From Nocardioides marinus (lineage in GTDB: Bacteria; Pseudomonadota; Alphaproteobacteria; Rhodobacterales; Rhodobacteraceae), in assembly GCA_019801415.1 (NCBI GenBank), contig JAHVJD010000003.1, positions 124,001 through 188,000 of the forward strand: DNA of 64,000 nucleotides, read 5' to 3'. The position numbers and the translations under genes are program-made. Within the stretch, counting starts at the first letter, position 1. Each line of letters starts with the position of its first letter. Below, piece after piece: positions 1 through 64,000 of this stretch. The notes beneath the pieces are model-generated. The model saw only the letters and a list, made by a program, of their open reading frames with translations. It did not search any database and was not told where the DNA came from.

Positions 1-561
1 GGCATATTCCTGCAGCAGCACGTCATCACCCTTGCGGCTCTCCACCATGAAGGAATATTCGCCGGCCTCGAGGCGGTTGCCATCCTTGTCCACGCCGGTC
101 CACTCGTAGGGTTCGGCAGAGACCGGCAGGCTGACACGCTGGACTTCCTGGCCATTCTTGTCCTGTACGACCAGCGAAACGCTATCCGCCGCCGCGGCCG
201 GGTTCGGCGCGATCGTAATGCTGTTGCTGCCGTCGTAATACCCCGGCGCCACCGCTCTGGCTTCCATACCGACCCAGCCGGACAGGGCCGCCATATTCGC
301 AAGCCCCAGCTGCGACTGAAGCCCCTCCAGCAGCGTGTTGCTTTTGGTTTGCTGCTCCACCATCGAAAACTGCGCCAGCTGCGCCGCATATTCCGTCGAA
401 TCCAGCGGCTCCAGCGGGTCCTGATTCGTCGCCTGCGCCGTCAGCATCTTGACGAAGGTCTCGAAGTCCGACGACAGGCCAGAGGTTGTTCCGGTGGCGG
501 TGGAACGTGTCTGCGACTGCTGCAGGGGATTGGTGTTTGCGGATGTGACTGCTGTTGTCAT
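1..561 (-). CDS. flgD: Flagellar hook-capping protein FlgD (C-terminus cut by window edge)
   Basis: FlgD forms the temporary scaffold cap on which hook subunits (FlgE) polymerise outside the cell. The reading frame opens at an ATG at 561 and stays open for 187 codons to the window edge, so the end of the gene is missing. The conserved N-terminal FlgD segment (residues about 30-70, with DFETFVKMLTAQATNQDPLEP and the following AAQLAQFSMVEQQ) is clear, followed by the beta-rich FlgD-type region. It starts 4 nt after the fliK stop, so fliK and flgD are almost certainly one transcript. Assignment is secure; only the 3' end is unseen. Confidence 0.95.
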   Translation of the reverse strand, partial: MTTAVTSANTNPLQQSQTRSTATGTTSGLSSDFETFVKMLTAQATNQDPLEPLDSTEYAAQLAQFSMVEQQTKSNTLLEGLQSQLGLANMAALSGWVGMEARAVAPGYYDGSNSITIAPNPAAAADSVSLVVQDKNGQEVQRVSLPVSAEPYEWTGVDKDGNRLEAGEYSFMVESRKGDDVLLQEYA

Positions 562-565
562 GGTC

Positions 566-2689
566 TCAGACCCTCATGTCCAGCCCGGCAGCGCCCAGCT
601 GCAGGTTTTGCGTGATGATTTCAGAAGCCGGGGCCTCCCCGTCGTGGAGCGATTCGCCCGAGCCGGAAGATCCGCCGGCCGCCGCATGGTCCGAGCCGCT
701 GCGGCTATGACCACCTTCAGCTTCGCCGCCGCTGAACTCGAACGAGATGTCCTCGTAGCCCATTCGGCGGAACTCCTCGGCCAGTTCATTGATGTGGCGC
801 CGCATCAGATCCCCGGTTTCCGGCCGTTCGGTATGGATGATCATGGTGATCCCGGTCTCGCTGGTCGCAACGCGCATCTTCACCCGCCCCAGTTCCTGTG
901 GGTTCAGCGAGATTTCGACCTTCTGTTCCCCCTTGGCAGCAAAGGCCTCGGCGATCTGGGCCGCTATCATGCGAGGTGTTTCGGGGCGGTGCCCGGCCCC
1001 GGTTCCGATGACAGCCTCGGTCAGCATCTGCGACAGCCCCGGCATCTCATTGAACCGCTCCAGCGAGGCATCCAGAAGGTCGCCGGCTTCACGCTCCATT
1101 ACCCCACCGGCCAGCATCGCTTGCGATGCGACGGACGTGGACTGCATGGCAAGGGTGCCGAGGGCGGCGGCGCTGCTGCGCAGCGCATTCGCCTTGGCAT
1201 TCGATTCGGCTGCCCGGATTTCCTGCATGGCCACATCCAGGTCGGCTGCGTCTTCGACCCTTGCTTCCGTGATCGCTGCAGTTTCCTGTCGCTGGGCCGC
1301 TGCGCCGACCTTGGGTTCACTCAAGGACTGGCGCACGAAGGCCGCCTGCAGAGTTTCGGCTGTTGCGCGGGCGGTCGCCTGGGGTGCCCCGGTCACGTTG
1401 TCCTGCTGAATCTCGGTCGTCTCGGCGGCCGCAGCCCGCGCAGACGCCCCGGCAGAAGTCTCCATGGATCCGCCGGGCTGTGCATGCCCCGCAGCTGCCA
1501 CCGGCGCGGATGTCACCGAGGCCTCACGGCCAAAGGTGCCCGCCACGGCTGCCTGTTGTGAAAGCTTGCTGTCGCCGGAACCCGCGTTTTGGGGCACGAA
1601 GGCCCCATCGGCTTTGCCAGTCGTGCTTTCCTGACCATCAAGCGGCAGCGTTGCCATGTCGGCCATGCGGCCCGATGTTTCCGCGCCGACAGATGCATGG
1701 ACAGCCGGACTTGCCGCCGTGGCGCCAGCGCCGCCCAGTGTGCGACTGCTCGTCAGATCACCGGCCCGTGCTGTTGGCTCGGCCGCCATTGTCCGCATGT
1801 TTGTGCGCGTGGAGCCGACCGCCTCACCCGGTTTCGCGACCGAACCCAGGAGAATGTCTTCGTCTGATTTGGCCGACGCCCGATTGATCCCTCCCTCGAT
1901 GGGGAGTGCGGTGTCCGCTCCAGCTCCCCGCGCTACGCTGAAAGAAATACCATTCTGCGAGTGACCCGATGCGCTTCTGGATGCCACTTCGGATGGTTCG
2001 ATAGCCTTCGACGCCCGGGCAGCTTCCGCAGTCGTGGTTTCCGCAACGGACCCGAAACCGCGCGTCGGCAGGGAGGCGGAAAGATCCTCTTTCTTGTCTC
2101 TTTCCATACCGCGCGGGCGCGATGTCCCGGCCTGATCAACAGCCAGAGCCGCAGACACGGCGGTCTCGTTGATCTCGGCCGTATCGGTCGGCTCCGGCTG
2201 GCCGCGTTCTGTTCTCGACGTTTGCGAGGAATCGGACACGCCTACGGCTGTGTCTGCACCGTCTGCATGGCGCGCATCCTCCAAACGGTCCGCGGCTCGC
2301 TCGACGTGTGCCTCGCCAAGCGTTTTTGCGTTTTCGTTGGATGAACCCACTGATCTGACACCCACAGTGGAGGTCCGGCCAGCGAACTCAGCGTGCCCGC
2401 CGGCTTCAACGTCACTTTGCCTCACGACATCTGAACCGGTCTCAGCGCCTTTTACGCTTCGGCCCTCTTCCTCGGCAGCCACCTCGCCCGGCTTTGCCTG
2501 CGCCGGAGAATCACCTGGCTGCTCCTGTACCACCGCCGGGTCCGGCACCTGTGTGTCCGATTTTGCACCAGCCGCCAGAACGTCCTCGAACCTTCTGTTT
2601 TTGCTAGCGTTTTCCATGTTGTTCACGGAAGGCGACCGCGCTTTTCCGATTGGGCCTGCTTCCGGGCCAAGGAGGGGATTCATCATCAT
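566..2689 (-). CDS. fliK: Flagellar hook-length control protein FliK
   Basis: FliK is the secreted molecular ruler that stops hook growth and switches the export gate (via FlhB) to filament substrates. The 707-residue product has a very long Ala/Glu/Ser/Thr-rich, low-complexity N-terminal part, as expected of a ruler, and a conserved FliK C-terminal domain around residues 570-660 (EISLNPQELGRVKMRV, then the TERPETGDLMRRHINEL stretch), followed by a Gly/Ser-rich tail. Three ATG codons lie in a row at 2689, 2686 and 2683 behind a GGAAG ribosome site; the exact one is uncertain. It leads the fliK-flgD operon and is divergent from flgJ, with a CtrA-like box between them. Confidence 0.93.
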   Translation of the reverse strand: MMMNPLLGPEAGPIGKARSPSVNNMENASKNRRFEDVLAAGAKSDTQVPDPAVVQEQPGDSPAQAKPGEVAAEEEGRSVKGAETGSDVVRQSDVEAGGHAEFAGRTSTVGVRSVGSSNENAKTLGEAHVERAADRLEDARHADGADTAVGVSDSSQTSRTERGQPEPTDTAEINETAVSAALAVDQAGTSRPRGMERDKKEDLSASLPTRGFGSVAETTTAEAARASKAIEPSEVASRSASGHSQNGISFSVARGAGADTALPIEGGINRASAKSDEDILLGSVAKPGEAVGSTRTNMRTMAAEPTARAGDLTSSRTLGGAGATAASPAVHASVGAETSGRMADMATLPLDGQESTTGKADGAFVPQNAGSGDSKLSQQAAVAGTFGREASVTSAPVAAAGHAQPGGSMETSAGASARAAAAETTEIQQDNVTGAPQATARATAETLQAAFVRQSLSEPKVGAAAQRQETAAITEARVEDAADLDVAMQEIRAAESNAKANALRSSAAALGTLAMQSTSVASQAMLAGGVMEREAGDLLDASLERFNEMPGLSQMLTEAVIGTGAGHRPETPRMIAAQIAEAFAAKGEQKVEISLNPQELGRVKMRVATSETGITMIIHTERPETGDLMRRHINELAEEFRRMGYEDISFEFSGGEAEGGHSRSGSDHAAAGGSSGSGESLHDGEAPASEIITQNLQLGAAGLDMRV

Positions 2690-2741
2690 GATCGGCTTCC
2701 AGATATTCTATCTCGACCCGGTCAGACTTAACGCAAAGCGG

Positions 2742-2756
2742 TTACGGCAATTTTAA
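2742..2756. promoter_or_regulatory. CtrA-like box between fliK and flgJ
   Basis: TTAC-N7-TTAA, 7 of 8 bases of the TTAA-N7-TTAA CtrA pattern, in the divergent fliK/flgJ intergenic region. It lies 53 bp before the fliK ATG and 62 bp before the flgJ ATG. Reading toward fliK, TAAGTC follows 11 nt after the box, a plausible -10. The box also sits in an inverted repeat GGTTA-N9-TAACC. Regulation by CtrA is inferred from pattern and placement. Confidence 0.5.
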
Positions 2757-2817
2757 CCGGTTCCACGGCAAACTGTAAAAACTCGATGAAGTTCGATGAA
2801 CAACCGGAGAACCGGAC

Positions 2818-3111
2818 ATGTCAGATCTACTGACCACACATATGCAGACCGCGCAGTCATATACCCCGGTCCGCAAACCACCCGCCGACCCATTGCGAGA
2901 GGCCGCGGTGGAACTGGAAGCATCCTTTCTGGCGCAGATGCTGAAATCGGCGGGCCTTGGCGAATCACGCGAAGGGTTCGGCGGCGGTGCAGGCGAAGAT
3001 CAGTTTTCCAGCTTCCTCGTTCGCGAACAGGCCAACCAGATCGCCCGCTCGGGCGGCATCGGCCTCGCGGAATCCCTGTATCACGCATTGAAGGAGACCC
3101 AAGGTGACTAA
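2818..3111 (+). CDS. flgJ: FlgJ-like rod-binding protein (no muramidase domain)
   Basis: A 97-residue protein matching the N-terminal rod-binding domain of FlgJ: PLREAAVELEASFLAQMLKSAG at residues 24-45, then a QFSSFLVREQANQIARSGGIGLAESLY-type helix region. It would cap the growing rod in the periplasm. The peptidoglycan hydrolase half found in enterobacterial FlgJ is absent, as is usual in alphaproteobacteria, so a separate hydrolase must open the wall. An ATG at 2818 follows a good GGAG site. It overlaps the next gene by 8 nt and is divergent from fliK. Confidence 0.88.
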   Translation: MSDLLTTHMQTAQSYTPVRKPPADPLREAAVELEASFLAQMLKSAGLGESREGFGGGAGEDQFSSFLVREQANQIARSGGIGLAESLYHALKETQGD

Positions 3112-3463
3112 ATCCGAACCGCAGCAGCTCACGGATGAGCTGGACCAGATCCTGGACCGCGAACGCGCCGCTTTGATGAAAGGCGACCTTGGCAAGCTGG
3201 AAGACCTGCTCGCCAAGAAAGAGAAGATCATCGCTAAGCTCAACACGATCTCGGACTTGGAGCGCGACACGCTGGCCAGGGTCCAGACCAAGGTGTCGCG
3301 CAATCAGGATCTCCTCGACAGCGCCATGGAAGGCATCCGCAGCGTCGCTGCACGCATGGCCGAACTGCGCAAGATCCGCAAAGGCCTGGACGTCTATGAC
3401 CAGACCGGTCGTCGCACCCGTTACGGAACCCGCAACATCGGAAAGCTGGAGAAAAAGGCCTAA
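3104..3463 (+). CDS. flgN: FlgN-like flagellar chaperone
   Basis: A 119-residue, strongly helical, charged protein of the FlgN/FlgK-FlgL export chaperone type. The N-terminal half (residues 5-70) is a long coiled-coil-like helix with LDQILDRERAALMKGDLGKLEDLLAKKE, the classic FlgN layout, and the tail is basic. It would hold hook-filament junction proteins export-competent in the cytoplasm. It starts with GTG inside the 3' end of flgJ, so the two are translationally coupled. Sequence conservation in this family is low, so the symbol is a likely assignment rather than proof. Confidence 0.7.
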   Translation: MTKSEPQQLTDELDQILDRERAALMKGDLGKLEDLLAKKEKIIAKLNTISDLERDTLARVQTKVSRNQDLLDSAMEGIRSVAARMAELRKIRKGLDVYDQTGRRTRYGTRNIGKLEKKA

Positions 3464-3667
3464 ATGCAATTTGGAGAAAATTCTACGGAAGCAAATCTCC
3501 GCATTAGCACTCCCTTAGCAACTGTTGGGCCAATGTCTCCTTGCACCTGATGACGGGTGGCGCGGAAGCCGGACGGTGGAACGCACAGTCAGAAAGACGT
3601 CACAAAACGCCCCCTGAGGGCACAGAATAATAGGGGCCAAAGTGCTCCACAGCTAAAGGAAAAAGCT
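3464..3667 (+). promoter_or_regulatory. Flagellin upstream region / long leader
   Basis: 204 nt without a gene before fliC. A TTAG-N7-TTAG element at 3504-3518 is a weak (6 of 8) relative of the CtrA box and lies 149 bp before the ATG, much further than the other boxes in this window. If it marks the promoter, the flagellin mRNA would have a leader of well over 100 nt, which could be the target of the FlaF/FlbT post-transcriptional control known from Caulobacter. The ribosome site AAGGA is at about 3656. Confidence 0.35.
3504..3518 (+). promoter_or_regulatory. Weak CtrA-like element upstream of flagellin
   Basis: TTAG-cactccc-TTAG, 6 of 8 matches to TTAA-N7-TTAA, with the same form (TTAG-N7-TTAG) as the element before motA. 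The hexamer CAATGT follows after 12 nt, a poor -10 match. I regard it as suggestive only. Confidence 0.3.
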
Positions 3668-4477
3668 ATGACCAGCATTCTGACCAACAACGGCGCAATG
3701 GTTGCTCTGCAGACCCTGAAGTCGGTCAACAACAACCTGGAAGACACCCAGAACCAGATCTCCACTGGTAAAGAAGTTGGTAGCGCCAAGGACAACTCCG
3801 CTGTCTGGGCCATCTCCAAGTCGATGGAATCGGACATCCAGGCATACGAAGCCGTGTCTGACGCTCTGGACTTTGGTGAAGCCACCGTTGCTGTTGCGTC
3901 CTCGGGCATGGAACAGATCGTTGAAACCCTGAAAGACATGCGTGAACTGGCAGTCGCAGGCGTTTCGCAGAACGTCGACCACGACAAGATCGAGGCCGAC
4001 CTGGCGAAGAAGCGCGAGCAGATCGAATCCATTATCGACTCCGCTTCGTTCAACGGCGCCAACCTGCTGGATGACAACGTCACCGCGCAGCTGGACGTTC
4101 TGGGCGGCCTGGACGCGGCCAGCGATACCATCACGATCACCGGTATCGACAGCGCGTCCAGCCTGAACACCGCCGGCATGACCTCGCTGACCAGCGCCAA
4201 CGCGGCGACTGTTCTGTCGGAAATCGAGACCATGCTGTCCTTCGCAATCGACAGCGCAGCCCAGCTGGGTGCCGACAGCAACCGTCTGAGCGACCAGAAC
4301 GACTTCGTGTCGAAACTGAACGACTCGCTGAAATCCGGTGTCAGCACCATGGCCGACACCAACATGGAAGAAGCGTCGGCGCGACTGAAAGCACTGCAGA
4401 CCCAGCAACAGCTGGCGGTGCAGTCGCTCTCCATCGCGAACCAGGCGCCTTCGACCCTGCAGCAGCTGTTCCGTTAA
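3668..4477 (+). CDS. fliC: Flagellin (filament subunit)
   Basis: The filament protein, 269 residues. The N-terminal D0/D1 helices (MTSILTNNGAMVALQTLKSV onward, with the motif SGKEVGSAKDN near residue 40-50) and the C-terminal D1/D0 helices (ending IANQAPSTLQQLFR) are intact, with a short variable centre, so this is a small flagellin lacking large outer domains, typical of Rhodobacterales. The ATG at 3668 has AAGGAAAA ahead of it; a longer upstream reading frame has no flagellin character. flaF and flbT follow directly, the usual alphaproteobacterial arrangement. Codon use is visibly more biased than in neighbours, fitting high expression. Confidence 0.97.
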   Translation: MTSILTNNGAMVALQTLKSVNNNLEDTQNQISTGKEVGSAKDNSAVWAISKSMESDIQAYEAVSDALDFGEATVAVASSGMEQIVETLKDMRELAVAGVSQNVDHDKIEADLAKKREQIESIIDSASFNGANLLDDNVTAQLDVLGGLDAASDTITITGIDSASSLNTAGMTSLTSANAATVLSEIETMLSFAIDSAAQLGADSNRLSDQNDFVSKLNDSLKSGVSTMADTNMEEASARLKALQTQQQLAVQSLSIANQAPSTLQQLFR

Positions 4478-4485
4478 CAGCTCCA

Positions 4486-4510
4486 ACCGGGGCGCTGACA
4501 GCGCCCCGGT
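4486..4510 (+). terminator. Strong hairpin after flagellin
   Basis: A 10-bp G+C-rich perfect stem (ACCGGGGCGC with its complement) and 5-nt loop begin 9 nt after the fliC stop, followed by a pyrimidine-rich but T-poor tail. It could terminate most fliC transcripts, or stabilise the fliC mRNA end while letting some transcription reach flaF and flbT. Confidence 0.6.
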
Positions 4511-4555
4511 CTTCCCCTCTCAGAGAATCTGAAGAATAAAACGTTAGGAAAACAC

Positions 4556-4927
4556 GTGAATGCCCTTCTGAAGGCGAAGAGTGCCTATTCGGCGGCAAAG
4601 GCCCCGACCCGGACAGCAAAGAATTTCGAATACGAAGTGATCGCCCGCATTACGCGTCGAATGATCACATCAGCGCAACAAGGCCGCGACGGGTTCCAGG
4701 ATCTGGTTGCCGCCCTGAATGACAACCGCAAACTCTGGTCCATTTTCACAGCCGATCTTGCCAACAAGGGAAACCCCTACCCGGACGAGTTGAAGCTGAG
4801 CCTCTTCGAACTGGCGGAATTCACAAGACAACACACCAGCAAGGTACTGCAGCGCAAGGCCAACGTACGCCCGCTGGTGGAAATCAATACGGCCATCATG
4901 CGTGGCCTCCGCAGCGGAGCATCCTGA
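4556..4927 (+). CDS. flaF: Flagellar biosynthesis regulator FlaF
   Basis: FlaF is an alphaproteobacterial protein needed for flagellin synthesis or secretion; with FlbT it balances flagellin translation. The 123-residue product shows the family core: AYSAAKAPTRTAKNFEYEVIARIT at residues 11-34, the GFQDLVAALNDNRKLW segment near 48-63, and the LFELAEFTRQHTSKVL helix. It lies 78 nt after fliC beyond a strong hairpin and 2 nt before flbT. Start chosen as the first in-frame initiator consistent with family length, a GTG. Confidence 0.93.
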   Translation: MNALLKAKSAYSAAKAPTRTAKNFEYEVIARITRRMITSAQQGRDGFQDLVAALNDNRKLWSIFTADLANKGNPYPDELKLSLFELAEFTRQHTSKVLQRKANVRPLVEINTAIMRGLRSGAS

Positions 4928-4929
4928 AT

Positions 4930-5334
4930 ATGAGCGGACTTGTCCTGAAACTCGCCCCCAAGGAGCGTGTCCTTGTGAACGGTGCGGTGATCGAAAACGG
5001 CGACCGTCGCAGCCGCCTGTCGATTGTCACCCCGGACGCCAACATCCTGCGCCTGCGCGATGCGATCCATCCGGAAGAAGCCAATACCCCGGTGCGCCGG
5101 GTGTGCTACGCGGCGCAGCTGATCCTTTCCGGCGACGCCGACCCCGAAGAAGAGCGCCTGCCGATGCTGCGGCGCATCGAGGAGCTGAGCCAGGTCTTCA
5201 CCGACCCCGACAGCCGCGCCTCCCTGGCCGAGGCGACCGAAGCCCTGATCGGCGACAATCACTATCGCTGTCTCAAGGCACTGCGCACGCTTCTGGCCCG
5301 CGAAGACCGCCTGTTTGCGGTCCGCCCTTCCTGA
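4930..5334 (+). CDS. flbT: Flagellin synthesis repressor FlbT
   Basis: FlbT is the post-transcriptional repressor that, in Caulobacter, binds the 5' leader of flagellin mRNA and destabilises it until the hook is complete. The 134-residue protein starts with the family signature SGLVLKLAPKERVLVNGAVIENGDRRSRL and continues with the YAAQLIL and LFAVRPS regions. It begins 2 nt after flaF, so the two are co-translated. The long leader of fliC in this window is a natural target. Confidence 0.93.
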   Translation: MSGLVLKLAPKERVLVNGAVIENGDRRSRLSIVTPDANILRLRDAIHPEEANTPVRRVCYAAQLILSGDADPEEERLPMLRRIEELSQVFTDPDSRASLAEATEALIGDNHYRCLKALRTLLAREDRLFAVRPS

Positions 5335-5494
5335 TCCATGACCTGGCCGCGGCCCCGCGCCGCGGCGTCGATGCGGCCTCAAACGCCCGCCATGCGGGCG
5401 GCCCATCTGAAACACCACAAGGCTGGTCCGAAAGAGACACAGGGCTTGGAACAAGCCCCCGAGACCTTTCACCGGCCCTTGAAGATCCAAATTG

Positions 5495-5528
5495 AAAAAG
5501 GCTCCCAGAATTGACTGGGAGCCTTTTT
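5495..5528. terminator. Bidirectional terminator between flbT and fliI
   Basis: A perfect 14-bp stem (outer A/T run plus GGCTCCCAG and its complement) with a 6-nt loop, giving a T-tract on both strands. It sits between the convergent flbT and fliI genes and should stop both transcripts. The 160 nt between flbT and this hairpin hold nothing else I can support. Confidence 0.9.
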
Positions 5529-5579
5529 CATTTCAGGGATGATCACAACGTTTCAATGTTGCCAGCGGCAGGGGCAACC

Positions 5580-6908
5580 TCAGCGCCCGGCCTTCGCGCG
5601 GCGCATCAGAAGCAGCAGGCGGTTGAAACTGCTGGTGATGCCCTCCGGGTCTTCACGACCGAAGAACGCGTCCAGCTCGGGCCACAGCTTGACCGCCTTG
5701 TCTAGCACCGCATCGTTGCCCTCGGAATACAGGCCCGCCCGGATCATCACCTCCGACTGCTCATAAGCGCCGAGGAACTTGCGCACATCCTGGATCACCG
5801 CGTTCTCCTCGGCGGTCGCCGCGGCTGGCAGGCTGCGCGAGACCGAACGCGAGACATCAATGGCCGGGAAGCGACCGCGTTCGGCAATTTCCCGGTTCAG
5901 CACGATATGGCCGTCCAGCACGCCGCGCAGGATATCCGCGATCGGCTCATCCATGTCCGAGCCCGCCACCAGAACGCTGAACACGGCGGTGATGTCGCCC
6001 TGATCGGCGCTGCCGGGGCCCGCGCGTTCACACAGGCCGGTAATCAGCGGCGTCACCGAGGGCGGATAGCCGCGCAGGGCCGGTGCCTCGCCCGAGGCCG
6101 CGGAGATCTCGCGATGGGCTTCGGCAAAGCGGGTCACGCTGTCGGCCAGGAACAGCACGTGTTTGCCCTGGTCCCGGAAATGTTCTGCCACGGTCATCGC
6201 CGACCAGGCACAGCGGCGGCGCACAAGGGCAGACTGGTCCGAAGTGGCCGCGACGACAATCGCGCGGCTCATGCCTTCCGGTCCCAGCACGTCTTCGACG
6301 AAGTGATTCACCTCGCGCCCCCGCTCGCCGACCAGCGCCATCACCACCACATCGGCTTCCATGCTTTTGGCCAGTTTCGCCAGGAGCGACGATTTACCAA
6401 CGCCGGAGCCGGCAAAAAGCCCCACGCGCTGACCGCGCACGATGGGGAGAATCGTATTCAGAACCGCCTGCCCCGTTGCCAGCCGCTCTCCCAGCGGTCG
6501 ACGTTCGGCGGCCTTGGGCGGCGCGGCCATCAGGTCGCGCGGCTCCGCCCCCGGCAGCAGCGGCCGCCCGTCGAGCGGCTCGCCGAACGGGTCAATCACC
6601 CGCCCGATCCAATGATCACTGGGCGCGAAATCCGGCGACGGGCGCAACAAAACCGGGTCCCCGATTGCGACACGGTCCGGCGCGCGATCAGGTAACATAC
6701 TGATACTGCTGCCGTTAATCTTCAGGACCTCGCCGTGCAACTCGTCACCGGGGCCACGTCGCAGGATCAGTCGATCACCGATGCGGGCAACCGAGGCCAG
6801 CCCGGAGATTTCGATCTCGCCACCGGCAATCCCGGCGACCCGCCCCATCTGCGTGGTCAGCCGCTTGCCGGCAATCTGGCGGGTCAGTGCAGTCAGCTCT
6901 GCTTTCAT
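5580..6908 (-). CDS. fliI: Flagellum-specific export ATPase FliI
   Basis: The cytoplasmic ATPase that, with FliH and FliJ, delivers substrates to the flagellar export gate. Walker A GSGVGKS is at residues 167-173 and the Walker B region VLFLADSVTRF lies about 90 residues later; the family signature SxSR loop (VSRSVSRSLP) is present near residue 360. At 442 residues it has the usual FliI length. I start it at the ATG at 6908 (MKAELTALTRQIAG); an in-frame extension upstream to 7022 runs through the flgB start and has no family similarity. It is monocistronic and divergent from the flgB operon. Confidence 0.96.
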   Translation of the reverse strand: MKAELTALTRQIAGKRLTTQMGRVAGIAGGEIEISGLASVARIGDRLILRRGPGDELHGEVLKINGSSISMLPDRAPDRVAIGDPVLLRPSPDFAPSDHWIGRVIDPFGEPLDGRPLLPGAEPRDLMAAPPKAAERRPLGERLATGQAVLNTILPIVRGQRVGLFAGSGVGKSSLLAKLAKSMEADVVVMALVGERGREVNHFVEDVLGPEGMSRAIVVAATSDQSALVRRRCAWSAMTVAEHFRDQGKHVLFLADSVTRFAEAHREISAASGEAPALRGYPPSVTPLITGLCERAGPGSADQGDITAVFSVLVAGSDMDEPIADILRGVLDGHIVLNREIAERGRFPAIDVSRSVSRSLPAAATAEENAVIQDVRKFLGAYEQSEVMIRAGLYSEGNDAVLDKAVKLWPELDAFFGREDPEGITSSFNRLLLLMRRAKAGR

Positions 6909-6940
6909 TGCGGCGGTCTCCGTTGGCGTCCTGAAAACAA

Positions 6941-6973
6941 TTTCTAAAGGAATCGGGGTTAAGCCTTGATTGA
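6941..6973. promoter_or_regulatory. CtrA-like box and -10 between fliI and flgB
   Basis: On the fliI strand the order is TCAA-N7-TTAA (6959-6973, 7 of 8 matches), exactly 12 nt, then TAGAAA (6941-6946) as a -10, 51 bp before the fliI ATG. On the other strand the box is only 23 bp before the flgB start, so it fits fliI better. A CTTGAT-N8-ATCAAG inverted repeat overlaps it at 6965-6984. Confidence 0.5.
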
Positions 6974-6996
6974 AATCGATCAAGGGAGAAACCCTG

Positions 6997-7386
6997 GTGT
7001 TCACAGAATTGAACGTATTCAAAATTGCCTATTCCATGGCAACCCATGCCGGCACCCGCCAGGCACTGGTGTCACAGAATATCGCCAATGCCGACACGCC
7101 TGGCTACCACGCCAAGGACATCAAGCCCTTCACGGAAGTTTTCGCCGCAGGCGCACGCCCCGGCAGCATGATCGCCACCCGCGACAGCCACCTCAATGGC
7201 AGCGCAGGCAGCGGAATGGATTGGGCGATCACCAGCTCTGATGCAGGCAGCGACCCCAATGACAACTCTGTCTCGATCGAAACCGAGATGCTGAAAGGGG
7301 TCGAGGTGGCACGCCAGCACAAGCGGGCGATGGCGATCTACAAGTCCTCCATGAACATCCTGCGCGCAAGCCTGGGCAAACCCTGA
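6997..7386 (+). CDS. flgB: Flagellar proximal rod protein FlgB
   Basis: FlgB is the first proximal rod subunit in the periplasm. The 129-residue product has the rod/hook N-terminal signature at residues 20-45 (SQNIANADTPGYHAKDIKPF) and a C-terminal helix ending SLGKP. I start it at GTG 6997, 6 nt behind a strong GGGAGAA site; the TTG further upstream would give nine unlikely residues. It leads the operon flgB-flgC-fliE-fliQ-flgF-flgG-flgA-flgH-fliL-like, all on the same strand with very short gaps. Confidence 0.94.
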   Translation: MFTELNVFKIAYSMATHAGTRQALVSQNIANADTPGYHAKDIKPFTEVFAAGARPGSMIATRDSHLNGSAGSGMDWAITSSDAGSDPNDNSVSIETEMLKGVEVARQHKRAMAIYKSSMNILRASLGKP

Positions 7387-7400
7387 GGAGGAGCTGATCG

Positions 7401-7793
7401 ATGAGTGAATTTTCCAGAGCCCTTTCCGTCACGGCCAGCGGTCTCAAGGCCCAGGCCGCCCGTCTGCGTCACGTGTCGGAGAACATCTCCAACGCCGATA
7501 CCCCCGGCTACCGCCGCAAGACGGTCCCCTTCGAATCGGTGCGCGAGCTGCAGACCGACGTGGAACATGTCCGCACCGGCCGGGTCACCCTGGACCGCAG
7601 CGACCTCGAAGAAATCTACGACCCGTCGCATCCGCTGGCCAATGAAAGCGGCCATTACGAAGGCTCCAATGTCGATCTGATGATCGAGATTGCCGACGCC
7701 CGCGAGGCCCAGCGCAGCTACGAGGCAAACCTGAAAATGTTCGAGCAGACCCGCTCGATGTCCTCCTCTCTCATGGAACTTCTGAGACGATAA
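7401..7793 (+). CDS. flgC: Flagellar proximal rod protein FlgC
   Basis: A 130-residue proximal rod subunit. The axial-protein N-terminus (ALSVTASGLKAQAARLRHVSENISNADTPGYRRK, residues 6-40) and the C-terminal heptad-rich helix (YEANLKMFEQTRSMSSSLMELLRR) are both complete. AGGAGG precedes the ATG. Located 14 nt after flgB and 27 nt before fliE, as in most flagellar rod operons. Confidence 0.96.
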   Translation: MSEFSRALSVTASGLKAQAARLRHVSENISNADTPGYRRKTVPFESVRELQTDVEHVRTGRVTLDRSDLEEIYDPSHPLANESGHYEGSNVDLMIEIADAREAQRSYEANLKMFEQTRSMSSSLMELLRR

Positions 7794-7820
7794 TTCCCCC
7801 AAGCCAATTGGAGATCCAGA

Positions 7821-8117
7821 ATGGATATTCGCAGTCTTTCCGCCGCCACTGGCTATGCCGCGGCACGTCCGGCCACCAAGGTTGACCCTGACTATGCCGG
7901 CACCAGCGCCGGCGCCCAGCTGAAACAGAGCTTTCAGGACTTCGCCACCACCCTGCAGCAAAGCGAGCAGGTTTCGGTGCAGGCGATGACCTCCCAAGCC
8001 GATCCGCACGCATTGGTGCAGGCCCTGGCGCAGACCGAACTGGCGGTCGAAACCGCGGTCACCGTGCGCAACAAGGTGGTCGAGGCCTACCAGGAAATTC
8101 TGAGAATGCCGGTCTGA
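7821..8117 (+). CDS. fliE: Flagellar hook-basal body complex protein FliE
   Basis: FliE links the MS ring/export gate to the rod. The 98-residue protein has the compact FliE form: a variable N-terminus and a conserved C-terminal half with QAMTSQADPHALVQALAQ TELAVE-type helices and the end VRNKVVEAYQEILRMPV. Third gene of the rod operon, 3 nt before fliQ. Confidence 0.94.
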   Translation: MDIRSLSAATGYAAARPATKVDPDYAGTSAGAQLKQSFQDFATTLQQSEQVSVQAMTSQADPHALVQALAQTELAVETAVTVRNKVVEAYQEILRMPV

Positions 8118-8120
8118 GCC

Positions 8121-8393
8121 ATGATGAGCGAAAGCCTGTTCTACGACACATTGCGTCAGGCCCTCTGGGCCGCAGTCACCATGTCGACGCCGATCCTTCT
8201 GGTGGCGCTGGTCGTGGGTGTCGTCATCGGCCTGTTCCAGGCGCTGACCTCGGTGCAGGAAATGACGCTGACCTTCGTCCCGAAGCTGACTGCGATCCTG
8301 GTCGTGTTCTGGATGACCATGGGCTTCATGACCCAAACCCTTGTGGCCTTTTTTGATGGTCACGTCGTTCCGATGATTGCCGGAGGTCTATAA
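8121..8393 (+). CDS. fliQ: Flagellar export gate protein FliQ
   Basis: A 90-residue inner-membrane protein with two hydrophobic hairpin helices (residues about 16-40 and 50-75), the FliQ layout; in the assembled gate four copies join FliP and FliR. Family motif LFQALTSVQEMTLTFVPK is present. The stop codon overlaps the flgF start (TAATG). Finding fliQ inside a rod operon, away from fliP and fliR, is common in this order. Confidence 0.96.
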   Translation: MMSESLFYDTLRQALWAAVTMSTPILLVALVVGVVIGLFQALTSVQEMTLTFVPKLTAILVVFWMTMGFMTQTLVAFFDGHVVPMIAGGL

Positions 8394-9112
8394 TGGAAAC
8401 AACAGGTTACGCCACGCTGTCCCGTCAGTCCGGACTGATGCGCGAAATGCGGGTGATCGCAAACAACATCGCCAACTCGGCCACCACCGGCTATCGCCAG
8501 GAGGGGCTGATCTTTTCCGAATTCGTGAAATCCGCGCCCGGACAGGAATCGCTGTCGATGTCGCGCGCCAATATCTTCAACACCTCGATGGAGCAGGGCC
8601 AGCTGACCCAGACCGGTGGCGATTTCGACTTCGCCATCGAAGGGGACGGCTTCTTCATGGTGGAAACACCGCAGGGCGAACGGCTGACCCGCTCGGGCGC
8701 CTTTTCCACGAACGCGGCCGGCGATCTGGTGACCATGGATGGCTACCGGGTGCTGGACGCGGGCCGCGCCCCGGTTTTCGTGCCGCCGGATGCAGGCAAG
8801 GTCGAGGTCGGCTCCGATGGGTCGCTCAGCGCCAATGGCCGCCTTCTGGGCCAGCTGGGCCTGTTCCAGCCCGTCGAGCAGCACACGCTGGTCCGAGAGG
8901 ACGGCGTGATGTTCCGCGTCGAAGGCGACATCGAGGAAAACTTCGATTCGAAGGTGCTGCAAGGCTTCCTCGAAGGCTCGAACGTGAACGCGATCTCCGA
9001 AGTGTCGCGCATGATCGAAGTCCAGCGGGCCTATGAAATGGGCCAGAGCTTTTTGCAGGCGGAAGACGAACGCGTCCGCAATGCCATCAAAAACCTGATC
9101 AAGACCACCTAG
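8393..9112 (+). CDS. flgF: Flagellar rod protein FlgF
   Basis: Proximal rod protein, 239 residues. Starts METTGYATLSRQSGLMREM followed by the rod signature NNIANSATTGYRQEG and ends with the conserved C-terminal block SEVSRMIEVQRAYEMGQ and a terminal helix. The middle FlgE/F/G domain carries DFAIEGDGFF and RSGAFSTNAAGDLVTMDGYRVL. Overlaps fliQ and precedes flgG by 10 nt. Confidence 0.95.
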   Translation: METTGYATLSRQSGLMREMRVIANNIANSATTGYRQEGLIFSEFVKSAPGQESLSMSRANIFNTSMEQGQLTQTGGDFDFAIEGDGFFMVETPQGERLTRSGAFSTNAAGDLVTMDGYRVLDAGRAPVFVPPDAGKVEVGSDGSLSANGRLLGQLGLFQPVEQHTLVREDGVMFRVEGDIEENFDSKVLQGFLEGSNVNAISEVSRMIEVQRAYEMGQSFLQAEDERVRNAIKNLIKTT

Positions 9113-9122
9113 GAGAATCCAG

Positions 9123-9908
9123 ATGCGCGCCTTGAAGATCGCAGCCACCGGCATGAGCGCCCAGCAACTGCGGGTGGAGACCATCTCCAACAACCTCGCA
9201 AACATGAACACGACCGCCTACAACGCACGGCGCGCCGAGTTCGCCGACCTGCATTACCAGCAGGTGTCGCGGGCGGGGTCGGTGAATGCCTCGGACGGCA
9301 CCGTGCTGCCGACCGGCGTGCAGGTGGGCCTGGGCGTGCGCCCGGCGGCCGTGTCCGTTCACTTGTCGCAGGGCGCGCTGCAGCAGACCAACAACGATCT
9401 GGACGTCGCCATCGATGGCAAGGGCTATCTCGAGGTGACGCTGCCCTCCGGTCAGACCGCCTATACCCGGGATGGCTCGCTGAAACGGTCCGCCGAGGGG
9501 CTGATCGTCACCAACGACGGCTTTGCAGTCTCTCCCGAGATCACCATCCCCGACGATGCCAAGAGCATTTCGATCAATGCCGAGGGCGAGGTCTACGGCT
9601 ACTTCGACGAAACCTCCGCCGGGCAGCTGCTGGGGCAGCTCACGCTCGCCGGGTTCACCAACCCCAAGGGGCTCGAAGCGATCGGCAGCAACCTGTTCAC
9701 CGAGACCGAGGCCTCCGGCCCGGCAACCGTCTCCACCGCGGGCGAAGACGGCCTTGGCACCCTGCGGCAGGGCTATCTCGAGGCCAGCTCGGTGGATGCG
9801 GTGCGCGAAGTGACCGAACTGATCGCCGCCCAGCGCGGCTATGAAATGAACGCCAAAGTCATCTCGGCGGTTGACCAGATGATGGGCGCAACCACGCAGG
9901 TCCGCTGA
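9123..9908 (+). CDS. flgG: Flagellar distal rod protein FlgG
   Basis: Distal rod protein, 261 residues, the usual FlgG length. N-terminal MRALKIAATGMSAQQLRVETISNNLANMNTT and C-terminal REVTELIAAQRGYEMNAKVI are textbook FlgG. The internal segment DVAIDGKGYLEVTLPSG is the shared axial-protein core. RBS AGGAG 7 nt before the ATG; its TGA overlaps the flgA ATG. Confidence 0.97.
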   Translation: MRALKIAATGMSAQQLRVETISNNLANMNTTAYNARRAEFADLHYQQVSRAGSVNASDGTVLPTGVQVGLGVRPAAVSVHLSQGALQQTNNDLDVAIDGKGYLEVTLPSGQTAYTRDGSLKRSAEGLIVTNDGFAVSPEITIPDDAKSISINAEGEVYGYFDETSAGQLLGQLTLAGFTNPKGLEAIGSNLFTETEASGPATVSTAGEDGLGTLRQGYLEASSVDAVREVTELIAAQRGYEMNAKVISAVDQMMGATTQVR

Positions 9909-10330
9909 TGAAACAGGTCTTCGCTCTCCTGATCGCCGGCGCCTTCTGCGCGCCCCCCGCCCTCGCGGATTACCTGGTCCCGGTGCGCACGATCCGTGCC
10001 AAGGACATCGTCAACGCCGAAGATCTGGCGCTGAAAAAGGGCGAGATCATGGGCGCGCTGACCAATCCTTCCGAAGTGATCGGCATGGAAGCGCGTGTCG
10101 CGCTCTATGCCGGGCGCCCGCTGCGGCCCGGCGACATCGGCCCGCCGGCCATCATCGAACGCAACGACCTGGTCACCCTGATCTTCCGTCAGGGCGGGCT
10201 GACCATCGCCGCCGAAGGCCGCTCGCTTGGCCGTGGCTCGGTTGGCGAAGCCGTCCGGGTCATGAATCTTTCTTCCCGCACCACCGTCACCGGCCGGGTC
10301 AAACAAGACGGCTCCGTAGAGGTAAACTGA
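9908..10330 (+). CDS. flgA: Flagellar P-ring chaperone FlgA
   Basis: FlgA is the periplasmic chaperone for P-ring (FlgI) assembly. The 140-residue protein has a Sec signal peptide (residues 1-20, cleavage after PPALA) and a SAF-type domain: VPVRTIRAKDIVNAEDLALKKGE, then LYAGRPLRPGDIGPPAIIERNDLVTLIF and a C-terminal beta part ending in GRVKQDGSVEV. Short compared with enterobacterial FlgA, but normal for alphaproteobacteria. Its stop overlaps the flgH start. Confidence 0.92.
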   Translation: MKQVFALLIAGAFCAPPALADYLVPVRTIRAKDIVNAEDLALKKGEIMGALTNPSEVIGMEARVALYAGRPLRPGDIGPPAIIERNDLVTLIFRQGGLTIAAEGRSLGRGSVGEAVRVMNLSSRTTVTGRVKQDGSVEVN

Positions 10331-11070
10331 TGACCATGAAACTCACCCCCGTCAAACCGCTGCTTCTTGGCCTGGTCGTGCTCGGCGCCTGTGGCCGGAT
10401 GGACCACCTGGGCAAGGCACCGTCCTTCACCCCCACCACCGAGTCGACCGAGCATGTCGCCATGCTGTACCAGGGGCTGCCGAACGAGACCCAGAGCCGC
10501 CGTACGGTGGACGGAGCCTCGCTGTGGAGCGGCGGCCAGCAATCGCTGCTGGGCGACCGCCGGGCGATGAAACGCGGCGACATCATGACCGTGGTCATCG
10601 AAATCGACGAAGAAGCCGAGATCTCCAACGACACCCAGCGCTCGCGCTCCGGTTCCGAAAGCCTGAACGTACCGCAGCTGCTCGGCCTGCCCCAGCGGCT
10701 GGACGAGAAACTGCCCGAAGGCGCCTCTGCCGCCAACGCGGTCGAGCTGGGAAGCTCCAGCTCCTCCGGCGGTAAGGGCTCCGTCAAGCGCAGCGAAAAG
10801 CTGGAACTGCGGATTGCCGCCACCGTTGTCGACGTGCTGCCCAACGGGGTGCTTGCGATCAGCGGCACCCAGGAGCTGCGGGTGAACTTCGAACTGCGGG
10901 AACTGCTGGTCACCGGCTATGTCCGGCCCCAGGACATCAGCCGTCAGAACGAGATCACCTATGACAAGATCGCCCAGGCGCGGGTCTCCTACGGTGGGCG
11001 TGGCCAGATCACCGACGTGCAGCAGCCGCGCTACGGCCAGCAGCTGCTTGATGTCGTCCTGCCGTTCTGA
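10330..11070 (+). CDS. flgH: Flagellar L-ring lipoprotein FlgH
   Basis: Outer-membrane L-ring subunit, 246 residues. A lipoprotein signal peptide ends in the lipobox LGAC with the acylated Cys at about residue 20. Family features include SLWSGGQQSLLGDRRAMKRGDIMTVVI, a Ser-rich central loop, and the end ITDVQQPRYGQQLLDVVLPF. Overlaps flgA (TGATG) and is followed 8 nt later by a FliL-like gene. Confidence 0.96.
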   Translation: MTMKLTPVKPLLLGLVVLGACGRMDHLGKAPSFTPTTESTEHVAMLYQGLPNETQSRRTVDGASLWSGGQQSLLGDRRAMKRGDIMTVVIEIDEEAEISNDTQRSRSGSESLNVPQLLGLPQRLDEKLPEGASAANAVELGSSSSSGGKGSVKRSEKLELRIAATVVDVLPNGVLAISGTQELRVNFELRELLVTGYVRPQDISRQNEITYDKIAQARVSYGGRGQITDVQQPRYGQQLLDVVLPF

Positions 11071-11078
11071 GGATCGCC

Positions 11079-11573
11079 ATGTTGTCCAAACTTCTCCCTG
11101 TTATCTTGCTGATACTCGGCACCGGGGGCGGCATCGGCGCCGGCATCATGCTGGCGCCTGCCCCCGAGCCGGTCGAGAGCGCGGAGGCCAGCAAGCCCGC
11201 CGCGCCCAAGCCCGAAGCCAAGGAGCCCGAGGAACTCAGCGAAGAGAACCAGCGCGAATACATCAAGATCAACAACCAGTTCGTGGTGCCGGTGGTCGAG
11301 CGCGAGAATCTCACCTCTCTGGTCGTGATGTCGCTGAGCCTGGAAGCCAAGAAAGGCACCACCGAAAAGGTCCACGCCTATGAACCGAAGCTGCGCGACG
11401 TGTTCCTTCAGGTGCTGTTCGATCATGCCAACATGGGCGGCTTCCGCGGCGCCTTTACCCGCTCGGACGTGCTGGACCCGCTGCGGACCGCCCTGCGGGA
11501 GGCGGCCCAAAAACACCTCGGAAAGGATGTCTATGACGTCCTGATCATGGAGATCTCCCGCCAGGACGTTTGA
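11079..11573 (+). CDS. FliL-like basal body-associated protein (first copy)
   Basis: A 164-residue membrane-anchored protein: one N-terminal transmembrane helix (residues 4-25), a Pro/Ala/Glu-rich linker, then a periplasmic domain with the FliL-like order INNQFVVPVVERENLTSLVVMSLSL and a C-terminal block LRTALREAAQKHLGKDVYDVLIMEI. FliL proteins surround MotA/B stators and raise motor torque. It closes the flgB rod operon. A second, more typical fliL lies at 20829-21353, so the roles of the two copies may differ; I leave the symbol empty for this one. Confidence 0.75.
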   Translation: MLSKLLPVILLILGTGGGIGAGIMLAPAPEPVESAEASKPAAPKPEAKEPEELSEENQREYIKINNQFVVPVVERENLTSLVVMSLSLEAKKGTTEKVHAYEPKLRDVFLQVLFDHANMGGFRGAFTRSDVLDPLRTALREAAQKHLGKDVYDVLIMEISRQDV

Positions 11574-11598
11574 GCCGTCACATGGTCCCAACATTGAA

Positions 11599-11629
11599 AA
11601 AGGCCGACCTGTATTGCAGGTCGGCCTTT
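11599..11629. terminator. Bidirectional terminator after the rod operon
   Basis: A perfect 13-bp stem (AAAGGCCGACCTG and its complement) with a 5-nt loop, 25 nt after the FliL-like stop and 23 nt before the end of the convergent FliJ-like gene. The T-tract is short (3) on either side, but the stem is very strong. Confidence 0.85.
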
Positions 11630-11652
11630 GCCGTTTTCGCCGGGCGGTCGGT

Positions 11653-12051
11653 TTACGGCCCCAGCAACTGATCCATGAAGCTCTTGACCTGTTCGGCCTT
11701 GCGGCGCTTGCGTTCGGAGGCGGCCATGGTCTCGACTGCGTGTTTGCGACCAAAGGCCTGGCGCAGCTGGTCCATCACCCGCAGCTTCTGTGCGGTGGCC
11801 TTGGCCAGGTCCTGGTTCAGCTGCCTGCGGGTGCGCGTGTGCCAGCCCTGCCACAAGAGATCCGCCCCGAGCGCCTTCATCGCGTGGTCGCCGTCGCCCT
11901 GCTCCCGCACCGACTGAACCTGCGCGTTCAGCTGTGCCAGCTGTCCGCGAAGCTGCGCCTCACGGGCAAGGATCGGCTGCACCTTGGCATGTTCCTGCAT
12001 GTACTGCGCGGCGGTGACTGCCGCCATCTGGTCCAGCATCTTCTGCTTCAT
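11653..12051 (-). CDS. FliJ-like coiled-coil protein downstream of flhB
   Basis: A 132-residue, all-helical protein with two long heptad-rich stretches (residues 1-50 and 70-130), charged and basic at the C-terminus, with no membrane segment. FliJ, the small export chaperone that connects the FliI ATPase to FlhA, has this size and form, and the KATAQKLRVMDQLRQAFGRK segment resembles FliJ. No other fliJ candidate is in the window. The start overlaps the flhB stop (ATGA), so it is produced with the export gate flhA-fliR-flhB. Identification rests on size, form and context. Confidence 0.55.
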   Translation of the reverse strand: MKQKMLDQMAAVTAAQYMQEHAKVQPILAREAQLRGQLAQLNAQVQSVREQGDGDHAMKALGADLLWQGWHTRTRRQLNQDLAKATAQKLRVMDQLRQAFGRKHAVETMAASERKRRKAEQVKSFMDQLLGP

Positions 12052-13136
12052 GTCACTTTCCCCTTGGCGCGCTTGCGCATTTCCTCGGCGAACCGGATCG
12101 CTGCCGCAACCGGCGCGTAATGCTCTTCTTCGACTTCCTCGCCGATCTCGATCGTCGCATGCAGCGCCCGCGCGGTTGGCGGGTCGCTGTGGATCGGCAC
12201 ACCGTTTTCATTGGCGACACGGCGGATCGCTGCGGCCACCTCGTCAACCCCCTTGGCCACACAGACCGGGGCGGTGCCCTTCTCGCGGCTCCATTTGAGC
12301 GCCACGGCATAGTGCGTCGGGTTGACGATCACCACGTCGGCCTTGGGCACATCCGCCAGCATCTGGCCCATCGCGATCTCCATGCCGCGCTGGCGGCGTT
12401 GGCCCTTGGTGTGCGGGTCGCCCTCGGCGTCCTTGATCTCGTCCTGAAGTTCCTTGCGCGACATCATGTTCTTGCGGTGGTGTTCGGCGTGTTGGAACGC
12501 CGCATCGACGATGCCGATCGCCAGCGCGATGATCAGCGCCAGGAACAGGAACTCCAGCGACAGCTGCGCCAGCATCATCACCACCGACTGCGGCCCGGTG
12601 CCCGCCGAGGAAATCATCTCGGGCAGGCGTTTTGACAGGTAGACGCCAAGGCAGATCGAATACAGCACCAGCTTGACGAAGCTCTTGAGGAATTCGAACA
12701 GGCCGGAGCGCCCGAATTTGTTCTTGGCGTTGGAGATGATCGAAATGCGCGACAGCTTCGGTTCCAGCTTGGAGGGCGCGAAGACCAGCGCCCGCTGGCC
12801 GATGATCGAGAGCAGCACGAACACGAAGGGCACCAGGAACCAGGGCAGAATCGGTTTGATCGCACTGCCGACGAATCCCCCGGACGGGGCCGCGGCGGAT
12901 CCGTCGAAAAACAGCGGCGCCAGCCGATCGGGCTGGTCCAGAAATGCCATCAGTGCAGTTCCCAGCCCCTCGACGCTGCTGCTGCCGGCCGCATAGAAGG
13001 CGACGATCAGGCCAAGATAGGCGGCCGCAACGGACAGGTCGGTGGATTTGGCCACCTCGCCTTTTTCGCGGGCCTTCCGGAGCTTCTGTTCCGTCGGCTC
13101 AAATGACTTGTCTGAATCGTCGTCCTGACCGCTCAT
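12048..13136 (-). CDS. flhB: Flagellar export gate switch protein FlhB
   Basis: FlhB is the membrane protein whose self-cleavage switches export from rod/hook to filament substrates. The 362-residue product has four hydrophobic segments in its N-terminal half and a cytoplasmic domain with the autocleavage motif NPTH at residues 272-275. Starts at ATG 13136 (MSGQDDDSDKSFEPTEQKL), overlapping the fliR stop; a longer upstream start would lie inside fliR and read non-FlhB sequence. Order flhA-fliR-flhB is translationally coupled throughout. Confidence 0.96.
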   Translation of the reverse strand: MSGQDDDSDKSFEPTEQKLRKAREKGEVAKSTDLSVAAAYLGLIVAFYAAGSSSVEGLGTALMAFLDQPDRLAPLFFDGSAAAPSGGFVGSAIKPILPWFLVPFVFVLLSIIGQRALVFAPSKLEPKLSRISIISNAKNKFGRSGLFEFLKSFVKLVLYSICLGVYLSKRLPEMISSAGTGPQSVVMMLAQLSLEFLFLALIIALAIGIVDAAFQHAEHHRKNMMSRKELQDEIKDAEGDPHTKGQRRQRGMEIAMGQMLADVPKADVVIVNPTHYAVALKWSREKGTAPVCVAKGVDEVAAAIRRVANENGVPIHSDPPTARALHATIEIGEEVEEEHYAPVAAAIRFAEEMRKRAKGKVT

Positions 13137-13912
13137 GGCATGCCGCCTCCCGGATCGGCGAAGAAGGTCACCAGGGCCCGCGACCACACGTCCAGAATCA
13201 TCGGGCTACCAACCATCAGGATGAACAAGCCACCAAAGGTGATCACCGGCGCACCGACCATCGCGACCATCAGCTGCGGCATCGCCCGGTTGATGACCCC
13301 CAGCGCCAGGTTGTAGATCACCGCGGTGATCACGAAGGGCGCCGCCAGGGTGAAGGCCAGTGAAAAGCTCTGCGAGACGCGGTGGACGCCCCATTCCGCC
13401 AGTCCGGCGGCACCCGGGAACTGCCCGGCGGGAAACAGCTGGTAGGACCGGATCATCAGCTCGGCCACACGCACATGCAGGCCCATCATCACCGCCAGCG
13501 TCACCCCCGAGATCATCAGCACCGCGCCCAGCGCGGGCATCGGTTCGGCACCGATGCCGCCCAGGACCTGCGACAGCGACGTACTCTGCGCGGCCATCGC
13601 CCCGGCGGTCTGCAAGGCGAGCACGAACATCCGCACCCCGACCCCCAGCGCCAGCCCGATCAGGGCCTCGGTTGCGGCAAAGCGGGCAAAGCCCATCACT
13701 CCATCCGGCTCCGCAAAGGCAGGCAAAGCCGGGGCGACGACGAAGGTGAACGCGATGGAGACGGCCAGCTTGACCCGCACCGGCACGTACATTTCGCCCA
13801 TGGCGGGCAGCACCGACACCATCGCCGCGACCCGCAGGAAGACAATCGCCGCATGCCAGAATCCAGCCCCCAGCAACATGACCAGCTCCGGGGGCAGAAA
13901 ATTCAGGCTCAT
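13133..13912 (-). CDS. fliR: Flagellar export gate protein FliR
   Basis: A 259-residue inner-membrane protein with about six hydrophobic helices, part of the FliPQR gate. Family features are visible in FLRVAAMVSVLPAMGEMYVPVRVKLAVS, the LQTAGAMAAQSTSLSQVLGG segment, and the end GLFILMVGSPMILDVW. I start at ATG 13912, overlapping the flhA stop as ATGA; upstream in-frame sequence is the flhA coding region read out of frame. Confidence 0.95.
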   Translation of the reverse strand: MSLNFLPPELVMLLGAGFWHAAIVFLRVAAMVSVLPAMGEMYVPVRVKLAVSIAFTFVVAPALPAFAEPDGVMGFARFAATEALIGLALGVGVRMFVLALQTAGAMAAQSTSLSQVLGGIGAEPMPALGAVLMISGVTLAVMMGLHVRVAELMIRSYQLFPAGQFPGAAGLAEWGVHRVSQSFSLAFTLAAPFVITAVIYNLALGVINRAMPQLMVAMVGAPVITFGGLFILMVGSPMILDVWSRALVTFFADPGGGMP

Positions 13913-16002
13913 GCCTGCACCATCCCGACCAGCGACGGCTGCGCCTCCAGACCGATCTCCTCGAAGGAGAGCACCGGGTTGGTGATGCCCCGAGACTTCA
14001 GGATCGTGCGCAGGTAGCGGCGGCGGCGGGTGGAGGTGACCACGGCGGCAAAAATGCCCTGATCGGTGATGCCCGAGAGTTTTTCGGTCAGCCCGTCGGC
14101 GAGCCGGTTGAAGAGGTCCGGCGGCAGCGCGATGTCCAGCCCGGCCCCCTGGCCGTCGACCTGGTAGGTCGAGAACTTGTCCTCCCACTCGGGCGCCAGC
14201 TGCACCAGCGGGATGGTGCCGTCTTCGCGCTTCATCTCCGCGACCAGCTGGAAGCCAAGTCTCTGGCGCACGTGCTCGCAGATCAGCTCCGGCTGGGACA
14301 CATGCTGACGGGCCTCTGCGATGGCTTCCAGGATCAGCGGCATGTTGCGGATCGACACGCGTTCCTCCAGCAGCAGTCGCAGCACCGCGTGCAACGTATC
14401 CATCGGGACCTTTTCCGGCACCAGCGCATCCAGCAGCTTGCGGTTCGCCTCGGCCCGGTAGGTGTCGGACAGCTGGGTCATCTCGTCCAGCAGGCGGCGC
14501 AGCGATTTCAGCGTCAGCAAACGGCCGAAGTTCTGCTTGATGACTTCCAGCAGGTGGGTGGCCAGAATTTCCGGCGGGCTGACCACGGTCGCACCGGACA
14601 ACGCCGCCTGCTCCTGTGCCTTGGCGGGAATCCAGCGGGCGGGCGCGCCGTAGACCGGCTCGGTGACATCGGTCCCCGGCGGCAGCGAGGCGTGGTCGTC
14701 GGGCATCAGCGCCAGCACCATGTCCGGATGCAGGAAGCCGCGCACCTGCTCGACGCCCTGGACCTTGATGACATAGGTGCCCTTTTCGAGATCATGCTGA
14801 TCGGTCAGCCGGATCTCCGGCAGGATCAGGCCAAAGGAGGTCGCCACATGGGACCGCATGTTGGCGATCCGCGCGTCCAGCCCGGTGCCGGCATCCAGCA
14901 CCATGCTGACCAGGTCCGGCGCGAACTCGAGATGCAGGTCATCGAGGTCCAGGATATCGCCCAGGGGCCGCGCGGTGGAGGGATCCGAGGCTTCCTCGAT
15001 CTTCTCTTCGATCTCGGCTTCCGCGTCGTCCTGTTTCTTCTTGGCCATCTTGAAGGCGGCAAAGCCCAGCACGCTGCCGCCCAGCACGAAGGGCAGAAAC
15101 GGAAGGCCGGGCACCAGCGCGAACATCACCATCAGCACCGCAACCGTGGCCAGCGCGGCAGGGTGACGGCCGAACTGGTCCACCAGCGCCGTATCGGTGG
15201 CACCGGTTGCCCCGCCACGCGCCAGCAGCAGCGCCGCCGCGATGGAGATGATGACCGAGGGGATCTGCGACACCAGACCGTCGCCGACGGTCAGGATGGC
15301 ATAGGTCTCGAAGGCGCTGCCGACCGGCATGCCATGGACCAGAACGCCCATGATCAGACCCATCACCAGGTTCAGCAGGGTGATGAGAAGCCCGGCAATC
15401 GCGTCGCCCTTGACGAATTTCGAGGCACCGTCCAGCGATCCGAAGAAGGTGGTCTCCTGCTGCTCGCGCTCGCGGCGTTCCTTGGCGGTCTGGTGGTCGA
15501 TGGCGCCGGCAGACATGTCCGCGTCGATGGCCAGCTGCTTGCCCGGCATGCCGTCCAGGGCAAAGCGCGCGCCCACTTCGGCCATCCGCGCCGCGCCCTT
15601 GGTGATCACCATGAAGTTGACGATCAGGAGCACCCCGAACACCACCAGGCCCAGGAACACGCTGCCGCCCATCACGAACTGGGCAAAGCCCTCGATCACA
15701 TTGCCGGCGGCATCGGTGCCGGAATGACCCTGGCCGATGATCAGCTTGGTCGAGGAGACGTTCAGCGACAGACGCAGCATCAGCGAGGCCAGCAGGATCG
15801 TCGGGAAAGACGAGAAATCCAGCGGCCGCTCGATGAACAGGGTGATGGTGAAGATCAGGATCGCCAGTGCAAAGGAGGCCGCCAGACCCACGTCCAGCAC
15901 CCAGGCCGGCATCGGCAGGATCATCATCACGATGATCGCCATCAGCGCCAGCGCCAGCAGCACGGTGGGACTGAAAAGTTGTTCTTTTGTCAGCTTAGGC
16001 AC
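13909..16002 (-). CDS. flhA: Flagellar export gate protein FlhA
   Basis: FlhA is the central ring of the flagellar type III export apparatus. The 697-residue product has eight N-terminal membrane helices (residues about 10-330), the conserved FHIPEP-type loop region around 130-200 (VITKGAARMAEVGARFALDGMPGKQLAIDADMS) and a large cytoplasmic domain ending in LSFEEIGLEAQPSLVGMVQA. I favour the GTG at 16002 (MPKLTKEQLF) because GAGGG precedes it at good spacing; an ATG at 16032 would add ten residues and has no clear ribosome site. It begins the flhA-fliR-flhB-fliJ-like operon. Confidence 0.96.
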   Translation of the reverse strand: MPKLTKEQLFSPTVLLALALMAIIVMMILPMPAWVLDVGLAASFALAILIFTITLFIERPLDFSSFPTILLASLMLRLSLNVSSTKLIIGQGHSGTDAAGNVIEGFAQFVMGGSVFLGLVVFGVLLIVNFMVITKGAARMAEVGARFALDGMPGKQLAIDADMSAGAIDHQTAKERREREQQETTFFGSLDGASKFVKGDAIAGLLITLLNLVMGLIMGVLVHGMPVGSAFETYAILTVGDGLVSQIPSVIISIAAALLLARGGATGATDTALVDQFGRHPAALATVAVLMVMFALVPGLPFLPFVLGGSVLGFAAFKMAKKKQDDAEAEIEEKIEEASDPSTARPLGDILDLDDLHLEFAPDLVSMVLDAGTGLDARIANMRSHVATSFGLILPEIRLTDQHDLEKGTYVIKVQGVEQVRGFLHPDMVLALMPDDHASLPPGTDVTEPVYGAPARWIPAKAQEQAALSGATVVSPPEILATHLLEVIKQNFGRLLTLKSLRRLLDEMTQLSDTYRAEANRKLLDALVPEKVPMDTLHAVLRLLLEERVSIRNMPLILEAIAEARQHVSQPELICEHVRQRLGFQLVAEMKREDGTIPLVQLAPEWEDKFSTYQVDGQGAGLDIALPPDLFNRLADGLTEKLSGITDQGIFAAVVTSTRRRRYLRTILKSRGITNPVLSFEEIGLEAQPSLVGMVQA

Positions 16003-16295
16003 GGCTCGGCCCTCGCGTCCCGCGCGGTGCATCCGCGACTGAGCGTGGTTGCCCCGAAGTTACGGAAACAAAGGGCGCCGCAGCTGGTGCAAGATTGAAC
16101 CCGGCGGCGCCTGTACCACAGGGATTCGGCCCTTGCAGGCCTTGTATCGTATCGTTTTTCGGCATTCTGCCCATTCCAAATCAGGATTCACCCGATCTTC
16201 AGATTACCGGCAGGCCGTTGACAAAGTGTTATCACGACAGCCGCAGGCCGCCCCGAGGGCGACCTGCAAAAGACCATCAAAAGAAGGCAAAAGGG

Positions 16296-18782
16296 TCAGT
16301 TGACCTTGGCCGCCCCCTGCGCGCTGCCGACACGGCGCAAAAGGTCGGTGATACCGCCGCGCGTGCCCTCGCTGCTTTCGACCAGCGCCCGGGCGTGGGC
16401 CAGCGGCGACAGGCCCTCGGGGTCGCGGGCGGTCTCGCTGATCTGGGTGGTCACGGTGGCGACCGCCTTGAACTGGGGTTCTTCGTCCGTGTTGATCGCC
16501 TCGATGGCGTCGAGGTTTTCCGAATGCCAGAACCCGCGCGCCGCCGCATTGGCGTCGTCCTCGGCCAGCAGATACTCACCGGCGCGGCCATATTCGCCAT
16601 TGCGCCACAGGGCTTCGGCGCGCAGACGGTTGGCCTCGGTGCCCTCCAGCCCCATCAGCTCGACCAGCGCCCGGTGCGGTTTGCCCAGTTCCAGAGCCGC
16701 TTCCGCCATCATCAGGCGGCGGCGCTCGTCCTCGGGCTCAAGCGACAGCTTGTTCAGCATTGTCTGTGCCTGCTCGGCAAAGCCGAGATCCAGCAGGCGA
16801 CGCGCCACATCCGCGGCAACCGGCGCGGCCTCGCCCGCCGTGGCCTGGCCCGAGAACACCAGCGCGTATTGCAGGAAGGTCACATCATCGGCGCGCTCGG
16901 TCAGCAGCAGCATCAGCGGCTCGATCGCGGCCACCCGTGCGGCCGGGCCATCACGCTCGGTCAGGTCATCCAATTCCTCGAAGGCATCGTGAAACTGGCC
17001 CATCAGCGCCAGGGAGGACACCTGCGCAAGCCGCAGATCCGCGCCCAGCTCGGTGTCACGGTTTTCCAGTTCATACGAGGCCACGAGGTCCGGCACATCC
17101 GGCGACAGCGCCTTGCGTTCCTTCACGCTCAGCGCGACCAGCTCGATCAGGGCGGTGGGCGCACTGCCCGTCCGCTCGGCCACTTCACTGGTCAGCTCCT
17201 CGGCGACCTTTTCCGTGTCCCCTTCCAGCTCGGCAATGGCAGCTTCAGCCAGGTTGATCTCCGGCACATCCTCGACACCTGTCCGGTCGACGGCGCGCAG
17301 GATCGCTTCGGCCACGTGATGATCGCCGGTTTTGGCAAACATCTTGCTCACCCGCGGGCCAAGATGCACGCGCAGATGCACCGGCAGCTTCGAGAACGCC
17401 AGCTGAATGGCATCCGAGCTGGCGTTGCGCTTGATTTCGCCATCGGCAAGCGCGCCCCAGAGCGCGGTGTCGCCTTCGCAGCCCTGCTGCCCCGAGAACG
17501 GGTGGTTCACAGGCAGCGATTCGCCGTCGAGCAGGCTGGCCATAGCGGTCAGCAGCGCCGCGTCGGGGTGGTCGCGATCCTGCTCTGGCAGGATTTCCAG
17601 CATCGAACGCGATTCGGCACCAAAGCCGAAGTACAGATAGATCCGCGACAGGGCGTAGACACTGGCCGGGTTCACATCGTCGAATTCCCGCACCAGGGCG
17701 CTGCGCAGGGCAGACACCTGGTCCGCAAACGGGCTGTCATCGCCCCAGGTCTGGATGGCAACGGCGCGATCCGGCAGACAGTGCATCTGCTGGTTTGCCG
17801 CCCCGTCCAGCCCCGCCTTCAGACCGGTTTCACGGTCGATGGCCGAGGTCACGGCGATATGATCGAGCGGGTTCAGGGGCCGGTCGCTGCGCCCCAGCGG
17901 ATCCAGCCCGGCAATCGCGGCCTCTGGCAGGCCGTCCGCGCCGACCTTCAACAGGCCCTGCCGCGCGGCACGGCCAATCTGCTGCAGCAGGCGCTGCTCC
18001 GATTCATTGACGACGGCCGCCCGTTCGGTTTCCACCATGTCGAGCAGGAAACCGGCGTCCGGCATGCGGCTGGCGGCCACCTGCGGATCGGCCTCGGGCT
18101 CGACAGGCTTCGGCGTCTGGATCGGCTGGCTGTCGCGGCCTTGGGCCAGCATCACATCCCCCAGATCTTCAATGCGCGCCTCGGGCGGCGCGGCAACGGG
18201 GGCGGGGCTTTGCGACGTCTGTTCCGTCGCGGCCTGCGGGGTCACCCGGGTGCTGGCGGGCTGGCTGGCTGCCGTCGCCAGCTCCAGCGCCATCCGCGCA
18301 TCGGTGGCCGCGCCGCCCGAGAACCGGAACCTGTAGCCGGACCCAGGCGAGGTCAGGGGCAGCACGCCACCGCCAAGAGGCGCCGAGGATGTCGCCACGG
18401 TCGCGCCGCGCGGCACCGGCGTATCAAGGTCCCGGATGTCCACCACCAGGTAACCGTTCTGCTGCACGTAGGACGTCACCTTGCAGTCACAGCCCAGTTG
18501 CAGACGCAGCGGCTGGCCGGGGCCGATCTGCCCCAGGGATTGCAGCCGGGTCCGCGGGATCATGCGGAAGACGCGGGAGGTATCGAACACGGCCTCCGGC
18601 GCATCGATGTTCACCGTCGCCGTCTTGCCACTCTGGGTCAGGGACCAATCCGCGTTTCCGGGCAGTCGCATCACCAGCCGGGTAAAGCCGTCATGCTCGC
18701 CCGAGCGGGTCACGATGGTCTGTGCCTGGGCACCGACCGCCGTCAGAAGGGTAGCTGTAAGGGCAATTGCACGCCAGATCAT
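16296..18782 (-). CDS. 828-residue periplasmic protein coupled to motA (possible MotC-like motor factor)
   Basis: Not a protein I can name. A Sec signal peptide covers residues 1-20 (cleavage after GAQA). Residues 25-125 look beta-rich and AMIN-like (GEHDGFTRLVMRL at 28-40, YLVVDIRDLD at 111-120) with Cys98 and Cys100; residues 125-245 are a Pro/Gln/Thr/Ala-rich linker; residues 245-828 are helical and repeat-like, as in TPR or HEAT-type solenoids, with Cys335 and Cys435. Four cysteines in an exported protein suggest disulfides. Its ATG overlaps the motA stop (ATGA), so it is made with the stator. With a MotE-like gene just upstream of motA, it could be the counterpart of rhizobial MotC, the periplasmic partner of MotB; that is inference from context. 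Confidence 0.85.
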   Translation of the reverse strand: MIWRAIALTATLLTAVGAQAQTIVTRSGEHDGFTRLVMRLPGNADWSLTQSGKTATVNIDAPEAVFDTSRVFRMIPRTRLQSLGQIGPGQPLRLQLGCDCKVTSYVQQNGYLVVDIRDLDTPVPRGATVATSSAPLGGGVLPLTSPGSGYRFRFSGGAATDARMALELATAASQPASTRVTPQAATEQTSQSPAPVAAPPEARIEDLGDVMLAQGRDSQPIQTPKPVEPEADPQVAASRMPDAGFLLDMVETERAAVVNESEQRLLQQIGRAARQGLLKVGADGLPEAAIAGLDPLGRSDRPLNPLDHIAVTSAIDRETGLKAGLDGAANQQMHCLPDRAVAIQTWGDDSPFADQVSALRSALVREFDDVNPASVYALSRIYLYFGFGAESRSMLEILPEQDRDHPDAALLTAMASLLDGESLPVNHPFSGQQGCEGDTALWGALADGEIKRNASSDAIQLAFSKLPVHLRVHLGPRVSKMFAKTGDHHVAEAILRAVDRTGVEDVPEINLAEAAIAELEGDTEKVAEELTSEVAERTGSAPTALIELVALSVKERKALSPDVPDLVASYELENRDTELGADLRLAQVSSLALMGQFHDAFEELDDLTERDGPAARVAAIEPLMLLLTERADDVTFLQYALVFSGQATAGEAAPVAADVARRLLDLGFAEQAQTMLNKLSLEPEDERRRLMMAEAALELGKPHRALVELMGLEGTEANRLRAEALWRNGEYGRAGEYLLAEDDANAAARGFWHSENLDAIEAINTDEEPQFKAVATVTTQISETARDPEGLSPLAHARALVESSEGTRGGITDLLRRVGSAQGAAKVN

Positions 18783-19648
18783 GCTGCGTCCTGTTTCACC
18801 GATTTAAGCGCCTCTTCCAGTTCCGAGAAACCGGGGCGGAAATGGGAGGGCGTGTTCTGGCGGCCCACTTCGATGCAGATCGCCGCCGCGTGGTTGTGCA
18901 GGTTGGCCACCAGCACCTCGCGGATGAGCTGGTAGAAATGCGCGTCTTCCTCGACCACGTTCTTCACCTTGCCGGCAAAGGGCGCCGCCAGGCAGTAGGC
19001 CAGGAAGATGCCCAGGAAGGTCCCCACCAGCGCGCCGCCAATCATCTTGCCCAGCACCTCTGGCGGCTGGTCGATCGAGCCCATGGTCTTGATCACGCCC
19101 AGAACCGCCGCAACGATGCCCAGCGCGGGCAGGCCGTCGGCCAGGGTCTGCAGGGCATGGCTGCCGTGCATGGCGTGGTGGTGGTTCGCCTCGATCCGCT
19201 TTTCCAGCACCTCTTCCACCTGGTGCGGGTCGTCGTAGTTCATCGACGCCGAGCGCATGGTGTCGCAGATCAGGTTGATGGCTTCCTTGTCGCCCATGAT
19301 CTTGGGGTACTTGTTGAACACGGCGGAGTTTTCCGGATCCTCGATGTGCTGCTCGACCTCAACCGGGTTGGCGCGCGCGATCCGGATCAGGGCAAACAGC
19401 AGGCACAGCAGGTCGCGGTAGTCGTCCGGCTTCCACTTGGGGCCCTTGAAGACCTTGCCGACATCCTTGAGCGTATGCTTGATCCCGCCCATGTCGTTGC
19501 TGATCAGGAAAGTGCCGACGGCGGCCCCACCAATCATCATCATTTCGAACGGCAGCGCCTTGATGATGATCGCCAATTTGCCGCCAGCCAAAAGGTAGCC
19601 GCCAAATACCATGGCAAAGATCACCACGATGCCTACAATACCGATCAT
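18779..19648 (-). CDS. motA: Flagellar motor stator protein MotA
   Basis: Stator ion-channel subunit in the inner membrane, 289 residues. Four hydrophobic segments are seen: two at the N-terminus (residues 3-25 and 33-52) and two around 195-250 (LPALGIVAAVLGVIKTM and IGGALVGTFLGIFLAYCLA), with a charged cytoplasmic loop between. It belongs to the long MotA type of alphaproteobacteria. GGAG lies 7 nt before the ATG. motB is not adjacent but 11 kb away; the downstream partner gene overlaps by 4 nt. A CtrA-like element lies 49 bp before the start. Confidence 0.95.
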   Translation of the reverse strand: MIGIVGIVVIFAMVFGGYLLAGGKLAIIIKALPFEMMMIGGAAVGTFLISNDMGGIKHTLKDVGKVFKGPKWKPDDYRDLLCLLFALIRIARANPVEVEQHIEDPENSAVFNKYPKIMGDKEAINLICDTMRSASMNYDDPHQVEEVLEKRIEANHHHAMHGSHALQTLADGLPALGIVAAVLGVIKTMGSIDQPPEVLGKMIGGALVGTFLGIFLAYCLAAPFAGKVKNVVEEDAHFYQLIREVLVANLHNHAAAICIEVGRQNTPSHFRPGFSELEEALKSVKQDAA

Positions 19649-19679
19649 AGGTCCACTCCAAATTCCATTGGTTTTTACC

Positions 19680-19711
19680 AGTTTAGGCGAGTCGTCCTAA
19701 GGAAAGACTAA
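19680..19711 (-). promoter_or_regulatory. CtrA-like box and -10 before motA
   Basis: Read toward motA: TTAG-N7-TTAG (19697-19711, 6 of 8), 11 nt, then TAAACT (19680-19685). This lies in the 83-nt gap between the MotE-like gene and motA, so motA may have its own promoter inside the fliL operon. Confidence 0.45.
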
Positions 19712-19731
19712 ACAGGCGCCTGCGCCTGGGC

Positions 19732-20352
19732 TCATTCCTTGGGCACGGCACCGTTGCGCCCGGCCAGCACCACGCTGATGGTATAGGCGGCCTCGGGGCT
19801 CAGCCCGGCCATGATACCCGCAGCCGATTCCGGCTGCATGCGTGCCAGGAAACCCGCGGCAAATCCGGGGTCCATTTCCTCGAACAGGGCGGCGGCTTCC
19901 TTGGGTTTCATCTGCTCGTAGACCGTGGTCAGGCGGGTCACATCCGCCTCGGTCGCGCCATCGGCCATCGACAGGGTCGCCCGCAGCCGCGATTCGGCCT
20001 CTTCCAGAGCCGCCAGCTTCTTTTCGATCGCCTGATCTGCGATCTCCAGCGCCTTGGCGCGGTCCTGGATCTCGGCCTCGCGTGCGGCCAGCGCCGCTTC
20101 CCGCTCCTTGAAGGCTGCCAGCATGGTCTGCAGCTCCGCCGAGGACGGCAGCGATTCGCGGTTTGGTTCACCGTTATGCGCCGCGGCGGCCTTGTCGGAG
20201 TCCTGCAGGCTGGCCACTTCGCGGGCGATGGCCGGTCCCGCCTCGAGGGCGAGCCGCACAACGGCCGAGCCCATAAGCAGGAGCGCCAGCATCATCAGCG
20301 TGCCACTGCGCCGGAACCGGCGCGGCTTTCTGGTCTTGGTCTTGCCGGCCAT
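19732..20352 (-). CDS. MotE-like periplasmic motility chaperone (MgtE-N-like fold)
   Basis: A 206-residue protein with a basic N-terminus, one membrane helix or uncleaved signal (residues 18-36), a long coiled coil (about 65-125: AAFKEREAALAAREAEIQDRAKALEIADQ) and a C-terminal domain with YEQMKPKEAAALFEEMDPGFAAGFLARMQPESAAGIMAGL, the pattern shared by MgtE N-domains and rhizobial MotE. In Sinorhizobium MotE folds and stabilises the periplasmic motility protein MotC. ATG 20352 overlaps the preceding stop (TGATG). Its place just before motA and a large periplasmic protein fits the same role; I keep the symbol empty since only the pattern is seen. Confidence 0.75.
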   Translation of the reverse strand: MAGKTKTRKPRRFRRSGTLMMLALLLMGSAVVRLALEAGPAIAREVASLQDSDKAAAAHNGEPNRESLPSSAELQTMLAAFKEREAALAAREAEIQDRAKALEIADQAIEKKLAALEEAESRLRATLSMADGATEADVTRLTTVYEQMKPKEAAALFEEMDPGFAAGFLARMQPESAAGIMAGLSPEAAYTISVVLAGRNGAVPKE

Positions 20353-20819
20353 CACGCCACCCGATTCTGGCTGCGATTGTGACGTACGAACATCAGGCCG
20401 GACGGTTTACCGTCTTCCGGTTGCGGCTGATCGGCGTCTTGCGACTGCGATTCGGCCTCATAGGCAGCGGCCATCGCGGCATCTTCCGCCGCAGGCGCCT
20501 GGGGCTGGGGCTGGGGCTGGGCTTGGGGCGCGGCCTCGGGAATGTCATGCATCGAGGCCATCATCAGCTCCAGCCGCTGCGCCACCGTTTCGGCGCGTCC
20601 GGTCAGCTGCTGCAGCGCCTTGCTGGAGCCGTCGGAGATCTGCTGCGCCGATTGCAGCGATTTGTTCAGGTCATCAACCTGGGCGGACAGCACGGCAACC
20701 GCGCCGCCAACGCCCTTTTCCAGGTCATTGAACCGCTTCAGCCGGCGCGACAGCACCAAGCAATAGAATCCGGCGCCCAACGCCCCGGCCGCAAGCAGGA
20801 TATCAGCTATAAGGTCCAT
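20352..20819 (-). CDS. Membrane-anchored coiled-coil protein of the motor operon, function unknown
   Basis: A 155-residue protein: an N-terminal membrane helix (residues 3-24), a basic stretch, a coiled-coil region with LEKGVGGAVAVLSAQVDDLNKSLQSAQQI (about 33-75), then a Pro/Gln/Ala-rich tail with a PQPQPQ run and a basic end. Strong AGGAGG ribosome site. It stands between fliL (9 nt upstream) and the MotE-like gene (stop-start overlap), so it is very probably a motility protein; it may correspond to the DUF6468 group found in alphaproteobacterial flagellar loci, which I cannot verify here. Confidence 0.8.
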   Translation of the reverse strand: MDLIADILLAAGALGAGFYCLVLSRRLKRFNDLEKGVGGAVAVLSAQVDDLNKSLQSAQQISDGSSKALQQLTGRAETVAQRLELMMASMHDIPEAAPQAQPQPQPQAPAAEDAAMAAAYEAESQSQDADQPQPEDGKPSGLMFVRHNRSQNRVA

Positions 20820-20828
20820 CCTGTCCTC

Positions 20829-21353
20829 CTAGTTAAGTACGAAATCCATAATCAGCAGATCACGCACCCGGCCCTGGCCGGTGGCAATGTTGATCCGCCG
20901 CAGCATCTGCGCTCTCAGTTTAGGCAGAGCCATCGGATCGGTCAGATCGTCAAGCTCCAGTGCTCTCAGGTAGCTGTTAAGGACATCGACAACCCGCGGC
21001 AGGATTTTCTCGACCTCGGCCTGGTGGACCAGGTCGACCTCAAGTTGCGCGCGGAACCGCAAATGCTTCAAACCGCTGGCTTTGCGCAGGGTAATCACAA
21101 TCGGGTCCATTTCGATAAAGGCGATATTGGCGATATCCTCCGCCGACTCACCCATGTCCACGCCTTCTGGCGCCTCTTCGGTCACAGCCGCCGGTTCTGG
21201 CGCTGCTTGCTGACCAAAGGGAAGAAGGCCTGACTGAACGGCGAAGAAACCTCCGCCTGCACCCACCAAAGCCAGAACCACCCCGATGATCAGGGGCAGT
21301 TTGCCTTTCTTGGCCGGTACTTCTGCTTCTGTGTCTACTGCAGCGTCTGTCAT
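20829..21353 (-). CDS. fliL: Flagellar basal body-associated protein FliL
   Basis: A 174-residue single-pass inner-membrane protein: short cytoplasmic N-terminus, TM helix at about 21-43, an acidic Ala/Pro/Glu linker, and the FliL periplasmic domain with FIEMDPIVITLRKASGLKHLRFRAQLEVD and the conserved C-terminus LRRINIATGQGRVRDLLIMDFVLN (compare the FliL ending with a V..V.F..F pattern). Start at ATG 21353 behind AGGGA. First gene of fliL-orf155-motE-(motA-orf828), divergent from fliF. This is the canonical fliL of the locus. Confidence 0.9.
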   Translation of the reverse strand: MTDAAVDTEAEVPAKKGKLPLIIGVVLALVGAGGGFFAVQSGLLPFGQQAAPEPAAVTEEAPEGVDMGESAEDIANIAFIEMDPIVITLRKASGLKHLRFRAQLEVDLVHQAEVEKILPRVVDVLNSYLRALELDDLTDPMALPKLRAQMLRRINIATGQGRVRDLLIMDFVLN

Positions 21354-21381
21354 GGCTATCCCTAAAACGTCGTGCAACATC

Positions 21382-21414
21382 TTCATAACCTGCGAGGGAC
21401 TAACCGAATGTTAA
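21382..21414. promoter_or_regulatory. CtrA-like box and -10 between fliL and fliF
   Basis: CTAA-N7-TTAA at 21400-21414 (7 of 8). Toward fliL: TTAA-N7-TTAG, exactly 12 nt, then TATGAA (21382-21387), 47 bp from the fliL ATG to the near edge of the box. Toward fliF the box is 58 bp before the GTG start. This is the best -10/box combination on a divergent region in the window. Confidence 0.55.
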
Positions 21415-21472
21415 GGCCGATCCGTCAAAAGGGTTGCAGACCGGACAGAACGCCGGTGCGACGGAGGTTAAT

Positions 21473-23149
21473 GTGCAGCAGATCAAGAATGTCTGGGCAG
21501 AAATGGACATGCGGAAGCGCCTGATTGCCGTGGGGGCCACGGTCATCATGTTTCTCAGCGTCATCGCCATGTCCCATGTGGCAAGCAAGCCAACAATGAC
21601 ACTGCTTTATGCCGGGCTCGAAAGCGGCACGGCAGGAGATGTGGTGCGGGCGCTGGAACAGCGCGGTACCCAATATGAAGTGCGCGGCGGCTCGATTTAC
21701 GTGCCCTCGGTGCAACGCGACGAACTTCGCATGACCCTCGCCAGCGAAGGCCTGCCTGCAAATGGCGGCAAAGGGTACGAACTCCTTGATTCTCTTAGCG
21801 GTTTCGGAACGACCTCGCAGATGTTCGATGCCGCATACTGGCGCGCCAAGGAAGGCGAGCTGGCCCGTACCATCGTGGCAAGCCCGCATGTCAGCCAGGC
21901 GCGCGTGCATCTCGCCAACACCGGCTCGAATCCCTTCCAGCGCACGGTAGAGCCGACCGCCTCGGTCTCGATCGTGCCGATGGGATCGCCGATCACCCCG
22001 GCGCAGGCGAACGCGATTCGCTTCCTGGTCGCCTCGGCCGTCACCGGTCTGGCGGTGGAAAATGTTGCGGTGATCGACGCCAATGGCGCCCTGATCGGTT
22101 CCACCGATGCGGCTGCGGCCGCCGGGGCAGGCAGCGATGACCGCTCGCAGATGATTCGTGAACGCGTGCTGCGCCTTGTCGAAGCCCGGGTTGGTCAGGG
22201 CAACGCCGTGGTCGAAGTCAGTGTCGAGACCGTCACCGACACCGAATCGATCCGCGAAAAGCGCGTTGATCCCAAAAGCCGCGTCGCGGTCAGCACCGAC
22301 GTTGAGGAGCGCGCTGATTCCTCGACCAACCAGGCCGGCGAAGTCACTGTTGCCTCCAATATTCCCGATGGGGATGCCGCCTCCGGCCAAGGCTCCAAGG
22401 CCAGCACCAGCGCGACCCGCGAACGGATCAACTACGAGATTTCGGAGACCGAGAAGGAAATCGTGCGCGGCCCCGGCGCCATCAAGCGTCTTACGGTTGC
22501 GGTCCTGGTCAATGGTGAGACCATCACCAATGACGCCGGCGAAACCGTCTTCCAGCCGCGTCCCGAAGACGAGCTGAACGCCATGCGCGAGCTGATTTCG
22601 GCGGCGGTCGGCTTTGATGCCGAGCGCGGCGACGTCATCACGCTCAAGTCGATGGACCTGCCCGCGGTCGAGCCGCAGGGCACGGTGGCGACCAGCTCCT
22701 TCATGGACAACCTCTATTTCGACGCCATGTCGCTGATCCAGATCGCCGCCCTCGCCATCGTCAGCCTGATCCTTGGCCTGTTTGTGGTCCGTCCGATCCT
22801 GTCGAACCAACCCGCAGCGGCTGGCGCCGCGCTGGACGGCCCGACCCCGGGCGCGCTGCCTGCCCTGCCGGGCCTCGGCGGTGACGGCTTCATGACGCCG
22901 CCCGACCTGGGTGCCGGGCTGGCGCTGGACGGCGAGATCCAGAACAACGAAACCGGCCAGTTCGAACCGATGGGTGACCTGCCCGCCATGGGCACCGCCG
23001 GTGACATGATGGGCGCTGCGGGCCTGCCTGCCCTGGGCGGCAACTCCGCCGATCCGGTTGACCGGCTGCGCAGCATGATCGGTGAGCGCCAGGAAGAAAC
23101 CGTCCAGATCCTGCGCGGCTGGCTGGAAGAAAACGAGGAGCGTGCCTGA
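21473..23149 (+). CDS. fliF: Flagellar MS-ring protein FliF
   Basis: FliF builds the MS ring, the first membrane structure of the flagellum. The 558-residue product has N- and C-terminal membrane helices (residues about 13-33 and 420-445) and the periplasmic ring-building domains between, with conserved RVHLANTGSNPFQR and VDPKSRVAVS-type segments; the C-terminal tail (LRSMIGERQEETVQILRGWLEE) is the FliG-binding region. I start at GTG 21473, 5 nt behind GGAGG; a TTG 39 nt earlier is possible. fliF-fliH-fliN-fliP form one coupled operon; fliG is not between them. Confidence 0.95.
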   Translation: MQQIKNVWAEMDMRKRLIAVGATVIMFLSVIAMSHVASKPTMTLLYAGLESGTAGDVVRALEQRGTQYEVRGGSIYVPSVQRDELRMTLASEGLPANGGKGYELLDSLSGFGTTSQMFDAAYWRAKEGELARTIVASPHVSQARVHLANTGSNPFQRTVEPTASVSIVPMGSPITPAQANAIRFLVASAVTGLAVENVAVIDANGALIGSTDAAAAAGAGSDDRSQMIRERVLRLVEARVGQGNAVVEVSVETVTDTESIREKRVDPKSRVAVSTDVEERADSSTNQAGEVTVASNIPDGDAASGQGSKASTSATRERINYEISETEKEIVRGPGAIKRLTVAVLVNGETITNDAGETVFQPRPEDELNAMRELISAAVGFDAERGDVITLKSMDLPAVEPQGTVATSSFMDNLYFDAMSLIQIAALAIVSLILGLFVVRPILSNQPAAAGAALDGPTPGALPALPGLGGDGFMTPPDLGAGLALDGEIQNNETGQFEPMGDLPAMGTAGDMMGAAGLPALGGNSADPVDRLRSMIGERQEETVQILRGWLEENEERA

Positions 23150-23748
23150 TGACCATTGCGCATCTTTTGGAAAACTTCGGGATCGACACCACCGCGGAGC
23201 CTGCTCTGCCCACGATCTCCGAGGAATTGGCCGAAGAACAGCGGCTGGCATCCTTTGAAAGCGGCTACACGGCCGGCTGGGAGGATGCGGTCGCTGCCAA
23301 GGACAAGGAAAGCAGCCGCATTTCCGCCGAGCTGGCCAGCTCGCTGGAGGATCTCAACTTCACCTACCACGAAGCGCAGAATCAGCTGCTCGAATCGCTC
23401 GACCCGATGTTCAAGGTCCTGACCAGCGCGATCCTGCCCGATGCGATGGCCGCGTCCTTCGGGCACCATATCGTCGACCAGCTGAGCGAAATGGCCAAGG
23501 GGCGGACCGATCAGCCGATGCAGATCATGGTCTCTCCCGGCGAGGGCGCCCCGGTGCGCAAGCTGTTGCCGGAAAATTTCGCGGTGCCGGTCACCGTCAA
23601 GGAAGACAGTACCCTGTCCGCCGGGCAGGCCTACCTGCGGGTTGGCGCGTCGGAATGCGAAATCAACTGCGATGCGCTGCTCGAAACGATCCACGAATCG
23701 ATAGAAGCCTTCACCTATCACGCAAAAGAGGACAGCCATTATGGATGA
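23149..23748 (+). CDS. fliH: FliH-like export ATPase regulator
   Basis: FliH dimers bind and restrain the FliI ATPase and dock it at the C ring. The 199-residue protein has a short N-terminal conserved start, the central helical region with FESGYTAGWEDAVAAKDKESSRISAELASSL (residues 37-67; the FxxGYxxG motif is common in FliH), and a C-terminal alpha/beta domain. It follows fliF with a TGATG overlap and overlaps fliN by 8 nt, the normal place of fliH. Similarity is weak in this family, so context carries weight. Confidence 0.78.
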   Translation: MTIAHLLENFGIDTTAEPALPTISEELAEEQRLASFESGYTAGWEDAVAAKDKESSRISAELASSLEDLNFTYHEAQNQLLESLDPMFKVLTSAILPDAMAASFGHHIVDQLSEMAKGRTDQPMQIMVSPGEGAPVRKLLPENFAVPVTVKEDSTLSAGQAYLRVGASECEINCDALLETIHESIEAFTYHAKEDSHYG

Positions 23749-24037
23749 CGCTGCCGATCTCAACATGAAATCTGCCGACGCCGGCAATCCCTTTGTCTCT
23801 GTCCCGGTCGAGGTCGTCGTCTCGGTCGGCAAGGCCCGACCGCTGATCCGTGACCTGGTCAACCTGGGCGAAAACGCGGTGCTGACGCTGGACAAGCGGG
23901 TCGAAGACCCGGTTGACCTCTACGTTGGCGACCGGCTGGTCGCGCGCGGCCAGCTGGAGGAGCTGGAGGGCGATCAGGCAGGCCAGCTTGCCGTGCGCCT
24001 GACCGAGATCGCGGATCTGCAAAGCGGGCTGGGATGA
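23741..24037 (+). CDS. fliN: Flagellar motor switch protein FliN
   Basis: FliN forms the lower C ring and takes part in switching and export docking. The 98-residue product is essentially one SpoA domain: VPVEVVVSVGKARPLIRDLVNLGENAVLTLDKRVEDPVDLYVGDRLVARGQL (residues 21-72), then a poorly conserved short tail. Overlaps fliH by 8 nt and fliP by ATGA. FliM, its partner, is not encoded in the window. Confidence 0.92.
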   Translation: MDDAADLNMKSADAGNPFVSVPVEVVVSVGKARPLIRDLVNLGENAVLTLDKRVEDPVDLYVGDRLVARGQLEELEGDQAGQLAVRLTEIADLQSGLG

Positions 24038-24777
24038 CACATACGACATTTGTGCGGGCGGCACTGGCGGCAGCGATCCTGCTGGCCATGCCGCAGACCG
24101 CCCTGGCTCAAGAATTGAGCCTTTCGCTGGCAGACGGCGAGTCGATCTCGGCCCGTTCGATCCAGCTGATACTTCTGATTACCGTGCTCAGCCTGGCCCC
24201 CGGCCTGCTGATCATGATTACCTGCTTCCCGTTCCTCGTGACGGTGCTTTCGATCCTGCGTCAGGGTTTGGGGCTGCAACAAGCCCCCCCGAACATGCTG
24301 ATGATCAGCCTCGCCCTGTTCCTGACCTATTTCGTGATGGAGCCGGTCTTTACCGAGGCTTGGGAGACCGGGATCAGCCCGATGCTGGAAGAGCGCCTGG
24401 AGCCCGGCGAGGCCATAAGCCGAAGCCTCGAACCGTTCCGCGGTTTCATGGCGAACCGGCTCGACCCGGACACCTTCTACGCCATTGCGGATCTGCGCCC
24501 GGCAACCCAGGGCATTGACCCGACGGCCGACGCGCCGCTGTCGGCGCTGATCCCCAGCTTCATGCTGTCGGAAATCGCCCGGGCCTTCCAGATCGGCTTC
24601 CTGGTGTTCCTGCCCTTCCTCGTGATCGATCTCGTGGTGGCGGCGATCCTGATGTCGATGGGCATGATGATGGTGCCTCCGGCCATCGTGTCGCTGCCGT
24701 TCAAACTGGCATTCTTCGTGGTTGCCGACGGCTGGAGCCTGATCGCCAGCGCCTTGGTCCGCAGCTACTACCCCTGA
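24034..24777 (+). CDS. fliP: Flagellar export gate protein FliP
   Basis: The main gate component (five copies per FliPQR complex), 247 residues. A cleavable signal peptide (residues 1-25, after QTALA) is followed by four membrane helices; family motifs TCFPFLVTVLSILRQGLGLQQAPPNMLM and QIGFLVFLPFLVIDLVVAAILMSMGMMMVPP are unmistakable. Last gene of fliF-fliH-fliN-fliP; a strong terminator follows. fliO is not seen, as often in alphaproteobacteria. Confidence 0.97.
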   Translation: MTHTTFVRAALAAAILLAMPQTALAQELSLSLADGESISARSIQLILLITVLSLAPGLLIMITCFPFLVTVLSILRQGLGLQQAPPNMLMISLALFLTYFVMEPVFTEAWETGISPMLEERLEPGEAISRSLEPFRGFMANRLDPDTFYAIADLRPATQGIDPTADAPLSALIPSFMLSEIARAFQIGFLVFLPFLVIDLVVAAILMSMGMMMVPPAIVSLPFKLAFFVVADGWSLIASALVRSYYP

Positions 24778-24800
24778 TCCGCCACTCTGGCGACCTTCTG

Positions 24801-24828
24801 AAACCGGGTACCCTGTACCCGGTTTTTT
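24801..24828 (+). terminator. Rho-independent terminator of the fliF-fliP operon
   Basis: A perfect 10-bp stem AAACCGGGTA with 5-nt loop, then a run of seven T, 23 nt after the fliP stop. Confidence 0.93.
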
Positions 24829-25150
24829 TGTGTCTGCATCAGACACTGGACCCGCCTCGCCTACCGTGCCGCTCGTTGTCACTTGCCTGTGGGAAGTGAT
24901 GCAGCGCCGCCGCAACCGGCCCGTTCCCACCTGAAAAGCCCCGCGAACGCCGCTGATCCGGTCGGCCCGGACATTGGTGCGCGGCACCGATGTCGCGAAG
25001 ACAAGCGCTGCTGGAAAGGCGCGCGCTGACGGCGATCGCCAGAGCGATCCCTTGGCGGGTTCACCTGCTTTGCGGCACCGCAGCTCTGCCAGAGCGTTTG
25101 GCTCTGCCGTCACAGCTGTCAGCCCCCCAGTTCCCCGGGTCTTCTCCCCT
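24829..25150. other. Intergenic region between convergent fliP and flgI, no feature seen
   Basis: About 320 nt between the two terminators. No reading frame with plausible start, ribosome site and composition, and no repeat or RNA fold that I can support. Short TGTCTG-N4-CAGACA and AGAGCG/GCTCTG inverted pieces occur but look incidental. Confidence 0.6.
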
Positions 25151-25199
25151 GCCAAAGCAAAAAGCCCCGGCTGCGACAGGCAGGTCCGGGGCTTTGGCA
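25151..25199 (-). terminator. Terminator of the flgE-flgI operon
   Basis: On the minus strand: a 10-bp stem AAAGCCCCGG with a 15-nt loop, followed by a T-tract of five, 18 nt after the flgI stop. An outer GCCAAAG/CTTTGGC pairing can extend the structure. Confidence 0.85.
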
Positions 25200-25216
25200 G
25201 AAACTTGGGCAGTTGA

Positions 25217-26323
25217 TCAGCGGACGACGAACTCCGCATGCAGCGCGCCCGCCGCTTTCAGGCTCTTCAGAATGTCGATCATGTCGCGCGGCGACACGCC
25301 CAGCGCGTTCAACCCCGACACCACTTCGGACAGGGAGGTGGTCTCCGGCACCTCGGCCAGTTGCACGCCCTCTTCTTCCTCGATGGCGGCGCCGGTACGT
25401 GGCACAACCACCGTCTCCCCGTCGGCAAAGGGGTTCGGCTGCACCACCAGCGGTGTTTCCTCGATCCGCAGTGTCAGGTTGCCCTGGGCCACGGCGACGC
25501 GGGAAATCCGCACATCGCTGCCCATGACGATGGTGCCCGAGCGCTGATCGACCACGACCCGCGCCTTGCGTTGCGGTTCCACCAGAATGTTCTCGATCCG
25601 CCCGACGGCATGGGCCGTGGAACGGGCGTTGGTGCGTTTGATGTCGACTTCCACGGTACCGGAGTCCCGCATCAGGGCCACGTTGCGACCGAACTCGTTG
25701 TTGATCGCGCGTTCGATGCGTCCGGCGGTGGTGAAATCCGGTTCCCGCAGCGCCAGCCGCATGGAGCTGAGCGATGCCAGGTCAAAGTCGATCTCGCGTT
25801 CGACCCGCGCGCCGGACGGGATCACCCCGGCGGTCGGCACGCCCTGTGTCACGGTGGCAGCGGCCCCTTCGGCCACGGCGCCGCCGGCCAGGATGGTGCC
25901 CTGCGCCACAGCGTAGATCTGACCGTCCGCCGCGTTCAGCGGTGTCATGATCAGCGTACCACCCAGCAGGCTCTTGGAATCGCCGATCGCCGACACGGTC
26001 ACGTCAATGGTGCTGCCCACCCGGGCAAAGGGCGGCAGCGTCGCGGTCACGAAAACCGCGGCCACGTTCTTGGGGCGGAACTGCTCGCCGGTCACGTTGA
26101 CCCCGAGCCGCTCCAGGATGTTGGACATGATTTCCTCGGTGAAGGGCGAATTGCGCAGCCCGTCCCCGGTGCCATCGAGCCCGACCACAAGGCCGTAACC
26201 CACCAGGTCGTTGCCCCGGACCCCGTCGAATTCGACCAGGTCCTTGAGCCGGATGGTATTGGCCTGCGCGAGGGCGGGAATCAGCAGCAGGCAGCTGAGG
26301 AGTATGCGGAAAAAGACCATCAT
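25217..26323 (-). CDS. flgI: Flagellar P-ring protein FlgI
   Basis: Periplasmic P-ring subunit, 368 residues, normal length. Signal peptide at residues 1-21 (cleaved after ALAQA), then the invariant start of the mature protein with IRLKDLVEFDGVRGNDLVGYGLVVGLDGTGD, and the C-terminal block VSGLNALGVSPRDMIDILKSLKAAGALHAEFVV. Its start overlaps the flgL stop. It is the last gene of flgE-flgK-flgL-flgI, while its chaperone FlgA is encoded in the rod operon. Confidence 0.97.
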   Translation of the reverse strand: MMVFFRILLSCLLLIPALAQANTIRLKDLVEFDGVRGNDLVGYGLVVGLDGTGDGLRNSPFTEEIMSNILERLGVNVTGEQFRPKNVAAVFVTATLPPFARVGSTIDVTVSAIGDSKSLLGGTLIMTPLNAADGQIYAVAQGTILAGGAVAEGAAATVTQGVPTAGVIPSGARVEREIDFDLASLSSMRLALREPDFTTAGRIERAINNEFGRNVALMRDSGTVEVDIKRTNARSTAHAVGRIENILVEPQRKARVVVDQRSGTIVMGSDVRISRVAVAQGNLTLRIEETPLVVQPNPFADGETVVVPRTGAAIEEEEGVQLAEVPETTSLSEVVSGLNALGVSPRDMIDILKSLKAAGALHAEFVVR

Positions 26324-27327
26324 CAGAGATACTTCAGCAGGGACAGCTGCGAGCTGCGCGAGGTGATCGTGTAAAGACCCTCGAGCTGCGTCTGCGCTTC
26401 CTGCAGCCGTGTATAGGTTTCGTAGGGATCGGCCGAAACCAGCTTGTTCTTGACGATGCTCAGGCTGGTCTTGGACGCCTCGTTGCGGGTGTTGACCGCC
26501 TCCAGCTGCCCTTCGATGAAGCCGACATCCGCCTGCAGCCGGATCAGCCGCTGCTCGCTTTCGGTCATCTCGGTGCTGGATTCGATCACCAGGTCGATGC
26601 GCACGTCATCGGCAAGACCCAGGGCCGGCTCATTGGCGAGCGCGGCGATCACGTAGCTTTGCAGCGTATGCTTCAGATTGTCATCGTCAGCGCGGATCCC
26701 CATGGACACCTGCTGCCCTTCGCCCACCGTGACCGGACGCAGATCCGTGTCGGAACCGCGATACATCACGCTGTCGAACCCGGCGGGATCGGCGAACCAG
26801 TCCTTCACCTCCTGAATGATGTCGCTGCTGGTGGTCAGGCCCGACACTTCGGTCAGGATGCTGGCCATCAGGGTATCGGCGCCATTCAGCGGCTTGGTAT
26901 CGGTGGCGGTGCCGGCAAAGATCGTGCGGCCGCCGACCTCGGAGTTGAACAGGCTGATGGCACTGGACATGCGTTGCTTGGCCTGGGTGCCGAACTGCTC
27001 GGCATTGGCAATGTCCATCGCCGGCGACAGCCGCAGAATGTCGTTGCGCAGATCCTGCACCTGGTTCTGCACCGTGGTCAGGCTGTTCTGCGTCGCCGTT
27101 GCGAACAGCTGCACCTCGCCATTGGCGACCATGTAGCTTTCCAGCTTGTTCAGGTTGTTTTCCAGGTCCGCCAGATAGGTGTAATCGCCGCCAAGACGCT
27201 CGGTCAGGTTGGCGGACTTGCCGGTGGAAAACTCATCCGAGAGCGTGGCGACGGTGTTTTTCAGTTCGGTGTTACGGCTGCGCAGGAAGAGATGCTGCGC
27301 CATGTCTCCAAAAGAATTCAAAATCAT
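26323..27327 (-). CDS. flgL: Hook-filament junction protein FlgL (HAP3)
   Basis: A 334-residue flagellin-like protein joining FlgK to the filament. The N-terminal helix region (FGDMAQHLFLRSRNTELKNTVATLSDEFSTGKSANLTERLGGDY) and the C-terminal helices (LEAVNTRNEASKTSLSIVKNKLVSADPYETYTRLQEAQTQLEGLYTITSRSSQLSLL) match FlgL; the centre is a FlgL-type domain with SEVGGRTIFAGTATDT. Starts 3 nt after the flgK stop. Confidence 0.92.
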   Translation of the reverse strand: MILNSFGDMAQHLFLRSRNTELKNTVATLSDEFSTGKSANLTERLGGDYTYLADLENNLNKLESYMVANGEVQLFATATQNSLTTVQNQVQDLRNDILRLSPAMDIANAEQFGTQAKQRMSSAISLFNSEVGGRTIFAGTATDTKPLNGADTLMASILTEVSGLTTSSDIIQEVKDWFADPAGFDSVMYRGSDTDLRPVTVGEGQQVSMGIRADDDNLKHTLQSYVIAALANEPALGLADDVRIDLVIESSTEMTESEQRLIRLQADVGFIEGQLEAVNTRNEASKTSLSIVKNKLVSADPYETYTRLQEAQTQLEGLYTITSRSSQLSLLKYL

Positions 27328-27330
27328 GCA

Positions 27331-28779
27331 TCACATCCTAATCAGCGTATCCATCAGTTCGTCGATCACGGAAATCATCCGCGCGTTGGCAGCGTAGTAT
27401 TTCTCGACCAGCATCAGGTTCTGCAGCTCGGCATCGGTATCCACCCCGAGCGCAAGCTCGGCCTGGCTCATCTCGTTGTAGCTGGTGGCGGCAAAGGTCG
27501 AGGACCGCGCGGCCGTCTCACTGTCCTGCGCGAAGCGGGACAACAGGTTGGCCGTCAGCGTCGCGGCCGACATGTTGGCGGTCCCCAGTCCGATCGACGA
27601 GACGCTGCGGGTTTCGCCCAGAACGTCCGTATAGGCCTGCAACAGGCTCGAATCGCCGGGGTCACCGGGGGCGGTGGCATACAGCCCGTCGCGGAAGCGC
27701 CAGGTCTCGGCGGAGCCGCTCAAGGATACGAGGTCATTCAGCTCGATCCGGTTGGCGATCCCGACGGTGTTGGCGGGGTCAAAGAAGTTGCCGTCGTCCG
27801 TGAAGATCCCGGCATCCCCCGTTCCGATGGTGCCGTCGAGGGCCGGGTCCTGAAAACGCTCGATCAGGTCCTTGGCCATCGCGTCGAGATCCTCCTGCGC
27901 CTCGAGCGAGGTCACGTCGCGGATCTCGAACTGCGCGGTCAGGGTGCCGCCGCGCAAGGGACCGTTCGGACCGGTATCGATGGGCTTGCCATTGACCTCG
28001 AGCCCCGAGATCATCCCGTTGTCGATGGTCATATGGGGCATGATATCGCGGGTCCGGCTGAAACTCAGCTCGGAGGCGCGGCCATCCAGCAGCATCACGC
28101 CGCCGGTCGAGAACAGCGAAATCTGGCCGTTGTCGCGGCGCACCACGTTGACCGGAATGATCTCGTTGATCTGGTCGATCAGCTGATCGCGCTGGTCGTT
28201 CATCGAGGCCACGTCCATGCCGCCGGCCTCGACCACCATGATGCGCGCGTTCAGCTTCTCGATATCCTTGAGCGCCTGGTTCACGGTTTCCACCTGGCTG
28301 CCGATGGCGCCGTCTGCATTGATGCGCAGGTCCCTCAGCCCCTCGGCGGTGCGCGAGATCGATTCGGCCAGCGCGTTGGCCCGCACCGACAGATCATTCA
28401 GCCGAGGTTGCGAATCCGGTCGGGACACGGCTTCGATCAGCGACGACTGGAACTCCGACATCTGCGACGCCAGAGACATTTCGTTGTCGACGGTGCCGAC
28501 CAGATCGGACATGCGACTAAAGAAGTCGGACTGCGCCTTGGCCGCGCCGTATTCGGCCTCTGCCACACGACGGTTGGCCATGATCACCGGGTCGGTGATG
28601 CGCTGCACATTTCCGATCCGGACCCCGGTGACACCGACGCCAGGGCTGTTGACGTCCAGAACCCGGCGCGAATAGCCGGGCGTCAAGGCGTTGGACAGGT
28701 TTTCAGAGACTACCTGCGAGGAACGACTTGCCGCGTTCAGACCGCTCATCGCGCTGTTAAGGGCAGAGAAAATAGACAT
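27331..28779 (-). CDS. flgK: Hook-filament junction protein FlgK (HAP1)
   Basis: A 482-residue axial protein. N-terminus MSIFSALNSAMSGLNAASRSSQVVSENLSNALTPGYSRR is characteristic of FlgK, and the C-terminus ends in the FlgK-type helix LMLVEKYYAANARMISVIDELMDTLIRM. The middle includes the long coiled region (LEKLNARIMV...MNDQRDQLIDQINEIIPVNVVRRDNG). Lies 46 nt after flgE beyond a hairpin and 3 nt before flgL. Confidence 0.95.
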   Translation of the reverse strand: MSIFSALNSAMSGLNAASRSSQVVSENLSNALTPGYSRRVLDVNSPGVGVTGVRIGNVQRITDPVIMANRRVAEAEYGAAKAQSDFFSRMSDLVGTVDNEMSLASQMSEFQSSLIEAVSRPDSQPRLNDLSVRANALAESISRTAEGLRDLRINADGAIGSQVETVNQALKDIEKLNARIMVVEAGGMDVASMNDQRDQLIDQINEIIPVNVVRRDNGQISLFSTGGVMLLDGRASELSFSRTRDIMPHMTIDNGMISGLEVNGKPIDTGPNGPLRGGTLTAQFEIRDVTSLEAQEDLDAMAKDLIERFQDPALDGTIGTGDAGIFTDDGNFFDPANTVGIANRIELNDLVSLSGSAETWRFRDGLYATAPGDPGDSSLLQAYTDVLGETRSVSSIGLGTANMSAATLTANLLSRFAQDSETAARSSTFAATSYNEMSQAELALGVDTDAELQNLMLVEKYYAANARMISVIDELMDTLIRM

Positions 28780-28814
28780 GTTCAGCCTGCTTTCGTGAAA
28801 CCGGGATCAGGAAG

Positions 28815-28838
28815 CATCAAGCGCCTTAGCGCTTGATG
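28815..28838 (-). other. Hairpin straddling the flgE stop codon
   Basis: A 9-bp perfect stem (CATCAAGCG and its complement) with a 6-nt loop that contains the flgE stop codon TAA. No T-tract follows, so it is not a clean terminator. It could set 3' processing or stability and so separate the high level of hook protein from the low level of FlgK made from the same operon. Confidence 0.6.
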
Positions 28839-30133
28839 TTGGTGGTTTCCTGCAACATTTCGTCCACGGTCTGGATGACCTTGGCGTTCGACGAATAGGC
28901 CCGCTGGGTCTGGATCATGTTCGTCAGTTCCGTTGCCACGTCGACGGCGGATTCTTCCTGGGCATAGCTCAGGATTTCCCCGGTCGGGCCTTCACCCGGA
29001 TCCCACAGGTAGAAGTCGCCGGCCTCGTCGGTCGGCTCGTAGGTCTGGGAGTCCAGCGCCTTCATGCCGTTGATGTTGGAGACATCGGCCAGCGGCACCT
29101 TGTAGATCACCCGCGAGTCGCCGGAGTCATACTTGGCGATCACCTCGCCGGTTTCATTGACCTCAACCGACACGAAGGAGCCGACCGGGGTGCCATCCTT
29201 TTCGGTGGTGCCCGGCACGAAGTCCTCGCCGAGCTGGCTCATGCCGTTCTGCTCGCCAATCACGCCGATGTTGATCTCGATCGGGCCACCCGCCACGTTG
29301 ATGGTCACGGACCCGGCGGTTGCATCATAGGCGCCGCCCGTGGTGGTGGTCACGCTTTGCAGGGTGCCGGCCGAGGTGGCGCTGTCGTCGAAGGTCAGCG
29401 TGTATTCCCCGATCACCGTCGCACCGCTGGCGGAATCGACGATCTGCATGGTCCACTCGTTGCTGCCGGTTGTGGCCGGCGCGGTCGCAACGGTCGGCGT
29501 GTAGGTGATGGTCAGCTCTTCGGCGCGGCCCATGCTGTCATAGTAGCGCACCACCTGTTCCTCAGGCGCACCGGATGCGCCAACGTCGGTGGCCGAGGCC
29601 GGCAGGTTCGCGGTCAGGCTGATCTCGGTGGTCGGTTCCGCAGACAGCCGGTTCAGATCAATCAGGACCGGCTCCAGCGAATCGCTGCTGTCGCGGGCCG
29701 CGTTGGTCACGGAGCCATCAGCATTGGCCGGCCACCCCATCAGGGCGAGCCCGGATTCGGTGGTCAGGTAACCGTTGGAATCGGTCCGGAACGACCCGGT
29801 GGTGGTCAACATCATCGTCGGGTTCACGCCCGCCTCGATATCCGTGACGGATGCCACCGGCAGCATGCCGCGGCCGCGCACGGCAAGGTCGGTGGCGTTG
29901 TTGGTGGTCACCAGCGGACCGCGCTCGTCGATCAGCCGCACGTTGGTCGTGCGCACGCCACCCGCCGCATAGGTTCCGCCGGAACCTGCGTTGACCATGG
30001 AATGAAAGTCGGTTTGAACCCGCTTGTATCCACGGGTCGAAGAGTTGGCGATGTTATCCGAAATGGAGGCCAACCGGCTGGCGTTGGCGCTCAATCCTGA
30101 AACGCCCGCGTTCAGCGACGAAGAAATGGTCAT
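28826..30133 (-). CDS. flgE: Flagellar hook protein FlgE
   Basis: Hook subunit, 435 residues. The N-terminus (SLNAGVSGLSANASRLASISDNIANSSTRGYKR) and C-terminus (AVDVATELTNMIQTQRAYSSNAKVIQTVDEMLQETTNI) are classic axial-protein ends; the beta-rich centre is the hook D1/D2 region, including EISLTANLPASAT and YYDSMGRAEELTITYT, as in FlgE. First gene of flgE-flgK-flgL-flgI, preceded by a CtrA-like box 57 bp from its ATG. Confidence 0.96.
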   Translation of the reverse strand: MTISSSLNAGVSGLSANASRLASISDNIANSSTRGYKRVQTDFHSMVNAGSGGTYAAGGVRTTNVRLIDERGPLVTTNNATDLAVRGRGMLPVASVTDIEAGVNPTMMLTTTGSFRTDSNGYLTTESGLALMGWPANADGSVTNAARDSSDSLEPVLIDLNRLSAEPTTEISLTANLPASATDVGASGAPEEQVVRYYDSMGRAEELTITYTPTVATAPATTGSNEWTMQIVDSASGATVIGEYTLTFDDSATSAGTLQSVTTTTGGAYDATAGSVTINVAGGPIEINIGVIGEQNGMSQLGEDFVPGTTEKDGTPVGSFVSVEVNETGEVIAKYDSGDSRVIYKVPLADVSNINGMKALDSQTYEPTDEAGDFYLWDPGEGPTGEILSYAQEESAVDVATELTNMIQTQRAYSSNAKVIQTVDEMLQETTNIKR

Positions 30134-30171
30134 AGCACGCCTTTCTGCTGCATCTAATCATTCTGATGCAA

Positions 30172-30204
30172 CAGCTAGCGCAAGAGCGATTAACGGGCGG
30201 CTAA
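30172..30204 (-). promoter_or_regulatory. CtrA-like box and -10 before flgE
   Basis: Read toward flgE: TTAG-N7-TTAA (30190-30204, 7 of 8), exactly 12 nt, then TAGCTG (30172-30177), with the near edge of the box 57 bp before the ATG. Same geometry as the fliL, fliI and motB promoters. Confidence 0.5.
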
Positions 30205-30256
30205 CAGATCAAATATGACCTATCTGTCAGCCGCCGCTTCCAGCAAATTCAGCCGG

Positions 30257-31093
30257 TTAGTCGCGAAGAAGGATGATTTCGATCCGGTTGTTGCGGGCCG
30301 CCATCGGATTCGCAACCGCCAGATCACGGTCCGCATGGCCGGTCACCCGGTCGATCCGCCGCGCCGACAAGCCGCCTGATTCGAGCAACCGCCGCGCCTG
30401 GTCCGCCCGCGCATGCGAGAGTTCCCAGACCGGATTGTTGGCCAGAACAACGGGATGCGAGCGGATGTGACCACCCACCGCGACATTGCTGCCGGTCGTG
30501 CCGGCAACCCGCGCGATCATCCGCACCAGGTCGCGGAACAGGGGCGTCGGCTCGGCATTGCCCTCGCCAAACAGTGGCACATCATCCGTTGCGAACAATT
30601 CGATGATCAGCCCTTCGTCGGTGACGCGGGTCACGATATGACGCGCCATCGCGATCGAGATCATGCTCTCGCCACCGCGCCCGGACAGCTGCTCTTCGAT
30701 GGCGCGGAACTTGCTGTCCTCCGCGTCCTGCTTGTCGCTGGCATCAATACCGGTATCGCCCTGGGCCTGCTGGGCATCCATGGGGTTGATATCGGTGGCG
30801 CCAGTGCCGGATTGCGGCTTGATGTCCTCGGTGAACATGCTGTCCCCCTGGAACGCACCATTGCCGCCACCGGACACCCGGCTCAGCGGGATCGACGGCG
30901 AAAAGTAATCCGCCAGACCCTTGCGTTGTTTTTCTGTCGTCGCATTCAGGAGCCACATCAACATGAAGAAGGCCATCATCGCGGTCACGAAGTCGGCGTA
31001 AGCCACCTTCCACGCGCCACCGTGATGGCCATCGCCACCACCTGACTTTTTCTTCTTGATGATAATGGGCGCCACATTGCTTTGTGCGCTCAT
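30257..31093 (-). CDS. motB: Flagellar motor stator protein MotB
   Basis: Peptidoglycan-anchored stator subunit, 278 residues. Basic N-terminus, one TM helix with the ion-binding Asp34 in AWKVAYADFVTAMMAFFMLMW, a plug/linker region, and a C-terminal OmpA-like domain (residues about 145-278, ending ARNNRIEIILLRD). Ion type (H+ or Na+) cannot be told from sequence. I start at ATG 31093 (MSAQSNV); an in-frame GTG at 31114 adds seven residues. Encoded alone, 11 kb from motA, with its own perfect CtrA-type box. Confidence 0.95.
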   Translation of the reverse strand: MSAQSNVAPIIIKKKKSGGGDGHHGGAWKVAYADFVTAMMAFFMLMWLLNATTEKQRKGLADYFSPSIPLSRVSGGGNGAFQGDSMFTEDIKPQSGTGATDINPMDAQQAQGDTGIDASDKQDAEDSKFRAIEEQLSGRGGESMISIAMARHIVTRVTDEGLIIELFATDDVPLFGEGNAEPTPLFRDLVRMIARVAGTTGSNVAVGGHIRSHPVVLANNPVWELSHARADQARRLLESGGLSARRIDRVTGHADRDLAVANPMAARNNRIEIILLRD

Positions 31094-31122
31094 ATCCACC
31101 ACCACTATTTTCACCCACGTCC

Positions 31123-31155
31123 GGGATAGCAGCCAGGCTGTTAAATGTGCCTTAA
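31123..31155 (-). promoter_or_regulatory. Perfect CtrA-type box and -10 before motB
   Basis: TTAA-atgtgcc-TTAA at 31141-31155 matches all 8 positions of the TTAA-N7-TTAA CtrA site. Toward motB it is followed after exactly 12 nt by TATCCC (31123-31128); the near edge of the box is 47 bp before the ATG at 31093. It separates motB from the hemN gene behind it. Confidence 0.65.
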
Positions 31156-31198
31156 CAATTAAACTTGCCGGCAGTTCTTCGGCGCAGGGGGCGGCGGA

Positions 31199-32554
31199 TC
31201 AGGAGGCCTGGCTGTAACGCACTCCCTCCGGCGTATGGGCATCAAAGGCACTGGCGATGATGCGGGTCAGCGGACGGCCTTCCGGCAGGATTTCCAACGC
31301 TTCGTCGGTCAACCGCAGCAGGTCTCCGAACCGCTCCGCCAGCGCCTGCAAGATGTCGTCCAACGCTGCCGCCTCCGTGCCGTGACCGCGCGCAAGCTCC
31401 GCCCGGTCGAGGCGGAAATCGCACATCAGCATCTCGATCGCACGGCCGCGCAGGCGATCCTCCGGCGCCATCAGATAGCCACGCGCAGCGGCCAGCTGCC
31501 CGGCCTCGACCCGTTCGATATAGGCAGGTGTGGCCGCCGCGTTCTGGAGGTAGCCGCCATCAAACCGCGAGATCGAAGAGGCCCCGAACCCGATCAGCGT
31601 CGGGCAGGCATCATCCGTATAGCCTTGGAAGTTCCGCCGCAGCTGCCCGTGGTGCGCCGCCTGGGCCAGGCGGTCCGTCGGCTTGGCGAAATGGTCTATG
31701 CCGATCGCCTCATACCCTGCCGCGGCAAAGCGCGCCGCGGCGAGACCCGCCAGCTGAAACCGCGCCTGATCATCCGGCAGGCTGTCTTCCTTGATCAGCT
31801 TTTGCCGCTTGGCGACCCAGGGCACATGCGCATAGCCGAACAGGGCCATCCGGTCCGGATCGAGGCTGAGCACCTTGTCCACCGTGTCCGCCATGCGGGC
31901 CTCGCTCTGATGCGGCAGGCCATAGACCAGATCCGCATTCAGCGACCGTATTCCCGCCGCCCGCAGGTCGTCGACGCAGCTGCGTGTCACCTCGAAGGGC
32001 TGCATGCGCCCGATGGCCTGCTGCACCAAAGGGTCGAAATCCTGAATCCCGATACTGGCCCGGTTCATGCCTTCCGCAGCCAGCGCGGCGATCTTGTCCC
32101 GATCCACCAGCGTCGGGTCGATCTCGACGGAAAATTCCCAATCCTCGGTCTGTGCGAACACCGACTTCACCGCCTGCGCAAGGCGGCCAATCATCGACGG
32201 GGTCAGGATCGTCGGGGTACCGCCGCCCCAGTGCATCCGCCCCATCCGCACCCCCTTGGGCAACAAGGTCCCAACCTGGCGGATCTCCTTTACCAGCGTG
32301 TCCAGGTAGCTCTCCACCGGGCTCAGCGTCTGGGTGCCCTGGGTGCGGCAGGCACAGAACCAGCACAGGCGCTCGCAGAACGGGATATGCAGGTAAACCG
32401 AGACCGGCACATCCGGGTCCAGTTGCTGCAAGGCGCGCGCCTGTTCGGCCGCACCGATCTCGGCCGAGAACAACGGCGCCGTGGGGTAGGAGGTGTAGCG
32501 GGGCACCCGGCTGTCGAACAGCCCAAGGGCTTTGAGGCGGTCAATCTGTTTCAT
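31199..32554 (-). CDS. hemN: Oxygen-independent coproporphyrinogen III oxidase HemN
   Basis: Radical-SAM enzyme that converts coproporphyrinogen III to protoporphyrinogen IX without oxygen in heme synthesis. The 451-residue protein has the HemN start (SRVPRYTSYPTAPLF), the iron-sulfur motif CERLCWFC (C-x3-C-x2-C) near residue 65, the MHWGGGTPT motif and the GFGASSIS region; length is that of true HemN rather than the shorter HemW. Starts at ATG 32554 (MKQIDRLK); a longer frame upstream would place the FNR-like site inside the gene. Expression is probably raised by low oxygen through the site at 32588-32601. Confidence 0.94.
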   Translation of the reverse strand: MKQIDRLKALGLFDSRVPRYTSYPTAPLFSAEIGAAEQARALQQLDPDVPVSVYLHIPFCERLCWFCACRTQGTQTLSPVESYLDTLVKEIRQVGTLLPKGVRMGRMHWGGGTPTILTPSMIGRLAQAVKSVFAQTEDWEFSVEIDPTLVDRDKIAALAAEGMNRASIGIQDFDPLVQQAIGRMQPFEVTRSCVDDLRAAGIRSLNADLVYGLPHQSEARMADTVDKVLSLDPDRMALFGYAHVPWVAKRQKLIKEDSLPDDQARFQLAGLAAARFAAAGYEAIGIDHFAKPTDRLAQAAHHGQLRRNFQGYTDDACPTLIGFGASSISRFDGGYLQNAAATPAYIERVEAGQLAAARGYLMAPEDRLRGRAIEMLMCDFRLDRAELARGHGTEAAALDDILQALAERFGDLLRLTDEALEILPEGRPLTRIIASAFDAHTPEGVRYSQAS

Positions 32555-32587
32555 GACTGCTGCATGCCTCTTTTGACGGCGGCGCAC

Positions 32588-32601
32588 TTTGCGCAGGATC
32601 A
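32588..32601. promoter_or_regulatory. FNR/FnrL-like half-matched box before hemN
   Basis: TTGCG-N4-ATCAA, 8 of 10 bases of TTGAT-N4-ATCAA, one half perfect, 33 bp before the hemN start. FnrL control of hemN-type genes is known in Rhodobacter; the site itself is imperfect, so moderate to low confidence. Confidence 0.4.
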
Positions 32602-32724
32602 AATCCGCCATTTTTCAGCGATTTTTTCCGCCCGCGCACACGGTCGAACAAGGCACTGGGAACAATCGGGAAAAGCCACTTGAACCGCGCCGATAGATTT
32701 CTCGGTCAGAGCCTCATTTTCCGT

Positions 32725-32753
32725 TTGACGCCCTTGGCATTGCGCCTTATACG
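32725..32753 (+). promoter_or_regulatory. Promoter of tRNA-Leu
   Basis: TTGACG at 32725-32730, a 17-nt spacer, TATACG at 32748-32753, then a G+C-rich discriminator (GGCCCCTC) of the kind seen at stringently controlled stable-RNA promoters. The tRNA starts 16 nt after the -10. Confidence 0.78.
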
Positions 32754-32769
32754 GCCCCTCACGACACCT

Positions 32770-32856
32770 GCCCAGGTGGCGGAATTGGTAGACGCGCTAG
32801 CTTCAGGTGCTAGTGTCCGTATGGACGTGGAGGTTCGAGTCCTCTCCTGGGCACCA
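32770..32856 (+). tRNA. tRNA-Leu(CAG)
   Basis: Acceptor stem GCCCAGG/CCTGGGC, D-arm with GGTAGA, anticodon stem CTAGC/GCTAG enclosing the loop TTCAGGT (anticodon CAG), a long variable arm (GTCCGTATGGAC) as in class II tRNAs, and T-arm GGTTCGAGTCC. Discriminator A at 32853; CCA is encoded at 32854-32856. Reads CUG, the most used Leu codon in this G+C-rich genome. Confidence 0.97.
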
Positions 32857-32969
32857 TTCCCCGAAAATCGAAAAAATTACCCTGCAAAGCTGCGATCGGC
32901 TTGCGCCTAGACGCGTGGCTTCGAATCGCCTTGCGGCAATAACGGCCCGTCCCGCGCGCCGACGTGAAA

Positions 32970-32994
32970 CGGGGCGAGCCCAAAGCCCGCCCCG
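32970..32994 (-). terminator. Probable terminator after hemY
   Basis: On the minus strand a 7-bp G+C stem (CGGGGCG/CGCCCCG) with an inner G+C pairing and a short TTT tail, 9 nt after the hemY stop. Weak T-tract, so only probable. Confidence 0.45.
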
Positions 32995-33003
32995 CAGATA
33001 TCG

Positions 33004-34530
33004 TCAGGCTGTTTCCTTGCCCTCTCGGGGCTGGTCCCCCGCTTCCGCCGTGTCCGGGTCGGCAGCCTCCGCATCGGTCGCCGCGGTTGGTTCGGCCTCC
33101 TGCACCGGTGCCAGGATTTCGGCATCCGCAGCAGCCGCGGCGTCGGCCGCCGCGTCCCGGCCGGTGATCAGCGGCAGCATGTGGGCCGCGGCGACACTGG
33201 CAACTTCGGGAGTCTCAGGCCGCTTCCAGGTCAGCGTGTCAAAGCTGCTGCAATGTTCGCAGACCGGCGCCCAGTCGGCATGGATATGGTTACAGCTGTC
33301 GCAGACCCACTGCGGCCCGCGCGGCGCGGTCAAGGCCCGGGTCAGCCAGCCCTGAACCACCTTGTCGTCTGCCCCTTCGCCGCGTTCGATGGCCGCCATC
33401 AAGGTCAGCGCCCGCGCGTCAGGCGCCCGTTCGGAAAGATCGCTCAGCCAGCGGCGCGCCTCAGGGTAATCCTCGGCCACGATGTTCAGCTCGGACATCA
33501 CCAGCCGGGTTTCATCATGGTGCGGGTTGAGCCGCGCCAGCTGGTCGAACCGTTTGACGCGTTCGGCGGCGGTCTCGTCTGGTTCCACCTCGGCAAAGGC
33601 ATGCGCAAGATCCGGGTGCGGCTGCGCCTCCCAGGCCTTTTTCAGCACCTTCACCGCCGGGCGTTTCTTGCCCTTGGCCAGATAGGCCCGCGCCGCCATC
33701 GCCGCGGCCGGCACCAGGTCGGGCGACAGCCGGTTGGCCTCGATCGCCTGCTCCTGCTGCTCCAGCGTCGCGCCCTCCTCGACAAGCCCGCGCGAGGCGG
33801 ACAGCGCCAGAACCGCATCGCGGCGCTTGAACACGTCGCGCGGCAGGGTGCCGGTCTTCAGCTTGGTCGACAGGGTCTTGCGCGCGCCGGCCCAATCCTC
33901 GGCCTGGGCCTGCAGCCGCAGCAGCGTGTCCTGCACCTCGGCGTGTTTGGGCCGCAGCGCCAGCGCCTTTTCGGCCAGCTGGCGGGCGGTCTCGTCATCG
34001 CCTTCCGACAGCTTCTGTTTCATGATGCCGCGCACCCCGACAAAGCGCGTCGGCGGGTTCGACAGCAGCCGCTTGTAGGCTTCGGAGGCCTTGCGGGTGT
34101 CGCCGCTCATCTCGGCGGCCTGGGCCACCAGCAGATCGGTCAGCTCCGGCTGTTGCAGGTATTTCTCGGCCCGCTCCGCCTTGGTCAGCGCCAAGCGCCC
34201 CTCGCCCGAGGCCAGCGCCATCAGACCTTCGGACAGCGCCTTGTAGCCCTTGCGCTCGCGCCCCTTGTCGAAATAGCGCGACAGCGCGGTTTCATCACCG
34301 TTCAGGAAATGCAGCGTCGCCACCAGCAGCGACAGCAGCTTGAGAAACAGCCACACCCCGAAAACCAGGACGCCCAGCGCGATCACCGACTGCAAAGCGC
34401 TCAGGGTGTATTCGGTGCCCGCAAAGGTGATCTGCACCCCGCCGGCGGTTTCCATCAGCAGGCGCGCGCCAAAAGCAAGGACCGCAACGATTGCGACGAA
34501 TACGAGGATCTTCAACAACGACCAAAGCAT
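33004..34530 (-). CDS. hemY: HemY-type TPR membrane protein with C-terminal zinc ribbon
   Basis: HemY N-domain protein, 508 residues. Two TM helices (residues 5-25 and 43-72) and the HemY-type segment (LATLHFLNGDETALSRYFDKGRERKGYKALSEGLMALASGE), then TPR-like repeats to about 400. It ends with a zinc-ribbon module of two CxxC pairs (C410, C413, C424, C427) and an Ala/Asp/Glu-rich tail. The gene family sits with hemD in many proteobacteria but its biochemical role in heme synthesis is unclear. Starts at ATG 34530 behind AAGGAAA, 10 nt after the mitofilin-like gene. The TPR-plus-rubredoxin-like ending recalls LapB/YciM. Confidence 0.85.
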   Translation of the reverse strand: MLWSLLKILVFVAIVAVLAFGARLLMETAGGVQITFAGTEYTLSALQSVIALGVLVFGVWLFLKLLSLLVATLHFLNGDETALSRYFDKGRERKGYKALSEGLMALASGEGRLALTKAERAEKYLQQPELTDLLVAQAAEMSGDTRKASEAYKRLLSNPPTRFVGVRGIMKQKLSEGDDETARQLAEKALALRPKHAEVQDTLLRLQAQAEDWAGARKTLSTKLKTGTLPRDVFKRRDAVLALSASRGLVEEGATLEQQEQAIEANRLSPDLVPAAAMAARAYLAKGKKRPAVKVLKKAWEAQPHPDLAHAFAEVEPDETAAERVKRFDQLARLNPHHDETRLVMSELNIVAEDYPEARRWLSDLSERAPDARALTLMAAIERGEGADDKVVQGWLTRALTAPRGPQWVCDSCNHIHADWAPVCEHCSSFDTLTWKRPETPEVASVAAAHMLPLITGRDAAADAAAAADAEILAPVQEAEPTAATDAEAADPDTAEAGDQPREGKETA

Positions 34531-34540
34531 GACGGTTTCC

Positions 34541-35842
<1,302 letters not shown>

Positions 35843-35894
35843 GCCGGTCTCCCCACTCGATTCCTGAAATACGTTCCTGCGAATAGGCCGGACA

Positions 35895-36620
35895 CTACTC
35901 CGCGCCTTCGCTCCCCTCAAGCCGCGACACTGCGTCTGCGGCATCACGCACCGCTTGTGTCATTGCTTTGCTATCTGCTGCTCCGCTTACGCGCAACGTC
36001 TTGAAGTTCAAGCACTCTAACGGTTCAGCCACCGCCTTGCTGAGCGCGACCAGGTGCAAATTGCCAGCATCTCCGCATTGGCTGGCAAAATGACGCGCCG
36101 TTCTGGGTGAAAAAAGCGGCACGATCACGCCGGTCGGCCCGGCGATCAGCCGTCTCGCAGCCTCGCTCAGCGGCAACAGGGCCTGATCGTAGACAACCTG
36201 CTCCTCACAACGCAAGCCCGCGCCGCTCAACCGTTCGGCCACCGCACCGCGGCCATGCGCCCCACGCAGATGCAACAGTGGCGCCGGGGGGCGCCGTGAC
36301 AGCAGCGTGTCGATCAGCTCCTCCGCGCAGGCTCCGGCACACTCCGCCTGCCACCCCGCCTGACGGGCGACCGCGGTGGTATGGGGGCCGACGCAAAACG
36401 CGGGCCGCCGCGCCGCGGTTTCACGTGAAGCGATGGCAACCGCATGGGCGGAGGTAAAGATCACCCCGCGAAAGGAGCTTACATCAAGGAATGCGATGCG
36501 GGGGCGGATCTCCATCAACGGAGCATGGGTCACCTGCAGCCCGGCCCGCAGGTCATCGGGCAATCCGGCCACAAACCGCCTTGCCGCCTCCATTGGACGT
36601 GTCATCAGCAATGGGACCAT
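35895..36620 (-). CDS. hemD: Uroporphyrinogen-III synthase HemD
   Basis: Closes and inverts ring D of hydroxymethylbilane to make uroporphyrinogen III, the common precursor of heme, B12 and bacteriochlorophyll. The 241-residue protein has the HemD fold features: LLMTRPMEAARRF at the start, GVIFTSAHAVAI, a FCVGPHTTAVARQAG segment with the usual GxxT, LLHLRGAHGRG and FSPRTARHF. Sequence conservation is low, but position beside mitofilin-like and hemY genes and divergent from tsaD is diagnostic for alphaproteobacteria. Start ATG 36620 behind GGGAG; an ATG at 36605 is also possible. Confidence 0.88.
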   Translation of the reverse strand: MVPLLMTRPMEAARRFVAGLPDDLRAGLQVTHAPLMEIRPRIAFLDVSSFRGVIFTSAHAVAIASRETAARRPAFCVGPHTTAVARQAGWQAECAGACAEELIDTLLSRRPPAPLLHLRGAHGRGAVAERLSGAGLRCEEQVVYDQALLPLSEAARRLIAGPTGVIVPLFSPRTARHFASQCGDAGNLHLVALSKAVAEPLECLNFKTLRVSGAADSKAMTQAVRDAADAVSRLEGSEGAE

Positions 36621-36695
36621 CGGCAAGGCTCCCGGGATTGTTTGCAGGCCGCTTAGGTGGTAGCCCCGGCGGCAATTCGATGCAACGGTAACACC

Positions 36696-37793
36696 ATGAC
36701 AAAGACCCTGACCATCCTGGGGCTGGAAAGCAGCTGCGACGACACCGCGGCCGCGGTCGTCCGGCAGACCGAAGGCGCCCGGCCCGAGGTTCTGTCCTCG
36801 ATCGTGTTCGGCCAGACCGAGCTGCACAGCGCCTTTGGCGGCGTGGTGCCGGAGATCGCCGCCCGCGCCCATGCTGAAAAGCTCGACATCTGCGTGCGCG
36901 ATGCGCTGGCCGAGGCCGACCTGACGCTGAAGGACATGGATGCGGTTGCCGTCACCGCCGGCCCGGGGCTGATCGGCGGCGTGATGTCCGGCGTGATGTG
37001 CGCCAAGGGCATCGCCGCCGCAACCGGGCTGCCGCTGGTCGGGGTCAACCACCTGGCAGGCCACGCGCTGACGCCGCGGCTGACCGATGGCATCGCCTAT
37101 CCCTACCTGATGCTGCTGGTCTCCGGCGGGCACTGCCAGTACCTGCTGGTGCGCGGACCTGAGGATTTCACCCGTCTGGGCGGCACCATCGACGATGCGC
37201 CGGGTGAGGCATTTGACAAGACCGCGCGCCTGCTGGGCCTGCCGCAGCCGGGCGGCCCTGCGGTGCAGGCCGAGGCGGAAGGCGGCGATCCCAAACGCTT
37301 CCGCTTTCCGCGCCCGCTGCTGGACCGGCCCGATTGCAACCTGTCGTTCTCGGGGCTGAAGACCGCGCTGATGCGGATGCGCGATCAGATCGCGGCAGAA
37401 AAGGGCGGGCTGACGCGGCAGGACCGCGCCGATCTTTGCGCCGGGTTCCAAGCGGCGGTGGTGGACACGCTGGCGGAGAAAACCCGCCGCGCGATCCGCC
37501 TGTACATGGACGAGAACCCGGCCCAGCCCACGGTCGCCGTGGCCGGCGGCGTGGCGGCAAATACCGCCATTCGCGCCGCGTTAGAGACTGTTTGCGCCGA
37601 GGCTGGAGCCGCCTTCACCGCACCGCCGCTGCGGCTGTGCACGGATAATGCGGCGATGATCGCCTATGCCGGGATGGAACGCTTCCGGGCGGGCGCGCGC
37701 GACGGGCTGGACCTGACGGCACGACCGCGCTGGCCGCTGGACACGGCAAGCCCGGCGCTGATCGGATCGGGCCGCAAGGGAGCAAAGGCATGA
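36696..37793 (+). CDS. tsaD: tRNA N6-adenosine threonylcarbamoyltransferase TsaD
   Basis: Final enzyme of t6A37 synthesis on ANN-decoding tRNAs. The 365-residue product has [16 protein letters not shown], the metal-binding HLAGH motif near residue 118, the [10 protein letters not shown] phosphate loop and the [15 protein letters not shown]-terminal motif. ATG 36696 (MTKTLTILG) fits the family start. Overlaps gpsA by ATGA. Its partner tsaE is also in this window, 10 kb further on. Confidence 0.97.
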
Positions 37794-38752
37794 CTGTTTC
37801 GGTTCTGGGCTCGGGGGCCTTCGGCACCGCGCTGGCGATCTCATTGGCCGGAAACGGGCCGGTCACCCTGTGGGCGCGCAACGCCGGGGCCGCCGCCGAG
37901 ATGCAGCGCGACCGCTGCAACACGGCCCGGCTGCCGGGGGTCACCCTGCCCGAGGCGCTGACCGTCACCGCCGATCTGGAGGCCGCGGCGGCCGCCGACG
38001 TGCTGCTGCTGGCGGTGCCGATGCAAAAGCTGCGCGGCGCGCTGATTGACCACCGCGGCCTGCTGGCGGGCAAGACGCTGGTTGCCTGCTGCAAGGGGAT
38101 TGAGCTGAACACCGGATTGGGCCCGATCGCTGTGATGCGCGATGTGCTGCCGGACGCCGCCCCGGCGCTGCTGACCGGGCCGAGCTTTGCCGCCGACATC
38201 GCCCGTGGCTTGCCGACCGCGCTGACGCTGGCCTGCGCCGATGCCGACCGTGGCCGCGACTTGCAGCAGCAACTGACCACCGCGAACCTGCGGCTCTACC
38301 GCACCACCGACACCATCGGCGCCGAGCTGGGCGGCGCGCTGAAGAACGTGATGGCCATCGCCTGCGGGGCCGTCATCGGGGCCGGCCTCGGCGACAGTGC
38401 CCGCGCCGCGCTGATGACCCGCGGCTATGCCGAGATGCAGCGCATGGCGCTGGCCTGCGGCGCGCGGCCCGAGACGCTGGCCGGGCTGTCGGGCTTTGGC
38501 GATCTGACGCTGACCTGCAGCTCGGAGCTGTCGCGCAACTACCGGCTGGGCCTGTCGATCGGGCGCGGCGAGAGCTTTGATGCCTCGCTCACGGTGGAGG
38601 GCGCCGCCACCGCCCGCGCCGTGGCGGCACAGACCGAGAAGCTGAAACTGGAGATGCCGATCACCCGGACGGTAACCAATTTGTTGGATCAGGAGTTGAC
38701 GATCGAGGAGGCAGCGGCCCATTTACTTAAAAGACCGCTAAAAGAGGAATAA
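37790..38752 (+). CDS. gpsA: NAD(P)-dependent glycerol-3-phosphate dehydrogenase
   Basis: Makes sn-glycerol 3-phosphate from dihydroxyacetone phosphate for phospholipids. The 320-residue enzyme starts with a Rossmann motif [16 protein letters not shown], has LVACCKGIE and the LTGPSFA motif (residues about 95-135), the catalytic-lysine region [12 protein letters not shown] and the [11 protein letters not shown] signature. tsaD and gpsA adjacency, with a 4-nt overlap, is common in this order. Confidence 0.97.
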
Positions 38753-38753
38753 A

Positions 38754-39025
38754 ATGCTCATCGCCTTGATCGCCCGTGACAAACCCGGCCATTTGCAGAC
38801 CCGTCTGGACAACCGCGACGCCCATCTGGCCTATATCAAGGACACCGGCGTGGTCGCCCAGGCCGGCCCGCTGCTGGATCAGGATGGCAATATGGCCGGC
38901 TCTCTGGTTATTCTGGACGTCGAGGACATGGCGGCAGGCCAGGCCTGGGCCGACAATGATCCCTACAACAAGGCAGGCCTGTTCGAGGCCGTCGAATTGA
39001 TCACCTGGAAAAAGGTCATCGGCTG

Positions 39026-39026
<1 letters not shown>
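38754..39026 (+). CDS. YciI-family protein
   Basis: A 90-residue YciI-like (ferredoxin-fold) protein: MLIALIARDKPGHLQTRLDNRDAHLAYI, then GPLLDQDGNMAGSLVILDVEDMAAGQAWADNDPYNKAGLFEAVELITWKKV. His in the RxxHLxYI motif and the Asp of DNDP are the conserved putative active-site residues of the family; the substrate is unknown. One nt after gpsA and overlapping the next gene by one nt, so it is part of the tsaD operon. Confidence 0.9.
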
Positions 39027-39448
<422 letters not shown>

Positions 39449-39495
39449 TCTGGCACTCTACTCCGCAAGTGGCTGAAACCATTGGGGAGTACGAC

Positions 39496-39891
39496 ATGGA
39501 ATTTCTGAGTGTGATTGTCGCGACAGCGGTGTCCTTTGGCATCGGGGCCGGCTACTACGGCGCGCTGGCCAAGCCCTGGATCGCGGCCTCCGGCGTGGAA
39601 TGCGACGCGGACGGGCAGCCCAAGGGCAGCCAGAATCCGATGACATACGCGCTGGCCTTTGTATTGCAGCTGATCGTGGTGGGCATGATGCGCCACGTGT
39701 TCACCCTGTCGGGCATCGACACGTTGGGTGCCGGGCTGGTGAGCGGTCTGGGAGTCGGCCTGTTCTTCATCACCCCGTGGATCGCGCTGAACAACCTTTA
39801 TGGCGGCCGCCCCGTGATGCTGACGGTGATCGACGGCGGCTATGCCACGTTGGCCTGTGCGGCGGCGGGATTGGTGCTGACGCTGTTCTGA
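39496..39891 (+). CDS. DUF1761-type membrane protein
   Basis: A 131-residue membrane protein with four hydrophobic segments (about 4-26, 48-70, 75-97 and 108-130) and the DUF1761-type motif GAGYYGALAKPWIAASG at residues 17-33. Function unknown. It is the last gene before a terminator, 47 nt after the EVE gene; an ATG at 39496 follows GGGGAGT. Confidence 0.8.
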   Translation: MEFLSVIVATAVSFGIGAGYYGALAKPWIAASGVECDADGQPKGSQNPMTYALAFVLQLIVVGMMRHVFTLSGIDTLGAGLVSGLGVGLFFITPWIALNNLYGGRPVMLTVIDGGYATLACAAAGLVLTLF

Positions 39892-39948
39892 GAGCGCTGC
39901 GATTGCCGTCGCAAACGACCGCGCCGCAAGCCAACGCCTGAAACTGAA

Positions 39949-39986
39949 AAAGGGAAGACCCTGCGGACAGACAGGACCTTCCCTTT
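39949..39986 (+). terminator. Terminator after the tsaD-DUF1761 genes
   Basis: AAAGGGAAG pairs with CTTCCCTTT (9 bp) around a 20-nt loop that holds a small CTG/CAG pairing; T3 follows inside the stem end. About 57 nt after the DUF1761 stop. Confidence 0.6.
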
Positions 39987-40175
39987 CCACCCCGCGTGCC
40001 CATATCCACCACACGCGTCTGAAAATCTGGTTCCTGGCCGTCCTGGCCGGTTCCTAAGTGATACCCCATCTGCCCGCGATTCCGCAAAGCAATAACCCCG
40101 ACAATGCGAGACAAATGGTGCAGGCCGACGGCACCCAGGGACAAACCGGCTGCGCCATCGGCCGGCCCCTGAACG

Positions 40176-40214
40176 AAAAAGGCGCCGCCGGATTGCTCCG
40201 GCGACGCCCTTTTT
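40176..40214 (-). terminator. Terminator of ahcY
   Basis: AAAAAGGCG-C-CGCCGGA pairs with TCCGGCG-A-CGCCTTTTT-like sequence, a long G+C stem with one internal mismatch and A/T ends that give T-tracts on both strands, 16 nt after the ahcY stop. The rest of the 39892-40230 gap shows no gene. Confidence 0.88.
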
Positions 40215-40230
40215 GTGCGGGTAGGACCCG

Positions 40231-41619
40231 TCAGTAACGGTAGTGTTCCGGCTTGAACGGACCTTCGGGCTTGACGCCGATATAGGCGGCCTGCTCGGGG
40301 GTCAGCTCGGTCAGCTTGACGCCGATGCGGCCCAGGTGAAGACGGGCGACCTTCTCGTCCAGATGCTTGGGCAGGATGTAGACGTCATTTTCGTACTTGT
40401 CGCCGCGGGTCCACAGCTCGATCTGGGCCAGCACCTGGTTGGTGAAGCTGGCCGACATCACGAAGGACGGGTGGCCGGTGGCGTTGCCGAGGTTCAGCAG
40501 GCGGCCCTCAGAGAGCAGGATGATGCGGTTGCCCGAGGGCATCTCGATCATGTCGACCTGGTCCTTGATGTTGGTCCACTTGTGGTTCCGCAGCGCTGCG
40601 ACCTGGATCTCGTTGTCGAAGTGGCCGATGTTGCCGACGATCGCCATGTCCTTCATCTCGCGCATATGCTCGATGCGGATCACGTCCTTGTTGCCGGTGG
40701 TGGTGATGAAGATATCGGCGGAGGAGACGACGTCTTCCAGCAGCACCACCTCGAAGCCATCCATCGCGGCCTGCAGGGCGCAGATCGGGTCCGCTTCGGT
40801 CACTTTCACGCGCGCCCCGGCGCCGCGCAGCGAGGCGGCAGAGCCCTTGCCCACATCGCCATAGCCGCAGACCACGGCGACCTTGCCGGCCATCATGGTG
40901 TCGGTGGCGCGGCGGATGCCGTCGACCAGCGATTCCTTGCAGCCGTATTTGTTGTCGAACTTCGACTTGGTGACCGAGTCGTTGACGTTGATCGCCGGGA
41001 ACGGCAGCTGGCCGTTCTTCTGCAGATCATACAGGCGGTGAACGCCGGTGGTGGTTTCCTCGGAAACGCCGAGGATCGCGTCGCGGGTCTTGGTGAACCA
41101 GCCCGGCGACTCCTTCATGCGTTTCTGGATCTGCGCCTTGATGACGGTTTCTTCCTCGGACTGCGGCACCGGGATGATCTCTTCGCCGGCCTCGGCGCGC
41201 GCGCCCAGCAGCACGTACAGGGTGGCGTCGCCACCGTCGTCGAGGATCAGGTTTGGACCTTCCGGGAACATGAAGGATTTGTCGAGGTAATCCCAATGTT
41301 CTTCAAGGCTTTGACCCTTGACGGCAAAGACCGGAATGCCCGCTTCGGCGATGGCGGCGGCGGCGTGGTCCTGGGTCGAGAAGATGTTGCAGGACGCCCA
41401 GCGCACGTCTGCGCCCAGCGCCACCAGCGTTTCAATCAGCACCGCGGTCTGGATGGTCATGTGAAGCGAGCCGACGATGCGCGCGCCCTTCAGCGGCTTG
41501 CTGTCGCCGTATTCTTCGCGCAGGGCCATCAACCCCGGCATTTCGGTTTCGGCGATGTCCAGCTCCTTGCGGCCATAGGCTGCCAGCGAGATGTCCTTGA
41601 CGATATAATCCCCGGCCAT
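40231..41619 (-). CDS. ahcY: S-adenosylhomocysteine hydrolase AhcY
   Basis: Splits S-adenosylhomocysteine to adenosine and homocysteine, relieving inhibition of methyltransferases. The 462-residue protein has the family start [27 protein letters not shown], the NAD-binding motif [12 protein letters not shown] near residue 220 and the conserved C-terminus [18 protein letters not shown] 41619 (MAGDYIV) behind GGAG; upstream in-frame ATGs lack support. In Rhodobacter ahcY is near the regB-regA cluster, as here (2.5 kb away). Confidence 0.97.
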
Positions 41620-41816
41620 AGTTTGCTCCATTCCGGTTACGAGTTCACTTGCAGCAGGGCGTAGCACCGCAGGTGTTTATATTCAACGAAGATACCCGCA
41701 ACCGGGACACGGCGGCCCGGCATCCAACCTGGACAGGATGTTCAGAAAGTCGCGAAGATACGCCGCGGTGGCAAAATCACCGAGGCAAACTGGCCGCGCC
41801 AGAGGGGCGCAAGACG

Positions 41817-42131
41817 TCAGCTGGGGGTTCCCGGCTCGGCTTCGGAGTCCGGAATATGGAAGAACGAGGAGCCGGTCGCCACGACGCAGCTGATCCCATT
41901 CGGATGCGTGACCAGAACGGTAAAGGTACCGGTTTCATCGGATGACCAGACCTCGATCACGGTGGCCTGGGGCCGGGTTGTCTGCAATCCGCCGGCGGTC
42001 AGCCGCTCGGAATATCCCGATTGCAGTTTTTCCGTCATGGCGGTGCGGTCGCCACAGCTGGCTGCCAGGGCAGGCGGTGCGGTCGCAGCCATACCGAACA
42101 ACAGTGATACCCCTAATATACGCTTGAACAT
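41817..42131 (-). CDS. Small exported protein, function unknown
   Basis: A 104-residue product with a clear Sec signal peptide (residues 1-24, MFKRILGVSLLFGMAATAPPALA, cleaved after ALA) and a mature part with two Cys (at the start ASCGDRTAM and in the GISCVVAT segment) that could form a disulfide. The SCGDRTAMTEKLQSGYSERLTAGG segment is the most distinctive. Not recognised. Lies 197 nt upstream of ahcY on the same strand; I see no shared function. Confidence 0.75.
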   Translation of the reverse strand: MFKRILGVSLLFGMAATAPPALAASCGDRTAMTEKLQSGYSERLTAGGLQTTRPQATVIEVWSSDETGTFTVLVTHPNGISCVVATGSSFFHIPDSEAEPGTPS

Positions 42132-42360
42132 GGCAATCTCCTTTCCTGTGCATGCCACGTGAGGAAAAGGGGTTGCCGCGAAAGGGGGCGCGGAGCCCCT
42201 TCATACTAATGATATTGGGTCGAACAGCGCCGGTTTCAAACTCACGGGGCGTAAACACCGCGTATGGTGGCCTGCGGTTTCGGTCCGTTCCGCGCGCGAC
42301 AGGACCATTGCCCGCACCCCGATCAGCGGGTAGGCACGGCCTTATGTCACAGTGATCAGG

Positions 42361-42966
42361 ATGAAATTCATGCCCGCAAAACCTGCCCGCGCCTGGCAGC
42401 GGATGCTGTCCGGCCGCCGCCTGGACCTGCTGGATCCGACCCCGATGGATATCGAGATCGAGGACATCGCCCACGGGCTGGCCTTTGTGGCGCGCTGGAA
42501 CGGGCAGACGCGGGGCGATTTCGCCTATTCGGTGGCGGAGCATTCATTGCTGGTCGAGGAGATCTTTACCCGGATGCAGCCCAAGGCGCCGGTGAAATGG
42601 CGGCTGGCGGCGCTGCTGCATGACGCGCCGGAATATGTGATCGGCGACATGATTTCTCCGGTCAAAGCCGCCGTCGGCCCCGGCTACGGTGAGCTGGACC
42701 AGCGGCTGACGGCCGCGATCCACATCCGCTTTGGCCTGCCCGCAGCGCTGCCCAAGACGGTGAAGGCGCAGATCAAGCGCGCCGACAAGGTCAGCGCCTG
42801 GATGGAAGCGGTGCAGATCGCCGGATTTTCAGAGGCCGAAGCAACCAAGTTCTTTGGCCGCCCCAACGCGGAGATCACCGGCAGCCTGGACATTCACCTG
42901 CGCCCGCCGGTCGAAGTGCGGCAGGATTTCGTGGCGCGGCATCATCAGCTGATCGCACAGATGTAA
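42361..42966 (+). CDS. HD-domain hydrolase (YfbR/5'-nucleotidase-like)
   Basis: A 201-residue HD phosphohydrolase. Metal-binding motifs are H in AEHSLLVEEIF, HD in LLHDAPEYVIGDMISPVK, and D in KRADKVSAWMEA, the order seen in YfbR-like 5'-deoxynucleotidases. Likely removes phosphate from nucleotides. ATG 42361 chosen; ATG 42370 is an alternative. Monocistronic and convergent with regA. Confidence 0.83.
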   Translation: MKFMPAKPARAWQRMLSGRRLDLLDPTPMDIEIEDIAHGLAFVARWNGQTRGDFAYSVAEHSLLVEEIFTRMQPKAPVKWRLAALLHDAPEYVIGDMISPVKAAVGPGYGELDQRLTAAIHIRFGLPAALPKTVKAQIKRADKVSAWMEAVQIAGFSEAEATKFFGRPNAEITGSLDIHLRPPVEVRQDFVARHHQLIAQM

Positions 42967-43329
42967 CAGCGCGGTCCGCCCAAGGCCTCTGCCCGGTCGG
43001 TCAACGCGTCTTTCAGTACTGCTGTATGCTGCCGGGTCCCTGCGGGATGTGAAGCAAGGCAAGAATGGCGGCGCCGCCACGGGGCGGAGGTGGACGGGCG
43101 TATCCGCCCGCGTGCTAAACGTTGTCTCTGCACGGCCCGCACCTGCGGATCCGTTTCCAAGAAAGACCGGGAGTGTCAGGCCCGGCGTTGACCGCGATCA
43201 AGCCCGACCATGACAGACATCGAAGAATACCGCGTAAAGGCAGCGTGCGCCGGTCGCGCAACACCTGCCCGTAGATCGACAGGCGCGGTTCGGGCGCCTG
43301 CCGCAGAGGCGGACAGCAGAGGTTCGGGA
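42967..43329. other. Intergenic region between HD hydrolase and regA, no feature seen
   Basis: 363 nt between convergent genes. A possible small frame from 43210 begins plausibly (MTDIEEYRVKAACAGR) but degenerates into Arg/Ala/Gly-rich sequence and overlaps regA; I do not call it. In Rhodobacter capsulatus hvrA follows regA; nothing like it is here. No clear terminator. Confidence 0.6.
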
Positions 43330-43884
43330 TCAGCGCGGGCTGCGCTTGGCCAGGATACGCTGCAGGGTGCGACGGTGCATGTTCAGGCGCCGCGCGGTCT
43401 CTGACACATTGCGATCGCAGAGCTCGTAGATGCGCTGGATGTGTTCCCAGCGCACGCGGTCGGCGCTCATCGGGTTTTCCGGCGGCGGCGGCAGCTCGTC
43501 GGTGCTGGCCAGGAGCGCGTTCATGATGTCGGTGGCATCGGCCGGTTTCGACAGGTAGTCGGTGGCGCCGATCTTGACCGCGGCAACCGCGGTGGCAATG
43601 GCGCCGTAGCCGGTCAGCACCACCACGCGGCTGTCTGGGCGTTTCTCGCGCAGCACCTCGACCACGTCGAGGCCGTTGCCGTCCTCCAGCCGCAGGTCGA
43701 CCACTGCGTAGGCCGGCGGGCGAGCGGTGGCGATGGCGCTGCCGCCGGCAACCGAACCTGCGGTCTCCACCTCAAATCCGCGCTTCTCCATGGCCTTGGC
43801 CAGACGCCGCAGGAACGGCTCGTCGTCATCGACCAGCAGCAGCGATTTGTCCGGCCCGATCTCCTGCAGAGCAGTTTCCGTCAT
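43330..43884 (-). CDS. regA: Redox response regulator RegA/PrrA/ActR
   Basis: Global regulator of photosynthesis, carbon, nitrogen and respiratory genes in alphaproteobacteria. The 184-residue protein has the receiver domain (SLLLVDDDEPFLRRLAKAM; phospho-acceptor Asp63 in YAVVDLRLEDGNG; Lys in YLSKPAD), the Pro-rich linker ELPPPPENPM, and the highly conserved Fis-type helix-turn-helix (VRWEHIQRIYELCDRNVSETARRLNMHRRTLQRILAKR). Downstream of senC on the same strand, with regB divergent, the standard reg/prr layout. Confidence 0.97.
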   Translation of the reverse strand: MTETALQEIGPDKSLLLVDDDEPFLRRLAKAMEKRGFEVETAGSVAGGSAIATARPPAYAVVDLRLEDGNGLDVVEVLREKRPDSRVVVLTGYGAIATAVAAVKIGATDYLSKPADATDIMNALLASTDELPPPPENPMSADRVRWEHIQRIYELCDRNVSETARRLNMHRRTLQRILAKRSPR

Positions 43885-43961
43885 GCCCGGTCCTCCGCGT
43901 AGGTTTCAAAGTCTCGCCAGAGTATGTCCGGGCGAGGGAAAAGGTCAAACAGCTATCCGCC

Positions 43962-44582
43962 TCAGCTGTTTTCGATGAAGCAGGCGGTTTTGTCGGCCAG
44001 CTGCTCGGGGGTTTCGTCCCGGCGGAAGAACTCAACGAAGCCCTGTTCGGGCAGCACCAGGTAGGAGAAGGTGGAGTGATCGACCAGGTAGTAGTCGTCA
44101 TCGCCCTCGTTCTTGCGGTAGTAGGTCTTGTAGGCCTGGCTGGCGGCCTTGACCTGCGCCTCCGACCCGGTCAGGCCGATCATCTTTTCATGCAGGTTTT
44201 CGGCATATTCTCCAACGACTTCGGGCGTATCGCGGGCCGGATCGACCGAGATGAATACCGGCGTCACGCTGTAGCCGCGCTCGGCCAGCACATCGATGGC
44301 TTCGGCGTTGCGGGCCGCGTCCATCGGGCAGACGTCGGGGCAGAAGGTGTAGCCGAAATAGACGATCGACGGCTCGGTGATCACATCCTTGTCGGTGACC
44401 GTTTCGCCCTTGGCATTGACCAGTTCGAAGGGACCGCCAATGGTGTCGCCGCCCGCCGCGATCTGGCTGCTGCGACATTGTGCCAACCCGTCGCCGCTGT
44501 CCTCGGTGCGGGTCAGGAACCACCCGGCGCCCAGCAGGGAGGCAACGCAAACAGCGGCAAGAATTGCATAAAGACGGGTCAT
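43962..44582 (-). CDS. senC: SCO1/SenC copper chaperone
   Basis: Inner-membrane, periplasm-facing copper-binding protein for cytochrome c oxidase assembly; known as SenC/PrrC in Rhodobacter. The 206-residue product has one N-terminal TM anchor (residues 4-23), the copper motif CPDVC (Cys81, Cys85) and the distal His170 in DDYYLVDHSTFSYLV. Starts at ATG 44582. Between regB (divergent) and regA, where it may pass respiratory redox information to RegB. Confidence 0.95.
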   Translation of the reverse strand: MTRLYAILAAVCVASLLGAGWFLTRTEDSGDGLAQCRSSQIAAGGDTIGGPFELVNAKGETVTDKDVITEPSIVYFGYTFCPDVCPMDAARNAEAIDVLAERGYSVTPVFISVDPARDTPEVVGEYAENLHEKMIGLTGSEAQVKAASQAYKTYYRKNEGDDDYYLVDHSTFSYLVLPEQGFVEFFRRDETPEQLADKTACFIENS

Positions 44583-44698
44583 GTAGTCACACCTATGGTC
44601 AGGCAAGGGTTGTTGATCGTTGTCGGCGGCAGACCTATCAAGAAATGCGACCGATGCAACTGCTGCACGGCGTCACATCTACGGGAGCACCCAGGCCG

Positions 44699-46081
44699 AT
44701 GATCAACCGCCTATTCCGGCTGACAAGCGGGCAGGAACACAGCAACTGGATCCGCCTGCGCACGTTGATCCTGCTGCGCTGGGTCGCCATCACCGGCCAG
44801 CTGGCGGCGATTGCCGTTGCCCAGTACCACTTTCAACTGCAGCTGCCGCTGCTGCTGTGCTACCTGGCGATCGGCGTCTCTGCGGTCGGCAACCTGGTGG
44901 CCATCTTCGCGTTTCCGGAAAACAAGCGCCTGACGGAGTTCGAGAACTTCCTGATGGTGCTGTTCGATCTGCTCCAGCTGGCCTTCCTGCTGTATCTGAC
45001 CGGCGGCTTGAACAACCCCTTCGCGCTGCTGGTGCTGGGGCCGGTGACGATCTCGGCGGCGGTGATGGCACTGCGCTCGACCCTGATCATCGGTGCCACC
45101 GCGATCATCCTGGTGACGCTGATGGCCGAATTCCACCTGCCGCTGCGCACCGAGGTCGGGTTCGTCCTGCGGGTGCCGGATGTCTTCATCTTCGGCAACT
45201 GGATCGCCATCGTCATCGCCATCCTGTTCATCGGCGCCTATTCGTTCCGGGTCAGCAACGAGATGCGGCTGATGTCGGACGCGCTGAGCGCAACCCAGCT
45301 GGCGCTGTCGCGCGAACAGAAACTGACCGATCTGGGGGGCGTCGTGGCCGCCGCCGCGCATGAACTGGGCACGCCACTGGCCACCATCAAGCTGACCAGC
45401 GCCGAGCTGATCGAGGAGCTGGACGACCGCCCCGACCTGCGCGAGGACGCCGCGCTGATCCGTGCGCAGGCCGACCGCTGCCGCGACATCCTGCGCAGCA
45501 TGGGTCGCGCCGGCAATGACGATCTGCACCTGCGCCAGGCACCGTTCTCGGCCCTGGTGAACGAGGCCGCCGAGCCGCATATGCACCGCGGCAAGGCAGT
45601 GCTCTATGACGAAGCACCGCTGGAAGGCGGCGACTTTCAGCAGCCCACCGTGCTGCGCAAGCCGGAGATCATCCACGGGCTGCGCAACCTGGTGCAGAAC
45701 GCGGTGGATTTCTCGCAGTCCACGGTCTGGATCACCGCGGCCTGGGATGATGACACCATCGTGCTGCGCATCAGCGACGATGGCAAAGGCTTTCCGCCGC
45801 AGCTCTTGGGGCGGATCGGAGATCCCTTCGTGCGGCGGCGCAAGGGCGAAAGCGAACACCATCAACGCCCCGAATACGAAGGCATGGGCCTGGGTCTGTT
45901 CATCGCCAAGACGCTGCTGGAACGCACCGGCGCGCGGCTGCGATTCGCCAATGGCCGCGAGGCCGACCACGCCACCGACCGCCGCGGCGCGGTGGTCACC
46001 GTCACCTGGCCGCGCAAGGAAATCGACGCGATGGAGGATGGCGGCCCTGTCATTGGGAAAAATTTACCTTTAGAAATTTAA
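44699..46081 (+). CDS. regB: Redox sensor histidine kinase RegB/PrrB
   Basis: Membrane histidine kinase paired with RegA. The 460-residue protein has six TM helices (residues about 22-185), the quinone-binding motif GGLNNPF at 102-108, the H-box with His221 (AAAAHELGTPLATIKL), the redox-active cysteine Cys261 in ADRCRDILRSMG, and the ATPase N, G1 and G2 boxes (LVQNAVDF, DDGKGF, GMGLGLFIAKTLLE). Start ATG 44699; an in-frame ATG 43-51 nt earlier is possible. Divergent from senC with a 116-nt region that would hold the shared promoters. Confidence 0.96.
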   Translation: MINRLFRLTSGQEHSNWIRLRTLILLRWVAITGQLAAIAVAQYHFQLQLPLLLCYLAIGVSAVGNLVAIFAFPENKRLTEFENFLMVLFDLLQLAFLLYLTGGLNNPFALLVLGPVTISAAVMALRSTLIIGATAIILVTLMAEFHLPLRTEVGFVLRVPDVFIFGNWIAIVIAILFIGAYSFRVSNEMRLMSDALSATQLALSREQKLTDLGGVVAAAAHELGTPLATIKLTSAELIEELDDRPDLREDAALIRAQADRCRDILRSMGRAGNDDLHLRQAPFSALVNEAAEPHMHRGKAVLYDEAPLEGGDFQQPTVLRKPEIIHGLRNLVQNAVDFSQSTVWITAAWDDDTIVLRISDDGKGFPPQLLGRIGDPFVRRRKGESEHHQRPEYEGMGLGLFIAKTLLERTGARLRFANGREADHATDRRGAVVTVTWPRKEIDAMEDGGPVIGKNLPLEI

Positions 46082-46103
46082 CTATTCACTTTTAGGCAAC
46101 CAA

Positions 46104-46118
46104 TTAAACATGAATTAA
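46104..46118 (+). promoter_or_regulatory. Perfect CtrA-type box before the PAS (DivL-like) gene
   Basis: TTAA-acatgaa-TTAA matches all 8 positions of the CtrA pattern and lies 52 bp before the ATG at 46171, the same distance as at the flagellar promoters. A good -10 is less clear (CACCAT is at the expected 12-nt spacing). Confidence 0.6.
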
Positions 46119-46170
46119 CCTTTATTAGCGCACCATACCGGTAAACGAGATCTGAACTGGGCAGGACAAG

Positions 46171-47718
46171 ATGCAGAATTTCGCTTCGATCGAATGGTTT
46201 GGACTGGTGGCCCTCTGTGCGGCAACGGCAGCGGCTGCGGTGTGGTGGTTGTCGCCCAATCCTCGCCGCCGCGGTATGGAGCATGATCTGCTGGTCGGCG
46301 ACAGCCGCAGCGATGCGGTCTTCCTGTTTGACGACAACAGCCTGATCGGCTGGTCCTCGGGCGCCCGCAAGTTCATCGGCGACCAGGCGGAGAACTTTGA
46401 CTGGAGCATGTTGCGCGATCAACTGTCCCGCAGCTATCCCGGCCTGCCACAGTCGCCCGGTTTCCTGCGGGATGTCGGCCCCCTGGTGTTGTCCGGCACC
46501 GCTTCGGCCGAAAACCGCGAAGCGCATTGCGAATGGATTGACGGCGTCACCCGCGTCCAGCTGCGCCGCAGCGACCTTGAAGACAAGAACAAGACGCTGG
46601 ACCAGGAGCTGACCACCCTGCGTGCCGCCGTGCATCAGGCCCCCTACCCGGTCTGGCTGCAGTCCGAGGAAGGCAACGTCACCTGGTCGAACCTCGCCTA
46701 TGATGACCTGAACCAGAAGATCCGCGGCCGCGATGCCGATTTTGCCCAACCGCTGTTTACCGACCTCGAGGACCCGATGACCAGCGGCAAGCCGGAGCGG
46801 ATCAGCATCCCGCTGCCCGATAGCCAGAAGAAACTGTGGTACAACGTTTCGACCACCGAAACCGAGGCCGGCTGGCTGTGCCACGCGGTCGACGTGAACG
46901 CCGTGGTCGATGCCGAGGTGGCGCAGCGCAACTTCGTGCAGACCCTGGCCAAGACCTTTGCCCAGCTGTCGATCGGCCTCGCAATCTTTGACCGCAACCG
47001 TCAGCTGGTGCTGTTCAACCCGGTGCTGATCGACCTGACCGCGCTGCCGGCCAACTTCCTGTCCTCTCGGCCCAACCTGCTGACCTTCTTTGACCGCCTG
47101 CGCGATCAGCGGATGATGCCGGAGCCCAAGAGCTATTCCAGCTGGCGCCACCAGATGGCGGATCTGCTGGAGGCCGCCGCAGAAGGTCGTTACCAGGAAA
47201 CCTGGTCGCTGCCGTCGGGCTCCGTCTACAAGGTGTCGGGCCGTCCGCATCCCGATGGTGCCGTCGCCTTCCTGTTCGAGGACATCACCGCCGAAGTGAC
47301 CCTGACGCGCCAGTTCCGCTCCGAGCTGGAGGTGGGCCAGTCGATCATGGACCAGATGGAGGAAGCGATCGCGGTGTTCTCCTCCGATGGCACCATGAGC
47401 TTTTCCAACAGCGCCTATCGCGAGCTGTGGCGGATGGACCCGGATGCAACCTTTGCCAAAGTGTCGATCATGGATGCCAGCCGCATCTGGCAGGACACCA
47501 GCACCCCGACCCCGGTCTGGGGCGAGATTCGCGACTTCGTGGCCGGCTGCGAGGCCCGCGATGCCTGGTGGTCCCGCGTGCAACTGCGCGACGGCACCAA
47601 GCTGATCTGCAAGGTCTCGGCGATCCAGAACGGGGCCACCATGGTCAGCTTCCGCACCCCGGAAACCAATGTGCTGCCGACGGATCAGGAACGCTTCCCC
47701 GCCATCAGCCAAGGCTAG
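46171..47718 (+). CDS. Membrane-anchored multi-PAS protein without kinase domain (DivL-like)
   Basis: A 515-residue protein: N-terminal TM helix (residues 8-27), a short first sensory segment (45-70), a coiled coil (130-155), then PAS-like domains at about 152-245, 256-375 and 390-495 (RAAVHQAPYPVWLQ; FAQLSIGLAIFDRNRQLVLFN; MDQMEEAIAVFSSDGTMSFSN). It stops after the last PAS; there is no H-box and no ATP-binding domain, so it cannot be a kinase. Rhodobacterales have a DivL-type PAS protein acting on the CckA-ChpT-CtrA pathway, and this gene fits that type and place near tsaE; the family name is from memory and needs a search. A perfect CtrA box precedes it. Confidence 0.85.
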   Translation: MQNFASIEWFGLVALCAATAAAAVWWLSPNPRRRGMEHDLLVGDSRSDAVFLFDDNSLIGWSSGARKFIGDQAENFDWSMLRDQLSRSYPGLPQSPGFLRDVGPLVLSGTASAENREAHCEWIDGVTRVQLRRSDLEDKNKTLDQELTTLRAAVHQAPYPVWLQSEEGNVTWSNLAYDDLNQKIRGRDADFAQPLFTDLEDPMTSGKPERISIPLPDSQKKLWYNVSTTETEAGWLCHAVDVNAVVDAEVAQRNFVQTLAKTFAQLSIGLAIFDRNRQLVLFNPVLIDLTALPANFLSSRPNLLTFFDRLRDQRMMPEPKSYSSWRHQMADLLEAAAEGRYQETWSLPSGSVYKVSGRPHPDGAVAFLFEDITAEVTLTRQFRSELEVGQSIMDQMEEAIAVFSSDGTMSFSNSAYRELWRMDPDATFAKVSIMDASRIWQDTSTPTPVWGEIRDFVAGCEARDAWWSRVQLRDGTKLICKVSAIQNGATMVSFRTPETNVLPTDQERFPAISQG

Positions 47719-47766
47719 GGTCGAAACCCGCTTGCAGCAGCTTCGCGGCAACGCCATTGTACCGCA

Positions 47767-48243
47767 ATGACGAGACATACCGCGGCCTGCAGGCTGAATT
47801 CACCCGAAGAAACGGCCGATCTGGCCGCCTCGATCGCCGGAGCCCTGCGCCCCGGCGATTGCCTGTTGCTGGAGGGCGTGATCGGCGCCGGCAAGACCCA
47901 TTTCTGCCGCCACCTGATCCAGTCGCTGATGGACGTGCCCGAGGATGTGCCCTCGCCCACCTTCACGCTGGTGCAGACCTATGACGTGCCCGCGGGCGAA
48001 TTGTGGCACAGCGACCTTTACCGGCTGTCATCGCTGGACGAACTGGAAGAGCTGGGCCTGACCGAGGCCTTCGAGAACGCGATCTGCCTGGTGGAATGGC
48101 CTGATCGGCTGGCCGAGCTGACCCCCGCCCATGCCCTGCATCTGACCCTGTCGCTGGTCCCCGGCGCGGACGATCAGCGGGATATCCAGTTCGCGTGGAG
48201 CGACCCCAAGTGGCAGCCGCTGATCGAAAGGACCACCGCATGA
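47767..48243 (+). CDS. tsaE: tRNA threonylcarbamoyladenosine ATPase TsaE
   Basis: ATPase that drives the TsaBDE t6A complex. The 158-residue protein has Walker A GVIGAGKT at 37-44, the SPTFTLVQTYD motif and the LWHSDLYRLSSLDELEELGL block with the conserved HxDxYR pattern, ending with VEWPDR. Overlaps the amgK start (ATGA). Gene order tsaE-amgK-murU-addB-addA is standard for Rhodobacterales. Confidence 0.95.
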   Translation: MTRHTAACRLNSPEETADLAASIAGALRPGDCLLLEGVIGAGKTHFCRHLIQSLMDVPEDVPSPTFTLVQTYDVPAGELWHSDLYRLSSLDELEELGLTEAFENAICLVEWPDRLAELTPAHALHLTLSLVPGADDQRDIQFAWSDPKWQPLIERTTA

Positions 48244-49238
48244 GCCCGCGCGAGACCCTGTGCCGCCAGTTCCTGGCGCAGACCCCCTATGCCGACTGGC
48301 AGCGCGGCGCGCTGGCCGGCGATGCCTCCAACCGCCGCTATGAGCGGCTGCGCAGTGCCGAGGGGCGCAGCGTGGTGCTGATGGATGCACCGCCCGAAAA
48401 GGGCGAAAGCATCGCCGCCTTTGTCCGCATTGCCAGACACTTGCGCGAACAGGGCCTCAGCGCGCCAGAGATTCTGGCGCAGGATGAGGCCAACGGGTTC
48501 CTGCTGCTGGAGGATCTGGGGGACGATCTGTTCGCGCGCGTCGTGCGCCGCCAGCCGGAGCTGGAACAGACCCTCTATGCCGCGGCGACGGATGCGCTGG
48601 TGGCGCTGCACGCAGCCCCCCTGCCCAAGCTGGAGCCCTATGGCCCGCGGGTGTTGGCGGAACTGGCCGGGCTGGTCCTGCCCGCGTACCGCGACGCCAT
48701 CCTTGGCGCGCCCGATGCCCGCCTGCAGGCCCGGTTCACCGACCAACTGGAAGACATCCTGCGCGACACGCTGCATGGCGATGCGGTGCTGGTGCAGCGC
48801 GATTTTCACGCCGAGAACCTGCTGTGGCTGCCGGACCGCGCGGGCGTGGCCCGTGTCGGCATGCTGGATTTCCAGGACGCCCGCGCCGGCCACCGCGCCT
48901 TTGACCTGATGTCGCTGCTGCAGGACGCCCGCCGCGATGTGCCCGCCGCCATCGAGATGCAGATGATCGACCGGTACATCGCCGCCACCGGCGTCGACGG
49001 CTCCGGTTTCCGCACCGCCTATGCGGTGCTGGGCGTGCTGCGCGCCTTGCGCATCCTCGGGGTGTTTGCCCGGCTCAGCCGCGAATACGGCAAGCCGCAA
49101 TACCTCGGCTATATGCCGCGGGTCTGGGACCACCTGATGCGCGGGCTGGAGCATCCGGCGATGGCGCCGGCGGCAGAAATGCTGCGCGGCGCCCTGCCCG
49201 CCCCGACGCCCGAAAACCTCGAAAGGCTGAAGCCCTGA
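48240..49238 (+). CDS. amgK: Aminosugar anomeric kinase AmgK
   Basis: Phosphotransferase-fold kinase that phosphorylates N-acetylmuramic acid (and GlcNAc) at C1 in the cell-wall recycling route that bypasses GlmU/MurA, the pathway that gives intrinsic tolerance to fosfomycin. The 332-residue protein has GDASNRRYERL near the start, the FLLLEDLGDDLF hinge, and the catalytic VLVQRDFHAENLLWL loop followed by LDFQDARAG (metal-binding Asp). Start at ATG 48240 overlapping tsaE. Paired with murU, which is the next enzyme. Confidence 0.93.
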   Translation: MSPRETLCRQFLAQTPYADWQRGALAGDASNRRYERLRSAEGRSVVLMDAPPEKGESIAAFVRIARHLREQGLSAPEILAQDEANGFLLLEDLGDDLFARVVRRQPELEQTLYAAATDALVALHAAPLPKLEPYGPRVLAELAGLVLPAYRDAILGAPDARLQARFTDQLEDILRDTLHGDAVLVQRDFHAENLLWLPDRAGVARVGMLDFQDARAGHRAFDLMSLLQDARRDVPAAIEMQMIDRYIAATGVDGSGFRTAYAVLGVLRALRILGVFARLSREYGKPQYLGYMPRVWDHLMRGLEHPAMAPAAEMLRGALPAPTPENLERLKP

Positions 49239-49930
49239 TGCCCTGCACGCCTGACGCCGTGATGCTGTTTGCCGCCGGGTTCGGCACCCGCATGCGGGAG
49301 CTGACACGCGACCGCCCCAAGCCGATGATCGAAGTGGCGGGCATGCCGCTGATCGGCCATGCGCTGGCGCTGGCCGAGGAGCTGCGCCCGCAGCGCATTG
49401 TTGCGAATCTGCATTACCTGCCAGAGCCGCTGCGCGCCTATCTGGAGCCGCGGGGCGTGCAGATCAGCCATGAGGCGGAGGAGATCCTCGACACCGGCGG
49501 CGGGCTGCGCGCGGCGCTGCCGCTGCTGGGGAATGGGCCGGTCTTCACCATGAACACCGACGCGATCTGGAAGGGGCCGAACCCCTTGCAGCTGGCGCGT
49601 GACGCCTGGGACCCGGTGCGGATGGACGCGCTTTTGGTCTGCGTGCCGCTGGCGCGCGCGGTGGGCCGCAAGGGCAGCGGCGATTTCTCCGCCGACCGCG
49701 AGGGGCGCATCAGCCGCGGCGGCGACCTGGTCTATGGCGGCGTGCAGATCCTGAAAACCGATGCGCTGCACGCGGTCGCGGAGCGTGTTTTCTCGCTGAA
49801 TGTCCTGTGGAACCGGATGGCCGATAACAACCGCCTGTTTGCGCTGGAATATCCCGGCCGCTGGTGCGATGTGGGCCATCCCGAAGGGATCACCCTGGCC
49901 GAGGATCTGATTGCAGCCGATGATGTTTGA
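49238..49930 (+). CDS. murU: N-acetylmuramate alpha-1-phosphate uridylyltransferase MurU
   Basis: Makes UDP-MurNAc from MurNAc-1-phosphate in peptidoglycan recycling. The 230-residue nucleotidyltransferase has the signature MLFAAGFGTRMRELTRDRPKPMIEVAGMPLIGHAL (residues 8-42), FTMNTDAIW with the metal-binding Asp, and WNRMADNNRLFALEYPGRWCDVGHPEG at the C-terminus. Overlaps amgK (TGATG) and addB. Confidence 0.93.
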   Translation: MPCTPDAVMLFAAGFGTRMRELTRDRPKPMIEVAGMPLIGHALALAEELRPQRIVANLHYLPEPLRAYLEPRGVQISHEAEEILDTGGGLRAALPLLGNGPVFTMNTDAIWKGPNPLQLARDAWDPVRMDALLVCVPLARAVGRKGSGDFSADREGRISRGGDLVYGGVQILKTDALHAVAERVFSLNVLWNRMADNNRLFALEYPGRWCDVGHPEGITLAEDLIAADDV

Positions 49931-52853
49931 CCCGACCCCAAAACCACGTGTCTTTGCCGTGCCCTGCGGCGTCGATTTCCCCCGTGCGCTGGTCACCGGC
50001 CTGTGCCGGCGCAGCGAGGGCCAGCCGCCCGAGGCGCTGGCGCGAGCGGAGCTGATCGTCAACACCGCCCGTATGGCGCGGCGGGTGCGGATGCTGTTCG
50101 ACCAGGGGCCACCGCGGCTGCTGCCGCGAATGCTGATGCTGACCGATCTGGCGCAGCGGGCCACGCTGGACGGGCTGCCGCCGCCGCTGCCGCCCCTGCG
50201 CCGTCGGCTGGAGCTGTCGCAGCTGATCGCGAAACTGCTCGACGCGCAGCCCGACCTTGCGGCGCGCGCCTCGCTTTACGATCTGTCCGACAGCCTGGCG
50301 GCGCTGATCGACGAGATGCAGGGCGAGGGCGTCAGCACCGATACGATCCGGCAGCTGGATGTCTCTGACATGTCGGGCCACTGGGCCCGCGCCCAGACCT
50401 TCATCGGCATCGCGGATGAGTTCACCGGCCTGCATGATGGCGCCATGGACGCGCAGGCTCGGCAGCGGCAGGTGGTTCTGAACCTGATCGACCAATGGCA
50501 GGAAAACCCGCCGCAACATCCCATCATCCTGGCCGGCTCCACCGGCTCGCGCGGCACCACGCTGATGCTGATGGAGGCGATTGCCCGGCTGCCGCAGGGC
50601 GCGGTGATCCTGCCCGGGTTCGACTTTGACCAGCCCGATCATGTCTGGGCCGGGCTGGATGATCCGATGATCTCCGAAGACCACCCGCAGTACCGGTTCC
50701 ACAAGCTGATGAAGGATCTGGAGCTTGCTCCAGGCGATGTACAGCGCTGGACCGATTGCGAGCCCGCCTCGCCACCGCGCAACCGGCTCCTGTCGCTGGC
50801 GCTGCGCCCTGCCCCGGTGACCGACGCCTGGATGAGCGAAGGGCCGCAGCTGACCGGCCTTGATGCTGCCACCCGGGACGTCACCCTGGTCGAGGCGCCC
50901 AGCCCGCGCGCCGAGGCGCTGGCGATTGCGCTGCGGCTGCGCAAGGCGGCGGAGGACGGCCAGACCGCGGCGCTGATCACCCCCGACCGGATGCTGACCC
51001 GGCAGGTCGCAGCGGCACTGGACCGTTGGGACATCCTGCCCGATGATTCCGCCGGCCAGCCGTTGCAGCTGTCGCCGCCGGGCCGGTTCCTGCGCCATGT
51101 GGCGGGGCTGTTCTGCAAGCCGCTGGCCAGTGATGCGCTGCTGACGCTGCTGAAGCACCCGCTGACCCATGACGGGGCCGCCCGCGGCGACCACCTGCGC
51201 CAGACCCGCGAGCTGGAGCTGCACCTGCGCCGCAACGGCCCGCCCTTCCCGGACGCTGCAACCTTTGCCAAATTCGGCGAGGGCCGCAGCCTGACACCCG
51301 GCTGGACAGACTGGCTGGCGGACTGCTTTGCCGACCAGCACCAACCCAGCGAGCAGCCGCTGAGCGTTTGGGTTGCCCGCCTACGCGCGCTGGCGGAACG
51401 GCTTGCCGCCGGCAGCCAGGCCGCGGGTGCGGGCACGCTATGGGACAAGAAGGCAGGTCAGAAAGCCTTGGCCTGCATCGAAAATTTGCAGGCTGAGGCG
51501 GAATACGGCGGCGCCATGACCGCGCGCGACTTTGCCGATTTGCTGGGCGCGCTGCTGAGCCAGGGAGAGGTGCGCGACCGCGATGCGCCCTATGGCTCGA
51601 TCATGATCTGGGGCACGCTGGAGGCCCGCGTCCAGGGGGCCGACCTGGTGATCCTCGGCGGGTTGAACGAGGGCAGCTGGCCCGAGGCCACCGCCCCCGA
51701 CCCCTGGCTGAACCGGCAGCTGCGCAACCAGGCGGGGCTGCTGCTGCCCGAGCGCCGCATCGGCCTGTCGGCGCATGACTTCCAGCAGGCCATCGCCGCG
51801 CCCGAGGTCTGGCTGACCCGCGCGGAGCGCAGCGAGGAGGCCGACACAGTGCCGTCGCGCTGGCTCAACCGGATGACCAACCTGCTGTCCGGCCTGCCGG
51901 ACCAGGGTGGCCCCGAGGCGCTGGCGCAGATGCGCGCGCGCGGGGCGCAGTGGCTGGGCTGGGCCGAGGCGCTGGAGGCCCCGACACCGATCCCGCAGGC
52001 GCCGCGCCCCTCGCCGCGCCCGCCGGTTGCAGCGCGGCCGCGGCGGCTGACGATCACCGAGATCCCGCGGCTGATCCGCGACCCTTACGCGATCTATGCC
52101 AAACACGTGTTGCGGCTGAAACCGCTGAACCCTCTGGTGCAGGAACCGGACGCGCTGCTGCGCGGCATCGTCGTGCACGAGGTATTCGAGAAGTTCATCC
52201 GCGACAGTCTGGAGGCGCCCGAAACACTGACGCCCGAAGCCCTGACCGCAGCCTCCCGCGAATTGCTGGAGGAACATGTGCCCTGGCCGGTGGCGCGCAT
52301 CCTGTGGCAGGCCCGCATCCGCCGGATCGCCGCCGATTTCGTGCTGGCCGAACGCGAACGCCAGTCCCGCGCACGGCCTGTCGCCTTTGAGGCCGAGGGC
52401 AGCGCCCGGCTGGATCCCTTGGATTTCACCATCGCCTGCCGCGCCGACCGCATCGACATGGACGACCGCGGCTTCCTGCACCTTTACGACTACAAGACCG
52501 GCGCGCCGCCGTCCGAAGCACAGCAAAAGAAGTTCGAAAAGCAGCTGCTGATCGAGGCCGCGATGGCCGAGGAGGGCGCCTTTGCCGACATCGGTCCCGC
52601 CGAGGTCGCCCGCGCGCTGTTCATCGGATTGGGCAGCAAGCTGAGCGAGGTGCGCGCACCGCTGGAGGACGAGCCGCCGGCCAAGATCTGGGACGATCTG
52701 CGCACCCTGATCAGTGCCTATTTCGAGCCTGAACAAGGCTATTCGAGCCGCCGCATGGTGCATAAGGACGACTTTGCCGGCGACTACGACCACTTGGCCC
52801 GCTACGGCGAATGGGACCGCAGCGCCACACCGCAGCCGGAGGATCTGGCATGA
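49920..52853 (+). CDS. addB: Double-strand break repair protein AddB
   Basis: Subunit of the AddAB helicase-nuclease that resects DNA ends for RecA. The 977-residue protein is the alphaproteobacterial type: an inactivated UvrD-like N-terminal part without Walker A (PRVFAVPCGVDFPRALVTGL near the start), LGGLNEGSWPEATAPDPWLNR around 580, and a C-terminal PD-(D/E)XK nuclease with FTIACRADRIDMDDRGF and LYDYKTG (residues about 840-865). ATG 49920 or 49923, overlapping the murU stop. Overlaps addA by 4 nt. Confidence 0.94.
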   Translation: MMFDPTPKPRVFAVPCGVDFPRALVTGLCRRSEGQPPEALARAELIVNTARMARRVRMLFDQGPPRLLPRMLMLTDLAQRATLDGLPPPLPPLRRRLELSQLIAKLLDAQPDLAARASLYDLSDSLAALIDEMQGEGVSTDTIRQLDVSDMSGHWARAQTFIGIADEFTGLHDGAMDAQARQRQVVLNLIDQWQENPPQHPIILAGSTGSRGTTLMLMEAIARLPQGAVILPGFDFDQPDHVWAGLDDPMISEDHPQYRFHKLMKDLELAPGDVQRWTDCEPASPPRNRLLSLALRPAPVTDAWMSEGPQLTGLDAATRDVTLVEAPSPRAEALAIALRLRKAAEDGQTAALITPDRMLTRQVAAALDRWDILPDDSAGQPLQLSPPGRFLRHVAGLFCKPLASDALLTLLKHPLTHDGAARGDHLRQTRELELHLRRNGPPFPDAATFAKFGEGRSLTPGWTDWLADCFADQHQPSEQPLSVWVARLRALAERLAAGSQAAGAGTLWDKKAGQKALACIENLQAEAEYGGAMTARDFADLLGALLSQGEVRDRDAPYGSIMIWGTLEARVQGADLVILGGLNEGSWPEATAPDPWLNRQLRNQAGLLLPERRIGLSAHDFQQAIAAPEVWLTRAERSEEADTVPSRWLNRMTNLLSGLPDQGGPEALAQMRARGAQWLGWAEALEAPTPIPQAPRPSPRPPVAARPRRLTITEIPRLIRDPYAIYAKHVLRLKPLNPLVQEPDALLRGIVVHEVFEKFIRDSLEAPETLTPEALTAASRELLEEHVPWPVARILWQARIRRIAADFVLAERERQSRARPVAFEAEGSARLDPLDFTIACRADRIDMDDRGFLHLYDYKTGAPPSEAQQKKFEKQLLIEAAMAEEGAFADIGPAEVARALFIGLGSKLSEVRAPLEDEPPAKIWDDLRTLISAYFEPEQGYSSRRMVHKDDFAGDYDHLARYGEWDRSATPQPEDLA

Positions 52854-55800
52854 TGACCCGCAACAAGGCGTCCGAGGCGCAGTTCCGCGCCGCGCGTCCC
52901 GATGCCTCGACCTGGCTGGCGGCCAATGCGGGCTCGGGCAAGACCAAGGTGCTGACCGACCGGGTGGCGCGGCTGTTGCTGAAGGGCGTGCAGCCGCAGC
53001 ATATCCTGTGCCTGACATATACCAAGGCCGCCGCCAGCGAGATGCAGAACCGGCTGTTCAAGCGGCTGGGCGAATGGGCGATGCTGGGCGATGCCGCGCT
53101 GATCGCCGCCCTCACCGATCTGGGCGAGGTCAGCACCGGGCCGACGGAACTGGCCCAGGCGCGCACGCTGTTTGCCCGCGCGATAGAAACCCCGGGCGGG
53201 CTGAAGATCCAGACCATCCACTCCTTCTGCGCCTCCCTGCTGCGCCGCTTTCCGCTGGAGGCCGGCGTCAGCCCGCAGTTTGCCGAGATGGACGACCGCG
53301 CAGGCCAGCTGCTGCGCGCCGAGATCATGGAGGATTTTGCCGAAGGGCCGCAGGCGGAGCTGTTGGACGCGTTGACCCGCCACGTCAGCGACAGCGATTT
53401 CGAGACGCTGACCGCCGCCATCTGCCAGCGCCGCGCCGATTTTGCCGAACCGGTGGACAGGAACGGGCTGCTGGAGCTGTTCGGCCTGCCCGAGGGCTTT
53501 GACGAGGCGGCGCTGGAGGCGCTGGTGTTCCTGGGGGGCGAAGCGGAGTTGCTGCAAGCCACCCGCACCATGCTGGCCGAAGGCGGCACCACCGACCAGC
53601 GCGCAGCCGACAAGCTGGCCGGCATCAGCGAACCGACACTGGCGGATTTGCCCGTGTTAGAGAGTGTTTTTCTGACTGGCGCCGGCGCCAAGGAGCCGTT
53701 CACCGCCAAGATCGGCAAGTTCCCGACCAAGAAGCTGCGCGAAGCCAATGTGGCGCTGATGGACCGGCTGGAGCCGCTGATGCGCCGCGTCGAGGACGCC
53801 CGCGCGCGGCGTCTGGCGCTGACGGCGGTGCGCAAGAGCCACGATCTGCACCGGTTCGCCGCCGCTTTTCTGCCGGAGTACGAGCGCCGCAAGCAGCTGC
53901 GCGGATGGCTCGACTTTGACGATCTGATCCTGAAGGCGCGGCAATTGCTGAACGACCCCGGCGTCGCCGCCTGGGTGTTGTACCGGCTGGACGGCGGCAT
54001 CGACCACATCCTGGTGGACGAGGCGCAGGACACCAGCCCGGTGCAATGGGACGTGATCGAGAAGCTGGCGCAGGAATTCACCGCCGGCGAGGGCGCGCGC
54101 TCGGACGTGGAGCGCACGATTTTCGTGGTCGGCGACAAGAAGCAGTCGATCTATTCCTTCCAGGGGGCCGACCCGGATGCCTTTGACCGAATGCAGAAGG
54201 AATTCGGACGGCGGCTGGCGGAAACCGGGGCCGGGTTGCAGGATGCCTCGCTGGAATTCTCGTTCCGCTCTTCCGCGGCGATCCTGAAACTGGTGGACCT
54301 GGTGTTCCGTGACAGCGCCCGCGCCGGCTTTCGCCCGGATGCGCTGCACCATGCCTTCAAATCCGACCTGCCGGGCCGCGTTGACCTGTGGCCTGTGGTC
54401 GAGAAGGTGGAGGATGACGAGGATCCCGACTGGACCAGCCCGGTCGACCGTCCCAGCAGCCGCCATCACACCGTGATCCTGGCGGAGCGCATCGCGCAGT
54501 CGATCAAGCAGATGATCGCGGACGGCGTCACCATTCCCGAAGATGGCGACAGCCCCGGCAGCTTTTGCCGGCGACCGGTGCAGGCGGGCGACTTTCTGAT
54601 CCTGGTGCAGCGGCGCTCGGAACTGTTCTCGGAGATCATCCGCGCCTGCAAGAATGCCGAGCTGCCCATCGCCGGCGCCGACCGGCTGAAGGTCGGGGCG
54701 GAGCTGGCGGTGAAGGACATCGCGGCGCTGCTGCGCTTTCTGGCGCTGCCCGAAGACTCCCTGTCACTGGCCGAGGCACTGAAATCGCCGCTGTTCGGCT
54801 GGAGCGAGCAGGCGCTGTTTGACCTCGCCCACCGGCGGGAGGACAGGTACCTGTGGCCGGCCCTGCGCGCCCGCGCGGCGGAGTTTCCCGAAACCATGGC
54901 GGTGCTGAACGACCTGCGCGCCAATGCCGATTTCCTGCGACCCTTCGACCTGATCGAACGCATCCTGACCCGGCACGGCGGGCGGCAGAAACTGCTGGGG
55001 CGGCTGGGGACCGAAGCCGAGGACGGCATCAACGCGCTGCTGTCGCAGGCGCTGGCCTATGAGCGAACCGATGTGCCCAGCCTGACCGGGTTCCTTGTGT
55101 GGATGCAGACCGATGATCTGGAGATCAAGCGGCAGATGGGCGCGGCCGGCAACATGATCCGGGTGATGTCGGTGCATGGCTCCAAGGGGCTGGAGGCGCC
55201 GATCGTGATCCTGCCCGATACCGGCAAGCGGCGCGCGCCAAGCGATGCCGAGATCATGCTGGCCGAGGGCACCCCGGTCTGGCGGCTGCCGAAGGAGCAG
55301 ATGCCGACCGCCATGCAGGAGGCGCGCGAGGCGGCGCAGGAGAAGCTGCAGAACGAACGCCTGCGGCTGCTGTATGTGGCTCTGACACGGGCGGAAAAGT
55401 GGCTGATCGTGGCTGCGGCCGGCGACGTCGGCGAGGCCGGGGACAGCTGGTACCGCATGGTGGAAACCGCCATGAAGGACGGCGGTGCGGTGGAATGCGA
55501 TCTGGGTGGGCAGACCGGTCTGCGGCTGCATCACGGCGACTGGGACGGGTTGCCGTTGGTGGTACCGCCCGCTGCCGAGACCGTTACCCATAGCCTGCCG
55601 GAGTTGTTCCGCAAACCGGCCGCGCCCTATGTGGCGCCGGCGGCCGCGATCAGCCCGTCTGATCTGGGCGGTGCCAAGGCGCTGCCCGGCGAGCAGGGCC
55701 TGGACGAGGACGCCGCCAAATCCCGCGGCAGCCGCCTGCATCTGCTGCTGGAGCACCTGCCAGGACAGCCGAACGAGAGCTGGCCGCAGCTGGCGCAGAA

Positions 55801-56203
55801 CCTGTTGCAGGATGCGGCCGACAGCGCCGAGCTGCTCGCCGAGGCGCAGGCGGTGCTGAACCAGCCCGCGCTGGCGCCCGTTTTTGCCGCCGAGGCCCTG
55901 GCCGAAGTGCCGCTGAGCGCGGATCTGGACGGGGTGCGAATACACGGCGTGATCGACCGCCTGATCGTCAGCCCGGACCGGGTGCTGGCGGTGGACTTCA
56001 AATCCAATGCCACCGTGCCGACCTCACCGCAGCAGTGTCCCGAAGGGGTGTTGCGCCAGATGGGCGCCTATGCCCATGCGCTGGCGCAGATCTATCCCGA
56101 GCGGGCGATCGAAACCGCAATCTTGTGGACCCGGACGGCGCAGCTGATGCCACTGCCGCACGAGCTCGTGATTGCGGCCTTGCGACGCTACGCGGAACCT
56201 TGA
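52850..56203 (+). CDS. addA: Helicase-nuclease subunit AddA
   Basis: UvrD-like helicase plus nuclease partner of AddB. The 1117-residue protein has Walker A AGSGKT at 27-32, motif Ia [12 protein letters not shown], motif [16 protein letters not shown] (about 388-401), motif [18 protein letters not shown], helicase motifs V/VI ([33 protein letters not shown]) and a C-terminal RecB-type nuclease with [24 protein letters not shown] 52850 fits GGAGG spacing and overlaps the addB stop. Confidence 0.96.
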
Positions 56204-56265
56204 CGATCCGTAAAGCCGTACCTAGGTTCCAACTCCAGTTGCCACACACTCATGGAGACATGCAT

Positions 56266-56586
56266 ATGTCCACCGTAGCCGTCACCGACGCCACCTTTGA
56301 CGCTGAAGTCAAGAACTCCGATATCCCCGTCGTGGTGGATTTCTGGGCCGAATGGTGCGGCCCTTGTAAGCAGATCGGCCCCGCTCTCGAAGAGCTGGCC
56401 GCGGAATTCGACGGCAAGGTCAAGATTGCCAAGGTCGATGTCGACAACAACCCCAACGCCGCTGCGGCCATGGGCGTGCGCGGCATCCCGGCGCTGTTCA
56501 TCTTCAAGGATGGTCAGGTCGTCTCGAACCGCGCGGGCGCTGCACCCAAGGCCGCCCTGCAGAGCTGGATCGAAGAATCCATCTGA
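56266..56586 (+). CDS. trxA: Thioredoxin
   Basis: Disulfide reductant, 106 residues. Active site WCGPC at residues 30-34; the cis-Pro loop GIPALFIF and the end ALQSWIEES are as in thioredoxin 1. I choose ATG 56266 because GGAGA lies 7 nt upstream; ATG 56260 would be too close. Follows addA by 62 nt. Confidence 0.97.
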
Positions 56587-56609
56587 TCCGGCACCGAAAC
56601 CGGACCATC

Positions 56610-56640
56610 AAAGGGCTGTCCCGCGCGGGCAGCCCTTTTT
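56610..56640 (+). terminator. Terminator of trxA
   Basis: AAAGGGCTG-T-CCCG pairs with CGGG-CAGCCCTTT, a 13-bp stem with one bulge and a 3-nt loop, then five T, 23 nt after the trxA stop. Confidence 0.92.
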
Positions 56641-56700
56641 ATTTGCGACTTTATTTGCCGCCGACTGCGGCCAGTGAACAAAATCCGGGATGCAAACATG

Positions 56701-56726
56701 AAAAAAGCCGCCCATGCGGGGCGGCT
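56701..56726 (-). terminator. Terminator of the DUF1127 gene
   Basis: On the minus strand: 8-bp stem AGCCGCCC and complement, 5-nt loop, followed by six T, 28 nt after the stop. Confidence 0.9.
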
Positions 56727-56754
56727 CTTGATACAGGCGCGAGCAGGTGACTGC

Positions 56755-56946
56755 TTACAGCGCCGCAATGTCCGAACGGGTCAGACCAATGTCGTCCAGC
56801 TGTGCATCGGACAGCTGCGACAGCAGCTTGCGGGTCCGGCGGCTTTCGTTCCACTCGATCAGGTTGCTCTTGGCATTCAAGATGGCATCAACCACGCGGA
56901 GAACGGTGACTGCTCCGAGCGGCGCGTAGATGTTCGCGGTCGTCAT
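56755..56946 (-). CDS. DUF1127 small protein
   Basis: A 63-residue protein ending in the DUF1127 motif (WNESRRTRKLLSQLSDAQLDDIGLTRSDIAAL, residues 32-63), here slightly diverged. Such small proteins occur in several copies in alphaproteobacteria; Arg-rich relatives bind RNA and affect phosphate, carbon and sRNA metabolism. Its own terminator marks it as a separate unit. Divergent from hslV. Confidence 0.85.
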   Translation of the reverse strand: MTTANIYAPLGAVTVLRVVDAILNAKSNLIEWNESRRTRKLLSQLSDAQLDDIGLTRSDIAAL

Positions 56947-57124
56947 TTGCGCATATCCTTCAAAGAAACAGCCGACCCTGTGCCGGTTGTGAGGCTGATT
57001 TAGGACTTGAGGCCGAGTCCCACAATTGCTGGATTCTCAGCCCCGCTCTGCGTTCGCTGCATGGCAGCAACGGTCGCCACCCGGCAGCGGCCTGCCGGCC
57101 GTCACCGGCCGCGGCTGGGGTTCA

Positions 57125-57153
57125 CTTGTACCGGCGCGGGGTTACGGCCATAT
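57125..57153 (+). promoter_or_regulatory. Heat-shock (RpoH-type) promoter of hslVU
   Basis: CTTGTA at 57125-57130, 17-nt spacer, CCATAT at 57148-57153, close to the sigma-32 pattern CTTG-N-CCATNT. The hslV ATG is 24 nt after the -10, leaving a short leader. Heat control of hslVU is well known, so this fits, but it has not been tested. Confidence 0.55.
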
Positions 57154-57177
57154 AAGGGGCAACAAACGGAGACATTC

Positions 57178-57741
57178 ATGGCAGACGATCAATTCCCCGG
57201 CTGGCACGGCACCACCATCATCGGTGTCAAGAAAGATGGCCAGGTGGTCATTGCCGGCGACGGTCAGGTGTCGCTGGGACAAACAGTCATCAAGGGCACG
57301 GCGCGCAAGGTACGCCGCCTGTCGCCGGGCGGCTTTGACGTGGTGGCGGGCTTTGCCGGCTCCACCGCCGATGCCTTTACCCTGCTGGAACGGCTGGAAG
57401 CCAAGCTGGAGGCAACCCCCGGCCAGCTGGCCCGCGCCAGCGTCGAGCTGGCCAAGGACTGGCGCACCGACAAGTACCTGCAGAAACTGGAGGCGATGCT
57501 GATCGTCACCGACGGCAGCGACATGTTCGTCATCACCGGCGCCGGCGACGTGCTGGAACCGGAACATGACGTGGCCGCCATCGGCTCGGGCGGCAATTTC
57601 GCGCTGGCAGCGGCGCGCGGCATGATGGACAGCGACAAATCGGCCGAAACCGTCGCCCGCGAGGCGATGGCGATTGCCGCCGACATCTGTGTCTACACCA
57701 ATGGCAACCTGACCGTGGAAACCATCGGCCGGGACCGTTGA
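57178..57741 (+). CDS. hslV: ATP-dependent protease subunit HslV
   Basis: Peptidase core of the HslVU protease. The 187-residue protein has an 11-residue leader before HGTTI, so the catalytic N-terminal Thr would be exposed by processing at Thr12, as in other alphaproteobacterial HslV. Family blocks [28 protein letters not shown] and [15 protein letters not shown] follow. ATG 57178 behind GGAGA. The gene after it is not hslU but a membrane protein; hslU is one gene further. Confidence 0.96.
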
Positions 57742-57742
57742 G

Positions 57743-58813
57743 GTGACCCAGCTGGACCAGAACGACCTGCGCGCCGCCGTCGGCTCGGGCCTGTTGACCG
57801 AGGCCCAGGCGGCGACGCTGATGGCGCTGGCCCATAGCCGCCGCGGCGCGCGCGAAAATCTGGCGCCGGGCGACGAACCTTTTGAGCTGTTCAAGGGGTT
57901 CAACGAGATCTTCATCGTCATTGGCCTGCTGATCCTGGCCTCGGGCTGGGCCGGCGTGACCGCGGTGGATCTGGCCGGCTCGGTCGGTGGTTACCAGGCC
58001 AAGGCAGTCTATTCCGCCGCCCTCGGCGCGGCGGTGCTATGGGGGCTGGCGGAATACTTCATCCGCCGCCGCCGCATGATCGCGCCCGCGATTGCCCTGT
58101 CGCTGATGTGGGCCGCCAATGCCGGCATTGGCCTGACCGCGCAGTTTGCCGAACCCTTCATGATTGCGCAGAACGATTTCACCAGCCTGCCGCTGCCCTT
58201 CGCGCTGGCGACGGCGGCGGTGGCGCTGTTCTGGCTGCGTTTCCGGGTGCCCTTCGCCATGGCGCTGATCGCCATGGGCGTTTTTGGCCTCGCGCTGCTG
58301 ATGGGCGCGATCCGGGCCGGCACCCCGGCCAGCCTCGGCGATCTGTTCCTGCTGTCCGCCAGCGGCCCCTTTGCCTGGATCACCCTGGCGGTGGGGCTTG
58401 CGGTCTTTGCCATGGCGATGGTCTTTGATCTCAGCGATCCGCATCGCGTCACCCGGCGCTCTGCCCAGGGGTTCTGGCTGCATGTGGTTGCCGCGCCCGC
58501 GCTGGTCAACACCATCGCGCTGAGCCTGCTGGCAAAGGGCACCGAGACCGCCAACCTGCTGCTGCTGGGCGTGTTGCTATTCTTTGCGCTGGTCGCCATC
58601 GTGATCGACCGGCGGTCGTTCCTAATTGCCGCGATCGGCTACAGCGTGACGCTGGCCGGCACCGTGTTCAGCAGCGACGGCGCTGCTATGACCATCCTGG
58701 TGCTGGGCCTTGTTCTTGTCATCCTGGGCGCTTTCTGGAGCCGCATCCGCGCCGCGCTGCTTGCGCCCCTCTCCAACGTGCTGCCGCTAGACCGGCTGCC
58801 CCCCTCTCATTGA
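57743..58813 (+). CDS. Polytopic membrane protein between hslV and hslU, function unknown
   Basis: A 356-residue protein with a soluble N-terminus ([19 protein letters not shown] at residues 17-35, resembling DUF2157-type starts) and about ten hydrophobic segments from residue 55 to 345. GTG start one nt after the hslV stop; it ends 13 nt before hslU. Placement suggests co-expression with HslVU; whether it has a link to proteolysis or heat stress is unknown. I do not recognise catalytic motifs. Confidence 0.85.
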
Positions 58814-58826
58814 AGCGAAGATACCC

Positions 58827-60134
58827 ATGACCGATCTGACACCCCGCGAAATCGTCTCGGAGCTGGACCGTTTCATCATCGGCCAGAAGGAAGCCAAGCG
58901 CGCCGTTGCGGTCGCCCTGCGCAGCCGCTGGCGGCGCAAGCTGCTGGATGATGACCTGCGCGACGAGGTCTACCCGAAGAACATCCTGATGATCGGCCCC
59001 ACCGGCGTCGGCAAGACCGAGATCAGCCGTCGCCTGGCCAAGCTGGCCCGCGCCCCCTTCATCAAGGTCGAGGCCACCAAGTTCACCGAGGTCGGCTATG
59101 TCGGCCGCGATGTGGAGCAGATCATCCGCGACCTGGTCGACAACGCCATCGCCCAGACCCGCGAATACATGCGCGAGGAGGTCAAGGCCAATGCCCACAA
59201 GGCGGCCGAGGACCGGGTGCTGGAGGCGATCGCCGGCAGTGACGCGCGCGAAGCCACCCGCGAGATGTTCCGCAAGAAGCTGAAATCGGGCGAGCTGGAC
59301 GACACGGTAATCGAGCTGGACGTGGCCGATACCTCCAACCCGATGGGGATGTTCGAAATCCCCGGCCAGCCAGGCGGCAACATGGGCATGCTGAACCTGG
59401 GCGACCTGTTCGGCAAGGCCATGGGCGGGCGCACCACGCGCAAGAAACTGACCGTCGCCGAGAGCTATGAAATCCTGATCAGCGAGGAGGCCGACAAGCT
59501 CCTCGATGACGAAACCGTCACCCGCACCGCGGTGGAATCGGTGGAGCAGAACGGCATCGTCTTCCTTGACGAGATCGACAAGGTCTGCGTGCGTCAGGAA
59601 ACCCGCGGCGGCGACGTCAGCCGCGAGGGCGTGCAGCGCGACCTGCTGCCGCTAATCGAGGGCACCACCGTCAGCACCAAGCACGGGCCGGTGAAGACCG
59701 ACCATATCCTGTTCATCGCCTCCGGCGCGTTCCACATCGCCAAACCGTCGGACCTGCTGCCGGAATTGCAGGGCCGGCTGCCGATCCGCGTCAACCTGCG
59801 CGCCCTGACCGAAGAGGATTTCGTACGCATCCTGACGGAAACCGACAACGCGCTGACCCGCCAGTACACGGCGCTGATGGAGACCGAAGAGGTCACCGTG
59901 ACCTTCACCGAAGACGGCATTGCAGCGCTGGCGCGCATCGCGGCCGAAGTGAACCAGACGGTCGAGAACATCGGCGCGCGGCGTCTCTACACGGTGATGG
60001 AACGGGTGTTCGAGGAACTGTCCTTTACCGCGCCGGATCGAGGTGGTGAAACCGTGACCGTGGACGCTGCGTTCGTGATGAAAAACCTGGGTGAGCTGGG
60101 ACGCTCGGCTGATGTCAGCCGCTACGTGCTGTAA
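58827..60134 (+). CDS. hslU: ATP-dependent protease ATPase subunit HslU
   Basis: AAA+ unfoldase that feeds HslV. The 435-residue protein begins [34 protein letters not shown]; Walker A GPTGVGKT at 57-64; Walker [12 protein letters not shown]; then [32 protein letters not shown] and the C-terminal end SADVSRYVL, which docks in HslV. RBS GAAG 8 nt before the ATG. Confidence 0.98.
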
Positions 60135-60212
60135 AGGCGCGGTTTCACATTCATACGCTTTGACATTGGCGGCAGGTGCAGTAGCCTGCCGCCAATTTAT
60201 TGAGGGTGAAAC

Positions 60213-61325
60213 ATGACTGCGCTGCGTCTTGCCTGCGGTATCCTGCTGCTGCTGGCCTCTTGCACGGATAGGAGTTTCACCCCGACGGTGCCGGAAGCGC
60301 TGGAACTGGGTACCCCAAAGACTGTCTTTGCCGCAACCAACCGTGGCGCGCTGCCAAATGGCAATTTCGGTGCCCAGCGGTCCGACGGTATGAGCCTGTT
60401 GGAACTGACCGTCTCCATCCCGCCGGAGCACAAGCCCGGCTCCCTGAAATTCGGCTACTCGGACCCCGATCCGGCAACCGAATTCACCATGGCCGGCCGG
60501 CGCCAGTTCGAGAGCGAAGCCGCGTTTTCCGCCCGGCTGCGTCGTGAGTTGTCCAAGCTGCCCGCCGATCAGCGCGACGTGACCGTCTTTGTGCATGGCT
60601 ACAACTCGACCCAGGCCGAAACCGCCTTTCGCGCGGCGCAATTGACCCATGACATCGAAATTCCCGGCGCCACGGTCATCTATTCCTGGCCCAGCAAGGG
60701 CAAGGCGCTTGGCTATGCCTATGACGGCGACAGCGCGCTCTACTCGCGTGATGGGCTGGAACATCTTCTGCGCAGCCTGCAACACTCGGGCGCGCGCCGG
60801 GTCATCGTGGTGGCGCATTCCATGGGTGGCTTCCTGACGATGGAAACGCTGCGCCAGATCGAGATCAAGTCGCCCGGCTGGACCGCACGCCATCTTGGCG
60901 GCGTGATCCTGATGTCGCCTGATCTGGATGTGGACGTCTTCAAGTCGCAGATGGAGAAATTCGCCGAAGTGCCGCAGCCCTTCCTGATCTTCTCCTCCCG
61001 CAAGGACCGGGTGTTGACCCTGTCCCAGCGCCTGCGGGGGCTGGACAACCGCGGCCGGCTGGGCAACCTCACCAGCATCGAGGAAATCAGCGACCTGCCG
61101 ATTGAATTCATCGATACCACCGCCTTTGCCGATGAGGCGGAATCAAAGCATTTCGTGGCCGCTTCCTCGCCGGCGCTGATTGCGCTGCTGAATGGTGCAC
61201 GTGAAACAAACGCCGCCTTTGCCCGCAATCCAGACGTGCTGCAGAAGCTGCTGCCCGGTCAGATCGTGATCCGCAACAATGCGATCAAGGTCTCTCTGAA
61301 AGATACCGTCGCGGCGGAGCGGTAA
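60213..61325 (+). CDS. DUF900-type alpha/beta hydrolase, probable lipoprotein
   Basis: A 370-residue alpha/beta hydrolase. A short signal ends in lipobox LLASC (Cys near residue 18), so it is likely anchored at the membrane. FVHGYNSTQAE (oxyanion region, about 128-138), nucleophile motif HSMGG, and acid Asp in MSPDLDVDV; a Lys-His pair (SKHFVA) near residue 316 could supply the catalytic His. Substrate unknown. Convergent with smr-like gene, 78 nt after hslU. Confidence 0.85.
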   Translation: MTALRLACGILLLLASCTDRSFTPTVPEALELGTPKTVFAATNRGALPNGNFGAQRSDGMSLLELTVSIPPEHKPGSLKFGYSDPDPATEFTMAGRRQFESEAAFSARLRRELSKLPADQRDVTVFVHGYNSTQAETAFRAAQLTHDIEIPGATVIYSWPSKGKALGYAYDGDSALYSRDGLEHLLRSLQHSGARRVIVVAHSMGGFLTMETLRQIEIKSPGWTARHLGGVILMSPDLDVDVFKSQMEKFAEVPQPFLIFSSRKDRVLTLSQRLRGLDNRGRLGNLTSIEEISDLPIEFIDTTAFADEAESKHFVAASSPALIALLNGARETNAAFARNPDVLQKLLPGQIVIRNNAIKVSLKDTVAAER

Positions 61326-61336
61326 CGGAAATCCCG

Positions 61337-61936
61337 TCAGCGGTTGCGACGGAGATAGACGTAGTAGGCGCCGCTTCCGCCGTGGCTAACATGGGCCGGC
61401 GTCACCTGCAGCACCGCCTGGGCCAAGGGCGGCAGCGACAGCCATTGCGGCACCCTGTGGCGCAACACCCCGCGCGGCACCGGCATCGGGCCCGGCTCGT
61501 CCCGGTCCTTGCCCTTGCCGGTGATCACCAGCACCAGCCGCTTGCCGGCCCCTTGTGATGACAGGATGAACCGGGTCAGGGCGGGGTGGGCAGCATCAAT
61601 CCGCATGCCGTGCAGGTCCAGCTTGCCTTCCGGGCGCAGCTTGCCACGCTTCATCCGCCGGAAGGCCTTCCCGTCCATCTGCACCGGTTCGCTCGCTAGG
61701 CTGCGCGCCAGCGAGGGCTTCAGGTCATGTTTCACCGGTTTGGAGCGGGCCCGGCTGCCGATTTCGAACTGATCCGGCAGCGGCGACACCTGCGGTTCGC
61801 GCGGCTTGCTGGTCTTGGCTGAAGGCTGGGCAGGGTAGGGCGACACGGATTTCGAGGCCGGCGACAGGCGCTCGGTCTGGCTTGCGACCTTTTTCCAAAG
61901 ATCGATCTCATCCTCTGTCAGCTTCCGGCGGCTCAT
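61337..61936 (-). CDS. Smr-domain protein
   Basis: A 199-residue protein with a disordered basic N-terminal half and a C-terminal Smr domain: LDLHGMRIDAA (the LDLHG motif, about residue 100), LVLVITGKGKD (the GKG motif) and a C-terminal end GAYYVYLRR. Smr domains cut or bind branched DNA or RNA. No MutS part is present. Follows mltA directly with no gap. Confidence 0.9.
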   Translation of the reverse strand: MSRRKLTEDEIDLWKKVASQTERLSPASKSVSPYPAQPSAKTSKPREPQVSPLPDQFEIGSRARSKPVKHDLKPSLARSLASEPVQMDGKAFRRMKRGKLRPEGKLDLHGMRIDAAHPALTRFILSSQGAGKRLVLVITGKGKDRDEPGPMPVPRGVLRHRVPQWLSLPPLAQAVLQVTPAHVSHGGSGAYYVYLRRNR

Positions 61937-62989
61937 TCAAAGATCTTCCGGCAGCATCGCATAGGCCCGCTGGATCGGCAGCAGCAGCACCATCCGCCCC
62001 GGGTCTTTCATGGTTCCCGCAGTCTCGCCGGCGGCATCGCCAGTTCCGACAAATATATCGGCACGCTGCGCGCCCTTGATGGCGGAACCGGTGTCCTGCG
62101 CGATCATCAGGCGGCGCAGCGGCATCTCTCCGTCCTTTTCCACCCAGACCGGCGCCCCAAGAGGCGTGTAGGCCGGATCAGCCGCGATACTGCGCATCGG
62201 CGTGACAGAGCGGTTCATTGCCCCCAGCGGCCCCTTGGAGGCGGCCACCCTACGAACCTCGCGAAAGAAGACGTAGGAGGGGTTGTGATACAGCAGCTCG
62301 CGCCCCTCCACGGGGTTGCGGCGCACCCAGGACTTGATCACCTGCGCGCTGACCTGGTGCAGGTTGTAGATGCCGCGGCGGACCAGCTCCTGTCCGATGG
62401 ATCGATAGGGGTGGCCATTGGCCCCGCCGTAGCCGACCCGGATCATCGAACCGTCCGGCAGGCGGATACGGCCGGAGCCCTGGATCTGCAGGAAGAACAG
62501 CTCCACCGGGTCATCCACCCAGGCAATTTCCAACCCGCGCCCTTCCATGACGCCGCTTTCCAGGATCTCGCGCCGGCTGAGCCACTGGTCCTTGCCGCGG
62601 GCCTCTGGCGGCATCCGGTAGACCGGATAGCGATAGCGTGCGCTGCGGTGCCGTGCGCCGTTCAACTCGGGCTCGAAATAGCCGGTAAAGAGGGCAGGGG
62701 AACCATCCTCGACCATGACCGGCCGGAAGAACAGCTCAAAAAAAGACCGCGCACCTTCGGGAGGCTGCGCTCGCGCGGCCTTGCACAACGCCTTCCAGTC
62801 GGGATCCTTCAGATCGCCACAGGTGCCCAGAAAGGTCTTCAGGGCAGCGGCGTGGTCATCTTCGGCCCAGCCATCCAGTTGCGAGAAGTCGAGGATGCTG
62901 TACACGGTGTCGGACTGCGCCTCGGAGGCGGTCATCGCGGCCGCTGCCACGGCAGCGACCCCAAGTGCCCCACGAAGCGCCGCAATCAT
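61937..62989 (-). CDS. mltA: Membrane-bound lytic transglycosylase A (MltA)
   Basis: Cuts peptidoglycan between MurNAc and GlcNAc with 1,6-anhydro product. The 350-residue protein has a Sec signal (residues 1-24, no lipobox Cys, so probably periplasmic rather than lipid-anchored), the MltA core (GYFEPELNGARHRSARYRYPVY; LFFLQIQGSGRIRLPDGS) and a C-terminal 3D domain with QDTGSAIKGAQRADIFVG containing the catalytic Asp. Starts overlap the Tim44-like stop (ATGA). Products could enter the AmgK/MurU recycling route encoded 13 kb away. Confidence 0.95.
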   Translation of the reverse strand: MIAALRGALGVAAVAAAAMTASEAQSDTVYSILDFSQLDGWAEDDHAAALKTFLGTCGDLKDPDWKALCKAARAQPPEGARSFFELFFRPVMVEDGSPALFTGYFEPELNGARHRSARYRYPVYRMPPEARGKDQWLSRREILESGVMEGRGLEIAWVDDPVELFFLQIQGSGRIRLPDGSMIRVGYGGANGHPYRSIGQELVRRGIYNLHQVSAQVIKSWVRRNPVEGRELLYHNPSYVFFREVRRVAASKGPLGAMNRSVTPMRSIAADPAYTPLGAPVWVEKDGEMPLRRLMIAQDTGSAIKGAQRADIFVGTGDAAGETAGTMKDPGRMVLLLPIQRAYAMLPEDL

Positions 62990-63642
62990 GCGTCCGTCGC
63001 AACCAGTTGCCAGTTGGGATCGTCGCTGCCCATGTCACGGGCAAAGACCCAGGTGTCCTTCTGGCGCTTCACGGCCTTCGGATCGCCTTCAACGATATTG
63101 CCGCTGCGATCCCGCACGACCGAGGTCAGCTCGGCCACGAAGCGCATGGTGATTTCCGCACGCCCGGTCTGGGCGTCAAACTGGGCATCCGCCAGGGTGG
63201 TTTCCCGCACGCCGATGAATTCTGCCTCGATCTTCAGGCCCTTGTCTTCCCGCTGGGCGACAGCCTCGACGAAGCTGTCAAAGACATCCTCGGCCAGGAA
63301 GGGCTGAATGCTGTCGAGGTCGCCATGTTCAAAGCCCATCACGATCATCTCGTAGGCACCGCGGGCCCCCTGCACGAAGTCCTGCACCTGGAACGAAGGT
63401 TCGGCGCGTTTCATCTCGGCCAGAGCCTGGGCCTGCGGGCTGCCTTCCGCTACGTAATCGGTGATGTCACGGTCGGGTCCGCCCTCGATCACTTCCAGAT
63501 CAGGGCGTCGGCTGCGCGCCTCGGACTGGGGCACAGGTGGCTTTTCAAAGCCCTCGCGTGTTCCCAACACGCTTTTCAAGCGCAGGATCAGAAACACGGC
63601 AATTCCTGCCAGAACCAAAAGCTGAATCACAGGCGACTCCAT
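62986..63642 (-). CDS. Tim44/TimA-family protein
   Basis: A 218-residue protein: N-terminal TM helix (residues 4-20), a disordered linker, then a Tim44-type domain (about 85-215) with FVQGARGAYEMIVMGFEHGDLDSIQPFLAEDVFDSF and RFVAELTSVVRD. It is the bacterial relative of the mitochondrial import factor Tim44; role in bacteria unclear, possibly membrane protein or envelope assembly. Upstream of mltA and smr in one transcript; divergent from fxsA, as usual in this order. Confidence 0.9.
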   Translation of the reverse strand: MESPVIQLLVLAGIAVFLILRLKSVLGTREGFEKPPVPQSEARSRRPDLEVIEGGPDRDITDYVAEGSPQAQALAEMKRAEPSFQVQDFVQGARGAYEMIVMGFEHGDLDSIQPFLAEDVFDSFVEAVAQREDKGLKIEAEFIGVRETTLADAQFDAQTGRAEITMRFVAELTSVVRDRSGNIVEGDPKAVKRQKDTWVFARDMGSDDPNWQLVATDA

Positions 63643-63756
63643 GGAAACCTCATGCTAGGCGTTCGTGCTTTGTTTGAAACCAAAGCGTTCAGACCTTATG
63701 TAGGTGACGGGCGGGGGCAAGTCTACCGCTCCGGCGAATGATCTCAAGGAAAGCCA

Positions 63757-64000
63757 ATGTATCTATTTCTTGCGTTTCTGATGGTTCCCATCATTGAAAT
63801 CGCCCTGTTCATTCAGGTTGGCGGCGCCATCGGTTTGTGGCCGACCCTGGCCATCGTGGTGTTGACCGCGGTGCTGGGCACCTGGCTGGTGAAAACGCAA
63901 GGGCGGCTGGCGATGGGGCAGTTGAGGTCTTCGTTCCAGCAGCTGTCGGACCCGGCCGAGCCGCTGGCCCATGGCGCGATGATCCTGTTTGCCGGCGCGC
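63757..64000 (+). CDS. fxsA: FxsA membrane protein (3' end beyond window)
   Basis: First 81 codons of an FxsA-family membrane protein: FLMVPIIEIALFIQVGGAIGLWPTLAIVVLTAVLGTWLV (residues 8-46) has the family pattern of two hydrophobic segments and the E in PIIEI. FxsA limits phage T7 exclusion by F plasmid in E. coli; native function unknown. AAGGA lies 6 nt before the ATG. Cut by the window edge. Confidence 0.92.
   Translation, partial: MYLFLAFLMVPIIEIALFIQVGGAIGLWPTLAIVVLTAVLGTWLVKTQGRLAMGQLRSSFQQLSDPAEPLAHGAMILFAGA

Follow-up and report, generated by a model that had tools for sequence, protein, structure and literature searches.

The window (the whole 64,000-nt stretch analysed here) shows a Leisingera-like sequence affinity (Rhodobacteraceae/Roseobacteraceae) and carries flagellar genes together with fliC (3668..4477, plus strand; Pfam Flagellin_N and Flagellin_C), flaF (4556..4927, plus; FlaF, PF07309), and flbT (4930..5334, plus; FlbT, PF07378), the last of which sits two genes downstream of fliC. 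Genes were called with a custom script, and eight gene starts in the window were corrected by hand. A preliminary description of this DNA had listed eight CtrA-type 15-mers by coordinate, and all eight were found at those positions. Those of motB (31141..31155, minus; predicted start ~31116) and divL (46104..46118, plus; predicted start ~46143) match TTAA-N7-TTAA perfectly. One mismatch each is present in the box between the divergent genes fliK (minus) and flgJ (plus) (2742..2756; predicted starts ~2717 and ~2781, respectively), the fliI box in the fliI/flgB divergent region (6959..6973, minus; predicted start ~6934), the single box common to the divergent genes fliL (minus) and fliF (plus) (21400..21414; predicted starts ~21375 and ~21439), and the flgE box (30190..30204, minus; predicted start ~30165). 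The boxes of fliC (3504..3518, plus; predicted start ~3542-3543) and motA (19697..19711, minus; predicted start ~19672; weak) have two mismatches each and read TTAG-N7-TTAG; six of the eight boxes therefore show zero or one mismatch to the double half-site TTAA-N7-TTAA(C).

The oriented distances from box edge to start codon are 58 nt for fliK, 61 for flgJ, 50 for fliI, 48 for motA, 46 for fliL, 58 for fliF, 56 for flgE, 47 for motB, and 52 for divL, compared with 150 nt for fliC and 24 nt for flgB. The distance of about 47-62 bp previously given for the boxes other than that of fliC thus holds in the sense that seven boxes have at least one start codon 46-61 nt away, but flgB, which shares the fliI box region, breaks the rule. 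Since the flgB start, which has a ribosome-binding sequence, is located 24 nt past the box, a transcript starting at +24 would be leaderless. The TA-rich hexamers reported exactly 12 nt past four of the boxes were confirmed (fliI, TAGAAA; fliL, TATGAA; flgE, TAGCTG; motB, TATCCC), and a wider regularity, missing from that description, was identified: an A follows the box at +14 in each of the 11 promoter directions. Among relatives, A occupies +14 in 0.78 of the sequences (mean over eight promoters), whereas the next best offset reaches 0.43.

In other genera, too, the boxes of fliL/fliF, flgE, motB, fliI/flgB, flgJ/fliK, and divL are retained at defined distances. When up to one mismatch was allowed, the fliL/fliF box was found at 76 of 77 fliL loci and 78 of 79 fliF loci (shuffles, ~2%), the flgE box at 33/33 loci, the motB box at 31/34 loci (28 of these with a gap of 44-50), and the fliK/flgJ box at 21/21 same-genus loci. 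The other-genus tests of fliI, divL, and fliC used the best 30 of the 120, 109, and 101 matched genomes, respectively, out of 120 sampled. In that set the fliI box was present with at most one mismatch in 28/30 genera, and its left half was TCAA in 28/30. At flgJ, the left half TTAC was found at the N7 spacing in 11/11 other genera in which FlgJ was found (20 loci fetched). The same test applied to operon-internal starts gave 0/33 for flgK, 0/33 for flgL, 0/34 for flgI, 0/80 for fliH, 1/77 for fliP, 1/78 for orf20819, and 0/73 for orf20355. The motA site, which had been listed as a box, passed the strict test (at most one mismatch) in only 1/77 relatives, but the weak site is conserved in part of them. 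A weak motA box was seen under 28 of 32 genus labels (assigned by hand, with unlabelled loci pooled as Ruegeria), and its right half is TTAA under 25 of these.

Most of the flagellar promoters retain sub-consensus half-sites of their own across the family: TTAA/TTAG at fliL/fliF, TTAG/TTAA at flgE, TCAA/TTAA at fliI, TTAC/TTAA or TTAC/TTAC at flgJ, and TTAG/TTAG at fliC; divL retains TTAA/TTAA. The mean pairwise identity of half-sites and spacers was 0.98 vs. 0.32 at divL, 1.0 vs. 0.49 at flgE, 0.91 vs. 0.42 at fliC, and 0.86 vs. 0.34 at motB.

The fliC box had been set aside as weak, but it is conserved. TTAR-N7-TTAR was found in 24/30 genera (best 30 of 101), mostly ~150 nt upstream of the start codon, with other spacings in 0-2 of 30 and TTAA/TTAA in 0/30, and a box was also found in 28/30 held-out genera. 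In 864 kb of the genome TTAG-N7-TTAG occurs only four times, two of these being the fliC and motA sites. A dismissal of fliC as a false site was rejected, and the sequence comparisons argue that the fliC box, with its own TTAG variant, is a real conserved element. This is a new result; no description of the box and the leader described below was found in the open-access papers searched.

A structured mRNA leader of ~125 nt spans the interval between the predicted start and the fliC ATG (3543..3667, plus). It begins 23-24 nt past the fliC box, where transcription is predicted to start, and the GCA(C/T) of its first hairpin lies at this distance in 23/24 genera. The leader was detected in 85 of the 120 genera sampled; a flagellin start directly follows 82 of its 92 copies. 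The structure was named by eye and then tested, first on 25 genera and then on held-out genera. In the former alignment, which represents recognisable leaders because five of the 30 fliC loci (L273, L278, L282, L285, and L290) with no box or with a leader unrecognisable by eye were omitted, 84.6% of cells were paired, compared with 39-47% when the structure was slid. In 30 held-out genera, a set collected with the structure model and therefore leaning towards the structure in its pair counts, 89.5% of cells were paired vs. 33-52% for slid structures, and the covariation score was 0.397 vs. 0.192 ± 0.013 in shuffles. RNAalifold recovered helices 1, 2, 4, and 5 from the held-out set, with two-sided changes in 16 of 18 pairs, and omitted helix 3, a short helix in which two of the three pairs are invariant and which this set did not confirm. 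The fold comprises four well supported helices and a short GUC-AGAA-GAC hairpin; the ribosome binding site forms its end. A first RNAalifold run on a sequence-only alignment had given 11 pairs partly unlike the named structure, among which U33-A84 to C36-G81 clash with helices 1 and 3. The folding energy of the single leader is no better than that of its shuffles (z = -0.18) and was not accepted as evidence. A search against the 4227 families of Rfam release 15 gave no match up to an E-value of 5 in positions 3400-3800 of the window.

FlbT, a plausible candidate partner of the leader, is encoded by 76 of the 77 genomes that have a leader at flagellin. It is also present in 15 of 18 flagellin-bearing genomes in which the leader was not detected, and its presence hardly discriminates the two groups. 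These counts cover 95 of the 101 genomes among the flagellin matches listed, flagellin rows starting inside the protein having been dropped. FlbT binds flagellin 5' UTRs in Caulobacter according to reviews (PMC4347634, PMC3930126), which speaks against the idea that the leader is a conserved 5' UTR kept for translation initiation without any regulator. That idea draws on the conserved AAAGGA ribosome binding site and on the weakness of the FlbT co-occurrence as evidence (Fisher p = 0.02). It would leave the compensatory two-sided changes, which lie far from the start codon, to be explained, as well as the leader copies at several flagellin genes of one genome (G106), and we consider it unlikely, although with an appreciable chance of being right. 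Since the leader folds and ends in the ribosome binding site, flagellin would instead gain a second, post-transcriptional control.

The preferred reading, to which we assign a probability of about 0.88, is that the boxes are CtrA~P sites, that the fliC box has the same geometry with TTAG half-sites, and that the leader is a second control of flagellin. A Rhodobacterales CtrA is encoded in the genome (G000:C1:349460-350131; 430.6 bits vs. a curated cut-off of 350), and the earlier assignment of the boxes as CtrA-type elements over the -35 region is supported by this gene, by half-site conservation, and by a predicted geometry that agrees with that of Rhodobacter sphaeroides promoters. Mapped CtrA promoters of R. 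sphaeroides are reported to start 23 or 24 nt past the box and to have an invariant A at -11 (PMC6180460), and the geometry observed here (A at +14; foot of the fliC leader 23-24 nt past the box in 23/24 genera), with predicted starts, fits these promoters. Counting against this reading are the failure of motA in the strict test and the lack of genome-wide enrichment of the perfect pattern. In addition, another regulator of the OmpR type could be the one that recognises the TTAG half-sites, with TTAG-N7-TTAG at fliC and motA bound by a protein of the same 11-bp direct-repeat geometry and only the TTAA boxes by CtrA. TTAA/TTAA occurs at fliC in none of 30 genera, and response regulators are numerous in the genome, where the CtrA model has 34 matches, a single one of them above the cut-off. 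However, the TTAG boxes share spacing, the predicted 23-24 nt start offset, and A+14 with the CtrA boxes, the flgE and fliL/fliF boxes each combine one TTAG with one TTAA half, and in P. inhibens fliC is described as relying on the CtrA relay more than any other gene (PMC12363192); a second regulator appears quite improbable.

The density of sites was also compared with chance, and the possibility that boxes are equally dense in coding DNA, which had been named as grounds for abandoning the claim, fails because of the gap between upstream and coding densities. With at most one mismatch, the window contains 6 sites in 3,576 upstream bases, 1 in 58,184 coding bases (at 38727), and 0 in 2,240 other bases (upstream vs. 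coding, binomial 2.5e-7). A same-genome sample of 40 stretches of 20 kb contains 13 in 67,796 upstream, 4 in 699,121 coding, and 7 in 33,083 other bases, and the upstream density of the window exceeds that of the sample (2.4e-4). An origin of the boxes as eye-picked, TTAA-like matches in AT-rich promoter DNA was rejected and has a negligible chance of being correct: in the genome sample, too, upstream DNA is indeed richer than coding DNA in sites with at most one mismatch (0.19 vs. 0.006 per kb), spacers N3 and N10 likewise attain 1.1-1.4 per kb upstream of genes in the window, and the perfect pattern shows no genome-wide enrichment (16 sites vs. 22 for the reversed pattern), but N7 is the richest spacer in upstream DNA of both window and sample, shuffled upstream regions of boxed genes give only 2-6% matches, other spacings are nearly absent at fliC and flgJ, and the conservation data already disfavour it.

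The gene behind the second perfect box (46171..47718, plus), earlier termed a PAS gene, is better named short DivL, a member of the CtrA pathway itself. Its domains are only PAS_7 and PAS_8 (Pfam, E 0.001), no histidine kinase domain was found, and it lies upstream of tsaE. The name rests on this PAS-only content, the tsaE neighbour, and synteny. The box is perfect in 21/21 same-genus genomes and, among best-matching genomes of other genera, perfect in 27/29 with one mismatch in 2/29; of the genomes tested in the 30 genera, four gave no match to flagellin or to flagellar FliI. A short, likewise PAS-only DivL has been described in Rhodobacterales (PMC9430884), and its control by CtrA was proposed in 2010 (PMC2877005); here the box has additionally been tested in 30 genera.

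On the CtrA reading, two TTAA-type half-sites 11 bp apart would position a dimer of CtrA over the -35 region, with RNA polymerase starting 23-25 nt past the box and using a -10 element with its A at +14. One box would drive both directions at fliL/fliF, and probably also at fliK/flgJ, and CtrA would turn on the flagellar operons and divL, a gene of its own pathway. At fliC, the TTAG half-sites would keep this geometry, the transcript would begin at the foot of the hairpin, and the ~125-nt leader would add post-transcriptional control of flagellin, most likely via FlbT. The computation establishes positions, conservation, spacing, A+14, and covariation; binding by CtrA, the start sites, recognition of the TTAG boxes by CtrA, and a role for FlbT or the leader are deduced from these. 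A tentative and somewhat doubtful extension is a 'code of imperfection', in which promoter-specific sub-consensus boxes would impose graded CtrA~P thresholds and thereby determine the order in which genes are expressed, flagellin having the weakest box and an FlbT-read leader as the last checkpoint. The half-site variants offer a way into how one response regulator may order flagellar genes without an FlbD/sigma-54 tier, and the leader is a concrete, structure-defined candidate for an RNA read by FlbT.

The core of this pattern has been described before. Published work on R. sphaeroides fla2 (PMC6180460) covers the same set of six control regions (motB2, flgE2, motA2, fliF2-fliL2, flgB2-fliI2, and flgJ2-fliK2), a box near -35, and a single fliL/fliF box for both directions, so that the arrangement is not new in kind, and divL is known from D. 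shibae; the analysis here adds one genus to this known regulon, and the comparative support for it is strong. The differences are that fliI2 and flgB2 of R. sphaeroides have two sites with half-sites 6 bp apart, whereas the fliI box here is N7, and that no flagellin promoter was found among those described in PMC6180460, whose PWM also matched coding DNA. In D. shibae and P. inhibens, flagellar genes require the CtrA relay, as does divL (PMC4046655, PMC12363192), and boxes were predicted at fliI, flgB, flgE, ctrA, cckA, and divL of D. shibae (PMC4046655), but the portions of these accounts consulted describe no fliC box, half-site variants, or leader. What is new here is the fliC box variant together with the structured leader in most sampled related genera. 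FlbT control of the flagellin 5' UTR in Caulobacter and Brucella likewise involves a flagellin leader, and flaF-flbT likewise adjoin fliC (PMC4347634, PMC3930126), although Caulobacter flagellins are described as sigma-54 dependent (PMC3930126), unlike the CtrA control proposed here. Model R1, run on 190 genomes of the class, gave outside the family one weak match that reads as coding and nothing else, and thus offers no support for homology with the leader of Caulobacter. A Ruegeria study reported no high-similarity sites before motility genes (PMC3692519); in contrast, the Ruegeria fliL/fliF boxes pass the present test with one mismatch.

The window (G000:C3:124001-188000 of a 3.89-Mb assembly) holds a flagellar cluster and, past it, regA, regB, a PAS protein gene and tsaE; FliF relatives sharing 88-90% identity belong to Leisingera species and one MAG. 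A protein of 828 aa without any Pfam match is encoded between the flagellar export genes and motA (16296-18782, minus strand), and a tRNA-Leu(CAG) gene lies immediately past hemN (32770-32856, plus strand). All eight 15-mers resembling TTAA-N7-TTAA, i.e. predicted boxes for the master regulator CtrA, that the preliminary description had reported were recovered, upstream of fliK/flgJ (2742-2756), fliC (3504-3518), fliI (6959-6973), motA (19697-19711), fliL/fliF (21400-21414), flgE (30190-30204), motB (31141-31155), and divL (46104-46118). The common box-to-start distance, claimed with fliC excepted, was likewise borne out, being 46-61 nt in nine gene-oriented directions, with fliC (150 nt) and flgB (24 nt) as outliers. 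The flgB start, past the fliI box (6959-6998), is off the distance rule, yet its 14th base downstream of the box (+14) is A.

Boxes with at most one mismatch are unequally distributed in the window, with 6 in 3.6 kb of upstream DNA and 1 in 58.2 kb of coding DNA (binomial, 2.5e-7), and their upstream density is about ninefold that of upstream DNA across 800 kb sampled from this genome (2.4e-4). That sample contains four box-gene pairs spaced 40-65 nt, one of them with A at +14; in the window, this spacing and A at +14 are combined in eight directions from six such boxes. Perfect TTAA-N7-TTAA sites are not enriched genome-wide (16 sites versus 22 for the reversed control pattern). Over the eight promoters in many genera, the mean frequency of A at +14 is 0.78, the next offset reaching 0.43. 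This position coincides with that of the invariant A at -11 in R. sphaeroides, where 5'-RACE placed the start 23 or 24 nt past the box (PMC6180460). The TA-rich hexamer described earlier survives as a special case of this rule, which is wider than the hexamer.

In up to 80 named relatives, a box with at most one mismatch precedes fliL (76/77), fliF (78/79), flgE (33/33), and motB (31/34), but motA in only 1/77; operon-internal starts in the same relatives have one in 0-1 of 33-80 each, and shuffled upstream regions of the boxed genes match in 2-6%. Among the best 30 matching genera, the fliI box is kept in 28. The flgJ/fliK box is present in 21/21 genomes within the genus; outside it, TTAC-N7-TTAA, TTAC-N7-TTAC, or TTAC-N7-TCAC occurs in 11/11 genera with flgJ found. 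Half-sites are kept while the spacer drifts at divL, flgE, motB, and fliC; the spacers of fliL/fliF and fliI are conserved as well, so the half-sites are less telling there. The regulon is of a known kind, with weightier support than the preliminary description had.

The half-sites are mostly constant gene by gene, namely TTAA/TTAG at fliL/fliF (34/34 genus labels), TTAG/TTAA at flgE (17/17), TCAA/TTAA at fliI (28/30), and TTAA/TTAA at divL (28/30), those of motB being more variable; deviations from the consensus are therefore kept per gene. On a bold reading, the variants would grade CtrA affinity. Alternatively, they may be kept by other constraints, e.g. an overlapping second promoter. The flgE box is immediately preceded by a conserved TTTTATCTG-like element (30205-30214, minus-strand reading) that may be an UP element or an additional site; it is also present in relatives, and motB has a weaker counterpart (31156-31165, minus-strand reading).

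The gene called a PAS gene in the preliminary description is, judged from its domain content and neighbour, a short DivL, in which PAS domains alone were found; tsaE is next downstream. Its box is perfect in 21/21 same-genus genomes and 27/29 other genera, and in the best 30 matching genera it is present in 30 at one mismatch or fewer (28 perfect). Four of these genomes (G039, G075, G090, and G092) have no flagellin among the matches listed and no FliI match above the general-ATPase level, but retain the divL box, which is perfect in three of them and has a mismatch in the fourth. In Rhodobacterales, divL was suggested in 2010 to be under CtrA control (PMC2877005), a link also predicted for D. 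shibae (PMC4046655). One-mismatch boxes also lie upstream of ctrA (gap 60) and sciP (gap 58) in the source genome. The SciP (DUF1153) gene adjoins ctrA (L016:2173-2722), and the ctrA upstream region has an additional TTAACCAT half-site. Elsewhere, a perfect TTAA-N7-TTAA lies 202 bp before the first of two tandem pilin-like genes with identical predicted proteins (L014:1718-1897 and 2211-2390), Flp pilins by eye with only a weak DUF4244 match in Pfam.

The fliC box had been set aside as weak and distant, but TTAR-N7-TTAR precedes fliC in 24 of the best 30 matching genera (TTAG/TTAG in 21, TTAA/TTAA in 0), spacings other than N7 occurring in 0-2/30. In 30 additional genera, picked by the leader described below and not by the box, it is present in 28 (TTAG/TTAG in 26). 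TTAG-N7-TTAG occurs four times in 864 kb of the source genome (both strands), two of these preceding fliC and motA. In P. inhibens CtrA relay mutants, the strongest drop was that of fliC, 64-fold (PMC12363192).

In 23/24 genera, a hairpin foot with the conserved sequence GCA(C/T) lies 23-24 nt past the fliC box and opens a predicted structured leader of about 125 nt, extending to the ATG (3543-3667, plus strand). In a sequence-only alignment of 25 genera, 84.6% of cells are paired in a five-helix structure, as against 39-47% after sliding it; the covariation score is 0.279 versus 0.180 +/- 0.014 in shuffles. Thirty genera outside the model gave 89.5% (33-52% when slid) and 0.397 versus 0.192 +/- 0.013, figures that lean towards the structure because the set was gathered with that model; RNAalifold on this alignment recovered four of the five helices, and 16/18 pairs vary on both sides. 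The leader matches no Rfam family, and no description of the fliC promoter variant or of the RNA leader was found in the open-access literature searched. The model hit 92 places in 85/120 genera of the family, 82 of them within 8 nt of a flagellin start among the flagellin matches listed; run on 190 genomes from the class, it gave hits in three genomes of the family, plus one weak match reading as coding.

Downstream of fliC follow flaF and flbT. Caulobacter FlbT binds flagellin 5' UTRs (reviews PMC4347634, PMC3930126); here, FlbT is present in 76/77 genomes with the leader at flagellin versus 15/18 without it, and thus hardly discriminates leader-bearing genomes. One genome (G106) has 18 flagellin matches among those listed and one FlbT match; its leader is present in five copies, all of them located at flagellin starts. 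Four genomes keep the leader without a flagellin or FlbT match, flgJ and flgN being readable: G090 (L326:7894-8031, minus strand), G075 (L327:5105-5242, plus), G070 (L328:5288-5416, plus), and G061 (L329:6289-6415, plus). In G075 and G070, and by eye in G061, the leader is joined at its end to the initial 31-39 codons of motB, read in reverse; in G090 it is joined to the final part of fliP. These are two distinct deletion scars, each ending at the fliC start codon.
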